From Burkholderiales bacterium (GTDB lineage Bacteria > Pseudomonadota > Gammaproteobacteria > Burkholderiales > Casimicrobiaceae), in contig JANXNI010000085.1 in NCBI GenBank assembly GCA_025354165.1, forward strand, positions 1-44,271: a DNA stretch of 44,271 bases, read 5' to 3'. A program made the translations under genes and the position numbers. Below the pieces are notes generated by a model. The model had not been told where the DNA came from and searched no databases. It saw only the letters and a list, made by a program, of their open reading frames with translations. Shown here piece by piece: positions 1 to 44,271 of the stretch (the first letter of the stretch is position 1; each line of letters starts with the position of its first letter).

Positions 1-575
1 ACAATCTGCGCAAGCTGAACGGTTCGCTCGACCGGTTGCCGCTGGCGTGCCTCAACAATCGCTGCTGCAATCCTCGAAGCAAACCGCTCTTCACCGTAGT
101 CACGGATGACCTCCGTTATGTCGTCAATCGTTGCTGTAGCGATCCAGCTAGCCGCCGACTGGCCGACAGACTGGTCCATACGCATGTCGAGCGGGCCGTC
201 GCGCATGAAGGAAAATCCTCGCGAAGCGTCGTCGAGTTGCGGTGAAGAAACACCGATGTCGAGCAGGATGCCGTCAACCTGCTTGATGCCAATTGCTGCA
301 AGCGCGCTGGCGATGCTGCTGAAATGTGCGCGGACAAATGTGAAGCGCGAATCCGTGATTTCGCGCGCTGACGCGGCAGCTGAGGCGTCGCGATCGATGC
401 CGATGAGACGCGCGTCGACAGGCATTCGTCGCAGCAATTCGCGACTGTGTCCGCCGCGCCCAAAGGTGCCGTCGACGAGTACGAGGTTTTCCCGAACGAC
501 GTCGCCGTTGCGCTCAGGCAGCAATGCGTCGCAGGCCTCTCGTAACAGGACAGAGATGTGGGAGTCAAATTGCAT
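1..575 (-). CDS. rsmH: 16S rRNA (cytosine(1402)-N(4))-methyltransferase RsmH, N-terminal part (cut by window edge)
   Basis: RsmH (MraW) transfers a methyl group from SAM to N4 of C1402 in the 16S rRNA decoding centre. About 191 N-terminal codons are visible before the frame runs off the left edge without a stop. The protein opens MQFDSHISVLLREACDALL. The SAM-binding motif DGTFGRGGHS lies near residues 36-45, and the family signature LLDIGVSSPQLD with a following RGFSFMRDGPLDMRM is present. The ATG at 575 is 10 bp downstream of the mraZ stop, the usual mraZ-rsmH order at the head of the division and cell-wall cluster, so it is co-transcribed with mraZ. Confidence 0.95.
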   Translation of the reverse strand, partial: MQFDSHISVLLREACDALLPERNGDVVRENLVLVDGTFGRGGHSRELLRRMPVDARLIGIDRDASAAASAREITDSRFTFVRAHFSSIASALAAIGIKQVDGILLDIGVSSPQLDDASRGFSFMRDGPLDMRMDQSVGQSAASWIATATIDDITEVIRDYGEERFASRIAAAIVEARQRQPVERTVQLAQI

Positions 576-585
576 TGCGCCCTAC

Positions 586-1020
586 TCATACCGACAAACC
601 GGCCAGTTCGGCGGGCGGGTCTTCGCGCATGGTTTGCTGGGCGAGATCAATGACATCCTGCCAGCCACGTTCGCTCCATAACTCGAAGCGATCTCCCTGG
701 CCAATCATTTGAATCTTGCCATCGAGCTTGGCGTACGCGCGCATCTCGGGCGTCAACACCACACGGCCCGCGTTGTCCACTTCGCAATCGAGCTTGTAGC
801 CCAGCCACATGCGCTGCAGCGCCTTCACGCGTGGATTCAGGTTCGGCAACGCGCTCACGCGAGCCTCGAACGGCTGCCACGCTTTGGCCGCGAACAACAG
901 CAGGCAGCCACTTGGGTCGGCCGTGATCACGAGATCGGCGCCCAACTCGTCGCGATAGCGCGTAGGAACCGCGATGCGGCCCTTTGCGTCGATGCTGAGA
1001 TTGGATGCGCCAGTAAACAT
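586..1020 (-). CDS. mraZ: Transcriptional regulator MraZ
   Basis: MraZ is an AbrB-like DNA-binding protein that represses its own dcw operon by binding tandem GTGGG-type boxes. The 144 residues fit the family length of about 140-150. Two tandem SpoVT/AbrB-type halves are visible: residues about 1-60 (MFTGASNLSIDAKGRIAVP) and about 80-130 (DNAGRVVLTPEMRAYAKL). The ATG at 1020 is preceded by three period-10 MraZ-type boxes (see 1033-1057), which supports autoregulation. It is first gene of the cluster on this strand, followed by rsmH. Confidence 0.96.
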   Translation of the reverse strand: MFTGASNLSIDAKGRIAVPTRYRDELGADLVITADPSGCLLLFAAKAWQPFEARVSALPNLNPRVKALQRMWLGYKLDCEVDNAGRVVLTPEMRAYAKLDGKIQMIGQGDRFELWSERGWQDVIDLAQQTMREDPPAELAGLSV

Positions 1021-1032
1021 GCAAAAGATTAT

Positions 1033-1057
1033 CCCACCTTTTGCCGCTAATCCCCAC
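1033..1057 (-). promoter_or_regulatory. Triple MraZ box (operator) upstream of mraZ
   Basis: Read on the minus strand there are GTGGG (1057-1053), GCGGC (1047-1043) and GTGGG (1037-1033), at an exact 10-bp period and ending 12 bp before the mraZ ATG. The outer boxes match the known MraZ consensus and the middle one is degenerate. Known MraZ operators are three or four such boxes at one-helical-turn spacing, so this is a confident autoregulatory operator. Confidence 0.8.
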
Positions 1058-1176
1058 TTTTACTCACAGATTGAGGATTTTCTGTATTTCCTTCAATAAA
1101 CCTTTAAATTCAAGCGTTTAGGAGCGCTTCGTAAAGTCGTGTATTGGCAATAACTGAAGTAAAAATAGTGACTTAT

Positions 1177-1290
1177 GCACAAGTATGAATGTAGATTCTG
1201 AACAGGATTTTTCCTAATGTCGTTTTGATGGTCGACTTTAGTCAATTTATCGCTTTAGCCCCCATATGGCTGTCATTTCAGAGAAAAGCT
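1177..1290. repeat. 114-bp symmetric palindromic element, copy A (left arm diverged)
   Basis: This is the most diverged member of the seven-copy family. The centre GTCGACTT (1231-1238), the right inner block TTAGCCCC (1255-1262) and the right arm AAAAGCT (1284-1290) sit at the family positions 55, 79 and 108. The left arm and left inner block are not recognisable, so the 1177 boundary is inferred from the fixed length. It lies in the divergent gap between mraZ (-) and the DUF1800 gene (+). Apart from this element and the MraZ boxes I see nothing definite in 1021-1452. Confidence 0.65.
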
Positions 1291-1452
1291 ATTCAAAAGC
1301 ATTAACGCCTAGAAATAGTTTGTTACGTTTGTACAACGTGTTTGGGTCGTCGTTTCTCCGACACTCCACGTTGGAAACTCAGCTTCCGGTAAGGATACCA
1401 ATGCCTTAATGGCTGCCGGGCTGGTCTGTCGTAACAATTTCGGGGAAACATC

Positions 1453-3573
1453 ATGCGGGTCAACTCTGCGCTAGTCGCATCCATGGTTGCAACAACAGTC
1501 ACGATTTTGGGAGGCGCTACGGCGCAGGCAGCTGAGCCAGCCGCGACGATTGTTGAATTTTTCAACGCACCAGCGAATAAATATTTCATCACGTCAAATC
1601 CGGCTGATTGGGCGCTGCTCGATCAGTACGCCAGCATCGGCTGGAAGCGCACCGGCGTCACGTTTTCCGCTTACTCGCAAGGTCAGGACGCCAGTGCGCT
1701 TCCGGTATATCGCTTTTATGCGCCCTCCGTTGGCTCACATTTCTTCACGGTCAGCGCGACCGAGCGCGATCAGCTTGCGTTGATCCCCGGCTTCGTCGCA
1801 GAAGGCATCGCCTGGTATGCCATGCCGCCGTCATCGGGTAGTTGTGCCGCCGGGACAGTCGGGCTCTACCGCACGTTTAACAACGGCGCAGCCGCCGGCA
1901 ACGGCCCCGCCAATCATCGCTACTTCGAGGACTACAGCTTCTACCAATCGTACGCTGCCAAAGGCTACGCGCTTGAAGGACTGTCAATGTGTCTGCCGCA
2001 ATCCACCGCAGAGAAGCGCCTGGACGTCACGCGCCTTCTGAAACAGGCGAGCTTCGGCCCCTCGCCCGCAGAAATTGACCGCGTCACCACCTTGGGGACG
2101 ACCGCATGGCTCACCGAGCAATTCGCAGCGACGGCATCACAATACACACCGCGCGACTACTGGCCCAACACACGGCCCGACTCCTGCATCAATGACACCA
2201 CGCTTCCGGTCACACCGACGTCGTACTGCGCGCGCGACAATTATTCGATGTTCCCGACCCAGCTTGAGTTCTACAAGCAGGCGATCACCGGCAACGACCA
2301 ATTGCGCCAGCGCGTCGCATGGGCGTTGAGCCAATTTTTCGTGATCTCGTCGACTGACGTACCGCTGTCCTACGGCATGGGCGACTACCAGCAAATGCTG
2401 CGTGATAACGCGTTCGGGAACTTCCGGACGCTCATGGAAAAGGTCACGCTTCATCCTGCGATGGGCCGCTTCCTCGACATGGCCAATAACCGGAAAGCGA
2501 CGACGACTGGCATCTCGCCGAACGAAAATTACGCCCGCGAAATCTTGCAGCTATTTACCAACGGCGTGAACCTGCTCAACGACGACGGCAGCGAAAAGCA
2601 GGGGCCCGACGGCAAACCAATCGAGGCCTACACACAAGATGAAATCAAGGGCTTCGCCAAGGTCTTCACAGGTTGGACTTACCCGACACGCGCGGGCGTC
2701 GCGCCATCGGCGGGCTTCAACGGGCAGAACCTCGCGGGCACGATGGAGCCTCGTGAAATCTATCACGACACCACCGCCAAAGATCTGCTCGGCAGCACTA
2801 TCGGCCCTGCCAACGGCACGGCCTATGCGGACTTGACCGTTGCGCTCGACAACGCGTTTAGCTACGCCAACGTGCCGCCGTTCTTCTCGCGCTTCATGAT
2901 TCAAAAGCTCGTCACCGGCAACCCGAGCCCGGGCTATGTGCAGCGCGTCGCCACCGTATTTAAAAACAACGGCAGCGGCATTCGTGGCGACCTGAAAGCC
3001 GTGATCACCGCGATCCTCACCGACATTGAGGCACGCGGTGCCGCCAAGTTTGAGCCTACCTACGGCCACATGAACGAGCCAGCTTTGCTGGTGACCGGAC
3101 TCGCCCGCGCGCTCTCCGCAAAGACCGACGGCTACTACTTCTACAACAGCAGCAACGGCCTCGGTCAAACGGTGTTTAGCGCGCCGACAGTCTTTAATTA
3201 CTACTCGCCTGATTACGTCGTTCCCTCGGTGAATGTAAACAGTCCCGAGTTCGGTATTTTTAATTCGACGACCGCTCTGTCGCGCGTCAACTTCGCGAAC
3301 TCGGCGGTCTACGGAACGATAAATATTTCCACCGCGCTCTACGGTGCCACTGGCACTCAGTTTGACTGGACTCCGTTCTCCAGTGTTGCTGCCGATAGCA
3401 ACGCGCTCCTGGATCGCGTCAACGAAGTTATGTTTGCGGGCAAGCTCTCCGCGGCCACGCGTGCCGCCATGAAAACCGCCATTGATACGGTGCCGGTGTC
3501 CGACACCACAGGTCGCGCCCGCGCCGCCCTTTACCTCGCCGTCGCAGCGCCAGAAGCGCAAATTCTTCGCTAG
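1453..3573 (+). CDS. Exported DUF1800 protein with N-terminal DUF5648-like module
   Basis: A 706-residue protein with an N-terminal signal peptide (about 1-26, cleavage near AQA|AEP). Residues about 30-170 resemble DUF5648-type repeats (VEFFNAPANKYFIT; VYRFYAPSVGSHFFT; GLYRTFNNG...NHRYF), a module often found on secreted bacterial proteins. From about residue 185 (KRLDVTRLLKQASFGPS) to the end it is a DUF1800 protein, with internal landmarks NENYAREILQLFTNGV and GFAKVFTGWTY. The biochemical role of DUF1800 is unknown. The ATG follows GGGGAAACATC. The gene ends 32 bp before a DUF1501 gene, a pairing widely seen for these families, so the two are probably one operon acting outside the cytoplasm. 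Confidence 0.88.
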   Translation: MRVNSALVASMVATTVTILGGATAQAAEPAATIVEFFNAPANKYFITSNPADWALLDQYASIGWKRTGVTFSAYSQGQDASALPVYRFYAPSVGSHFFTVSATERDQLALIPGFVAEGIAWYAMPPSSGSCAAGTVGLYRTFNNGAAAGNGPANHRYFEDYSFYQSYAAKGYALEGLSMCLPQSTAEKRLDVTRLLKQASFGPSPAEIDRVTTLGTTAWLTEQFAATASQYTPRDYWPNTRPDSCINDTTLPVTPTSYCARDNYSMFPTQLEFYKQAITGNDQLRQRVAWALSQFFVISSTDVPLSYGMGDYQQMLRDNAFGNFRTLMEKVTLHPAMGRFLDMANNRKATTTGISPNENYAREILQLFTNGVNLLNDDGSEKQGPDGKPIEAYTQDEIKGFAKVFTGWTYPTRAGVAPSAGFNGQNLAGTMEPREIYHDTTAKDLLGSTIGPANGTAYADLTVALDNAFSYANVPPFFSRFMIQKLVTGNPSPGYVQRVATVFKNNGSGIRGDLKAVITAILTDIEARGAAKFEPTYGHMNEPALLVTGLARALSAKTDGYYFYNSSNGLGQTVFSAPTVFNYYSPDYVVPSVNVNSPEFGIFNSTTALSRVNFANSAVYGTINISTALYGATGTQFDWTPFSSVAADSNALLDRVNEVMFAGKLSAATRAAMKTAIDTVPVSDTTGRARAALYLAVAAPEAQILR

Positions 3574-3605
3574 TTGCAGTTGTAGAAACGTCAAGGAACC
3601 GCATC

Positions 3606-4970
3606 ATGAATCTCTCCCGTCGCAACACCCTCAAAGCCCTCTCCGCAGGCGCGCTAGCTTCTGGCCTCAGTGGCTTCACACTCCCGTTCGCCAGCGCGCA
3701 GTCCGCGCCGTCCGACTACAAGGCGCTCGTCTGCATCTTCCTGTTCGGCGGCAACGACGGCAACAACATGATCATCCCCGCCGATGCAGCGGGCTACGCC
3801 GCGTACAACGCTGTTCGCGGACCGGATTCCAACATCAATATCGCGCAAGCGGACTTGCTCACTTTCAAGCCGGGCAACAGCTCGTCAACCTACGGTTTTC
3901 ACCCGGCGATGTCGGCTGTTCACCCGCTGTTCGATCAGGGCAAACTCGCGATCATCGCCAACGCCGGGCCGCTCCTTGCGCCAACGACTAAAGCGCAATA
4001 TCTCGCAGGACTCAATGTCCCGTATCAGCTCTTTTCGCACTCGGATCAACAGGCGCAGTGGCAAAGCACCATCTCCAATCAACCAGCGCGTAGCGGCTGG
4101 GGTGGGCGTCTGGCCGACAGCGTTGCGTCGATGAACGGCAGCAACCCTTTCCCGGTGTTGACCTCCATCGCGGGCTCCACGCTCTACACCACGGGCAACT
4201 CGCAAAGCCCGCTGTCGCTGCCCTCCTCGGGCGGCAGCTTTACGTTAAGCGGATTGACCGGAACCGACGCAATCTCGAAGGCAAGAGCCGCCGCGCTGAA
4301 TGCGCTGTTGCTGCAAGGCAAAGATCACCTGCTGGTCAAAGCCGCCGCCGAGCAAACCGAGCAGGCGATTGCGCTCTCCGCCAAAGTCAACCCAATCATC
4401 ACATCAACCACTTCGAGTGTGACGAACCTGTTCACCACCACTGGCAATAGCCTTGCCGCGCAGTTGTTGCAAGTGGCAAAACTCATCGAAGCACGGGCCA
4501 CCATTGGCCTGTCGCGTCAGATTTTTTTCGTCTCACTCGGTGGCTTCGATACGCACAACAATCAGATCAACACCCAGCAAACCCTGCTTGGCAACGTCAG
4601 CTCGGCGATGAAGTCTTTTTACGACGCAACCGCCGCGTTAGGTGTGGCCAACAATGTCACCACCTTCACGCTATCCGACTTCGGCCGTACCTTCAAACCG
4701 TCGGCAGGTGGCGGCTCCGATCACGCCTGGGGCAATCACCACATGGTCATGGGCGGCGCAGTCAAAGGCGGAGCCATGTACGGCACATTCCCGGTGCAGC
4801 AGCTAAACGGAGTGGACGACGTCACCGGCGAAGGCCGCTGGGTGCCGTCCGTCTCGGTTGATCAATACGCAGCAACACTGGCCACCTGGTTCGGCGTTCC
4901 GGCGAGTGGACTGGCAGCCGTCGCACCGAATATCGGTGCGTTTGCCAACAAGAATTTGGGGTTTGTTTAG
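3606..4970 (+). CDS. Exported DUF1501 family protein (Tat signal)
   Basis: A 454-residue protein with a twin-arginine signal (SRRNTLKALSAGALASG), implying folded export, probably with bound metal. The mature part shows DUF1501 landmarks: FLFGGNDGNNMIIP near residue 45, SLGGFDTHNNQ near 315, TLSDFGRTFKPSAGGGSDHAWGN near 355 and the GGAVKGGAMYGTFP region after it. DUF1501 is distantly related to the alkaline phosphatase/sulfatase fold; the conserved His and Asp residues fit metal binding, but no substrate is known. The RBS AAGGAA lies before the ATG, and it follows the DUF1800 gene closely, so the two products likely act together. Confidence 0.9.
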   Translation: MNLSRRNTLKALSAGALASGLSGFTLPFASAQSAPSDYKALVCIFLFGGNDGNNMIIPADAAGYAAYNAVRGPDSNINIAQADLLTFKPGNSSSTYGFHPAMSAVHPLFDQGKLAIIANAGPLLAPTTKAQYLAGLNVPYQLFSHSDQQAQWQSTISNQPARSGWGGRLADSVASMNGSNPFPVLTSIAGSTLYTTGNSQSPLSLPSSGGSFTLSGLTGTDAISKARAAALNALLLQGKDHLLVKAAAEQTEQAIALSAKVNPIITSTTSSVTNLFTTTGNSLAAQLLQVAKLIEARATIGLSRQIFFVSLGGFDTHNNQINTQQTLLGNVSSAMKSFYDATAALGVANNVTTFTLSDFGRTFKPSAGGGSDHAWGNHHMVMGGAVKGGAMYGTFPVQQLNGVDDVTGEGRWVPSVSVDQYAATLATWFGVPASGLAAVAPNIGAFANKNLGFV

Positions 4971-4999
4971 CGCGGCGCGAACGCATCAGTCGCAGTAAC

Positions 5000-5113
5000 A
5001 GCTTTTCACTACAAGCACCGCTGCAAAGGGGTTAAAAGCAGAACACATTGTGTATCGACTTTTTCACTATTTCGCCTCCAGCCCATATTCAACGGCGGTT
5101 TAGAGAAAAAGCT
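5000..5113. repeat. 114-bp symmetric palindromic element, copy B
   Basis: Blocks at the family positions: AGCTTTT 5000-5006, GGGTTAA 5029-5035, ATCGACTT 5054-5061, CCAGCCC 5078-5084, AAAAGCT 5107-5113. Length is 114 bp with no gap relative to the other copies. It starts 30 bp after the DUF1501 stop. Its right end coincides with the point where a truncated PIN-toxin reading frame becomes recognisable. Confidence 0.85.
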
Positions 5114-5252
5114 GATCGACCCGAAGGATGAGGTGGTGCTTGAGGCGGCGGTGAATGCTGGCAACGTGCCGCTCTTCGCGTACAACATTCGCGACTTCAT
5201 GATCGCCACAACGCGATTCGAGTTGATGGTGCTGACGCTCCGCCGGTTTTAA
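5112..5252 (+). pseudogene. Remnant of a PIN-domain toxin (C-terminal fragment)
   Basis: The frame ending TAA at 5250-5252 reads LIDPKDEVVLEAAVNAGN...PLFAYNIRDF, the typical C-terminal signature of PIN-family (VapC-like) ribonuclease toxins, where the Asp residues coordinate metal. Everything N-terminal of this is missing: upstream lies the 114-bp element ending at 5113. The tail (FELMVLTLRRF) is shorter than in normal homologues, so it may carry a second small deletion. An AAGGAG just after the stop serves the next reading frame, a broken antitoxin, so this was a two-gene toxin-antitoxin operon. Non-functional. Confidence 0.7.
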
Positions 5253-5265
5253 GGAGTATCGCAAC

Positions 5266-5550
5266 ATGACGACCGACGTAACGACCAAACCCGCACCAAC
5301 GATGAGCGCCAAGGCTGCGTATCCGTTGAAGCTACCGCATTCGATCAAGAATGCAGCGTAACGGTTAGCCGCTATTGATGGCGTATCACTCAATCAATTT
5401 ATTGCCGTGGCAGTGGCCGAAAAAATCGGCGCGATTGAAAGCGCCGAGGTCCTCCTGAAATCCCGCGCTGGTGGCGCGAAAGCGTCAGACATGGTGTCCG
5501 TGCTGCGCCGCGCGCCGCGCGGTGTTGTTGCGGAAACAGATCAATTGTGA
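5266..5550 (+). pseudogene. Broken ribbon-helix-helix antitoxin (HicB/Arc-like)
   Basis: Starts at ATG 5266 with AAGGAG at 5251-5256. It reads MTTDVTTKPAPTMSAKAAYPLKLPHSIKNAA, then an in-frame TAA (5359-5361), then RLAAIDGVSLNQFIAVAVAEKIGAIES and on to TGA at 5548-5550. LKLPHSIK...LAAIDGVSLNQFI is a ribbon-helix-helix DNA-binding signature. One base change from a Glu or Gln codon explains the stop. With the truncated PIN toxin just upstream this is a decayed toxin-antitoxin locus. A sequencing error at the stop is possible, but the neighbouring toxin is clearly truncated as well. Confidence 0.72.
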
Positions 5551-5614
5551 GCTTGAAGTTGGAGCGACTAAGCTGCTGCGTCATTGTCTACCCACACTTA
5601 AAGGCAGTCGGCAT

Positions 5615-6229
5615 TCACTCCAATTTAAGCGGCGGAAAGTCCTTATAGAACTCCGCATAAATTTCATTGGGTGGCTCGCCGGCCACTATTTCAATTTTCG
5701 GTTTGATGAACGACGCAATACTGCGTTTGGGCTTTTCGTGCCAGCCAATATTGAACGCGCAAAGCGCGGGGAAAAACTGTAGTTCGCTGTAGGGCAGGTG
5801 GTTATGAATCCAGTACGCCAAAGCACGCCAGTCAGCGCCCGCGTCATATCGATCTGTAAACCAAGGTATGACGACGCATGCCATTGCCCCGTGCTTATCA
5901 TGCTTGTCACTTACATCCCAAATGTGCGCGGCATAGTTTTTCTCGTTTGAGCCGCAGTTGTGTCCTTTCTCGTTGCCCAATTCATTGATTTTGGACGAAC
6001 GATAGGCTGAGCGAACGGCTACTCGACCAAATGTGGCTTGTAATGGATCCAGCAGGTCTTTGCAAAGCTTGCGTCCGTTCGCGAGAGCAATATCCGGGTA
6101 GTCAGGAATATTCGGTACGCCATAGAAGTTGCTGATTTCGCTATACAGAAAATCACGCATAAAGAACGATTTTGATAGACGCTCCCGTCCAAGATTTTCG
6201 AGCGCACTAACAGTTTGTGGCGTTCTCAC
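5615..6229 (-). CDS. Uncharacterised protein with peptidase M15-like features
   Basis: A 204-residue protein starting at GTG 6229, chosen because AGGAG (6234-6238 on the complement) sits just upstream; a longer frame to 6349 exists but lacks that support. It opens VRTPQTVSALENLGRERLSKSFFM. The middle part (LLDPLQATFG, VRSAYRSSKIN, NYAAHIWD) and the end (NIGWHEKP) follow the order of motifs in M15 D-Ala-D-Ala carboxypeptidases, but the canonical zinc-binding SxHxxGxAxD is not intact, so activity is uncertain. No signal peptide. It is divergent from the gene at 6391 in a patch of accessory DNA. The function is unknown; the M15 link is my inference from motif order. Confidence 0.65.
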   Translation of the reverse strand: MRTPQTVSALENLGRERLSKSFFMRDFLYSEISNFYGVPNIPDYPDIALANGRKLCKDLLDPLQATFGRVAVRSAYRSSKINELGNEKGHNCGSNEKNYAAHIWDVSDKHDKHGAMACVVIPWFTDRYDAGADWRALAYWIHNHLPYSELQFFPALCAFNIGWHEKPKRSIASFIKPKIEIVAGEPPNEIYAEFYKDFPPLKLE

Positions 6230-6390
6230 GATGCTCCTTTGCTGTGCGTTGGAGTAGCTGAGTATATTCAGCGTTAACGCCGTTCGCTGCATATTTTGAG
6301 AGCGTAATGCCGTCGTTTTTGGCAATAAGAACATGATGAATAAGCGCAAAAAAGCAAGACACCGAGAGCCAATGGGAGACTGTTGTACAG

Positions 6391-6684
6391 GTGCTCACTG
6401 AAGGCGGCAGTATTGAACTCTTCGGTCAACGAACCTCTCAAGGCTGGGTTTTTAGCCGAGAAGTAATTGATCAAACGCCGTTGCTGATTGACGAAGCGGA
6501 AATTCGCCACCGCAGCAACGTCGTTGATTCCCTTGAGAAAGGATTGGCCTTACTTGATCGGTATCCTTGGTATCACGTGCGTGTGCGAAATATGCACGCT
6601 GACTTCGCCGCAGAAATAGTTGCAGCGATTGAAAATCGCAAGCGGTTCCCGCCAAAGCGTAACCCGAATGAATATCTAATTTAA
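6391..6684 (+). CDS. Conserved protein of unknown function
   Basis: A 97-residue acidic, soluble protein without signal or membrane segment: VLTEGGSIELFGQRTSQGW, REVIDQTPLLIDEAEIRH, ALLDRYPWYHVRV. I recognise this as a small family found in many bacteria but know no function. The start is GTG 6391; no ATG, GTG or TTG occurs in frame between the upstream stop (6337-6339) and this codon. The upstream in-frame codons (QWETVVQ) also look family-like, so the original start may have been lost. It is divergent from the M15-like gene. Confidence 0.6.
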   Translation: MLTEGGSIELFGQRTSQGWVFSREVIDQTPLLIDEAEIRHRSNVVDSLEKGLALLDRYPWYHVRVRNMHADFAAEIVAAIENRKRFPPKRNPNEYLI

Positions 6685-6694
6685 ATTACACCGA

Positions 6695-6716
6695 CTAGGC
6701 ACCGCACGCAGCCTAG
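6695..6716. terminator. Possible hairpin between convergent genes
   Basis: CTAGGC (6695-6700) is the exact inverted complement of GCCTAG (6711-6716) with a 10-base loop, in the 42-bp gap between the 6391 gene (+) and comC (-). There is no T-run on either side, so intrinsic termination is doubtful. Confidence 0.3.
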
Positions 6717-6726
6717 CCTGCGGACT

Positions 6727-7746
6727 TCAATCTCCGTTACTTAGTACAGTAATCTGCGCAAGCGTTGCATCGGGCACCTTCACTCCCGCAGTTTCCGCCT
6801 TGCGCTGCAACTCATATCGCCGCGCACCGGGAAGGCGAACGCCATCATCTTCAAGCATCGCAGCAATGAGCGTTTCCACGCGTTCCATGTAGCCATCGCC
6901 GCCGCCCATCACGTTGGGATTGATGACCAAAAACGCTTGCCCGATTTTGGGTTTGTTGCCTTGCACGTCGAAAAACGAGTCGGCCTCAAAGCCAAAGCGC
7001 GCGCCGGTAAACGCTGTGACCAGTAACTCGACCACCAGCGCGAGCATCGCACCTTTTGCGCTACCGGTTGCTGCACCCAGCGGCGCCATGCTGCCTTTGA
7101 GGCCTTTGGCGGGATCGGTGGTCGGCTGACCGTCTGCATCAAGCGCCCAACCGAGCGGAATCGCTTTGTTGTCTTTGGCGGCGACCATTAACTTGCCGCG
7201 CGCTACTTCGGAGAGGGCGAGATCAATGGCAAGCGGGTCGCCGTTTTGGCGCGGGAAAATTGCGGCAATTGGGTTGGTGCCAAACAACGGGCGCTTGCCG
7301 CCTGCGGCTGCCATCGCCGCTGGGGAATTGGTGAACGCGAGGCCAACCATACCTGCTTTGGCGACGGCTTCGAGGTGATAGATCGCTGCGCCGAAGTGGT
7401 AACTGTTGTTGATCGCCACGAATGCGACGCCTAGTTTTTGCGCGGTGTCGATTGCGGTTTGGATCGCGAGATCGCATGCTGGGAATGCGAGGCCGTCGGC
7501 GGCGTCAATTACGGCGGTTGCACCGTTTTGAACGGCGATTTTTGGAACCGCTTGGCCGTCGATTCGGCCAGCTTTCATGTGCCCCGCGTATTGCGGGACA
7601 CGGGACACGCCGTGCGACGCAGTGCCTTGAGCGTCAGCGTAGATCAGCGCACGGGCTGTGGACTCGGCGCTTGCTGGTGACGCGCCTGCTTTAACGAGTG
7701 CGGCTACGGTGAGTGCGCTGAGTTCGGTGACAGAGATGATTGCCAT
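6727..7746 (-). CDS. comC: (R)-sulfolactate dehydrogenase, Ldh/malate dehydrogenase type 2 family
   Basis: NAD(P)-dependent 2-hydroxyacid dehydrogenase of the YlbC/Ldh family, 339 residues. Landmarks: GTASHGVSRV near 41-50, NNSYHFGAA near 113-121 and GTNPIAAIFPR further on; H45 and H117 are the conserved family His positions. The family covers malate, ureidoglycolate, lactate and sulfolactate dehydrogenases, so sequence alone would not settle the substrate. The neighbours do: it follows slcC by 3 bp and is divergent from suyAB. In the known two-dehydrogenase pathway ComC reduces 3-sulfopyruvate to (R)-sulfolactate, so SlcC plus ComC act together as a racemase feeding SuyAB. Confidence 0.85.
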   Translation of the reverse strand: MAIISVTELSALTVAALVKAGASPASAESTARALIYADAQGTASHGVSRVPQYAGHMKAGRIDGQAVPKIAVQNGATAVIDAADGLAFPACDLAIQTAIDTAQKLGVAFVAINNSYHFGAAIYHLEAVAKAGMVGLAFTNSPAAMAAAGGKRPLFGTNPIAAIFPRQNGDPLAIDLALSEVARGKLMVAAKDNKAIPLGWALDADGQPTTDPAKGLKGSMAPLGAATGSAKGAMLALVVELLVTAFTGARFGFEADSFFDVQGNKPKIGQAFLVINPNVMGGGDGYMERVETLIAAMLEDDGVRLPGARRYELQRKAETAGVKVPDATLAQITVLSNGD

Positions 7747-7749
7747 GAC

Positions 7750-8682
7750 TTAAGCCAGTGCCTTGATGACGGCGTCTGCAATCATCGATGACACACGCAC
7801 GTTCGCCTCGAACGTGACGCCGGCAATGTGCGGCGTGAGGATTAGATTCGGACAGCCTGCAAATATGTCTGATGCGGGCAGCGGTTCCTGGGTGAACACG
7901 TCAATCGCTGCGCCGCCTAGTTTGCCGCTCTTTAAAGCGGCGACTAACGCGGCGTCGTCGACAATGCCGCCGCGCGAGGTGTTGATCAAGACTGCGCCTG
8001 CTTTCATGCGGGCGATACGCTCTGCGTTGAACAGATTTTTAGTGCTTTCGAGCAATGGGACATGCAGGCTCACGACGTCTGCCTGCGCTAGCAATTCATC
8101 GAAAGTGACGCGCTTCGCACCCAGCTCATTCCACGCAGTATGCGTCTCGGGTAGCGCTGGATCGTAGGCAACGATGTTCATGCCCAGTCCACGCGCAAGC
8201 TCTGCTGTGAGCTGCCCGATAGAGCCAAATCCCACGAGCCCCAGCGTCGAACCCGCTGTCTCGCGTCCGCTTGAAAGCTGGTTGCGCGGCCATTTGCCTG
8301 CGGCGACGTCATAAGTACTTTGATAACTGGCGCGACGCAAAGCCATTGCGGTGCCAATCACGTATTCGGCGACCGCGAGCGCGTTCGCGCCGGTCGCTGG
8401 GATCACCTTCATGCCGCGCGCTTCGCAGGCGGGGGCGTCGATGTTGTCGAGGCCAACGCCGAGCCGTCCAATCACTTTGGCCGCCTTGCAAGCGTCGAGC
8501 AAAGCGCCACGCACCTGTGTGCGATTTCTAACAATAAAAACTTCGCAATCGGCAACGGCGGCAGCCATGTCATCAGGCCGGTCAACGAGCTTAGCGTCAT
8601 ACAGCACGGCATCGTTGCCAAATGTCGCGCGCAGACGATCTACGGCGACTTCATCCATGAATTCAGAAATTACGATTCGCAT
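7750..8682 (-). CDS. slcC: (S)-sulfolactate dehydrogenase, D-3-phosphoglycerate dehydrogenase-like
   Basis: A 310-residue D-isomer-specific 2-hydroxyacid dehydrogenase. The start is ATG 8682 (MRIVISEFMDEVAVD) because GGAG lies 6 bases upstream; the longer frame to 8766 runs into the promoter region. Rossmann motif GFGSIG at 151-156 with D174 after the second strand suggests NAD. The catalytic Arg-Glu-His triad is R237 (NTSRGG), E266 (TQEPLP) and H285 (TPHIAG). The family is broad, but position beside comC and suyAB identifies it as SlcC, which oxidises (S)-sulfolactate to 3-sulfopyruvate. First gene of a two-gene minus-strand operon with comC. Confidence 0.87.
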   Translation of the reverse strand: MRIVISEFMDEVAVDRLRATFGNDAVLYDAKLVDRPDDMAAAVADCEVFIVRNRTQVRGALLDACKAAKVIGRLGVGLDNIDAPACEARGMKVIPATGANALAVAEYVIGTAMALRRASYQSTYDVAAGKWPRNQLSSGRETAGSTLGLVGFGSIGQLTAELARGLGMNIVAYDPALPETHTAWNELGAKRVTFDELLAQADVVSLHVPLLESTKNLFNAERIARMKAGAVLINTSRGGIVDDAALVAALKSGKLGGAAIDVFTQEPLPASDIFAGCPNLILTPHIAGVTFEANVRVSSMIADAVIKALA

Positions 8683-8732
8683 GATTTGCTCCGTGAGGCG
8701 TGCGCGGCATGCGTCATTTCCGACGCGCTGAC

Positions 8733-8788
8733 TTGCACTTTTTGTCAATATTGGTATTCTACGCAACTCATCTATATCATCTAGATGA
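8733..8788 (+). promoter_or_regulatory. suyA-side promoter and palindromic operator in the slcC/suyA divergent gap
   Basis: A sigma70-like pair faces suyA: TTGCAC (8733-8738), 16-base spacer, TATTCT (8755-8760). Just downstream is the perfect 12-bp palindrome TCATCTAGATGA (8777-8788), roughly 10-20 bases after the expected transcription start. Its NTCTAGAN-type core resembles operators of HutC-subfamily GntR repressors, and such a regulator ends the locus (13842). A repressor bound here would block suyA and could also reach the slcC promoter. Operator assignment is inference. Confidence 0.55.
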
Positions 8789-8852
8789 CTTAACTCACTT
8801 CTCGCCGTGGATTTCGGCGGGTAAGCGCCAAGTCAAACAAGGCAGGAAAGCA

Positions 8853-9134
8853 ATGATTCATTTTTTAGTGCATGAAAAGGACGACGGCGTTGGTGTCGTC
8901 GTCGTAGAAGGCTGCAAGGTCGGACAAAAAGCGGTGGGCTGGATTATGGAGCCAGACTCCACAGTCAATGTCGCGCTCAAGAGCGACATCCCGATTGGTC
9001 ACAAAGTCGCGCTCAAGGACTTTAAGGTCGGCGACACAGTGATCAAGTATGGCGTCGACATCGGCAAAGTCGTCGCGCCTATCAAGAAGGGCGAGCACCT
9101 TCACGTCCATAACGTCAAAACAAAACGGTGGTAA
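8853..9134 (+). CDS. suyA: (2R)-sulfolactate sulfo-lyase subunit alpha
   Basis: A 93-residue small subunit (MIHFLVHEKDDGVGVVVVEG, ending HVHNVKTKRW). It corresponds to the N-terminal SAF-like domain of the altronate/galactarate dehydratase (UxaA) family, which in sulfo-lyase is a separate chain. The ATG 8853 is preceded by AGGAAAG; an upstream in-frame extension covers the promoter and is rejected. SuyAB releases sulfite from (R)-3-sulfolactate, giving pyruvate. The gap to suyB is 6 bp, and the divergent slcC-comC pair completes the pathway. Confidence 0.92.
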   Translation: MIHFLVHEKDDGVGVVVVEGCKVGQKAVGWIMEPDSTVNVALKSDIPIGHKVALKDFKVGDTVIKYGVDIGKVVAPIKKGEHLHVHNVKTKRW

Positions 9135-9140
9135 GCCAAC

Positions 9141-10310
9141 ATGGTTAACAAGAAAACAAAATTCTGGGGCTACCGCCGCGCAAACGGTCGTGTGGGCGTT
9201 CGTAACCACGTCATCATCCTGCCAGTGGATGATCTGTCGAACGCGGCCGCTCAAGCCGTTGCCAACAACATCACGGGCACGATGGCGATTCCCCATCCGT
9301 ACGGTCGCCTGCAATTTGGCGCCGATCTCGATCTGCACTTCGCGACACTGATAGGCACCGGGTCTAACCCGAACGTGGCCGCAGTGGTTGTGATCGGCAT
9401 TGAGTCGCAATGGACCAAGAAGATCGTTGACGCGATTGCCGTTACCGGTAAACCAGTCGTTGGCTTCGGCATCGAAGGCCACGGCGATCATCAGACGATC
9501 ATGCACGCGTCCGCTGCCGCGAAGAAATTCCTTCAGGATGCGAGCGAGATTCACCGCGTTGAATGCCCGATCAGCGAACTGTGGATTTCGACAAAATGCG
9601 GTGAGTCCGACACGACGTCCGGCTGCGGTGCAAACCCAACCGTCGGCAATGCGTTTGACAAACTGTATCCGCTGAAAACGACGCTGCTGTTCGGCGAAAC
9701 TTCCGAAATCACAGGCGGTGAAGCGCTACTCGAAGCCCGCTGCCGTTCGCCGAAAGTGTGGAAAGACTTCATGTTCATGTTCGACCGCTATCAGGCGATG
9801 ATCGAGCGGCACAAGACGAGCGATCTGTCCGACAGTCAACCGACCAAAGGCAACATCGCGGGTGGCCTCACGACCATCGAAGAAAAAGCGCTCGGCAACA
9901 TCCAGAAGATTGGCCGCAAGTGCAAGATCGACGGCGTACTCGACAAGGCTGAAGTGCCCACTAGTCCTGGCTTGTGGTTCATGGATTCGTCCAGCGCCGC
10001 CGCCGAAATGGTGACCTTGTGTGCCGCATCAGGCTTCGTGGTTCACTTCTTCCCGACGGGTCAGGGCAACGTGATCGGCAATCCGATTCTGCCGGTGATC
10101 AAGGTGTGTGCGAACCCGAAAACAGTGCGTCTGATGAGCGAACACGTCGACGTTGATACGTCGGGCTTGTTGCGTCGCGAGATGACGATGGATGATGCGG
10201 GCGATGCACTGCTCGACAACATGATGCGCACGATCAACGGTCGTTTGACCTCCGCTGAAGCGCTCGGACATCGCGAGTTTGTGTTGACACGTTTGTACGA
10301 ATCGGCGTAA
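9141..10310 (+). CDS. suyB: (2R)-sulfolactate sulfo-lyase subunit beta
   Basis: A 389-residue catalytic subunit of the UxaA/GarD family. It opens [21 protein letters not shown], the typical start of the large domain, and has the Cys-rich motif [15 protein letters not shown] near residues 153-167, with further conserved [13 protein letters not shown] and [15 protein letters not shown] homologous sugar-acid dehydratase (altronate, galactarate) was considered. Separate alpha and beta chains of about 93 and 389 residues beside slcC and comC fit sulfolactate sulfo-lyase. The sulfite produced must be oxidised or exported, but no exporter or sulfite dehydrogenase is in this window. Confidence 0.92.
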
Positions 10311-10338
10311 TTCGGAACGAATGCGGATTTCGTTCGAA
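10311..10338 (+). other. Intercistronic hairpin after suyB
   Basis: Directly after the suyB stop, TTCGGAACGAA (10311-10321) can pair with TTCGTTCGAA (10329-10338) with one bulged G. No T-run follows, so it is more likely an mRNA-stabilising or attenuating hairpin than a full terminator. It lies in the 148-bp gap before the TRAP genes, which are probably transcribed through from suyAB or from a promoter within the gap that I could not fix. Confidence 0.4.
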
Positions 10339-10458
10339 TAACAACGTAAATTCGCGACGTAGATTCGGAACATAGCGCGAATTGAGTGTGGAGGCACTTG
10401 GTTCGCGCTTGCAGTACAGGACTGCACGACTCACCGTTAAAACCACAAGGAGGTCACC

Positions 10459-11634
10459 ATGATCGAAAGCATCGAGAGCACGCTTACTGCGTCAACAGAA
10501 AACACCCAGTTATCGCGTCGACGATTCTTGTCGGTCAGTGGCAAATACGGCTTCAACGTCGCGGTGCTTGCCTCCATCGGCGGCTATTTGTGGAGCGACA
10601 CCGCCGTCGCGCAAACCAGCGCCGACGAAGAGAAAAAGAAGAAGGCTGCGACGTACACCATGACGTTCGCCACGGAGTACAAGACCGAAGACGTGGTCAA
10701 GTATCCGATCATGCAGGGAGCCTTCAAGGACAACATCGAAAAGCTCTCAAAGGGCAAGATGTATGTGCGGCTTTTCCCGGCCGGACAATTGGCGATCGGG
10801 GCAGCGTTGGCGCAACGCGTTCAGGCGGGCACAGTGCAAGGTGCGTCACTCTCACTATCCAATTTTTCACCGTACACAAAGACGGTTGATCTCATCAACA
10901 TTCCGTACTGGTGTGGCGAAAATCAGAAATTCGCCAACCTCGTTACCAGCAAAACTTGGAACGACGACATCACGCCGAAAGTGACCGAACGGGGTTTCAA
11001 GCCGATGTTCTATTTCACGGTCGAACCACGCACCATCGCGACGCGTCGCGGCTTCGGAAAAGTGGTTAAAACGCCGGCGGATGTTCGCGGCATGAAGATG
11101 CGGGTACCGTCTTCCAAATTATTGCAAAAGCTGTATCGATTGATGGGTGCCAACCCGACCGTAGTTGCTTGGGGCGAAACAGCAACAGCCATCAAACAAG
11201 GCGTAGCGGACGGTCTTGATCCGTCGGTAACAGCGCTTGCTACGTTCGGGTTTACCGACGTGGTGGAGAACATAACCTTCGTGCGCACGGTGCCTGACGC
11301 GCAAATGTTTGCCGCGAACTACGGGTATTTCAAATCGCTTCCGCGCGAAATGCAAACGATGTTTGAGGACGCGTCACGCATGACGCAAATTCAGTCGTTC
11401 CAGCAACTCACTGCGTCGCGAACTGAGGCGATGCGCTTGATGGCACTGGGCGGCTGCAAGTTTTATGTGCCCACTGCGGACGAGTACAAACTCTGGGTGG
11501 CATCCTGTGGCGAGCAGCGCCCCGAATGGAACGAAGACAAGATCGAATTGGCCGGGTCACTCGCCAACTTTGACAAATTGAAGCTCGCCGCCAACACCAA
11601 AGGCTCCATCACCGCTTCTGACTTTCAGGGCTAG
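10459..11634 (+). CDS. TRAP transporter substrate-binding protein DctP family
   Basis: A 391-residue periplasmic receptor. The N-terminus has a Tat-type signal (SRRRFLSVSGKYGF, cleavage near AVAQ). The mature part opens YTMTFATEYKTEDVVKYPIM and contains the typical DctP block ATRRGFGKVVKTPADVRGMKMRVP near residues 195-215. RBS AAGGAGG is strong. With dctQ and dctM directly downstream it forms a tripartite Na+-driven uptake system. Placement between suyAB and the GntR gene suggests the ligand is sulfolactate; TRAP systems are known in other sulfolactate loci. Ligand assignment is inference from context. Confidence 0.88.
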   Translation: MIESIESTLTASTENTQLSRRRFLSVSGKYGFNVAVLASIGGYLWSDTAVAQTSADEEKKKKAATYTMTFATEYKTEDVVKYPIMQGAFKDNIEKLSKGKMYVRLFPAGQLAIGAALAQRVQAGTVQGASLSLSNFSPYTKTVDLINIPYWCGENQKFANLVTSKTWNDDITPKVTERGFKPMFYFTVEPRTIATRRGFGKVVKTPADVRGMKMRVPSSKLLQKLYRLMGANPTVVAWGETATAIKQGVADGLDPSVTALATFGFTDVVENITFVRTVPDAQMFAANYGYFKSLPREMQTMFEDASRMTQIQSFQQLTASRTEAMRLMALGGCKFYVPTADEYKLWVASCGEQRPEWNEDKIELAGSLANFDKLKLAANTKGSITASDFQG

Positions 11635-11636
11635 CC

Positions 11637-12368
11637 TTGCAAGGCGTGCGGTCGTTGCAGCGGCGCGCGATCCGCGTGGGTTACGCGCTCTACATCCTCT
11701 ATGCGTTGTATGCCATCGCAGGCGCGGTGGGGCAAAAGATGGGGGCAACGCTGCCCTTTACGTTGGGCGATATCGGGGAATTTTGTCTGTTCTTCGCGGC
11801 GACAGTTTTGTTCGTTGCCGGACTCATTAAAGAAGACACCGAAGCCCAGTCCTTCGGTTGGCTCGACGCCCTGAACGAGAACGCCGAGCGCTACGCCATG
11901 CTCGTGTTCTACGTCTTTATCTGCATGGTGATCGTGCAGGAAGTGCTGCGCCGTTTTGTGCTCAATTACTCGTCGGCCTGGGCGCAGGAGACGGCGCAGT
12001 ACGCGTTCATTTATCTGGGCTATGTCGGCGCTGCGTTTGCGGTGAAAGAGCGCGCGCATATCCGCTTCGATATTTTGTTGCAGCGCTTGCCTGCGCGGAT
12101 GCACGGCTGGGTGTATCTGTTTGCTGAACTCTGCACGCTGGTGTTCGCGCTCATTGCGACTTACTGGTGTCTGCATACCGTGCAGCAGCTCTGGGAATTC
12201 GGCGGCACGACGCCGGTATTGCGCGTCAACAAAATCTGGGCCGAAGCGGCGCTACCGATTGGCTTCTCGCTGATGATTGTGCGTTGCCTGCAAATGATGT
12301 GGCGCGACGTCGCGGATCTCCGCGCCGGGCGGCCTGCCTATGTCGGCAAGTCGATGTTTGAGGAATAG
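11637..12368 (+). CDS. TRAP transporter small permease DctQ family
   Basis: A 243-residue membrane protein, longer than a minimal DctQ of about 160-200, with hydrophobic segments near residues 17-35, 42-62, 80-105, 120-140 and 160-180, and conserved SSAWAQETAQYAFIYLGYVGAAFAVKERAHIRFD. The first two helices are an N-terminal extension. The frame opens at TTG 11637, 2 bp after the dctP stop; GTG 11646 is an alternative and no clear RBS decides. It ends 6 bp before dctM. It is the small membrane subunit that links the receptor to the transport channel. Confidence 0.88.
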   Translation: MQGVRSLQRRAIRVGYALYILYALYAIAGAVGQKMGATLPFTLGDIGEFCLFFAATVLFVAGLIKEDTEAQSFGWLDALNENAERYAMLVFYVFICMVIVQEVLRRFVLNYSSAWAQETAQYAFIYLGYVGAAFAVKERAHIRFDILLQRLPARMHGWVYLFAELCTLVFALIATYWCLHTVQQLWEFGGTTPVLRVNKIWAEAALPIGFSLMIVRCLQMMWRDVADLRAGRPAYVGKSMFEE

Positions 12369-12374
12369 CGCGCG

Positions 12375-13646
12375 ATGATTGTTACGTTGTGTTTACTCCT
12401 CATGATCGGGCTGCTGATCGTCGGTGTGCCGTTTTGGGTGACGATGGGGTTGGGCACCTTTGCCATTCTCGTGAGCACCGATGCACTACCTCTATCGCTG
12501 ATTGGTGATGGGCTGTTTGAGGGCGCTGATTCTTTCGCGTTAATCGCGATCCCTTTGTTCATTCTGACCGGCGACGTGATGGTGCGCTCCGGGCTCGCGC
12601 ACCAATTACTTGATTTTGCGGAGGCGTCATTTGGCAGTTTGCGTTCGGGCTTCGGCACGTCGACCGTGATGGGCTGCGGCCTCTTCGCCTGCATCTCGGG
12701 TTCGGACGCGGCCGACGCCGCGGCAGTCGGTCGCATCACGATGGATCGACTGGTCGAGCGCGGGTATCCGAAAGATTACGCTTGCGCGCTCGTTGCCAGC
12801 GGTGCGTGTACGGGCATTCTGATCCCACCCTCCATCTCCTACATCATCCTCGGATTGGTGATGGGGGTGTCCGCTACCACGCTGTTTCAGGCGGCGTTCG
12901 TGCCCGGCATATTGGTGCTGGTTGCGGTGATTGTCACCAATGCGGTCGTGAATCGAATTCGCGGCTACGAAAAATCAACGGACAGGTTTTCGTTCTCGCG
13001 CTGGCTGACTGCGCTTAACCGTGCAAAGTGGGCGTTGGCGATTCCGGTGATTATTCTGGGCGGGATTTATTCGGGCTGGTTCACACCGACCGAATCAGCC
13101 GCCGTTGCCGTCGCCGTGGCGATCACCATCGGGCTCATCCAAAAGCGCATCACGGTGTCGCAATTTCCTCTCATGCTGGGCACTTCGGCGCGGGTGTGCG
13201 GCGTGATTCTTCCAATCATTGCGGTCGCCCTTTTGTTTGCCCAGGCACTGACGGTGGTCGACGTGCCACAGCAGTTTGTCGAGATGGTGATGAGCTGGGG
13301 AACCAGCAAGAGCGTCGTGATTCTGCTGATGCTGCTGATCTGGATCATCGCGGGCTGCTTCATGGAAACCAGCCCGTGCATCGTGATCCTCGCCCCGCTG
13401 ATGTGGCCGCTCGCGCAGAAGATCGGCATGGAGCAGGTGCACTTTTGCGTCTTCATGATTACCACGCTTGGCCTCGGTTTCATCACGCCGCCGTTCGGGT
13501 TGAACCTGTTCGTGATGTCGGGGCTGACGCGTACACCACTGACCGCGATTGCGCGGCAAGCGGTGCCTTTTGTCGGCGCGATGATTGTCGTCGCTGCAGC
13601 GATTGGCTACGTGCCGGAAATCTCGATGTTTACCTTCAAAAAGTAG
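12375..13646 (+). CDS. TRAP transporter large permease DctM family
   Basis: A 423-residue polytopic protein of about 12 transmembrane helices. Family signatures: AIPLFILTGDVMVRSGLA near residue 55, the SGSDAADAAAVGRI block near 115 (the usual SGSxxA loop), ILIPPSISYIILG near 155, GIYSGWFTPTESAAVAV near 225 and FITPPFGLNLFVMSG near 365. It is the channel-forming subunit of the TRAP system encoded with the two preceding genes, of matching operon spacing. It is followed by repeat copy C and then the GntR regulator. Confidence 0.93.
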   Translation: MIVTLCLLLMIGLLIVGVPFWVTMGLGTFAILVSTDALPLSLIGDGLFEGADSFALIAIPLFILTGDVMVRSGLAHQLLDFAEASFGSLRSGFGTSTVMGCGLFACISGSDAADAAAVGRITMDRLVERGYPKDYACALVASGACTGILIPPSISYIILGLVMGVSATTLFQAAFVPGILVLVAVIVTNAVVNRIRGYEKSTDRFSFSRWLTALNRAKWALAIPVIILGGIYSGWFTPTESAAVAVAVAITIGLIQKRITVSQFPLMLGTSARVCGVILPIIAVALLFAQALTVVDVPQQFVEMVMSWGTSKSVVILLMLLIWIIAGCFMETSPCIVILAPLMWPLAQKIGMEQVHFCVFMITTLGLGFITPPFGLNLFVMSGLTRTPLTAIARQAVPFVGAMIVVAAAIGYVPEISMFTFKK

Positions 13647-13682
13647 GCGCGCGAGGCCAAAAAGAAAAGGATTGCAGTTGTC

Positions 13683-13796
13683 AGCTTTTACGAAAAACGC
13701 CTATTGCATGGGGGCTATCAGTCCTTTATGGCAATAGTCGACTTTATTCGTTTTTGCGTTCCAGCCCCATTAAAATAAAGGGTTGATAAAAAAGCT
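13683..13796. repeat. 114-bp symmetric palindromic element, copy C
   Basis: Blocks at family positions: AGCTTTT 13683-13689, GGGCTAT 13712-13718, GTCGACTT 13737-13744, CCAGCCCC 13761-13768, AAAAGCT 13790-13796. It occupies most of the 195-bp gap between dctM and the GntR gene, both on the plus strand, so it is transcribed if the operon reads through. Confidence 0.85.
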
Positions 13797-13841
13797 GCTA
13801 GTGCCTGATCGAAAGCGAATGGGCTCACGCAGAAAATACCG

Positions 13842-14579
13842 GTGATGGCGATGAACGTGAACAGTCTAGACGGAGGCCCGCTCTACAAAGGGGTTCAGCG
13901 CGCGCTGATGGAACAGCTTGCCTCGGGCGATCTGAAGCCGGGGCAGCTGATTCCGTCCGAGCGGCAACTCGCGACCGAATACAACGTCTCCATCGGCACG
14001 CTGCGCAAAGCCATCGATGAGCTTGTCGAGAACCGCATCCTGATTCGTCAACAGGGCAAGGGCACCTTCGTCGCCTCGCATGATCGCGAACGGTTGCTGT
14101 TCTACTTTTTCCACATCGTGCCGCAAAAGGGCGTGAAGAGCTACCCGCTCGTCGAGTCGGTGTTTTTTCACAGATCGGTAGCGGACGCGGAGGTGGCGTC
14201 GCGCCTGAAAATCGCAGTCGGCGCGCCGACATTCCATGTCCGCAACCGGCTCTCGCTGGTTGGTGAAGTCGTGTCGGTCGACGACATCACCATCGATCAG
14301 TCGCGCTTTGAAAAGCTCTCGCCCGCCCAGTTCAAAGAGCGCCCGAACACGATTTACAACCTATATCAGGAAGCGTTCGGCATTACGGTCGTGCGCACGG
14401 ACGAGCGCCTGCGAGCCGAAGCCGCATCGGTCGACCATGCCAAATTGCTCAAGCTACAACCCGGAATGCCAGTGCTCACTATCCGCCGCACGGCCTTCGA
14501 CATGCGGGACGAGCCAGTGGAGCTGCGCATTTCAACGGTGAACACTGAAGCTCACGAGTACTTCGCCGAGTTGCTTTAG
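13842..14579 (+). CDS. GntR family transcriptional regulator, HutC subfamily (UTRA domain)
   Basis: A 245-residue regulator. Residues about 14-80 are a GntR winged helix (LYKGVQRALMEQLASGDL, IPSERQLATEYNVSIGTLRKAI, GKGTFVA). Residues about 95-245 are a UTRA ligand-binding domain, as in HutC. The frame opens GTG-ATG-GCG-ATG (13842, 13845, 13851) without a clear RBS, so the start is open by up to 9 bases. Position at the end of the sulfolactate locus suggests control of suyAB, slcC-comC and the TRAP genes, with the palindrome at 8777-8788 as candidate operator. Confidence 0.88.
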   Translation: MMAMNVNSLDGGPLYKGVQRALMEQLASGDLKPGQLIPSERQLATEYNVSIGTLRKAIDELVENRILIRQQGKGTFVASHDRERLLFYFFHIVPQKGVKSYPLVESVFFHRSVADAEVASRLKIAVGAPTFHVRNRLSLVGEVVSVDDITIDQSRFEKLSPAQFKERPNTIYNLYQEAFGITVVRTDERLRAEAASVDHAKLLKLQPGMPVLTIRRTAFDMRDEPVELRISTVNTEAHEYFAELL

Positions 14580-14595
14580 CCGACCGTTCACGAGC

Positions 14596-14625
14596 TTGTC
14601 GAAACGGCAATATTCCCGTTATAAT
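14596..14625 (+). promoter_or_regulatory. Sigma70-type promoter for rpmB-rpmG
   Basis: TTGTCG (14596-14601), 18-base spacer, TATAAT (14620-14625), leaving a leader of roughly 130 bases before rpmB. The -35 lies inside a 24-bp imperfect palindrome (14583-14606, CCGTT at the left and AACGG at the right) that resembles dispersed repeats seen in many proteobacteria. The leader holds GCGCAAGTTTGCGCC (near 14738-14752), a small hairpin close to the RBS AGGAG (14754-14758). Confidence 0.6.
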
Positions 14626-14764
14626 CGTGGGCTTTCCCTGATCTATTAAACCCCCGAGCGCTAGCGGTCCATTCGACGTTTGCGGCGCTTAAGATCCTTC
14701 ACACCGCACAGGGGCGCGTCCGTGAAGCTAAAAGAGGCGCAAGTTTGCGCCGAGGAGTTACAAC

Positions 14765-14998
14765 ATGTCACGCGTCTGTATCGTCACCGGCAAGAAGCCG
14801 ATGGTGGGAAACAATGTTTCTCACGCCAACAACCACACCAAGCGCCGCTTCCTGCCAAATCTGCAAAGCCGCCGCTTCTGGATCGAAAGCGAAAACCGCT
14901 TCATCCGCCTCCGCCTCTCCACCGCTGGCATCCGCCTGATCGACAAGAACGGCATTGATGTCGTGCTCGCCGATCTTCGTGCGCGTCGCGTTATCTAA
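14765..14998 (+). CDS. rpmB: 50S ribosomal protein L28
   Basis: A 77-residue basic protein, [23 protein letters not shown], then [15 protein letters not shown], the standard proteobacterial L28 sequence and length. It lacks zinc-binding CxxC pairs apart from the single Cys near the start. It is followed by rpmG with a 17-bp gap, the usual rpmBG operon. Confidence 0.98.
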
Positions 14999-15015
14999 TT
15001 CGGGGGGCATAAATC

Positions 15016-15171
15016 ATGCGTGAAAAAATCAAACTCGAATCGTCCGCCGGTACCGGTCACTTCTACACGACCACCAAGAACAAAAAGACCATGAGCGAAA
15101 AGTTCTCGATCAAGAAATTTGATCCAGTCGCTCGCAAGCACGTGCTCTACAAAGAGACGAAGCTGAAATAG
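15016..15171 (+). CDS. rpmG: 50S ribosomal protein L33
   Basis: A 51-residue protein read directly from the sequence: [20 protein letters not shown], then [20 protein letters not shown] and [11 protein letters not shown], ending TAG at 15169-15171. Sequence and length are those of proteobacterial L33 without zinc ligands. It is second gene of the rpmBG operon and is followed by a clear intrinsic terminator at 15196-15223. Confidence 0.97.
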
Positions 15172-15195
15172 TCAGCGCTCGCGCTACAAGTCACA

Positions 15196-15223
15196 AAGGC
15201 CCGCAATTGCGGGCCTTTTGTTT
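15196..15223 (+). terminator. Intrinsic terminator of rpmBG
   Basis: Perfect stem AAGGCCCGC / GCGGGCCTT around an AATT loop (15196-15217) followed by a T-rich tract TTGTTT, 25 bp after the rpmG stop. Confidence 0.92.
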
Positions 15224-15255
15224 GCTGCGCGCATTTTCAGTCGCTGGCGGCGGCC

Positions 15256-15282
15256 AAGAAAAAGGGCCCGAAGGCCCTCTTT
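15256..15282 (-). terminator. Intrinsic terminator of the desaturase gene
   Basis: On the minus strand GGGCCTTCGGGCCC, a hairpin with a TTCG-type loop, is followed by TTTTTCTT. It lies about 20 bp after the desaturase stop and back to back with the rpmBG terminator, so the convergent units are insulated. Confidence 0.88.
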
Positions 15283-15301
15283 CTCAGGTTACGCGAATCG
15301 T

Positions 15302-16498
15302 CTAGCCAAATCGCGCCAGACGCTGCGAAAACGCTTGAAGCGGCGCAATATTAGAACTCTCGGCGTTAGCTCGCCACTGCTTCCAGCGCATCGCCAACTG
15401 GTCTTTCGACTCGGTCGAGCGGCCCCAAAGCGCGGTCAAATCCTGACGCATTTGATAGAGCTTTTTAAGCGCATCGCTGTGCGCAAACGCGTCAGCCAAA
15501 CGAGCGCGTTGTACATCTGCAAGTGTGCCCGCATCAGCACGAAAATCTTTCAGCAATTGCTTGAAGTTTGGTAATTCAATTTCGCCTTTTTCAGCGCGCG
15601 CTTTGAGTGCGGCGAATTCAATTTTGGCGGTGCGACGAACGAGCCGCGCATAGTCCTGCATCACGCGGTAGCGATGCGTGATGATGGCTTGCAACGTTTC
15701 GTCAACATCGCCTTCAACAGTACGCAGCTTAAGCGCGGGGGCTTCTTTGCGCACTTTGGCCAAAGCAAGCGCAGACAGCGCACAGATGTACATCCAGCCA
15801 ATGTCGAACTCGTACCAGCGATGCGAGAAACGCGCCGAAGCGCCGAACGCGTGGTGATTGTTGTGCAGCTCTTCGCCGCCAATGATGATGCCCCACGGCA
15901 CAATGTTGGTCGACGCATCTTCGGTCAGGTAGTTGCGGTAGCCCCAGTGATGGCCGGTGCCGTTGATGATGCCCGCAGCCGTGATCGGAATCCAGATTAG
16001 CTGGATACACCACATCGACAGACCCACAAAGCCAAACAACGCGAAGAAAACGACCAGCGGCACGCCCATGCCCTGCCACGTGTATTTGCTGTAAACGTTG
16101 CGCTCAACCCAGTCGTCTGGTGTGCCGTACCCGTAGCGCTCCAGCGTGTCGAGATTTTTCGACTCTTTGCGGTACATGTCTACACCGAAGCGCAACACGC
16201 CCCAATGGCCATGAATCACCGGGCTGTGCGGATCGTCCACCGTGTCGCATTTAGCGTGATGTTTACGGTGAATAGCGACCCATTCCTTGGTGACCATGCC
16301 GGTGGTGAGCCACAGCCATGCGCGGAAAAAATGGGACACAACGGGATGCAAATCAACACCGCGATGCGCCTGGGTGCGATGCAGAAAAATGGTGACCGTG
16401 GCGATGGTGATGTGCGTCGTGCCCAACAGCACCAGCACATAGCCCCACCAGGGCAAATCGATGAGTCCCGAAGTGGCGGACATCAAGAAATCTAACAA
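15302..16498 (-). CDS. Membrane acyl-CoA/acyl-lipid delta-9 desaturase
   Basis: A 398-residue di-iron fatty acid desaturase of the DesC/OLE1 type. The three histidine boxes are visible: HRTQAH (40-45), HRKHH (77-81) and HNNHH (211-215), plus NGTGHHWGYRNY (178-189). Hydrophobic segments flank them (about 18-36, 55-70, 145-180). It introduces a double bond into saturated acyl chains at the inner membrane. From about residue 245 a charged, probably cytosolic C-terminal extension of about 150 residues is unusual for the core family. The start is TTG 16498, supported by AGGAG 8 bases upstream; ATG 16483 lacks an RBS. Confidence 0.9.
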   Translation of the reverse strand: MLDFLMSATSGLIDLPWWGYVLVLLGTTHITIATVTIFLHRTQAHRGVDLHPVVSHFFRAWLWLTTGMVTKEWVAIHRKHHAKCDTVDDPHSPVIHGHWGVLRFGVDMYRKESKNLDTLERYGYGTPDDWVERNVYSKYTWQGMGVPLVVFFALFGFVGLSMWCIQLIWIPITAAGIINGTGHHWGYRNYLTEDASTNIVPWGIIIGGEELHNNHHAFGASARFSHRWYEFDIGWMYICALSALALAKVRKEAPALKLRTVEGDVDETLQAIITHRYRVMQDYARLVRRTAKIEFAALKARAEKGEIELPNFKQLLKDFRADAGTLADVQRARLADAFAHSDALKKLYQMRQDLTALWGRSTESKDQLAMRWKQWRANAESSNIAPLQAFSQRLARFG

Positions 16499-16719
16499 GT
16501 GAACTTCTCCTGAAGTTGTGACTATTGCAATGATCGTTCAGTGTTGAGACAGCCGCCGCGCGGAAACGTTGCTGCGACGCAACTGAGGCTTGGCGAGCGG
16601 TCATCCAACAAGACCCTGAATTTTAAGGGCGAAACCGACGAATTTCGTGGGTTTGTCGCTCTATCGCCATGAATATTGGGGATCATTGCGCTGGATCAAC
16701 GGCGCGTTTTTCCTTTAAC

Positions 16720-16833
16720 AGCTTTTATTTAAAAGACTTATTTCATAAGGGCTAAACGCACATTGCATCATAAGTCGACAATCGCGCTTTTGTGCTGCCA
16801 GCCCCGATGCATACTTCCTTTCACGAAAAAGCT
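16720..16833. repeat. 114-bp symmetric palindromic element, copy D
   Basis: Blocks: AGCTTTT 16720-16726, GGGCTAA 16749-16755, ATAAGTCGAC 16770-16779, CCAGCCCC 16798-16805, AAAAGCT 16827-16833. It lies in the 476-bp divergent gap between the desaturase (-) and the 2TM gene (+). The rest of that gap (16512-16719 and 16834-16974) shows no gene or clear promoter to me. Confidence 0.85.
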
Positions 16834-16974
16834 GCATTCATAAGAAATTTGCCAGCCACTCGCGCAGTCTGGCGACCGGTCGCGAAAATTTCGACCGCGT
16901 CCGTCTGAAACCCGTTGCCGACCTTGCGCTCGATTTTTAGACTGCATCCACACTAATAACTGTAAAAAAACACT

Positions 16975-17295
16975 ATGGATGACGAACTGATTCTTCCCGG
17001 CATGAGCGAGCGTGAACTCAACATTCGCCGCCGTGTACATCGGCTGGCCGAGTTTTACCGGCACGCCATCGTCTACCTGATCGTGAACGGCGGGTTTTGG
17101 GCGGTCAATGCGTGGTTCATTTTCGACAGCGCAACGCCCGCCAAATGGTACACATGGTGGGCGATCTGGCCAACGTTGGGTTGGGGCATCGGTGTCTTGA
17201 CGCACGGTCTGTCGGTGCTTCCGTTCTGGAGTTTTTTCTCGCAGGATTGGGAAGACAAAAAAGTCAAACAACTCATGGAGCGTGATCGCACATGA
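16975..17295 (+). CDS. Small 2TM-domain protein upstream of a LytS-like kinase
   Basis: A 106-residue protein with two hydrophobic segments (about 30-48 and 62-80) of the 2TM domain type: RHAIVYLIVNGGFWAVNAW and WAIWPTLGWGIGVLTHGLSV. It ends in a charged tail (DWEDKKVKQLMERD). The N-terminal part of the downstream kinase carries the same domain (WAIWPTLGWGVGL, VDEIMARE), so the two are paralogous. The stop overlaps the kinase start by 4 bases (ATGA), implying translational coupling. It may be a membrane partner or modulator of the kinase. No convincing RBS precedes the ATG. Confidence 0.82.
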   Translation: MDDELILPGMSERELNIRRRVHRLAEFYRHAIVYLIVNGGFWAVNAWFIFDSATPAKWYTWWAIWPTLGWGIGVLTHGLSVLPFWSFFSQDWEDKKVKQLMERDRT

Positions 17296-18209
17296 GCAGA
17301 GCCGCCACCACCGATTACGCGAAGCTGCGCCACGAGGAAGCGCTGCGCGACGCCCACAAACGCGTGAAAGCCATTCGTGGTTTCTACATCGCCGCCTCGC
17401 TATACGCCGTCATTATTCCCTCCTTGTGGGTTGCAAATCTCATAATGGGCGGCAGGATTTGGGCGATCTGGCCGACGCTTGGCTGGGGCGTTGGCCTGAC
17501 CATACAAGGCATGTCGGTATTTGCCGGACGCTCATTTTTCGGCGCGGAATGGGAGCAGAAAAAAGTCGACGAAATCATGGCGCGCGAGAACCTGAAAGTG
17601 GTCTCCAGCGAGAAGCAACTCGTGCAAGCGCAAATGCGTATGTTGCAGGCGCAAATCGAGCCGCATTTTTTGTTCAACACGCTCGCCAATATTCAAACGC
17701 TGATCCCACGCGCGCCGGATAAAGCGAGCCTGATGCTCGATAACTTCATCGCCTATTTGCGGCAAAGCCTGACCGCCAGCCGCGCGCAGGAGGGCACCGT
17801 GAAGCAGGAGGTTGACCTGCTGCGCAATTATCTCGAACTGCTGAAAATCCGGATGGGTGATCGGCTGCAATTTGAGTTCGATATTGACGATGATTTGCAG
17901 AGCGCCTCGCTGCCGCCGATGCTGCTGCAACCCGTCGTTGAGAACGCGATCAAGCACGGGCTGGAGCCGAAAGTTGAAGGCGGCCGCGTGCGCGTTACGG
18001 CTCGACGTTCAGGTGAGTCGATGGTGTTGACAGTCGCTGACAACGGACTCGGATTTTCTGATCACGCCGACAGTTCCGGTGCGGGCGTTGGGCTTGGTAA
18101 TTTGCGCGAACGGCTAGCCGTCCTCTACGATGGGCAGGCGACGTTGACGGTGGCTGATGCAGCGCCAGGAACCGTCATCACTATTCAAGTGCCGCTAGCA
18201 GCGTCATGA
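17292..18209 (+). CDS. 2TM-domain sensor histidine kinase, LytS/YehU-like
   Basis: A 305-residue kinase. Residues about 20-95 form a 2TM domain with helices near 32-50 and 57-75; then a short coiled region to about 115. The His_kinase domain shows the H-box QIEPHFLFNTLANIQ with phosphoacceptor H125, the N-box PVVENAIKHG with N218, and the ATP-lid motifs ADNGLGF (249-255) and GVGLGNLRERL (265-275). There is no periplasmic sensor, so the signal is membrane-borne or comes through the 2TM partner. The cognate LytTR regulator lies 126 bp downstream, separated by a REP-like inverted repeat. Confidence 0.92.
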   Translation: MSRAATTDYAKLRHEEALRDAHKRVKAIRGFYIAASLYAVIIPSLWVANLIMGGRIWAIWPTLGWGVGLTIQGMSVFAGRSFFGAEWEQKKVDEIMARENLKVVSSEKQLVQAQMRMLQAQIEPHFLFNTLANIQTLIPRAPDKASLMLDNFIAYLRQSLTASRAQEGTVKQEVDLLRNYLELLKIRMGDRLQFEFDIDDDLQSASLPPMLLQPVVENAIKHGLEPKVEGGRVRVTARRSGESMVLTVADNGLGFSDHADSSGAGVGLGNLRERLAVLYDGQATLTVADAAPGTVITIQVPLAAS

Positions 18210-18225
18210 CCGCAATGCACTGCGC

Positions 18226-18313
18226 CGTCATTCTCGGCCAGGGGCCGGGAATCCAGTCCGCCGCAGCTCCTATCCAACCAGTCTGGATTCCCGCCGCGAC
18301 GGCGAGAATGACG
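18226..18313. repeat. REP-like inverted pair inserted between kinase and regulator genes
   Basis: Two mirror-image units: CGTCATTCTCG (18226-18236) with CGGGAATCCAG (18246-18256), and CTGGATTCCCG (18283-18293) with CGAGAATGACG (18303-18313). Each right-hand block is the exact reverse complement of the left-hand one. A third single unit is at 25230-25257. This matches a dispersed extragenic repeat type common in proteobacteria. It fills the gap between two genes of one two-component system and could form a long hairpin in the mRNA. Confidence 0.85.
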
Positions 18314-18335
18314 CCATAGAAAATTGCTTCCAACT

Positions 18336-19100
18336 ATGACCATCGCCCTGATCGCCGACGACGAATCCCTGCTGCGCGAAGACCTTCGCGACAAGCTCGC
18401 CGCACTCTGGCCCGAACTGCAAATCGTGGCCGTTGCCACCAACGGTAACGAGGCCGCGCAGATGATTGCCGAACACGAGCCCGATATCGCCTTCCTCGAC
18501 ATCAAAATGCCTGGCCAAACCGGCATAGAAGTCGCGCAAGGAATCGAAACTGCAACGCGCGTAGTCTTCGTCACCGCCTACGATCAATACGCAGTGCAAG
18601 CCTTTGAAAACGAAGCCGTCGACTATCTGCTGAAACCCGTCACAGTTGAGCGCCTCCAGCAAACCGTCACCCGCCTTAAAGCCGCATTCGCGCAAAGCGC
18701 CCCCGCTCCCGATCTCTCGCAAATCCTCAACCTGCTCTCACGCGCCGCGTCAACAACAGGCGGCGCAGCACAACAAAAACTGCGCTGGATTCGCGCCAGT
18801 CGCGGCGAAGTCACCTATCAAATCTCGGTCGACGAAGTTCTCTACTTTCAAAGCGACGACAAGTACACCATCGTCAACACCGCCAACGGCGAACACGTCA
18901 TCCGCATGCCCTTAGCCGAGCTGCTGCAATCGCTCGACGGTGAACAGTTCTGGCAAGTCCATCGCGGCACGGTCGTGAATATTCGCTGCGTCACGTCGAG
19001 CAAGCGCGATGGCGATGGACGGGTGACGCTGAGCGTGAAAGGCGTCCCGAAACCGCTGCCAGTGTCCCGCGCTTATCAGCATTTGTTCAAGCAGATGTAG
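18336..19100 (+). CDS. LytTR-family response regulator
   Basis: A 254-residue regulator starting at ATG 18336 (MTIALIADDESLLREDL); the TTG 12 bases upstream is not needed. The receiver domain (1-115) has acidic D8 and D9, phosphoacceptor D55 (FLDIKMPG), T80 and K100 (LLKPV). A linker (about 120-145) leads to a LytTR DNA-binding domain (about 148-254: RWIRASRGEVTYQISVDEVLYFQ, FWQVHRGTVVNI, PLPVSRAY). It is the partner of the kinase at 17292. LytTR proteins bind direct repeats in target promoters, but no target is evident here. The 3' end overlaps the convergent GNAT gene by 14 bp. Confidence 0.93.
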   Translation: MTIALIADDESLLREDLRDKLAALWPELQIVAVATNGNEAAQMIAEHEPDIAFLDIKMPGQTGIEVAQGIETATRVVFVTAYDQYAVQAFENEAVDYLLKPVTVERLQQTVTRLKAAFAQSAPAPDLSQILNLLSRAASTTGGAAQQKLRWIRASRGEVTYQISVDEVLYFQSDDKYTIVNTANGEHVIRMPLAELLQSLDGEQFWQVHRGTVVNIRCVTSSKRDGDGRVTLSVKGVPKPLPVSRAYQHLFKQM

Positions 19101-19629
19101 CAATTTCCGGTTGAAGACGTTTGTAGAAATACGTTGTCGAGCAGAGTTCGCCCGTTGGCATCAACGCGTAGTCGGGAATTGGCCCACTTTCCTGCCAACC
19201 GAGCCGTCGGTACAGTCGATCCGCAGTGCTGCCCGTGACAGTATCGAGCACCAGCACGGTTCGGTTCTCCGCAATCGCCACGCCATCAATTAGCCGCATC
19301 AGCGCGTCGGCCACACCCTGTCGCCGGGCGCTTGAATGCACCAACACTTTTGAGACATCGGCTCGATGCGGTTGATTTTCAGGCATGTCCATCACCAGCT
19401 GCGCAGTGCCGATAATTCGGGCATTCGTATCCTCTGCCACCAAAAGCGCGCGTTCTCCAGCTAGCACCCCGGCCTGCACTTTGTTCCAGAATCGCTCCGC
19501 TTTATCGCGCGTCATTGGCAACATAAAACTCACCGACGCGCCCCCCTCCACGCAGTCGATCAGCACATCACACAGCTCGTCCATTTGCCGCACATCTGGC
19601 GCGGTGAGTCGGCGAACGCTGAAGCTCAT
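19087..19629 (-). CDS. GNAT family N-acetyltransferase
   Basis: A 180-residue single-domain GNAT protein. The acetyl-CoA binding segment is VSKVLVHSSARRQGVADALM near residues 91-110 (the QxxGxA-type motif A), followed by RTVLVLDTVTGSTADRLYRRLGW (motif B). The substrate is unknown; the family acetylates small amines, antibiotics or proteins. It overlaps the LytTR gene tail to tail by 14 bp and so probably has its own promoter. Confidence 0.87.
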   Translation of the reverse strand: MSFSVRRLTAPDVRQMDELCDVLIDCVEGGASVSFMLPMTRDKAERFWNKVQAGVLAGERALLVAEDTNARIIGTAQLVMDMPENQPHRADVSKVLVHSSARRQGVADALMRLIDGVAIAENRTVLVLDTVTGSTADRLYRRLGWQESGPIPDYALMPTGELCSTTYFYKRLQPEIATSA

Positions 19630-19711
19630 GGCGCCGCTCCGCGACGCGCTGGTTCGGCTTGATGCAGATAACGCGTAAATAAAAATTGCAACAACAGAAA
19701 AATGGAATCAC

Positions 19712-20851
19712 TCATGATCGATTAGCAGATGGCACCGTGCCGTAGCGTAGCGCATAGAACGGCAACCGTTCACGCCACCTCAGAAACGGTCGCTCAATCG
19801 CGTAATGAAGCGCCGCGCCAGCAGCGATTGCCGCCGCGCCGTAAATCACGAAAGCAATCCATCCCTGATGCTGCAAGTGTTCACCCCAATTGAACTGCAC
19901 AACGTGATACATCGCCTTGTGCACGAGATACAAACTGTATGAAATTGCTGCCAGCCAACCCGCGCCCGGAAGCGTTTTGCTGCCAATGAGGCCATCACGT
20001 CCAGCGCCAGCGAAAACCAACAATGCGAGGCCAATCGACAGCACGGGCCAGCCAATCGCGTTCGCCATCAAGCCGGTTCGATTCGCGAAGAGCCAAAACG
20101 AAAGCGCCATCACCGCGAGACCTGCGATCAGGCTTGCGTTTGCGTATCGCCGCGCCTTGGCCCAGTGCAGCGGTCGGAGCGTCTTCCACACGGCAAGCGC
20201 CACGCCACATAGCAACCCATCAAGCCGGTTCCACGTTGGGTAGTAGATGTCTTCGACAAACCAGTTTCGCGCGGTCATATTCGGATCAAGCGCCATGTTG
20301 TGCAACCAGCTATTCGTTCGCAGCGCGATACCCATCGCGAAGAGAAATACCGACAGCAGCACAAACTTCCAACTCGCTGGTCGGCGAAACAGCCACACCG
20401 CCAGCAGCGGAAACAGCCAGTAAAAATGCTCCTCCACGCACAGCGACCAAGCATGCGAAAACGCAGAGTTCTGCCCGTAGTCAATGCTCAGATTCATGGT
20501 GAAGATGACAAACTTCCACCACGATTCCATCCCCGGCGACTCGCGAAACGCGGGCCATAACAAATAAACGAGCAACACCGCCCAGTACGCCGGCAGGATA
20601 CGAAACGCGCGCCGCAAATAAAAGTCCGCGAACGACAACCGTTCGCCTCGCGCCAACGGCTTCAACACCTGCGCGCCAATCAGGAAGCCACTCAGCACAA
20701 AGAACAGATCAACGCCCATCCAGCCAAAGCGCGACAGCCACGACCACGAAGGCCCGAGCCCACCCACGACAAACGAATGGAACAGCATCACCCAAAGGAT
20801 GGCAATGACACGCAGAAGGTCGAGGCCGGGGAGGCGATCGGACGGCTTCAA
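19712..20851 (-). CDS. Acyltransferase 3 family protein (OafA/YrhL type)
   Basis: A 379-residue inner-membrane acyltransferase with about ten hydrophobic segments. It opens RLPGLDLLRVIAILWVMLFHS, the signature with catalytic H25 in the first helix, and has RRAFRILPAYW near 85-95 and SLCVEEHFYWLFPL near 136-149, all typical. It would transfer acyl groups to a sugar or envelope glycan; no substrate is indicated. The frame opens at TTG 20851 with GAGGA 9 bases upstream. A broken paralogue lies just upstream at 20978-21390. Confidence 0.88.
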   Translation of the reverse strand: MKPSDRLPGLDLLRVIAILWVMLFHSFVVGGLGPSWSWLSRFGWMGVDLFFVLSGFLIGAQVLKPLARGERLSFADFYLRRAFRILPAYWAVLLVYLLWPAFRESPGMESWWKFVIFTMNLSIDYGQNSAFSHAWSLCVEEHFYWLFPLLAVWLFRRPASWKFVLLSVFLFAMGIALRTNSWLHNMALDPNMTARNWFVEDIYYPTWNRLDGLLCGVALAVWKTLRPLHWAKARRYANASLIAGLAVMALSFWLFANRTGLMANAIGWPVLSIGLALLVFAGAGRDGLIGSKTLPGAGWLAAISYSLYLVHKAMYHVVQFNWGEHLQHQGWIAFVIYGAAAIAAGAALHYAIERPFLRWRERLPFYALRYGTVPSANRS

Positions 20852-20977
20852 AAGGACGTTTCCTCAGTACACACGACGAAACCTCTGCGGGGCGGTTGCT
20901 GGCCGGATATTTTGCCGCGTCTGGCGGATCGAAAGCGCGTTGACGCGATCGCTCCGGTCTGTGCACGATCCTACGCT

Positions 20978-21390
20978 TTATTTGCCGCCATCGCGCGCGC
21001 CGATGAGCGTGCGCAGATAGGGCACGCGGCGGCCGATTTCATAAAGCAAAAAGCCAAATACGGTGGTCATTGCCACAAGTAAGAGCCCCTCAGGCATTGG
21101 TGCGAGCTTAAAGGGCAGCAGGTGCCATGCGAAAACAATGATCAGTGTCTGGTGAAACAGATACAGCGGGAACACAGCGCCGGTTAGGTAGCGTCGCGCC
21201 GGACCATCGCGATTGAGCAGCGCCTGTGCGAAACCGAAAGCGGCGATGATGGCGGTCCATTAATTCAGTCCCCAGATTGCGCGCTGAAAGTATTTCAGCC
21301 AGAGCGGCGGCACGATCGTGTCGTAGTACGTAAAGTACGCAACCAGTCGAGATCGAAGCGGCGTTCGGGAGACGGCGGCGAAGGTGCGGA
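20978..21390 (-). pseudogene. Degraded second acyltransferase-3 gene (large internal deletion)
   Basis: On the minus strand the head reads PERRFDLDWLRTLR (about 21370-21330), the usual acyltransferase-3 start. After a frame change the sequence jumps to a late part, VPPLWLKYFQRAIWGLN, then an in-frame TAA (about 21272-21270), then WTAIIAAFGFAQALLN and RYLTGAVFPLYLFHQTLIIV to the stop at 20978. The canonical ending is intact, but the central membrane helices (roughly 250 residues) are missing. So: a deletion, a frame break and a nonsense codon. Confidence 0.8.
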
Positions 21391-21407
21391 TGATTCAATC
21401 AGTGCAC

Positions 21408-22316
21408 TTATTTCGCAATGGAGGCGGTCGATGGGGAGCGCAAAAACAGCCACGCGATGGCGATGATGAAGAACAGGCCGCAAAGCAGACTGCCCTCGGG
21501 GCCTTGCGCGCCCCCGTTCAGAAAATGCGAACCTGCCGTGACCTGCGGCACCAGTTTGACCAGTAGCGCGGGCACGTTCGTATCGAATCCAGTGACGGGC
21601 ACCTCGAAACCCACCCCCAACAGCCAGTTCCACCCCGCATGCCAGCCCATCACGCCCCAGATGCTGCCGGCCTTCAACGCCCAGCAACAGGTGAACAATG
21701 AAAACAGCAAAGTCAACACGACATCAAGCCACGGCGTTTGCCGTCCAAAGTGCAGGGCTGCGAACACGATGCAGGTGCCTGCGACTGCGACGATGACGTT
21801 GAACTTGCGTGCCAGCACCGACATCAGCCAACCGCGAAAGATGATTTCCTCAACGCCAGCCTGCACAATAAAACACAGCAGTAGCACGGCGATGTTCATC
21901 AACGCCGTCGGAGAGGCAAACGCCTTGCCATAGCCATCGGCCTCGTAACCGCCTGCGATCCAGATCGCTGCCACGACAACAAACGATGTGACGACGCCAA
22001 CGCCTAAGCCCCGCAGGAACAGCGCGCTGCCACCCGGACGTGTCAAGCCAATGGATGCCAAGGAGCGCCGTTCAACCCAGCGAACCCACGCCAGCACGAT
22101 CAGCCCCGTTGCTGCAAACGGAATTACCAGAAATGCGACCCAACCCGCCATGCCAATCGGCTTCCAGTCGACATCGGCCAGATCGAAATACTGAAGCACT
22201 TTCGAGCCCGCCACCGTAGGGATCGCGACGAACAGAATGAGAAGAATGGGCGCGAGCACGCCCCAAGTGAGCCACCCGCGCGGGGTCTCTGATGAATAGA
22301 GCGAAGTTGAGCGCAT
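21408..22316 (-). CDS. CPBP family intramembrane glutamic endopeptidase
   Basis: About 302 residues with some eight membrane helices. The CPBP/Abi motifs, numbered from the TTG one codon upstream, are VEEIIFR with E157, E158 and R162, then FAALHF with H190 and WHAGWNW with H227 and N231, together the glutamate/His active site of Rce1-like proteases. Bacterial members cleave prenylated-like peptides, mature peptides or act in self-immunity; no peptide gene is adjacent. I took ATG 22316 rather than the TTG one codon upstream. It ends 18 bp before the acyltransferase remnant. Confidence 0.9.
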   Translation of the reverse strand: MRSTSLYSSETPRGWLTWGVLAPILLILFVAIPTVAGSKVLQYFDLADVDWKPIGMAGWVAFLVIPFAATGLIVLAWVRWVERRSLASIGLTRPGGSALFLRGLGVGVVTSFVVVAAIWIAGGYEADGYGKAFASPTALMNIAVLLLCFIVQAGVEEIIFRGWLMSVLARKFNVIVAVAGTCIVFAALHFGRQTPWLDVVLTLLFSLFTCCWALKAGSIWGVMGWHAGWNWLLGVGFEVPVTGFDTNVPALLVKLVPQVTAGSHFLNGGAQGPEGSLLCGLFFIIAIAWLFLRSPSTASIAK

Positions 22317-22488
22317 CAACGCATGCTAGGAAGTGCGCCACCCGCGCGGAACCGGCGCGCGATGAAATGCGGAATCGGGCGATGAGTGACGGAGACGCGC
22401 TGGAACACGAGTACTTCTTTTGGTGCCTCGACAGAGCTATGGTCTGACGCAGAAGTTCATTTTCACCTTCTTTTCGTGCACACATTAA

Positions 22489-22507
22489 ATAGCGTATTTG
22501 CTATAAT
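22489..22507 (+). promoter_or_regulatory. higBA-type promoter with overlapping operator
   Basis: Extended -10 TGCTATAAT (22499-22507) stands only 6 bases before the ATG at 22514, so the transcript is probably leaderless. The inverted repeat ATAGC (22489-22493) N6 GCTAT (22500-22504) overlaps the -10. This fits autorepression by the toxin-antitoxin complex through the HTH antitoxin encoded at 22832. Confidence 0.6.
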
Positions 22508-22513
22508 TTCCGC

Positions 22514-22839
22514 ATGCTTTGGACTGTAACTTTTCACAACAAAAGCTCGAATCCGAAGTCCTCGCTCTGTCGGCAGGTTTTGTTGCGCGCGTCGTTCGAT
22601 ACGCTGAGCGCATGGAAATTTATGGCCCTGATCTCGGCATGCCGCACACCCGAGCGATGGGTGATGGACTGTTTGAGTTGCGATTGAAAGCAGCCGAAGG
22701 CATTGCACGCGTTTTCTACTGCACGGTGGTCAATCGCAAAATCATCGTTCTGCATTCCTTTGTGAAAAAGACCGACAAAACCCCGTCCCGAGAACTGAAA
22801 GTCGCCCAACGGCGCACGAAGGAACATCATCATGGCTAG
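22514..22839 (+). pseudogene. HigB/Gp49-like RelE-superfamily toxin, apparently frameshifted near the N-terminus
   Basis: The body (from KLESEVLALSAGFVARVV through MPHTRAMGDGLFELRLKAAE, ARVFYCTVVNRKIIVLHSFV and KKTDKTPSRELK) is a phage Gp49/HigB toxin, an mRNA interferase of the RelE superfamily. Reading from ATG 22514 gives the expected head MLWTVTFHNK, but that frame leaves the family after the A4 run at 22541-22544. One extra A there would join head and body into about 108 residues, the family's length. A TTG at 22519 keeps the body frame open with a non-family head (LDCNFSQQ), so a weakly made toxin cannot be excluded. The stop overlaps higA by 8 bases. Confidence 0.72.
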
Positions 22840-23119
22840 CAAACTGCAACAGTTCAAAAAGAAAGCGTTGGCAAAACCCGGCGTCCGCACCGCTTACGAC
22901 GATTTAGCTGAAGAGTTCGCGTTTCTCGACGAGGTGCTGAAGGCCCGCTCAAAGTCAGGCCTGACACAAGCCGAAGTCGCCGAGCGCATGGGCACTACCC
23001 AATCAGCCGTTGCGCGCCTCGAATCCGCGAACGCAAAACACTCACCGTCGATTGCTACGTTGAAGCGCTATGCGGAGGCACTGGGGCATCGGGTTGAGGT
23101 GCGGTTGGTGAAGGCGTAA
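22832..23119 (+). CDS. HigA-like Xre-family antitoxin
   Basis: A 95-residue protein with a C-terminal HTH_3/Xre domain: LKARSKSGLTQAEVAERMGT, TQSAVARLESANAKHSPSIA, TLKRYAEALGHRVEV (residues about 36-90). The N-terminal 35 residues (QQFKKKALAKPGVRTAYDDLAEEF) are the toxin-neutralising part typical for partners of Gp49-type toxins. It overlaps the toxin gene by 8 bases, the usual coupling. The operator at 22489-22504 is the likely binding site. The reading frame is intact while the toxin is apparently not. Confidence 0.93.
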   Translation: MASKLQQFKKKALAKPGVRTAYDDLAEEFAFLDEVLKARSKSGLTQAEVAERMGTTQSAVARLESANAKHSPSIATLKRYAEALGHRVEVRLVKA

Positions 23120-23129
23120 TGCGAGCCTG

Positions 23130-24287
23130 TCAAGGCGAACCAATCCCGTCAAGCTGCGCTAGATAAGCCTCTATCTGCTCCACCGTTGTCCGAGTTGCGC
23201 CAAACAACGCGACCGCACTGGCGATCAAACCAGCTCCTCGGATTCCTAATCGCCAACGCAACAAGAGAACCATGTCAGTCGTAGCGAGAACCTCGCCGTC
23301 GCCATCAATATCCAGTAAGCGTCCACCACCGATGAACTGCCCAATTGAGTACGGCGATTGACCTACCGCGATAGTGTCCACGACCGTGTTGTCGGACGTA
23401 CGAATTACCGACACGTTGTTTGAACCGCTGTTCGCCACGTACAGTCGGTCACCTTTCGGGGTAATACTGATTCCAAACGGAGCATTACCAACCGGAATTT
23501 CCGTAACGATTTCGTTAGTTACCGCGTCAATTACTGTTACTCGTCCAATTGCTGCGTTAGTCACGTATACGCGCTTATCGTCAAGCCCAACCGTTACGCC
23601 AAGCGGGTTGCTTCCAACGTTAATCGTATTGACAACGGTATTGGTTGCAGTGTCAATAACCGACACCGTGTCGGGCCCCAGATTTGCAACATAAACGCGA
23701 GTGCCCGCATGGTTGACTGCAATCCCCCACGCGTCAACTCCAACGGGGATAGTAGCCGCCACCATGTTTGTAGTGGTATCCACGACTGAGACAGTGGCCG
23801 CATTCCCGTTTGCAACGTATAGACGAGTGCCATCGGGATTGACGGCGACGCCGCTCGCTCCAGCCCCTACGTTGACGCAACCGGGACTCGTATTTGTTGC
23901 AGTATCGACAGTGCAAACTTGTCCATCGAATTGCGTGCCATGCGTCACATACAGCCTCGACCCTGATGCGTTGAGCGCTAGCCCTCGCGAAGCCCCCATA
24001 AAAACTGGGGTGCTAGAAACTGTGTTGCGAAACGTACTGACGGAATAAACGCCTGTGGTGTCTGCGGAAACATACGTTTTTGAGCCGCGAGGACTGACAG
24101 CAACAGGCGTGGATAAATATGCCGTCGGTGATTGGACAGTTGTCACCACCAGATTAGTCGCAATATCTATGACCGACACGGTTCCCGATGTCCCGTTAGC
24201 TATGTAAGCAAAGGGGGCTGCTAATGCATAGCCCGATGTAAGTAGTGCGGTCATCAGCAAAGGATAGGTGCGTCGCCAACGTTTCAT
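23130..24287 (-). CDS. Exported YVTN/YncE-like beta-propeller with C-terminal dockerin-like module
   Basis: About 385 residues starting at ATG 24287 with GGAG upstream. A signal peptide (MKRWRRTYPLLMTALLTSGYALA) is followed by about seven repeats of the YVTN type (RLYVANGNAATVSVVDTTTN; RVYVTNAAIGRVTVIDAVTN), which form a seven-bladed propeller. The last ~60 residues leave the repeat pattern: DIDGDGEVLATTDMVLLLRW, LGIRGAGLI and TTVEQIEAYLAQL. The same module closes the two delta-60 proteins at 26753 and 28294. DxDxDG looks like an EF-hand calcium loop of dockerin type. It is likely secreted or periplasmic; the ligand is unknown. Confidence 0.88.
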   Translation of the reverse strand: MKRWRRTYPLLMTALLTSGYALAAPFAYIANGTSGTVSVIDIATNLVVTTVQSPTAYLSTPVAVSPRGSKTYVSADTTGVYSVSTFRNTVSSTPVFMGASRGLALNASGSRLYVTHGTQFDGQVCTVDTATNTSPGCVNVGAGASGVAVNPDGTRLYVANGNAATVSVVDTTTNMVAATIPVGVDAWGIAVNHAGTRVYVANLGPDTVSVIDTATNTVVNTINVGSNPLGVTVGLDDKRVYVTNAAIGRVTVIDAVTNEIVTEIPVGNAPFGISITPKGDRLYVANSGSNNVSVIRTSDNTVVDTIAVGQSPYSIGQFIGGGRLLDIDGDGEVLATTDMVLLLRWRLGIRGAGLIASAVALFGATRTTVEQIEAYLAQLDGIGSP

Positions 24288-24354
24288 TATGTTCGCTCCA
24301 CGGTAAAGAAAAGATTTGGTTGCATGTTGCCGCGAGACCCGCGGAATTGACAAG

Positions 24355-24819
24355 TCACTGGCCCGCTTTGGCTTGAGTAGTGATCGTCGCTCGGTGCGTG
24401 TGCTGGATCAACCACGCGTGAATAGTTTGCCACCGATCACCTTTGTGCCGAAACGTAAGGAAGTACGGGCGATACCTCCCCAACCAGAAATAGAACTCGA
24501 ACATCGACGTAACCTCATTTGTCTTGTCACCGCTCCACAGATCCCAAGCCCTCTGGATTTCGACTTTGGCCCTAGCGACCAATATTCGCTTTTTGGGCGT
24601 CATCTCGTAGCAGTCGAACAACGCTTGCACCGGATCATCTCGGCCATCCTCACTCATAAGGCCGGGACTTGGAAAAGCGACCCAAGGCCTATCCCGCATC
24701 TTCCTAACATCCGCACAGTGCACGCACCAGCTCTGTCCCTGATAGTTGATCAGGACGGATGCGTCTGCAGTCATGTCGGCTGAGCGACCACACGATAAAC
24801 AAGAGAGATTTGTCGCCAT
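24355..24819 (-). CDS. Hypothetical protein with N-terminal zinc ribbon
   Basis: About 154 residues from ATG 24819 (MATNLSCLSCGRSADMTADA); the frame is open to 24858 but this ATG starts the recognisable domain. Two Cys pairs, CLSC at 7-10 and CVHC about 24 residues later, suggest a small zinc ribbon. The rest (FDCYEMTPKKRILVARAKVE, WLGRYRPYFLTFRH) has no family I recognise and no membrane segment. It lies 67 bp upstream of the start of the propeller gene on the same strand but with a different character. Confidence 0.6.
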   Translation of the reverse strand: MATNLSCLSCGRSADMTADASVLINYQGQSWCVHCADVRKMRDRPWVAFPSPGLMSEDGRDDPVQALFDCYEMTPKKRILVARAKVEIQRAWDLWSGDKTNEVTSMFEFYFWLGRYRPYFLTFRHKGDRWQTIHAWLIQHTHRATITTQAKAGQ

Positions 24820-24958
24820 TGCTGCAATGTATCGCCATTCGCGGCAAGCGTAGACCAATGCTCGTTTCTAGCTTGGCCGCTGTACATCGCAAAGCGATCA
24901 AGTATTGCCTTGTCGCCCCTTCTGCCCGCCCCGAAGCGCGCAGTGTTGTGCGGTCGTA

Positions 24959-25022
24959 GATGCGTTGTCGGGTCACTATTGGCGACGCGTTAGCGGCGCG
25001 TCCGTGACCCGTTCAACGCATC
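24959..25022. repeat. 64-bp palindromic repeat with nested arms
   Basis: GATGCGTTG (24959-24967) pairs with CAACGCATC (25014-25022). Inside, GGGTCAC (24970-24976) pairs with GTGACCC (25004-25010), and GACGCG (24984-24989) with CGCGTC (24997-25002). It can form one long cruciform. It is the first of four different repeats in the 449-bp gap between rsmB and the zinc-ribbon gene, where I see no gene. Confidence 0.75.
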
Positions 25023-25060
25023 CCGCACAACGCGAGCACTGGAGGATCAGGCAGGTAGTA

Positions 25061-25112
25061 GGGGCTAGCCTTTTGGTTACTTTTGGGGCGACTGCCAAAA
25101 GTGACTGGCCCC
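25061..25112. repeat. Imperfect inverted repeat
   Basis: GGGGC (25061-25065) pairs with GCCCC (25108-25112). Internally CCTTTTGG (25069-25076) faces CCAAAAG (25095-25101). The central stretch TTTTGGTTACTTTTGG is of a type recurring in intergenic DNA of many proteobacteria. No coding capacity seen. Confidence 0.5.
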
Positions 25113-25164
25113 GCGCGGCCATATAGCGCGCTGGTGGCAAACAAACCAACTCATTCCACCAAAC

Positions 25165-25200
25165 CCCTCACCCTAACCCTCTCCCGCAAGGGGCGAGGGG
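25165..25200. repeat. CCCTCACCC-type REP-like hairpin
   Basis: A C-rich left half (CCCTCACCCTAACCCTCTCC) followed by a G-rich right half (GCAAGGGGCGAGGGG), able to fold into a hairpin around GCAA. This kind of extragenic hairpin is common in beta- and gammaproteobacterial genomes. Confidence 0.6.
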
Positions 25201-25229
25201 ACTGAGTTGCGCTTCGCGGCGTTTACGGT

Positions 25230-25257
25230 CTGGATTCCCGCCTTCGCGAGAATGACG
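25230..25257. repeat. Single REP-like unit, same family as 18226-18313
   Basis: CTGGATTCCCG (25230-25240) and CGAGAATGACG (25247-25257) match the right-hand unit of the pair at 18283-18313. It ends 12 bp before the rsmB stop, so it may act in 3'-end processing or termination of that transcript. Confidence 0.8.
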
Positions 25258-25268
25258 GCGAGTGAACG

Positions 25269-26504
25269 CTAGGCCGCAGCCCTCTCAAACACCGCCGCAA
25301 AAAACCCATCACACCCATCTTTATGCGGCAACAATTTCGAGTAAATTGTGCCCTCATCATCTTCGCCACCACGCAACGAAGCGAGCACGTTCGTCCACCC
25401 CGCATTCGCCTGCATGAACCCTTCGGCAATCTTCTCGTTTTCCTCGGCGAGCAAGCTGCATGTCGCATAAACCAGTCGTCCACCGGGCCGCACCAGACGC
25501 GATGCGGCGGCGAGAATATTGGCCTGCTTGACGACGAGTTCTTTCACGCTGGTGGGCGATTGCCGCCACTTTAAATCGGGGTTGCGGCGCAGCGTGCCGA
25601 GGCCTGAACATGGTGCGTCAACCAGCACACGATCGGCTTTGCCTGCGAACTTGTTGAGCTTACTGTCGTTCTCGTCGTCGATGCGCATCGGCTGCACGTT
25701 GCTGACGCCGGATCGGGCTAAACGTGGGCCCATGTTGTCGAGGCGGCGGTCGTTGACGTCGAGCGCGTAGATGCGTCCGGTGCTGGCCATCATCGCAGCC
25801 ATCGCCAGCGTTTTGCCACCCGCACCGGCGCAAAAATCGACGACGAATTCACCGCGTTTTGCGCCGACGATTCGCGCTAGTAATTGGCTGCCTTCGTCCT
25901 GCACTTCGACGGTGCCGTCTTCAAACAACGCATGGCGCGAGATGTCGATGCGCTCGGGGCAACGAATGCCCCACGGTGAGAGCTCCATCGCGCGGGCGTC
26001 GGCGAAACCTTCTTTTTTCATGCGGGCGAGCACTGCGTCGCGTTTGCCTTTGAGGATGTTGACGCGCATGTCGAACGGCGCGGGTTGCAGCAGCGATTCA
26101 GCGAGCGCGATGCGCTCTTCTTCGCCGTATTGCAGACCCAGGCGATCCCACAACCATGCGGGCAATTCGCGCCGTGCTTGCGGGCCGAGTTCTTCGTCAA
26201 TTTTCAAAAATTTTGCGTAACGATCTTCTTCGCCGGGCGGCGCGACGACGCGGCGGCGGAACTGACGCGCCAGCGCGGCAAGCGCGATGGCCACATGCGA
26301 CGCGTCCTTGCCGGCAATTGCTTCGACCGAGAGACGATGCCGCAGCCACGCGTAGTAGCCCTCGGCGACGAGCTGGCGATCGAGCGAGCCGACGCGCTGC
26401 TCGCGCAACACATAGGAGAGCGTGCGGTCGGCCGGGTACTCAAACTTCGAGGCGGATTGAATGGCGAAGGCGAGCGCGTTGAGCGCGGAAGGTCGTAGAT
26501 ACAT
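25269..26504 (-). CDS. RsmB/NOP family rRNA (cytosine-C5)-methyltransferase
   Basis: A 411-residue SAM-dependent RNA m5C methyltransferase. The SAM motif is DFCAGAGGKT (223-232). The two active-site cysteines are C299 in APCSGLG (motif IV) and C349 in ATCS (motif VI). The N-terminal ~140 residues are an RNA-binding NusB-like or PUA-like region, less conserved. The closest known function is 16S C967 methylation by RsmB, but other m5C sites are possible, so no symbol is given. Monocistronic, with 114-bp element E upstream and a REP unit downstream. Confidence 0.9.
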   Translation of the reverse strand: MYLRPSALNALAFAIQSASKFEYPADRTLSYVLREQRVGSLDRQLVAEGYYAWLRHRLSVEAIAGKDASHVAIALAALARQFRRRVVAPPGEEDRYAKFLKIDEELGPQARRELPAWLWDRLGLQYGEEERIALAESLLQPAPFDMRVNILKGKRDAVLARMKKEGFADARAMELSPWGIRCPERIDISRHALFEDGTVEVQDEGSQLLARIVGAKRGEFVVDFCAGAGGKTLAMAAMMASTGRIYALDVNDRRLDNMGPRLARSGVSNVQPMRIDDENDSKLNKFAGKADRVLVDAPCSGLGTLRRNPDLKWRQSPTSVKELVVKQANILAAASRLVRPGGRLVYATCSLLAEENEKIAEGFMQANAGWTNVLASLRGGEDDEGTIYSKLLPHKDGCDGFFAAVFERAAA

Positions 26505-26530
26505 GGCTATATTGTAAGGGTGACGCTATC

Positions 26531-26644
26531 AGCTTTTAGCTACATCGTCTATTTAACATGGGCTAAAAGCTCATTTAGCCATAAGTCGACTTCATTCCAA
26601 AATGGAACCTAGGCCCTGTGTAGCAATGCTTTCATTAAAAAGCT
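26531..26644. repeat. 114-bp symmetric palindromic element, copy E
   Basis: Blocks: AGCTTTT 26531-26537, GGGCTAA 26560-26566, ATAAGTCGACTT 26581-26592, CTAGGCCC 26609-26616, AAAAGCT 26638-26644. It is preceded by TATC, which extends the arm as in copy F. It lies in the divergent gap between rsmB (-) and the delta-60 gene (+). A small local hairpin TTCCA/TGGAA (26595-26607) sits in the right inner interval. Confidence 0.88.
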
Positions 26645-26752
26645 AGTATTACAAGCTCGTCATGAGTGCGCCGTCAGCGCCGCATGGCATGAGCCCAAAT
26701 TCGCACTAGTACGCTATTTGCAGTTGCACTGTTTTTTTACGGAAGCTTCATC

Positions 26753-28288
26753 ATGCAGATTTTTTGTTCGCTCCTTTTCGTTCGCGCGCTAGCGCGCCTG
26801 CGGGCCAGCGTGCTGCTCGCTGCTCTCGCCATCGCGGGCGCGGCAACGCAACCCGCAACCGCTGCGCCCGGCGATCACGATCCGGGATTTGGCATCGGCG
26901 GCTTCGTCAGCCGCGACATTGGCCCCGGCTACGATCTGGCGCGGGCGGTGGCGGTGCAGCCGGACGGCAAGATCGTCGTGGTCGGTAGCTGCGGCAAGAC
27001 CGCGGGCTCCGGTTCGGCGCGCGACTGGTGCATCACGCGATTCAACCCATCCGGCTCAATCGACAATGGCTTCGGCACCAGCGGCCTTGTGCAGCTCTCT
27101 GCGGCCACCGATCAATACCCGTCAGGCGTGGCGGTGGCAGCCGACGGCAACATCGTCGTCACCGGCACCTGCGAGGCGAAGTTCTGCGCCTACCGACTCA
27201 GTTCGAGCGGTGGCGTTTACACCAACTTTGGCGACTTGAACCCCAGCGGCGGTCGCGCACTGTTCGGTCCCAGCGGCCTGATGCTGGAAGCGCGAACGAT
27301 GCTGTTGCAACCCGACGGCCGCATCATCGTCGGCGGTGCCTGCTTCAACGGTGCGAGCATCGAGTCGATCTGCATCGGTCGATTCAATGCAAACGGCAGC
27401 GTTGACACAACGTTCGGCCCCACAGCGGGAGCGGGTGTGCAGTTCGGTTTTTTCAGCGGGCAGATTTATCGGCTGGGCGGTCTGGCGTTGCAAAGCGACG
27501 GCCAAATCGTCTACGCCGGATCGCTCAATCCGAGTAGTCAATTCTCCTTTGTACGCGGGCGCATGAATAGCAACGGCACATTCAACGGCGGCTTTGCCAC
27601 CAGCCTTATCGCACCACCCGGCAGCACCAATTCGCTGGCCACCAGCGTCGCACTTCAAGCCGACGGCAAAGTGGTGTTGGGCGGCTACTGCACCGTGAGC
27701 TCGTCGTTGCGCTTTTGCGTGGCGCGCGTATCGGGTAGCGATGGTTCGATTGACACCACGTACGGCAGCAACGGCTTCTACATCGCACCGCTCACCGTGC
27801 TCGGCGGCGGCGCGGGCGAATCGATCGTGGTGCAGCCTGATGGCAAAGCCATTTTGAGTGGCACGTGGAGTGGTAATTTCTCCGCGATCCGCGTGAACGA
27901 AGACGGCAGTCTTGACACAACGTGGGCAGGCACGGGCTACACCTACGGCGCGCTCGGTGGCGCAGATCGCCTCTACGCATCGGCGCTGCAACGCGATGGC
28001 AAGCTTTTGTGGATCGGGCAATGCACGCTCTCGGGCGCCGATCCTGCGTTCTGTTTACAGCGCGTCGACGGCGGACCGTTCGGCGCCAGCGCCTGTTCGC
28101 TCGACGTTGACGATGATGGTCGCGTGCTCGGCACCACCGACATGCTGATCCTCTCGCGCGTTCAGCGCGGCGTAGCGGGCGCGGCGATCATCGGCGGCAT
28201 CACGTTTTCATCTGCGGCAACGCGCAACACCTGGCCGTTGATCCGGCAATACCTGATCACGCAATGCGGCCTCGCGGTGAAGGACTGA
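26753..28288 (+). CDS. Exported delta-60 repeat propeller with Cys pairs and C-terminal dockerin-like module (first of pair)
   Basis: A 511-residue protein with a signal peptide (to about residue 38, ending ATAAPG). It has about seven delta-60 (DUF5122) repeats of the form AVQPDGKIVVVGSC...CITRFNPSGSIDNGFG. Most repeats carry two Cys, one after the GKIVVxG strand and one before the RF/RL strand (GSC-DWC, GTC-FC, GAC-IC, GYC-FC, GQC-FC), suggesting a disulfide per blade after export. The last ~60 residues are SLDVDDDGRVLGTTDMLILS, then TWPLIRQYLITQCG. It is probably a secreted or periplasmic propeller of unknown ligand. The next gene follows by 5 bp. Confidence 0.88.
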   Translation: MQIFCSLLFVRALARLRASVLLAALAIAGAATQPATAAPGDHDPGFGIGGFVSRDIGPGYDLARAVAVQPDGKIVVVGSCGKTAGSGSARDWCITRFNPSGSIDNGFGTSGLVQLSAATDQYPSGVAVAADGNIVVTGTCEAKFCAYRLSSSGGVYTNFGDLNPSGGRALFGPSGLMLEARTMLLQPDGRIIVGGACFNGASIESICIGRFNANGSVDTTFGPTAGAGVQFGFFSGQIYRLGGLALQSDGQIVYAGSLNPSSQFSFVRGRMNSNGTFNGGFATSLIAPPGSTNSLATSVALQADGKVVLGGYCTVSSSLRFCVARVSGSDGSIDTTYGSNGFYIAPLTVLGGGAGESIVVQPDGKAILSGTWSGNFSAIRVNEDGSLDTTWAGTGYTYGALGGADRLYASALQRDGKLLWIGQCTLSGADPAFCLQRVDGGPFGASACSLDVDDDGRVLGTTDMLILSRVQRGVAGAAIIGGITFSSAATRNTWPLIRQYLITQCGLAVKD

Positions 28289-28293
28289 TCATC

Positions 28294-29841
28294 ATGCGAC
28301 ATCACACCTCTCTGCTTCGATGCATCGCCATCACTGCCGTAACCGTCGTGAGTTTCGGCGCATTGTCCAGCGTCGCAAGCGCGCAGAACGCGGGCGCGCT
28401 AGACACCAGTTTCGATGGCGACGGACGGGCCGACATTAAGCTCGTGGCGGGTAACTCCGATCAGGCCACGCGCCTCGTCAACTATCCCGGTCGACGCTAC
28501 GTCTCCGTGGGTCACTGCAACGATGCTAGCGGTGCCGTGCCCTGTTTTGCGCGGCTCAATGACGACGGTTCGCTCGATGTGACCTTTGGAACCGGCGGTA
28601 AGGTCGTGGGCCAGCTCATCACGGGCTACAAAATGACAAGCAACGCCGTTGCGGTGCAGCCTGATGGGCTGATATTGGTCGCGGGCGCATGCACTCCCAC
28701 GGCAGGCGGCGGCGCACTGCCGTGCCATGCGCGGTTGCTCGCCAACGGGCAGATTGATGGCAGCTACGGAAGCGCCGGCAGCGTGGTCGTCACGATTTCA
28801 GGCAACATCACCAGCGACGCTTCCGGAATTGCGGTACAGAGCGATGGCAAAGTCGTGGTCGGTGGCACTTGCTGGGGCGCAACGCGCGGCCTATGTGTCT
28901 GGCGCTTTCTTGCGAACGGCACACTCGATTCGGGCTACGGAATCGGCGGTAACGCACGCGTCGTAATCACCGCCAACAATTTCGCGGCGACGGGTCTGCT
29001 GCTTGCGCCCGACAACACAACCATCGTTTACGGCTACTGCGACTATGGAAGCGGCAGTACGGCGAATGTCTGTCTGGTGCGCTTCACGGCGGCCGGTGTT
29101 CGAGACACGGCATACGTCGGTGGCAGTGGTGCCCCCACATTGCCGCATCACGCGGTTAGTGCAGCGTACGAAGGCCCCAACGCGGCGGCATTGCAACCCG
29201 ATGGCAGCGTCGCGTTGGGGGGATATTGTGTCGACGGATCGACGGTTCGCGCGTGTGCCGCGCGAGTGACTGCTGCAGGAACACTCGACACGTCTTTCGC
29301 GGGCGGCTGGGCGCTTCCGAGCAATGCCGCGTTGGGCGCACGGAGCGAGGCAAGTGGCATTGCATTGCAACACGACGGCAAACTCGTACTTTCCGCCGGT
29401 TGTATCGATGGCAACAAAGTCTGCACGCTCCGACTAAACACTGACGGCAGCCTTGACGCGGGCTATGGTACCGGTGGCGTGATGGCTGTGACGACATCTG
29501 GGTATGCAACAGAAGTAGCCGGTGCCCTGCTCGATGCAGATGAGCGTTTGCTTATCGCCGGTGGCTGCTACGGTAATGACGGCGGCGGCATTACCGATAC
29601 CTGCATCTATCGCTTGTTGCGCGGGCCAAGCTACGCTGCCCGAAATTGCACGTTCGACGTGGATGACGACGGCACGGCGCTGGGTGCGAACGACTTGTTG
29701 TTGATGGCACGCGTTGCGATGGGATTCACCGGCAACGGCGTGACAGACAGCGTTACGCCGACCGCACTGGCGCGACGCACCAGCTGGCCGGGCATTCGCG
29801 ACTACCTGGTCACGCAATGCGGCATGTCGCAGCTGCGCTAG
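28294..29841 (+). CDS. Exported delta-60 repeat propeller with Cys pairs and C-terminal dockerin-like module (second of pair)
   Basis: About 515 residues from ATG 28294, preceded by AAGGAC overlapping the end of the previous gene. Signal peptide to about residue 32 (VASAQ). Seven delta-60 repeats are seen, nearly all with the Cys pair (GHC-PCFARL, GAC-PCHARL, GTC-LCVWRF, GYC-VCLVRF, GYC-ACAARV, GCI-VCTLRL). The C-terminus is CTFDVDDDGTALGANDLLLM, GFTGNGV and SWPGIRDYLVTQCGMSQ, the shared module. It is paralogous to the preceding gene and co-transcribed with it, so the two likely form a complex or redundant surface proteins. Confidence 0.88.
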   Translation: MRHHTSLLRCIAITAVTVVSFGALSSVASAQNAGALDTSFDGDGRADIKLVAGNSDQATRLVNYPGRRYVSVGHCNDASGAVPCFARLNDDGSLDVTFGTGGKVVGQLITGYKMTSNAVAVQPDGLILVAGACTPTAGGGALPCHARLLANGQIDGSYGSAGSVVVTISGNITSDASGIAVQSDGKVVVGGTCWGATRGLCVWRFLANGTLDSGYGIGGNARVVITANNFAATGLLLAPDNTTIVYGYCDYGSGSTANVCLVRFTAAGVRDTAYVGGSGAPTLPHHAVSAAYEGPNAAALQPDGSVALGGYCVDGSTVRACAARVTAAGTLDTSFAGGWALPSNAALGARSEASGIALQHDGKLVLSAGCIDGNKVCTLRLNTDGSLDAGYGTGGVMAVTTSGYATEVAGALLDADERLLIAGGCYGNDGGGITDTCIYRLLRGPSYAARNCTFDVDDDGTALGANDLLLMARVAMGFTGNGVTDSVTPTALARRTSWPGIRDYLVTQCGMSQLR

Positions 29842-29879
29842 GAGCTCGGTTCAAAATTTGTGAATTGCGACACTAGCGC

Positions 29880-30764
29880 TCACAGCACGACGGCAAGCGC
29901 GGCGATGAGCAGAATCACGACAAGCATCAACAGCCAATACAACAGCGACATCAGCGCCAGGCGAAGCAAACGCGCCCACAATCGGCCGCCGTAGACGCGG
30001 CGCATCGCCAGCAGTGCGTATACGGGCATCGCAAACACGAACACAAAGCCGATGTTGGCCGCAGCGGCATCGGACAGCAGCACCAGCACGAGCACCGCCA
30101 GCAACCAGAACGTGTGCAGATGCAGCGCGAACACGATGTGCTCGCCGTAGACCAGACCGCGATTTCGATAGAGCACTTTGAGCATCAATGCGAAAAACGG
30201 AATCAGCGCGAACATCGCGTAGCCCCAAAATTTGAGCATGCGTTGCGGTGTGTCCGCGAAAATCGCGTTGAGTTCATCGGGGCTGTGATCAAAGCGTTTG
30301 CGCAGGTGATTGCACACGCGCTCGGGCAGCCCGGTGCAGAAGAACTTGCCGCCTTCGTATTTCAACTGCGCGCCGCCCACATTTAAAAGCGTGCCTTCAA
30401 GCGGTCGATCTGCCTGAATCGGAGGCCCGCCGCTAACGCCGAACAAACTGATCAGCAGCAACGAGACGATGCTGACCGTCAGGTACAGCTTGAGCGGCAA
30501 CACGTAGCGCCGCTTACGCCCGGCGAGGTAGTCAACTGTGAGCTGACCGGGCCGCGAAACCAGCGCCCACACCGTTTGCGCGAGCGTGCTCTTGACCGAG
30601 ACGTAGTTGCCGAGAAAGTGATCGACGAATTCGGCCACCGACGGCGGATGCGGCGAGGTCTCCTGCCCACATTCCGGACAATAGTTGCCGGGGGCAGGCG
30701 TGCCGCAGTTGCGGCATGGCACGCTGATCGTTGCGACGATGGTGGACGAGGCGGAATCGGTCAT
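29880..30764 (-). CDS. DUF3667-type zinc-ribbon membrane protein
   Basis: About 294 residues from ATG 30764; TTG 30770 is two codons upstream. The N-terminal zinc ribbon is CRNCGTPAPGNYCPECGQ, with four Cys. The next part, LTVDYLAGRKRRYVLPLKLYLTVS, is the conserved DUF3667 core before the first helix. Further hydrophobic segments cluster in the C-terminal half (about 175-195, 210-230, 238-258, 270-294). The role is unknown; the zinc ribbon faces the cytoplasm by the positive-inside rule. It is convergent with the delta-60 pair. Confidence 0.85.
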   Translation of the reverse strand: MTDSASSTIVATISVPCRNCGTPAPGNYCPECGQETSPHPPSVAEFVDHFLGNYVSVKSTLAQTVWALVSRPGQLTVDYLAGRKRRYVLPLKLYLTVSIVSLLLISLFGVSGGPPIQADRPLEGTLLNVGGAQLKYEGGKFFCTGLPERVCNHLRKRFDHSPDELNAIFADTPQRMLKFWGYAMFALIPFFALMLKVLYRNRGLVYGEHIVFALHLHTFWLLAVLVLVLLSDAAAANIGFVFVFAMPVYALLAMRRVYGGRLWARLLRLALMSLLYWLLMLVVILLIAALAVVL

Positions 30765-30840
30765 GCGCAATCGTAGAGGGTTGCACGCCAGAGGGCAATG
30801 ACGATGCGTCGCCGCCGTCGTTGCGCTCGGATGTGGCCGC

Positions 30841-32007
30841 TTATGCAGTCAGCGCACGCATCTCCGCGATCAAATCGGCTTTTCCTTCAAATCCAATCCC
30901 CGGCAGCGAAGGCAAAGTGACATAGCCGTTTTCGACGCGCACGCCATCCGGAAATCCGCCATACGGCTGAAACAAATCAGGATAGGATTCATTGCCACCG
31001 AGGCCGAGACCTGCGGCGATGGCGAGCGACATCTGGTGACCACCGTGCGGCACGCATCGACTTGGCGACCAGCCGTATTCTTTGAGCATGTCGAGCGTGC
31101 GCAAATACTCGACGCAACCGTATGACAACGCGCAGTCGAACTGCAACCAGTCGCGATCTTTGCGCATTCCGCCATGACGGATGAGGTTTCGCGCGTCCAG
31201 CATGGAGAATAAATTTTCGCCGGTCGCGAGTGGGCCCGCGTAGCTTTCGCCGAGGCGCGCCTGCAATTCATAGTCGAGCGGATCGCCCGCCTCTTCGTAC
31301 CAGAACAGCGGATATTGCGACATCGCTTTGCCGTATTCAACGGCAGTTTTCAGGTCAAAGCGGCCATTGGCGTCGACCGCCAATTGTTGCCCCGGTTTGA
31401 GCATGTTGAGCACGGCTTCGATGCGCTCGACATCGTCTTTCAGTGGTGCGCCGCCGATCTTCATTTTGACGACCGAATAGCCACGATCCAGATAGCTCTG
31501 CATCTCGCCGCGCAAACCGTCAAGCCCCTTGCCCGGATGGTAGTAACCGCCCGCTGCGTAGACGAACACTTTCGGATTCGCTTTACCGTCGCCATAGCGT
31601 TGCGCCAGCAATTCATGGAGCGGTTTGTTCTCGATCTTCGAGACCACGTCCCACACCGCCATGTCAATTGTGCCCACCGCGACCGAGCGCTCACCGTGAC
31701 CGCCGGGCTTTTCGTTGGTCATCATGCAGGCCCAGATTTTGTGCGGATCGAGGTTCGTGCCTTCGTCGTTGATAAGCGAAGCGGCGTCCGCTTCAAGAAT
31801 GCGCGGCAGAAAGCGTTCGCGCATCAGGCTGCCCTGACCGTAGCGACCGTTCGAATTGAACCCGTAGCCGATGACAGGTTTGCCGTCTCGGATCACGTCG
31901 GTGACGACGGCCACAAGACTCAGTGTCATCTTGCTGAAGTCGATGTAAGCGTTGCGGATGGCCGATTTGATTGGGCGCGTGGATTCGATGACGTTAATGA
32001 TTTTCAT
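30841..32007 (-). CDS. tarD: D(-)-tartrate dehydratase, enolase superfamily
   Basis: A 388-residue enolase-superfamily enzyme from ATG 32007; the 13-codon upstream extension overlaps the SDR gene and is not needed. It matches characterised D-tartrate dehydratases closely over IRNAYIDFSKMTLSLVAVVT, GYGFNSNGRYGQG and PSRCVPHGGHQMSLAIAAGL. Catalytic residues fall where expected: K181-x-K183, metal ligands D212, E238 and E264, and H321. The product of D-tartrate dehydration is oxaloacetate. It is last in a minus-strand operon SDR-tarD (12 bp gap) behind a Bug receptor and a DapA-like aldolase. Confidence 0.88.
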   Translation of the reverse strand: MKIINVIESTRPIKSAIRNAYIDFSKMTLSLVAVVTDVIRDGKPVIGYGFNSNGRYGQGSLMRERFLPRILEADAASLINDEGTNLDPHKIWACMMTNEKPGGHGERSVAVGTIDMAVWDVVSKIENKPLHELLAQRYGDGKANPKVFVYAAGGYYHPGKGLDGLRGEMQSYLDRGYSVVKMKIGGAPLKDDVERIEAVLNMLKPGQQLAVDANGRFDLKTAVEYGKAMSQYPLFWYEEAGDPLDYELQARLGESYAGPLATGENLFSMLDARNLIRHGGMRKDRDWLQFDCALSYGCVEYLRTLDMLKEYGWSPSRCVPHGGHQMSLAIAAGLGLGGNESYPDLFQPYGGFPDGVRVENGYVTLPSLPGIGFEGKADLIAEMRALTA

Positions 32008-32018
32008 GAGATTTACTT

Positions 32019-32705
32019 CTATCCTGCGAGCGACGAACCGCCGCAAATTTGAATGTCCTGTCCGGTGATTGCAGCGGCGATCGGCGAGAGCAAAAAGCTC
32101 ACCAGCGCGGCGATTTCTTCGGGTTGAATGAGCCTGCCAATCGGTGGCAGCTTGGGCGTTGCGGCGGTCCGATTCGGATCGGCGAGCATCGCCGTCGCGG
32201 TGGCTGCGGGCGACACCACATTTACCGTCACCCCGTTCGGCGCAACCTCGGCGGCCCAGCTCTTGGCAAGCGCGATCAGCGCCGCTTTCGTTCCAGCGTA
32301 CTGACTACGACCGGGCATGCCACCCGCCACGCGGCTACCGATCAACACGACGCGACCTTGTCCACGCGACGCCATTGCAGGAATCAGTGCTTCGGCAAGG
32401 CGCGTCGCTGCATCAACATGCAGCTTCCACATCAGATCGCCCCCTGCGTGATCGAGCGCACCCACCTTGCCGATACGCAACACGCCAGCGGCATGCACCA
32501 GCGCGTCAACGCTGACGAAGCTTGGTGCAGCGTCCGTTATCGCAGCGCTGTCGGTGAGATCAACACTGTGATGCGAGTACGCGGCGTGCGTGATCGTCGC
32601 ATCGGCACGATCCATGCCGCTCACTTGCCAGCCCAAATCGAGCAACACCGTCGCAATCGCGTAGCCGATTCCGGAGCTGGCTCCCGTGACGAGCGCATGT
32701 TTCAT
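32019..32705 (-). CDS. SDR family oxidoreductase
   Basis: A 228-residue classical short-chain dehydrogenase. Cofactor motif TGASSGIG (7-14), HAAG (71-74, the NNAG position), catalytic S124, Y136 and K140 (YAGTK). The acidic residue after the second strand (MDRAD) suggests NAD(H). Substrate unknown; its position between a TctC receptor and tarD suggests a hydroxyacid or polyol feeding the same route. Confidence 0.88.
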   Translation of the reverse strand: MKHALVTGASSGIGYAIATVLLDLGWQVSGMDRADATITHAAYSHHSVDLTDSAAITDAAPSFVSVDALVHAAGVLRIGKVGALDHAGGDLMWKLHVDAATRLAEALIPAMASRGQGRVVLIGSRVAGGMPGRSQYAGTKAALIALAKSWAAEVAPNGVTVNVVSPAATATAMLADPNRTAATPKLPPIGRLIQPEEIAALVSFLLSPIAAAITGQDIQICGGSSLAG

Positions 32706-32726
32706 CGTCGAAGTCCTTTGCGTCGG

Positions 32727-33695
32727 CTAATCGAATTTAATGCCTGCATCGTGGACGATTTTCATCGCACTCGCGGTATCGTCTTTCTGGAACTTCGCGA
32801 AATCGGCTGGCGTGCCCGGTTCAATCAGCAAACCATTGTTAAGCAACCGCTCTTTCATGTCGCCAGCCAGCGCCTTGTTAACTTCTGCGTTGAGTTTTTT
32901 TACGATTTCGGGCGACGTTTTCGCCGGTGCCCAAAGGCCGTACCAGCTATACGCCTCAAAGCCCGGCACCGTTTCACCGACGGTCGGAACATCGGGCATC
33001 GACGGGACGCGCTTGGCCGAAGTCACGGCAATCACACGCAAGTGCCCGCTCTTGGCGAAGGCCTGCGCACCGAGGATCGGATCCAAAAATCCGGCGATGC
33101 GACCTCCGACCAAATCCTGATACACCGGCGAAGAACCTTTGTAGGGAACGATAAAGAGATCAAGACCTGCTGCTCGACGCAATTGCTCCGTCGCGAGGTG
33201 ACCCGCAGACGCAATTGAACCGATGGCGAACGAGAGCTTGTCGGGGTTGGCTTTGGCGTGAGCGATCAACGATTTGATATCGGTCACCGGCAAAGCATTC
33301 GAAGTCGCGACAGCGAGCGGAGCCTTGGCGACCAGGGCAATCGGCACGAAGTCCTTTACGACGTCGTAGGGCGGTGATTTGAGCGGCAGCGTCGAGGTCG
33401 TGAAGGTCGAAGCGTTGAACAACAAGGTGTAGCCATCGGCGGGCGCCTTAGCGACAGCGTTCGCGCCGATGGTGCCATTGCCGCCAGCACGATTTTCCAC
33501 GATGAACACCTGACCGGTTTGCTCGGCCAGTTTCTGCACGAGCAATCGGCCAACGGTATCAAGCGTGCCGCCCGGTGGAAACGGAATGATCACATTGACC
33601 TGCTTGTTGGGATACGGCTGTGCGGACGCCATGGTCGCCGCGAGCGCGAACAGGCTAGCGGTTAACGCCTTACGAAGGGTGAATTTATTAGTCAT
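32727..33695 (-). CDS. Bug/TctC family periplasmic substrate-binding protein
   Basis: A 322-residue receptor with a signal peptide (ending MASAQ near residue 25). Typical Bug landmarks: YPNKQVNVIIPFPPGGTLDT (27-46), ENRAGGNGTIGANAVAKAPADGYTLL (about 67-92) and VPYKGSSPVYQDLVGG. Bug proteins bind carboxylated ligands and belong to tripartite tricarboxylate transporters, but many occur as orphans in Burkholderiales. No TctA or TctB is in the window. Context suggests a tartrate-like diacid. A strong RBS GGAGGCC precedes the ATG. Confidence 0.92.
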   Translation of the reverse strand: MTNKFTLRKALTASLFALAATMASAQPYPNKQVNVIIPFPPGGTLDTVGRLLVQKLAEQTGQVFIVENRAGGNGTIGANAVAKAPADGYTLLFNASTFTTSTLPLKSPPYDVVKDFVPIALVAKAPLAVATSNALPVTDIKSLIAHAKANPDKLSFAIGSIASAGHLATEQLRRAAGLDLFIVPYKGSSPVYQDLVGGRIAGFLDPILGAQAFAKSGHLRVIAVTSAKRVPSMPDVPTVGETVPGFEAYSWYGLWAPAKTSPEIVKKLNAEVNKALAGDMKERLLNNGLLIEPGTPADFAKFQKDDTASAMKIVHDAGIKFD

Positions 33696-33734
33696 ATGAG
33701 GCCTCCTTGGAAACTTTATTTGAATATTTCTTGA

Positions 33735-34670
33735 TCAGGCTTTGAGCAGACCAGCGTTGGCAATCGCTTTGCGGATCACTTCGTTTTCCTCCGCGCTGGG
33801 TGCGTGTGTTGGCGGGCGGACATGTGCGCTCGCGAGCACGCCAGCGTATTTCATCGCGGCTTTCATGCGAGCGTGCGCCTCGCCCGTGGGTTCGCCTGCG
33901 CCGTATACGGCCTCTTTGATCGGTGTGATCAACGCCTGCACGGCCATGGCCTTGTGCAAATCGCCTGCTTTCACAGCATTCCACAAGTCAATGATGAGCT
34001 GCGGAATCGCGCTGGCAAAACCAACCAGCGCGCCGTCGACGCCCTGCACCATTGACGACAGCAAATATTCGTCGTGACAGGTCAGAATGGCTTTGCTCGC
34101 ATCGGCATCGCGAATCGCCTTGATGTCGCGCGCATATTTGCTCATGTCGCGCTGACCGACTTTGAAGGCTTGCACGTAAGGTAAGCGCGCCAGATCAGCG
34201 AGCAGCGCGGACGAATACGATGCTTTCGTCCATGCTGGATAGACGTGACAGATCAGATCAAGTCCGGTCGCATCGTAAATATTCTTGAAGTAATCCAACG
34301 CATGATCTGGATGAAAGCCGAATCGCAACCAGTGATGCGGCGGCATGACGTCGATACCGACGGCACCGGCCTGCTTTGCGAGCTTCGCGTGATGTGCGGC
34401 GTCGGTAAGCCCTTCGCACACCACCGACGAGATGACGGGCATCTTGCCCTTGAGTTCGTCGGCAACAATGCGCGTGACCTCTGCGCGCTCATTCGGATCC
34501 AGCGCGAATACTTCGCCGGTGTGGCCGTTGGTCATGACGGCAACGACACCCTCATGCGTGGCGAGCCACGACGCGAGCTTGCGCAGCGCTGGCTCGTCGA
34601 TACTGTTGTCATCTTTGAACGGCGTGGAGATTGCGGGGATAATGCCGCGATAGTTGGCGATGGTGGGCAT
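33735..34670 (-). CDS. Dihydrodipicolinate synthase/N-acetylneuraminate lyase family protein
   Basis: A 311-residue class I aldolase-type TIM barrel. The start is ATG 34670 (MPTIANYRGIIPAISTPFKD); the longer frame enters the LysR intergenic region. Schiff-base Lys is K170 (VQAFKVGQ), the partner Tyr is Y144 (CHVYPAW), and the TNGHTGE loop is at 47-53, where the DapA motif is usually GxTGE. It is not the biosynthetic DapA: loop sequences and operon context point to a catabolic 2-keto acid lyase or dehydratase. First gene of the minus-strand operon, divergent from lysR. Confidence 0.87.
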   Translation of the reverse strand: MPTIANYRGIIPAISTPFKDDNSIDEPALRKLASWLATHEGVVAVMTNGHTGEVFALDPNERAEVTRIVADELKGKMPVISSVVCEGLTDAAHHAKLAKQAGAVGIDVMPPHHWLRFGFHPDHALDYFKNIYDATGLDLICHVYPAWTKASYSSALLADLARLPYVQAFKVGQRDMSKYARDIKAIRDADASKAILTCHDEYLLSSMVQGVDGALVGFASAIPQLIIDLWNAVKAGDLHKAMAVQALITPIKEAVYGAGEPTGEAHARMKAAMKYAGVLASAHVRPPTHAPSAEENEVIRKAIANAGLLKA

Positions 34671-34775
34671 GGCAGTGCTCGGGTTGAGTTTCGGGTAACG
34701 GGAAATCGATGCCGAATTCTTGCGAGAGACGATCACCGCGTCCAATACTTGAAACAGATAGAACTATTCAAAAAA

Positions 34776-35711
34776 ATGGGTCCCGGTAATCGTCCCTTAG
34801 ACCTCGACTGGCTGGAAGACTTTCTCGCGCTGGCCGAGAGCGGTAATTTTTCGCGCGCAGCGCAAGCGCGAAACATTGCGCAACCGGCGTTCAGTCGGCA
34901 CATCAAATCACTTGAAGAATGGGTTGGCGTTGATCTTTTTGATCGCACGTCACATCCGGTGTCGTTGACGGCAGCTGGGGTCAAGATTCGGCCTGAGATT
35001 GAGGACTCGCTGCATCGGCTTGAAGCGGCGCGGCAATCTGCGCGCGTGGCGCACGATCAGGCGGAAGTGAGTCTGCAATTCGCGGCGACGCATGCGTTGT
35101 CGCTCACGTTTTTTCCGGTATGGTTGAGCGGTATCGAGGCAAAACTGCCGGTCGGTCGCAAGATGGGGCCGATTCAAATGGTGTCCGACAGTTTCGCTGC
35201 GTGCGAGGATGTGATGCTGCAGCGCCGCGCGCAATTTCTGTTGTGTCACGGGCATCCGGCTGTGGCTAATCGGCTGGACGACTCGCTGTTCCTGTTCGCG
35301 AAAGTCGGGGAAGATCGATTGCTGCCGGTCACAGCGGCAACGGCGACTGGCGCCGCGATGCACCCGATTCACGACAAATCCGCGACGAGCGCAGCACTTC
35401 CAGTGCTCGCCTATGGACAAGCTTCGGGCATTGGCCAGATCATGCGCTCGGTGATGAAATCTGCGTTCGATGATGGAAAGTTCACCACCGTTTTCACTGC
35501 GCATCATGCCGTGCTGCTGAAAACGATGGCACTCGAAGGTCGTGGCATTGCCTGGTTACCGCTCAGTCTGATCGCCGCCGATCTCGAGGCCAAACGGCTG
35601 GTGGGCGCGGGTGACGACCGGTGGAGTATCCCGATCGACGTGCGGCTATTCCGGCCTCGTGCGGCGCTTTCTGCGGCCGCTGAGGCGTTGTGGTCGGTCG
35701 TGACCGGATAG
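34776..35711 (+). CDS. LysR family transcriptional regulator
   Basis: A 311-residue regulator from ATG 34776 (MGPGNRPLDLDWLEDFLALA). The winged helix (about 8-67) includes FSRAAQARNIAQPAFSRHIK and LEEWVGVDLFDRTSHPVSLT. The remaining part is an effector-binding domain. An open frame reaches further upstream but overlaps the divergent aldolase gene and is rejected. The divergent layout with a 105-bp shared gap is the classical LysR arrangement, so it likely controls the aldolase-TctC-SDR-tarD operon. No RBS is obvious. It ends 5 bp before element F. Confidence 0.9.
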   Translation: MGPGNRPLDLDWLEDFLALAESGNFSRAAQARNIAQPAFSRHIKSLEEWVGVDLFDRTSHPVSLTAAGVKIRPEIEDSLHRLEAARQSARVAHDQAEVSLQFAATHALSLTFFPVWLSGIEAKLPVGRKMGPIQMVSDSFAACEDVMLQRRAQFLLCHGHPAVANRLDDSLFLFAKVGEDRLLPVTAATATGAAMHPIHDKSATSAALPVLAYGQASGIGQIMRSVMKSAFDDGKFTTVFTAHHAVLLKTMALEGRGIAWLPLSLIAADLEAKRLVGAGDDRWSIPIDVRLFRPRAALSAAAEALWSVVTG

Positions 35712-35716
35712 CTATC

Positions 35717-35830
35717 AGCTTTTCTCTGTATCGCCTGTTTTATCTCGGCTAACGGACGCTTTTGGCATTTATCGACTTGGCGATAAATCGGGCAGCAGCC
35801 CAGGTTCAGCCGTCATTACACGATAAAGCT
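35717..35830. repeat. 114-bp symmetric palindromic element, copy F
   Basis: Blocks: AGCTTTT 35717-35723, CGGCTAA 35746-35752, ATCGACTT 35771-35778, GCAGCCC 35795-35801, TAAAGCT 35824-35830. It fills the whole space between the convergent lysR and DUF3108 genes and overlaps the DUF3108 stop codon by 2 bases. Its first 12 bases equal the reverse complement of the last 12 bases of copy A. A local hairpin CGAT/ATCG lies at 35781-35790. Confidence 0.85.
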
Positions 35831-37034
35831 ACTCAAAGCTAACGGCCGTCAGTTCAAGCGATGCGCTCCGTCCTGCTGCGTTCACGAGCTTGATGCGAAA
35901 GGGAACGTAATTCCACTCCGGGGCGAGCCAGAATTGCGCGCTGCCGTTGGGTTTGCCGTCGGCGTCGGGCTTGCGCACGCCTTTCCACAATTGGGTGTTG
36001 ATGGGCTTCGTGCCGCGCTTTCCGGTGAGCGGATCGAGCTCGCCTGTCGCCGCGTTGATCACCTCGTCGCCAATGCGAGTGATGGTGTAGATGTCCAGAC
36101 GACGTGAGGTACCAACGCTCAACGTGACTGCATCGCCCTTGGGCATTGCAAAATAAAACTGCACGATCCATGTCAACGGGTCGTGCGGAGCACCTTCAAA
36201 CGGAATTGGCTCCTTGTCCGGAATGCGAATCACGTGATTGATGTGATCGAAGATCACCTCGCGACGCTTGTCGGGATTGCCGCGCTCCTCGGTGAATTTG
36301 TCGGGACGCAATCCTTCAGTGGTAATCTGGCCTTCCGATTCACCTGTGAAGGTACCAGGATAGAGCAACGCGGCGAGGCCTCGCCCGCGACCAGTGACTT
36401 TGAGCTTGTAGTGGCCGTTGTCATGCGTGAACATAAGGTTGATTGGGCCGACCTCAAACTTTTGCTCACCGAGGTAGGCGGTGTAACCCAGTTCGATTTT
36501 TTTCGGCGGCATGCGCGCGGGTGGTGGCGCAGGCGGGGGCTCAACAACGGGTGGGGGCGCGGGAACGGGCTCCGGAACCGGCTCTGGTGTAGCTTCGGCG
36601 ACGACCGGCGCGGCCGCTGGTGCTGGATCAGGCTCGGCGATTGCATCGATGACAGGCTCGGCGACCGCAACGGCGACCGGCGCTTGCACGGCCGTGATCG
36701 GGCGCCGTTTCGCGGTTTTAGGTTTTGCTTTAGGGGCCGGTTTCGCGGCCGCGACTGCTACCGGTGGCGGCGGCAACTGCATGAATCGCGCAGTAAGCGG
36801 CAGCATCTTTTCGTCCGGCGGCTCGACCGTGACGAAGGCGCCAAGAATCACGTGAACGAGTAATGACGCGATCAGCGCCGCAGCGAATTTGCGCCTGGGT
36901 GTGGAGAACAGTCCGCGTCGCTTCTGCAGACCGCGCACCAGCGAATAACGTCCGTCATCCGACGCATTGGACAAAGCAGGAACCGCCGCAGGTACGGACG
37001 AATTGGCGGGCGCCGAAATCGATGTGTCGGTCAT
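35829..37034 (-). CDS. DUF3108 protein with TonB-like N-terminal architecture
   Basis: A 401-residue protein with a cytoplasmic N-terminus, one membrane helix (about 48-70, KFAAALIASLLVHVILGAFV), then a Pro/Ala-rich linker of about 110 residues, resembling TonB topology, and a periplasmic DUF3108 domain (about 175-401: LGYTAYLGEQKFEVGPINLM; YKLKVTGRGRGLAALLYPGT). DUF3108 proteins are exported and of unknown role, possibly envelope related. A DUF3108 gene directly downstream of purN is a common Burkholderiales arrangement. The linker uses strongly biased Pro/Ala/Val codons. The stop codon lies at the edge of repeat F. Confidence 0.88.
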   Translation of the reverse strand: MTDTSISAPANSSVPAAVPALSNASDDGRYSLVRGLQKRRGLFSTPRRKFAAALIASLLVHVILGAFVTVEPPDEKMLPLTARFMQLPPPPVAVAAAKPAPKAKPKTAKRRPITAVQAPVAVAVAEPVIDAIAEPDPAPAAAPVVAEATPEPVPEPVPAPPPVVEPPPAPPPARMPPKKIELGYTAYLGEQKFEVGPINLMFTHDNGHYKLKVTGRGRGLAALLYPGTFTGESEGQITTEGLRPDKFTEERGNPDKRREVIFDHINHVIRIPDKEPIPFEGAPHDPLTWIVQFYFAMPKGDAVTLSVGTSRRLDIYTITRIGDEVINAATGELDPLTGKRGTKPINTQLWKGVRKPDADGKPNGSAQFWLAPEWNYVPFRIKLVNAAGRSASLELTAVSFE

Positions 37035-37042
37035 GACTGCGG

Positions 37043-37699
37043 CTACACGCCCGCAGCCATGCCGCTGGTCACTTGGGCCGGAGATTTCGGCAATGTCCTG
37101 ACGCGCTGGCCTTCAACCTGCAATCGTCCCTCGCAAAACAGGCGTACGGCGTACGGGAAAATTTGATGTTCTTGTAGCAATACTTTGGCCGCTAGCGTCT
37201 CGGCTGTGTCGTCGTCATCAACCTGCACCGCCGCCTGCGCGATGATCGGGCCTGCGTCCAGCACAGGCGTTACAAAATGCACCGTACAGCCGTGCAGTTT
37301 CACGCCCTCCGCCAGCGCACGTTCATGCGTATCGACGCCGGGGAAACTGGGCAACAAAGAAGGATGAATATTGATCAGGCGACCGGCAAAAGCGTTGGTG
37401 AATATTGGCGTTAGGATTCGCATGAACCCTGCCAGTACGACCAGATCTGGACGGTGTTCGTTCAATTCGTTGACCAGCGCCTGATCAAAGGCCTCACGCG
37501 CGGCGAAGTCTTTATGACTGACGGCAAAGGTCCTAATACCAGCGTCGCGAGCGATGTCGAGACCTTTCGCTACCGCCTTGTTGCTGCCAACGACGACGAT
37601 ATCTCCGCCGCAGTCGTTACGCAGAAGCGCGGCCAGATTCGAGCCGCGCCCCGAAAGGAGGACGGCGATGCGGGGGCGGCTCGCAGTCGTCGTGGTCAT
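37043..37699 (-). CDS. purN: Phosphoribosylglycinamide formyltransferase PurN
   Basis: A 218-residue GAR transformylase, third step of purine synthesis, using 10-formyl-THF. RIAVLLSGRGSNLAAL at the N-terminus is the phosphate-binding region. The catalytic Asn-His-Asp triad is in LINIHPSLLPSFPGVDTH (N and H) and VTPVLDAGPIIAQ (D). The start codon overlaps the purM stop (ATGA), so the two are translationally coupled. Slightly longer than E. coli PurN because of a C-terminal tail. Confidence 0.97.
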   Translation of the reverse strand: MTTTTASRPRIAVLLSGRGSNLAALLRNDCGGDIVVVGSNKAVAKGLDIARDAGIRTFAVSHKDFAAREAFDQALVNELNEHRPDLVVLAGFMRILTPIFTNAFAGRLINIHPSLLPSFPGVDTHERALAEGVKLHGCTVHFVTPVLDAGPIIAQAAVQVDDDDTAETLAAKVLLQEHQIFPYAVRLFCEGRLQVEGQRVRTLPKSPAQVTSGMAAGV

Positions 37700-38838
37700 C
37701 GAAGTTTCAAATCGTCAGAGCCGTAAGTCACACCAATCGGCTCAATCACGACCTGCTTTGGTCCCGCTTCCACACGCCCAACGACCCATGCTTCGATGCC
37801 GCGACTTTTGGCAATCGCAACCGTCTTTTCCGCCTGATCTGCAGCGACAAAGAACGCAAATCCCGCGCCCATGTTGAGCGTGCCGTAGGCTTCAGCGTTG
37901 TCCAGCTTCGCTTCGCGCTGCATGAAAGCAAGCACCGGTGGCACGGGTGGAACGGTGTGAATTCGATAGGTGAGTTCGCTTGTGTGACGCAACAGTTTTC
38001 GCCAGCCGTGGCCGGTGATATTGACGCAGTAGTGCACGGCGACATCTGCTTTGGCGAGCGCTTCGGTCACTGGCGCGTAAAGCGTGGTTGGTGCGAGCAA
38101 CGCTTCGCCAAAGGTTTCACCATTACCCATATCAGTCTGGTAGCCGTTGGCTAAGCGCTCCGTCAACTTGCGGGCAAGAGAAACGCCGTTGGCGTGGATG
38201 CCGCTCGAAGCGAGCATCACGATGGCGTCCCCGGGCACCAGGTTGTCACCGAGCGATAAACGCGACTTTGGATTGACGAGACCCACACACGATGCGCCCA
38301 GATCAATCGTTCCGCCTTCCACGACACCCGCCAGCGCTGGGGTTTCGCCCCCGCCCCAGGATACCCCGCTGATTTCGCAGGCGGCCTTCCATCCCGCGAT
38401 CAAATCCGCGGCACGCTTTTTTTCTGCGAACCAGTCGCTGCCACCGGCTGCCCAATAGGCCTGCACGATGAGCGGCGTCGCGCCGACGGTGATCAGGTCG
38501 TTAACCGCCATCGCGATCGTGTCCTGCGCAATCGCCGCGTAAAAACTTTTGCCAGTTTCGCGATACACGGCGTCGGCGACCAGAATTTTGGTGCCGAGAC
38601 ATTCGACAATCGAGGCGAGATAAAACGGCCCAATGTCGAGCACGTAGGCCGATTCACCGCGCGAAGCAACGATTTCGGAAAGTCCATGCTGCGCCAGTTG
38701 CGCCGCGGTTGCCTTAGCGCTTTGCTGCGCGAGCAACTTGATCGGATCGACCTGATCGTAGTTAACGCCAGCCTGTTCGTAGGTCAGTGCGCCGGGATTT
38801 TTAGGAGCGTGGGGGGAGGCGGCGGAGAAAGCAGTCAT
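37696..38838 (-). CDS. purM: Phosphoribosylformylglycinamidine cyclo-ligase PurM
   Basis: A 380-residue AIR synthetase, fifth step of purine synthesis. Family landmarks: TYEQAGVNYDQVDPIKLL (about 19-36, the usual YxxAGVDxxxxD), GPFYLASIVECLGTK, CEISGVSWGGGETPALAGVV and IHANGVSLARKL. The N-terminal ~15 residues (TAFSAASPHAPKNPGAL) are an extension. The start is only 17 bp from that of the divergent permease gene, so the two promoters overlap or lie within coding sequence. Confidence 0.97.
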   Translation of the reverse strand: MTAFSAASPHAPKNPGALTYEQAGVNYDQVDPIKLLAQQSAKATAAQLAQHGLSEIVASRGESAYVLDIGPFYLASIVECLGTKILVADAVYRETGKSFYAAIAQDTIAMAVNDLITVGATPLIVQAYWAAGGSDWFAEKKRAADLIAGWKAACEISGVSWGGGETPALAGVVEGGTIDLGASCVGLVNPKSRLSLGDNLVPGDAIVMLASSGIHANGVSLARKLTERLANGYQTDMGNGETFGEALLAPTTLYAPVTEALAKADVAVHYCVNITGHGWRKLLRHTSELTYRIHTVPPVPPVLAFMQREAKLDNAEAYGTLNMGAGFAFFVAADQAEKTVAIAKSRGIEAWVVGRVEAGPKQVVIEPIGVTYGSDDLKLR

Positions 38839-38855
38839 GGCGTGATCGTGTTTTA

Positions 38856-40091
38856 ATGCCGCCCACTATGGCTGCAGACCCAAAGATGTCAAAGGAAAAT
38901 TTTAGCCCGCCAGTGGAGGTCGCTCTTCCGACGCCGCTGGAAACCACCTGTAGCGAGGCTTCTGCCGCGCCAATTGCATCGCCGGCAGCGCCGGTCGCAA
39001 CCGGCCCACGCTGGTGGACAGACCTGACGCCGACGCTGCGCGCCTTAGTCGTCGCGGGCTTGGTGATCGCGCTGGGCTATCTGATCGGTGCGCTGGCCCC
39101 GGTGCTGACGCCGTTCATCGCGGGTGCGATCCTTTCATATATTGCGGCTCCAGTGGTGGCGTGGCTAGCGGCGCGGCGGGTGCCGCGTGCGGCTGGGGCG
39201 GTTTTGATCGTGCTTACCATTGGCGCGCTGATCGCCGGACTGGTGTTGGTGGTGGTGCCACTGGTTTCGAACGAAATTTCGCAAATTGCCAAGAAGATGC
39301 CGGAGCTCATCACGCGCGCCCAAACCGAGTGGTTGCCGTGGGTGAACACGAAGCTGGGGACGACAATTTCGTTCGACCTGACGCAGTTGAAATCGTTAGT
39401 GCAGGACAACGCGGGCGCTGTGGGCGATTTGTCAGCGCAATTGGCCGGGTCACTCAAGCTCGGTGGGCAGATGCTGTTGGGCGTCGTCGTCAACGTGATG
39501 TTATTGCCCGTGGTGATGTTCTATCTGCTGCGCGACTGGCCGACGTTGATCGACGGAGTCGACCATCTGGTGCCTCGTGGCGCGCGTCCGATGGTGCGCA
39601 ATCTGGCACGCGAAATCGATGCCGTGCTGTCCGAGTTCCTGCGCGGACAGGGATTGGTCATGCTGGCGCTGGCGACTTACTACTGTATTGCGCTCAAGCT
39701 GGCGGGATTGCAGTTCTGGCTGCCGGTCGGACTGGTGACCGGTTTGCTGGTGTTTATTCCGTACATCGGCTTTGGCATGGGCTTCTTGCTTGGCATGCTG
39801 GCCGCATTGACCCAATTCTCAACGCTGGGCCCGATCGTCGCAGTGGCCGTGGTATTTGGCATCGGGCAGATTCTGGAAGGTTTTGTGCTGACGCCTTATC
39901 TGGTGGGAGATCGCATAGGACTGCATCCGCTGGCCGTGATTTTTGCTTTGATGGCGTTTGGCCAATTGTTCGGTTTTGTTGGCGTACTACTGGCGCTGCC
40001 CGCGAGCGCGGCGCTGCTCGTCGCGCAGCGCGTAATGCAGCGCAGCCTGACTCACGCCGAAAACACGTCGGCCGTTCGCCCAGCGGCTTGA
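38856..40091 (+). CDS. AI-2E family transporter (PerM/YdiK type)
   Basis: A 411-residue membrane protein with about eight helices. After a cytosolic Pro/Ala-rich N-terminus (1-50), helices at about 62-80, 84-105 and 112-140 are followed by the soluble loop (145-205) and the second membrane half. Family signatures: PFIAGAILSYIAAPVV near 88 and the FIPYIGFGMGFLLG region near 300. Members export AI-2 or ions, and in many Burkholderiales a PerM-like gene precedes hda. The gap to hda is 16 bp. ATG 38856 and 38868 are both possible starts. Confidence 0.9.
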   Translation: MPPTMAADPKMSKENFSPPVEVALPTPLETTCSEASAAPIASPAAPVATGPRWWTDLTPTLRALVVAGLVIALGYLIGALAPVLTPFIAGAILSYIAAPVVAWLAARRVPRAAGAVLIVLTIGALIAGLVLVVVPLVSNEISQIAKKMPELITRAQTEWLPWVNTKLGTTISFDLTQLKSLVQDNAGAVGDLSAQLAGSLKLGGQMLLGVVVNVMLLPVVMFYLLRDWPTLIDGVDHLVPRGARPMVRNLAREIDAVLSEFLRGQGLVMLALATYYCIALKLAGLQFWLPVGLVTGLLVFIPYIGFGMGFLLGMLAALTQFSTLGPIVAVAVVFGIGQILEGFVLTPYLVGDRIGLHPLAVIFALMAFGQLFGFVGVLLALPASAALLVAQRVMQRSLTHAENTSAVRPAA

Positions 40092-40107
40092 TGCGGAAGC
40101 GGTAGGT

Positions 40108-40803
40108 ATGGCGATCACGCCACAGATTCCATTTGATTTTTTTCTGCCCGAAGCGCCGCGCTTCGATAACTTTGTCGTGGGTGATAACGGCGAGGCGGTC
40201 GCGCAATTGCGGGCGCTGGCCTCGGGCGATAGTGAAACCGGAGCGCGCGCCCTGGTGCTGTGGGGCGGGCGCTCAGTGGGCAAGTCGCACCTGTTAGCGG
40301 CATTCGCTGCGGACTCGGCCGCCGATACTTTGCTGCTCCATGCGGTCTCGATATTTCCCGCCGATCCGTTCGTCAGCGCTCGAATTCTCTGCGTGGACGA
40401 CGCCGACCGGCTCAACCCCGAGCAACAGGCATGGCTGTTCACGGCGTTTAATCATGTGGCGCAGTCGGGCGGAGTGACGTTGGCGACGGGGCAAACGCCG
40501 CCCGGACGCTGGCCGCTGCGCGACGATATCCGTACGCGGATGGGCAGCGGGCTCGCTTTCGAACTACTGCCGATTCCGCAGGATGACTTGCCATTTGCGC
40601 TGTCGGCCTATGCCGCAGGTCGCGGCTTCGACGTTAGTAATGAAGTGCTCACTTTCCTTTTGAGCCGTCACCAGCGTGATATCGCGTCGCTTTGCCAGAC
40701 GCTGGCGGGGGTGGATCGGCTATCACTTGCCCTGAAACGCCGGGTGACTATGCATTTATTGCGCAGTTACCTGAATGAGACAGCGACGACCCGCCAATCG
40801 TAA
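40108..40803 (+). CDS. hda: DnaA regulatory inactivator Hda
   Basis: A 231-residue AAA+ protein related to DnaA domain III. The N-terminal QIPFDF is the beta-clamp binding motif. Next come a Walker A-like GGRSVGKSH (52-60) and ILCVDDADRL (Walker B) near 91-100. The sensor region is followed by a C-terminal helical part. With the DNA-loaded sliding clamp it stimulates ATP hydrolysis by DnaA (RIDA), resetting initiation. Downstream of the AI-2E gene in an apparent operon. Confidence 0.94.
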   Translation: MAITPQIPFDFFLPEAPRFDNFVVGDNGEAVAQLRALASGDSETGARALVLWGGRSVGKSHLLAAFAADSAADTLLLHAVSIFPADPFVSARILCVDDADRLNPEQQAWLFTAFNHVAQSGGVTLATGQTPPGRWPLRDDIRTRMGSGLAFELLPIPQDDLPFALSAYAAGRGFDVSNEVLTFLLSRHQRDIASLCQTLAGVDRLSLALKRRVTMHLLRSYLNETATTRQS

Positions 40804-41036
40804 AAAAGTTGCGTGATTTAGCGTTTTCCCTTAATTTTGTACAAACAGCCCGTAAAATCGTTGGTTGAGCTTTGAAAACGACATCGTCGAACACGAAAGC
40901 GCAAGCAGGGGAGCTCCGGTTTGTGTTTTTGTTACTTTTTGTGTCAACCGACTAAAAAGGGCGTTCGTTATCTGCTCAGGCTTGTGAAACACCGAGTCAA
41001 GCAAAAAAAATTACCAACTCTCTAGAGGATTTGAAA

Positions 41037-41276
41037 ATGAGCAAACTGTTAACCGCCCTTATCGCTTCGGCTTTCGCCGTTGTTTCTTTCGCACAAGCAC
41101 CGGCCGCTCCTGCAGCTGCCCCTGCTGCTCCAGCCGCTGCACCAGCTAAAGCTGCTGCTCCTGCTGCCGCTCCAATGGCTGCTGAGAAAAAAGCAATGCC
41201 AGCTAAAGCAATGAAAAAAGCAAAAAAAGCAAAAAAAGCAAAAAAAGTTAAAGTAGCTACTAAAGCTGCTGCTTAA
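41037..41276 (+). CDS. Small Ala/Lys-rich exported protein
   Basis: A 79-residue protein from ATG 41037 (AGAGGA upstream). Signal peptide MSKLLTALIASAFAVVSFAQ, then APAAPAAAPAAPAAAPAKAA and a Lys-rich tail of AKKAKKAKK type. The tail resembles histone H1 or AlgP-like C-terminal domains, but the signal peptide argues for an envelope or secreted role. The tail is encoded by a tandem 9-bp unit of GCAAAAAAA type (about 41213-41247), a slippage-prone tract. Strong flanking signals (long leader, clear terminator) suggest high expression. 40804-41036 shows no gene and only weak promoter-like sequence. Confidence 0.8.
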   Translation: MSKLLTALIASAFAVVSFAQAPAAPAAAPAAPAAAPAKAAAPAAAPMAAEKKAMPAKAMKKAKKAKKAKKVKVATKAAA

Positions 41277-41306
41277 TTCGACAGCGCTGTAAGGCGCTTA
41301 GAAGCG

Positions 41307-41338
41307 GAAAAAGCACCTTCGGGTGCTTTTTTCTTTTC
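41307..41338 (+). terminator. Intrinsic terminator of the Ala/Lys-rich gene
   Basis: AAAAAGCACC, loop TTCG, GGTGCTTTTT followed by TCTTTT: a stem of ten pairs with a T-run, 30 bp after the stop. Confidence 0.95.
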
Positions 41339-41382
41339 TGTCCCCACTTTGTGCTCTTGGTTAGCTCACAGATAATTCGCCC

Positions 41383-42456
41383 ATGAAAGTTATTGTCGGT
41401 CTCTCCGGCGGCGTCGACTCCGCCGTCTCCGCTTCGCTCCTGAAAGCGCAAGGCCATGACGTGCTCGGCATTTTCATGAAAAACTGGGAAGACGACGACA
41501 ACGGCGAATATTGCTCAACGCGCGAAGATCTGGTCGACGCGGTGAGCGTGGCTGATCACATCGGCATCGACATCGAAGTCGTCAATTTCGCGAACGAATA
41601 CAAAGACCGCGTGTTTTCGTATTTTCTGGCTGAATATCAGGCGGGGCGTACGCCGAATCCGGACGTGTTGTGCAACACCGAGATCAAGTTCGCGGCTTTT
41701 CTCGACCACGCGATGCGTCTCGGTGCCGACAAAATCGCGACCGGGCACTACGCCGGTGTTCGTGAAACCGACGGTCGTTTTGAGCTTTTGAAAGGTGATG
41801 ACGACACTAAAGATCAGTCGTACTTCCTGCATCGGCTGACACAGGCGCAGCTTTCGAAAGCGATGTTCCCCTTGGCCAATATCCCGAAGCGCGAAGTTCG
41901 CGCGATTGCCGAGCGTGAAGGCATTCCGAACTTTGCGAAGAAGGACTCGACGGGCATCTGCTTTATCGGCGAACGACCGTTCCGCGAGTTTCTGGAGCGC
42001 TATTTACCGAAAACCCCCGGTGAAATGATCACGCCTGAAGGCGCGCACGTTGGCCAGCATCAGGGTTTGGCGTATTACACGCTCGGTCAGCGCGGTGGCC
42101 TGCACATCGGCGGATCGCAGTCGGGTTCGGGCGAGCCCTGGTATGTTGCGGGCAAGGACATGGCGAAAAATTTGCTGATCGTCGTGCAGGGGCGCGAGCA
42201 TCCAGCGCTGCGTCGAACGGCCGTGCCGCTCGTGAACACACACTGGATTTCCGGCAGCGATCCGCGTACGGGTAACGGCTACGGCGGAAAAACACGCTAC
42301 CGGCAGCCCGATGCAGCCTGCGAATATTTGCCTGCCGACGGTTCACGCGCCAATCCGATGCTCAATTTTCACGAAGGACAGTGGGCACCGACGCCGGGGC
42401 AATACGCCGTGCTTTATCGCGACACGGTTTGTCTAGGCGGCGGCGTGATCGCCTGA
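41383..42456 (+). CDS. mnmA: tRNA-specific 2-thiouridylase MnmA
   Basis: A 357-residue enzyme that thiolates U34 of tRNA Lys, Glu and Gln using ATP and persulfide sulfur. The PP-loop GLSGGVDSA is at 6-14. The two catalytic cysteines lie in [11 protein letters not shown] and [12 protein letters not shown]. The insert typical for MnmA ([18 protein letters not shown]) is also present. Length and start are as for the family. It is followed by 114-bp element G. Confidence 0.97.
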
Positions 42457-42488
42457 CGATGTTGGCGTGTGATGCAGTTGTTTTCAGC

Positions 42489-42602
42489 GGCTTTTCGCTG
42501 AAAGCACGTATCCTCAAGGGCTAACGTCGGAATTTTCTATAAGTCGACTTACGTAATTTTGGCGACTTAGCCCATGTGATTGAAGGGCCACAGCGAAAAG
42601 CT
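42489..42602. repeat. 114-bp symmetric palindromic element, copy G (12-bp arms)
   Basis: Blocks: GGCTTTT 42489-42495, GGGCTAA 42518-42524, ATAAGTCGACTT 42539-42550, TTAGCCC 42567-42573, AAAAGCT 42596-42602. The arms extend to 12 pairs here: GGCTTTTCGCTG (42489-42500) against CAGCGAAAAGCT (42591-42602), with only the outermost pair as G-T. GGGCTAA and TTAGCCC are exact complements, and TAAGTCGACTTA (42540-42551) is a perfect 12-bp centre palindrome. The best-formed copy. It lies between mnmA and the 42666 gene. Confidence 0.9.
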
Positions 42603-42665
42603 GATATACGAGATGCCTCAATTTAGCGCTCGCATCGCCTCGCCTGCCGTGATAGCGTTCGCTCT

Positions 42666-43067
42666 ATGAATTTTTGCAAACGCTTCGTCGCCTCGACGCT
42701 GATCGTCACGCTGGCGGCACCGCCACTGTCGCTTTTCGCTCAAAGCCAGACCATCAGCCAGGAAGCCACGATTCGCGTCACCCGCAAGGCGGCCGACCAG
42801 TACGCGGTTGAGGGCAGCAAGATCACCATCACCACGAAGTATTGCCACGAATACGTGCGCAATGAAGACGCGATCATGACGACACGGGCGGAAGGCTCAG
42901 AAAACGCGCTTTTGTTTGCGACCGGGGCGCAGTGCGAGGTGATTAGCGCGATCAAGGCCGACGACAGCACGTTTTCGTTACTGGACTTCCTGATTCAGCT
43001 TGGACTGATGATCGCAACGAAAGGGTTGTTGGGCAGTCCCGCCATCCCGATGCCAAAGCGGAACTGA
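42666..43067 (+). CDS. Hypothetical exported protein
   Basis: A 133-residue protein with a signal peptide (MNFCKRFVASTLIVTLAAPP to about LFAQ). The mature part (QTISQEATIRVTRKAADQYA, KITITTKYCHEYVRNEDAIM) contains two Cys that could pair after export, and a hydrophobic C-terminal stretch (LLDFLIQLGLMIATKGLLG). No family recognised. The start ATG is weakly supported and no strong RBS is seen. It lies between repeat G and another unknown gene. Confidence 0.6.
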   Translation: MNFCKRFVASTLIVTLAAPPLSLFAQSQTISQEATIRVTRKAADQYAVEGSKITITTKYCHEYVRNEDAIMTTRAEGSENALLFATGAQCEVISAIKADDSTFSLLDFLIQLGLMIATKGLLGSPAIPMPKRN

Positions 43068-43176
43068 GGGGCCTTTAAGGAAACATTTGTCCGGCGTGTG
43101 TCGCAGTTCAGGGTTTGGATTCGTCTGACAAACGTGGTTCCCTGATAATTTTCAAGCACATTTCGAAAGGATTTTT

Positions 43177-43629
43177 ATGGCATCCCCTACGGTATGTTTC
43201 ACCCCGAAGTTGTTTTTCTGGAACATCGACGCTAACGTTGGTATCGGCTCGCCCAACCGGGCGGACGACGTGCAGTTGGTGCAGCTTGGGTATCACTGCA
43301 TGTCGGTCGGTTCTGATCCGCACGTAACGCCGCAACTCAGAACGATTTTTGCCGCTGTCGTGCCGGGCGCACCCTATAGTGGCAGTCCATCGGATCCTCT
43401 GTCAGTGGCAATCCTGGCCCATCAGCGAGCGCGCGGTGGCACGCAGGACGGGCACGTGAGTGTGATCACCTCCGCAAGCGGCGCCTACAACTCGACAAAC
43501 ACTTTCATGCTAACTGCGCTGGACGTACAAATACGCAGGCAGATGCCAAACGACTATCCGCGCCTGGACAAACATCCGAAATGCCCGCCCGCACTTCGTA
43601 GTGCGGTCGTAAAGGCGTGTACGCTTTAA
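43177..43629 (+). CDS. Hypothetical protein
   Basis: A 150-residue protein without signal peptide or membrane segment: ASPTVCFTPKLFFWNIDANV, GIGSPNRADDVQLVQLGYHC, PRLDKHPKCPPALRSAVVKA. AAAGGA sits 8 bases before the ATG. The early GIGSPNRADDVQLVQ phrase recalls peptidoglycan-binding or phage-baseplate-like proteins, but not enough to assign. Convergent with the HDAC-family gene. Confidence 0.65.
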   Translation: MASPTVCFTPKLFFWNIDANVGIGSPNRADDVQLVQLGYHCMSVGSDPHVTPQLRTIFAAVVPGAPYSGSPSDPLSVAILAHQRARGGTQDGHVSVITSASGAYNSTNTFMLTALDVQIRRQMPNDYPRLDKHPKCPPALRSAVVKACTL

Positions 43630-43642
43630 CGGATCGCGCCGT

Positions 43643-44271
43643 CTATCGCTTGACAGTACGGGACGCGCCTGCATAACCACCAAGCGCAGCCGTCACGTTG
43701 TCGCCAATTTCAGCAACCGCGTAGCCACCTTCCATCGCAAATAACGTCGGCAGCCCGATCCGCGCGATCCGTTCGCCCATCCTTGGATAGTCTGATGTTT
43801 TTAGTTTGAAGTGCGAAATGGGATCGCCTTCAAACGTATCGACGCCGAGCGAGACAACCAGCGCGTCGGGCTTGAATTGGGTAATACTTTTCACAGCCTG
43901 ATCGAGCGCAGAAAACCATGTCTCGACCGAACTGCCTGCGGGCAACGGCAAGTTCAGGTTGAAACCGGCACCGGCGCCGGTGCCCTTCTCATCCGCGTGC
44001 CCAAGGTAGAACGGATACTCGGTCATCGGGTCGCCGTGAATACTCGCGAAAAATACGTCGTGGCGCTCGAAAAAAATATCCTGCGTTCCGTTGCCGTGGT
44101 GATAATCGACATCGAGGATCGCAATATTCCCGCGGCCGGCAGCTCGGGCGGCGCGGGCGGCAATCGCGGCGTTGTTGAAATAGCAGTACCCGCCGAAATA
44201 ATCGGCACCGGCATGGTGCCCGGGTGGGCGGCACAGCGCGAAAGCGTGCTCGCCCGCGAGAACGGCATCGA
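43643..44271 (-). CDS. Histone deacetylase family protein (acetylpolyamine amidohydrolase-like), N-terminus beyond window
   Basis: About 209 C-terminal residues are visible, with no start inside the window. The zinc-hydrolase motifs are present: CRPPGHHAG (the His-His pair), DVDYHHGNGTQ (metal-ligand Asp and His), FASIHGDP and the late Asp and Tyr parts (SLGVDTFEGDP, AMEGGYAV). Bacterial members deacetylate polyamines or proteins (AphA/AcuC-like). The frame continues unbroken through 44269, so the annotated ATG at 44026 is internal. Confidence 0.93.
   Translation of the reverse strand, partial: DAVLAGEHAFALCRPPGHHAGADYFGGYCYFNNAAIAARAARAAGRGNIAILDVDYHHGNGTQDIFFERHDVFFASIHGDPMTEYPFYLGHADEKGTGAGAGFNLNLPLPAGSSVETWFSALDQAVKSITQFKPDALVVSLGVDTFEGDPISHFKLKTSDYPRMGERIARIGLPTLFAMEGGYAVAEIGDNVTAALGGYAGASRTVKR

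Follow-up and report, generated by a model that had tools for sequence, protein, structure and literature searches.

An ancient dispersed palindrome in an uncultured Burkholderiales genus as a putative site for a chromosome-organising protein

Genomes of an uncultured Burkholderiales genus carry a dispersed, dyad-symmetric DNA element with conserved blocks, the copies of which occupy corresponding gene gaps from one species to another and are thus old and vertically inherited. Among the explanations that we weighed, the best, which we hold at somewhat short of an even chance, is that an ancient dispersed palindrome has been kept as the putative binding site of a chromosome-organising protein.

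Results

Copies in the window and architecture of the element

The 44,271-nt stretch analysed here (the window) had been described as holding seven gap-free copies of 114 bp. Six of these are full, each being 114 bp long without gaps and matching its own reverse complement at 58-66 of 114 positions (chance about 28). The copy placed at 1177 is a half only, with a self-match of 28 and a model match confined to its core and right arm (Table 1); at this mraZ locus, a second species, G038, keeps the same half in the orthologous position. Chance is excluded, because each full copy is matched at E values of 2e-23 to 5e-20 by a model into which the same copies had also gone, and because the pattern, at up to two mismatches, matches the window's genome (G000) 231 times and the reversed control 0 times. 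The spacing of one copy every 6 kb noted at first holds in the window but not in 364 kb of G000, where 32 matches (two of them halves) amount to one per 11.4 kb.

Table 1. Positions and settings of the copies in the window
Positions	Strand	Form	Setting	Basis
1226..1292	.	half copy: GTCGAC core and right arm, without left arm		self-match, model match
5000..5113	.	full 114-bp dyad-symmetric element	convergent gap, 29 bp past stop of 3606-4970	
13683..13796	.	full element	tandem gap, 36 bp past TRAP permease gene	
16720..16833	.	full element	divergent gap	
26531..26644	.	full element	divergent gap, upstream of rsmB-like gene	
35717..35830	.	full element	touching stop end of gene 35829-37034 (-)	
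42489..42602	.	full element	tandem gap, 32 bp past mnmA	

The element is 114-116 bp long, is dyad-symmetric in G000 and G038, and presents its blocks in mirror order (AGCTTTT, TGAAA, GGGGCTA, core GTCGAC). The models hold 63-92 bits common to hundreds of copies, with blocks of up to 1.9 bits per base. Both strands of each copy entered the models, so that part of the mirror symmetry of their consensuses is a product of construction; measured copy by copy, symmetry is clear in G038, where the best self-match averages 27.6 of 57, against 22.2 at random places, and exceeds the random maximum in 41 of 91 copies. Per-copy symmetry is weak in G228 (23.5 versus 21.5, with 3 of 42 copies above the random maximum).

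Length and spacing do not vary freely within species, and the internal spacing, at first taken as fixed throughout, is indeed fixed there with few exceptions but differs between species. The register, defined as the distance from the centre to GGGC, is 28 or 29 bp depending on the species, with 0 in the controls. Counts of the two registers (28/29) are 53/1 in G000 and 62/3 in G310, which are of the 28 type, and 7/103 in G038, 8/87 in G312, 0/59 in G309, 3/35 in G311 and 0/5 in G163, which are of the 29 type. The species tree is midpoint-rooted, with G163 on a long branch and G288 and G311 absent. A comparison of G000 with G038 covered seven loci. At four of them (105013, 129031, 35717 and 42489), both halves have register 28 in G000 and 29 in G038, one G000 half at locus 35717 having three of the four GGGC bases; loci 23301 and 26531 have 29 in both G038 halves and 28 in only one G000 half, and at locus 30632 the G038 core is not measurable. 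The A+T content has a period of about 9.5 bp in G000 and G038, and DNA wrapping inferred from this periodicity was rejected as not general, the period being 22 bp in G228.

Abundance and taxonomic range

The prediction of hundreds of copies per genome is supported by the 231 matches in G000 and by G038, in which 91 near-full and four partial copies were found in 1.28 Mb, with 0 in the reversed sequence, using models trained in part on the stretch later scanned. A set grown iteratively from two weak seeds gave 44 matches in 400 kb of G228 (reversed, 0). Extrapolation from these three genomes yields roughly 320-450 copies per genome. The assignment of the family to Burkholderiales is likewise supported. 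Two models matched 16 of the 17 genomes of the genus and 0 of 47 others of the same family, in a search with stricter filters and at most 56 or 53 candidates scored per genome, by which weak or very diverged forms may be missed; G163 has few copies, and none were detected in G288 by the model search. Three of 300 genomes from the order match, all three belonging to this genus. In a collection of 84,980 species, from which records close to the window's genome were possibly left out, the exact pattern occurs in 25 stretches, titled as Burkholderiales, Betaproteobacteria or Proteobacteria MAGs. Phage carriage was rejected, the exact pattern having 0 occurrences in viral contigs. In the portions of the literature searched, we found no published description of this palindrome family of about 115 bp.

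Conservation between species

G038 and G000 are 70% identical in protein. The element is present in both species at six orthologous gene gaps, in G000 only at 0, in G038 only at one and in neither at 77 (Fisher P = 1.7e-8). Between G228 and G038, five gaps are occupied in both, three and one in a single species, and 69 in neither (P = 1.5e-5). In the stretches fetched as orthologous gaps, the element at 26531 has a model match, in some cases partial, in 8 of 11, that at 35717 in 5 of 9, and that at 42489, with model R1, in 6 of 16 (one ended by a contig end); the last is also matched by the G228 model at the orthologous gap in G228. Identity to G000 is higher in blocks than in fillers in all 17 ortholog comparisons, which cover only orthologs with an element already found by the model and use blocks chosen from G000. 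Blocks kept amid widely diverged fillers, in copies standing at the same gaps in different species, support the earlier suggestion of selection on architecture.

Chromosomal placement and spacing

Genes were called with a custom coding-potential script. None of the 91 G038 copies is centred in a called gene (0/91), and 6 of 43 G228 copies lie inside called genes, five of these being low-scoring calls. In G038, the element is present in 29 of the 69 convergent gaps of at least 100 bp; for tandem gaps the figure is 47 of 302, and for divergent gaps 15 of 131. Of the 47 tandem copies, 36 are closer to the 3' end, and in convergent gaps the median distance to the nearest stop is 12 bp.

Placement along the chromosome is non-random in G038, a closed genome, where the coefficient of variation (CV) of spacing is 0.533 against a null mean of 0.944, with 0 of 3000 draws as low (P < 1/3000), when one 117-kb gap is left out, and 0.92 when it is included; two spacings fall below 3.5 kb, against 18.5 expected. 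Spacing on contig C72 of G000 is also regular (CV 0.60 versus 0.90, P = 0.011). Regularity is not significant in G228 (CV 0.81 versus 0.91, P = 0.24), in which six spacings are below 3.5 kb (12.5 expected, P = 0.011) and 17 below 5 kb (17.1 expected). Twenty 20-kb pieces sampled around the G038 chromosome contain a mean of 1.55 near-full copies (variance 0.47), and the element is present in 19 of them, although gaps below the 200-kb sampling step could escape. The 117-kb gap, which separates near-full G038 copies, contains TraC-, TraG- and TraD-like genes as well as a gene for tRNA-Gly; to judge from this one case, recently acquired DNA seems to be without the site. Neither GC skew nor dif, KOPS and DnaA-box patterns clearly located the origin or the terminus in 1.28 Mb of G038.

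Discussion

A proposed binding site for an architectural protein

Of the three candidates in the preliminary description (a structured RNA, a DNA site read by a symmetric nucleoid or segregation protein, and a very old mobile palindrome), the second fits best, in the form of a symmetric site bound by an architectural protein. We infer that each copy would be bound whole by a symmetric protein or assembly, its halves being read independently at fixed helical positions. The bound complex may serve as an architectural anchor, e.g., as a supercoiling-domain border or a chromosome-bridging site, a role that appears most likely because of the 3'-end and convergent location and the regular spacing in G038 (about one per 11-13 kb). 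A change of the reader's geometry in a lineage would then shift the register of hundreds of sites along with it. The palindrome itself probably spread first as a mobile element in an ancestor of the genus.

More tentatively, the family could constitute a genus-wide ruler, in which some 300-450 large symmetric sites, one every 9-13 kb or so, would be read by a putative nucleoid protein and mark fixed, sequence-encoded domain borders, and a change in the reader's geometry would move hundreds of orthologous sites by 1 bp in parallel. A dense, regular and conserved family of sites would allow a direct test of whether bacterial supercoiling domains have such fixed, sequence-encoded borders, while the difference in register between species would represent a natural experiment in which one reader co-evolves with hundreds of sites. 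For E. coli, 400-500 supercoiled domains have been described (PMC3820752).

Alternative explanations

An unlikely but serious alternative is a MITE- or REPIN-like palindrome that spread once and has since decayed slowly, its purging from promoters leaving the 3' placement and target immunity of its transposase producing the regular spacing. A mobile origin is itself probable, because 63-92 bits of symmetric information in hundreds of copies imply copying and are unlikely to arise through point mutation. At four gaps that are short in the species lacking the element, the lengths in the two species also differ by about 90-150 bp (137 vs -4, 128 vs 35, 197 vs 46 and 129 vs 24), and thus look like gain or loss of whole elements, the gap being long in both species in two further single-species cases; tandem and convergent gaps are likewise the main location of REPs (PMC3733652). 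However, recent movement, as distinct from mobile origin, is not seen in G038, where the best pair among 88 copies is 70% identical, mean identity is 53%, and 0 identical flanking 5-mers were found at 12 offsets. Neutral decay, moreover, would neither preserve blocks and spacing amid diverging fillers nor yield a species-specific register in hundreds of copies.

Transposases of the Y1/RAYT type are not consistent across the genus, which also counts against the mobile palindrome. Y1 genes occur in 15 of the 17 genomes and are absent from exactly G288 and G163, so that at first their presence seemed to go with that of the element. Of the 20 Y1 frames fetched, 12 belong to a single RAYT-like group, which has no member from G000 (the Y1 frame of which has an internal stop), G307, G309, G310 (two of three matches examined), G311 or G312. 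An element (E <= 0.01) is present in 8 of the 20 stretches around Y1 genes, twice within 0.5 kb, at about background density. RAYT as the mover was rejected: Y1 genes also occur, without any elements, in 25 of the 47 other genomes, they fall into several types, and their vicinity shows no excess of elements.

We regard as improbable a bidirectional transcription insulator, at which the bound complex, or Rho acting there, halts RNA polymerase at 3' ends. The occupancy of convergent gaps in G038 and the proximity of these copies to stop codons are as such an insulator would have them. Intrinsic-terminator-like sites within 100 nt are, however, equally common at occupied and other 3' ends (18 of 77 versus 71 of 363, P = 0.44), and the element is therefore no substitute for them; in addition, 15 of the 91 G038 copies stand in divergent gaps, and insulation does not predict regular spacing.

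A strong DNA gyrase site, comparable to BIME-2 of E. coli or the Mu SGS, seems more doubtful still. The E. coli gyrase motif spans 130 bp, is symmetric around the cleavage point, has flanks in which GC content varies periodically, and is reportedly too degenerate to be picked up by standard motif finders; BIME-2 and regions downstream of transcribed loci are enriched in cleavage (PMC6379681). The element resembles this motif in length and symmetry, and its A+T content has a period near 9.5 bp in two species and of 22 bp in G228, the period reported for the gyrase motif being 10.75 bp (PMC6379681); its blocks reach 1.9 bits per base, whereas the E. coli motif is degenerate.

A structured non-coding RNA or hairpin is hardly credible, despite the palindromic consensus, folding z-scores of -1.2 to -4.4 for six window copies and a highest-covarying G038 pair that is sub-threshold but on the dyad axis, given that the six copies adopt different folds, that Rfam has 0 matches in the window at gathering score, and that covariation is not significant in three species. 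In 27 G000 copies, pairing at i/115-i differs little from what column composition predicts, with no formal threshold applied. The top covarying pair among 88 G038 copies reaches z = 3.70, short of the null 95% limit of 3.85, and the total over the dyad diagonals is about zero; 42 G228 copies give a highest z of 2.96, the corresponding limit being 3.97. With Rfam relaxed to E = 1, three window matches appear, all below gathering score and none overlapping an element. The lack of significant covariation between pairing columns points to a DNA site rather than a structured RNA.

Comparison with known systems

REP and BIME elements of E. coli and other bacteria share with our element a dispersed, intergenic, palindromic and high-copy nature and a preference for tandem and convergent gaps. 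REPs are 20-40-bp palindromes with a GTAG or CGTC tag (PMC3733652); neither tag is among the high-information blocks here, although GTAG turns up at low-information positions in the consensus of one model. The element further differs in its length of 114-116 bp, its diverged fillers, its regular spacing in G038 and pairing covariation that is not significant. The REPIN/RAYT system shares with the element two inverted units, a diverse spacer and long vertical persistence (PMC8049555), but REPINs are able to form hairpins and are duplicated by RAYT, whereas the element has no consistent RAYT and its G038 copies include none that are nearly identical. The E. coli gyrase motif and the Mu strong gyrase site are similarly symmetric over about 130 bp, but are degenerate and periodic where the element is block-specific.

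ERIC elements and MITEs are palindromic, intergenic and 100-130 bp long; the element is distinguished from them by conserved blocks at fixed spacing, without target-site duplication or similar copies in G038. Among chromosome-organisation sites distributed genome-wide, parS, matS and the Noc and SlmA sites are short and show a bias towards ori or away from ter, whereas the element extends over about 115 bp and recurs in nearly every sampled piece (19/20) around the G038 chromosome.

Anatomy and copy number of the palindromic element

The preliminary description had proposed seven symmetric, gap-free 114-bp copies in the window; six are full, gap-free and dyad-symmetric (reverse-complement self-match 58-66 of 114, with symmetry clear when checked copy by copy), whereas the copy at 1177 comprises the core and right arm only. 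A sequence-only profile trained on these six full copies recovered all six with E-values no higher than 5e-20, and it detected further copies, scoring as high as 75 bits, on other contigs. The window corresponds to contig C29 of its genome, G000, an assembly of 97 contigs totalling 4.72 Mb. The guess that a genome holds hundreds of copies was borne out in G000, where AGCTTTT-N47-GTCGAC-N47-AAAAGCT has 231 matches (<=2 mismatches) and the reversed control 0. In 364 kb of G000 there were 32 matches, two of them halves, and a gapped search of the same 364 kb returned 33 places (E <=1), few of irregular length. Exact-pattern matches among named genomes all fall in records titled as uncultured Burkholderiales, Betaproteobacteria or Proteobacteria MAGs. 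With a narrow and a broad model alike, the element was matched in 16 of 17 genomes of the genus, G288 (2.6 Mb) being the sole exception, and in 0 of 47 from other genera of the family; G163 (2.5 Mb) holds few copies.

The half consensus in G000 is TAnC AGCTTTT nnC TGAAA nCnCynCTGCAynGGGGCTAAnGC nnAWWW... AAwAGTC/GAC (slash, centre); both halves with short flanks carry 92 bits in G000 (27 copies) and 63 bits in the closed congeneric genome G038 (28 copies, two registers mixed). The claimed fixed internal spacing holds within G000, with GGGC 28 bp from the centre in 42/44 and CTTTT 55 bp in 34/37 measurable halves (26 copies), but differs between species: in G038 (85 copies; remaining halves unmeasurable) GGGC lies at 29 bp in 131 halves and 28 in 18, and CTTTT at 56 bp in 71 and 55 in 34. 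Genome-wide counts of the 28 versus 29 register, with controls at 0, were 53 vs 1 in G000, 62 vs 3 in G310, 7 vs 103 in G038, 8 vs 87 in G312, 0 vs 59 in G309, 3 vs 35 in G311 and 0 vs 5 in G163; the total was 0 or 1 in each of nine more genus genomes, and G288 had no such match. At seven loci shared by G000 and G038, the register difference affects both halves in four and one half in two, and is unmeasurable in one. Because G000 and G310 are sisters (five-gene tree, 96/90), their 28 register may be a single lineage's change, the root of the tree being unsure. GGGGCTA is retained in another congener, G228, but TATCGATA forms the core of its model; the per-copy symmetry test is clear in G038 and weak in G228.

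Selection on paired strands should make variable positions i and 115-i co-vary. No significant covariation was found among 27 G000 copies, 88 G038 copies (top pair z 3.70 against a null 95% limit of 3.85) or 42 G228 copies (top z 2.96, limit 3.97); the sub-threshold G038 pair sits on the dyad axis, with dyad diagonals overall within -0.6 to 0.9. The six window copies, moreover, fold into differing shapes. These results speak against the structured RNA suggested earlier, and each half therefore seems to be read independently, like a symmetric protein-DNA site.

Placement along the chromosome

Along a contiguous 1.28 Mb of G038 there are 91 near-full copies and 4 partial ones, against 0 in the reversed control, and none of the 91 is centred in a called gene; 6 of 43 G228 copies lie inside called genes. 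Among G038 gaps of at least 100 bp, 29/69 convergent, 47/302 tandem and 15/131 divergent ones are occupied, a convergent preference with P 4e-6 and 1.6e-6 (against tandem and divergent, one each). Tandem-gap copies are closer to the 3' end in 36 of 47 cases in G038, and in 26/33 when G000 is pooled with the initial 400 kb of G038.

Spacing in G038 has a CV of 0.533 without a 117-kb gap (0.92 with it), against a null mean of 0.944 and minimum of 0.724 in 3000 draws of gaps by type outside that gap; spacings below 3.5 kb number 2 versus 18.5 in the null. Contig C72 of G000 behaves similarly (CV 0.60 vs 0.90, P 0.011), and G228 is not significantly regular (0.81 vs 0.91, P 0.24). Around G038, 19 of 20 sampled 20-kb pieces contain the element (near-full copies per piece: mean 1.55, variance 0.47). 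The 117-kb gap contains one partial copy at 110.3 kb and a tRNA-Gly gene at 119.4 kb, and ten proteins scanned from it include three conjugation proteins and one Tn3 transposase; the region is probably an integrated conjugative element.

Other features
Feature	Location	Strand	Remarks
mraZ	window 586-1020	-	Pfam PF02381
DesA-type fatty acid desaturase	window 15302-16498	-	C-terminal domain named by NCBIfam: DesA/ISL3 alpha-bundle tail, common to ISL3 transposases
Second non-coding repeat, ~300 bp	window 24885-25260		adjoins rsmB; unrelated to the palindromic element
Altered element	G000 C72:82251-82385		right half intact; left half apparently swapped for GC-rich hairpin and T-run, resembling an intrinsic terminator
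Region between near-full elements	G038:C1 ~98-215 kb (L091-L097)		tRNA-Gly, TraC, TraG, TraD-like, topoisomerase and Tn3 transposase genes

The rsmB-side repeat has several copies in relatives (roughly 72-83% identity), often in inverted pairs ~1 kb apart (e.g., G307:C9, G198:C10, G310:C134, G311:C603).

Conservation, gain and loss

Reciprocal-best proteins of G000 and G038 are 69.7% identical. Syntenic gaps carry the element in both genomes in 6 cases, in G038 only in 1 and in neither in 77; the corresponding counts are 5 both, 3 and 1 single and 69 neither for G228/G038, and 1, 1 and 26 for G000/G228. Block identity exceeds filler identity in 17/17 ortholog comparisons (three window loci, orthologs with the element found), for example 30/32 vs 39/82. 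In four single-species cases the gap is short without the element and ~90-150 bp longer with it; whole elements were therefore once gained or lost. The regulatory gap of mraZ houses a conserved half element, the same half being retained in G038, and GTGGG repeats upstream of the gene are presumably MraZ boxes.

Discussion

The palindrome probably spread once by copying, and selection seems to have kept it thereafter. A putative symmetric reader protein, which would co-evolve with the element, accounts better than transposon decay for the block conservation, fixed helical spacing, absent covariation and species-wide register; in G038, neither near-identical copies nor flanking duplications were found. 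The gyrase, terminator and RAYT readings are weaker. RAYT-like Y1 transposases make up 12 of 20 fetched frames (L259, L261, L262, L267, L269-L276; 172-189 aa, mutual identity ~41-86%), with no element consistently adjoining them.

For the co-evolving reader, even spacing together with 3' and convergent placement suggests a topological or architectural task. The boldest case, in which elements serve as a chromosomal ruler of regularly set domain borders recognised by the putative reader, is tentative and somewhat less probable than its negation. A literature search did not find the element's combination of properties described. Dispersed palindromic repeats are in themselves familiar, and the element departs from REP, REPIN and MITE sequences alike in criteria tested for each.
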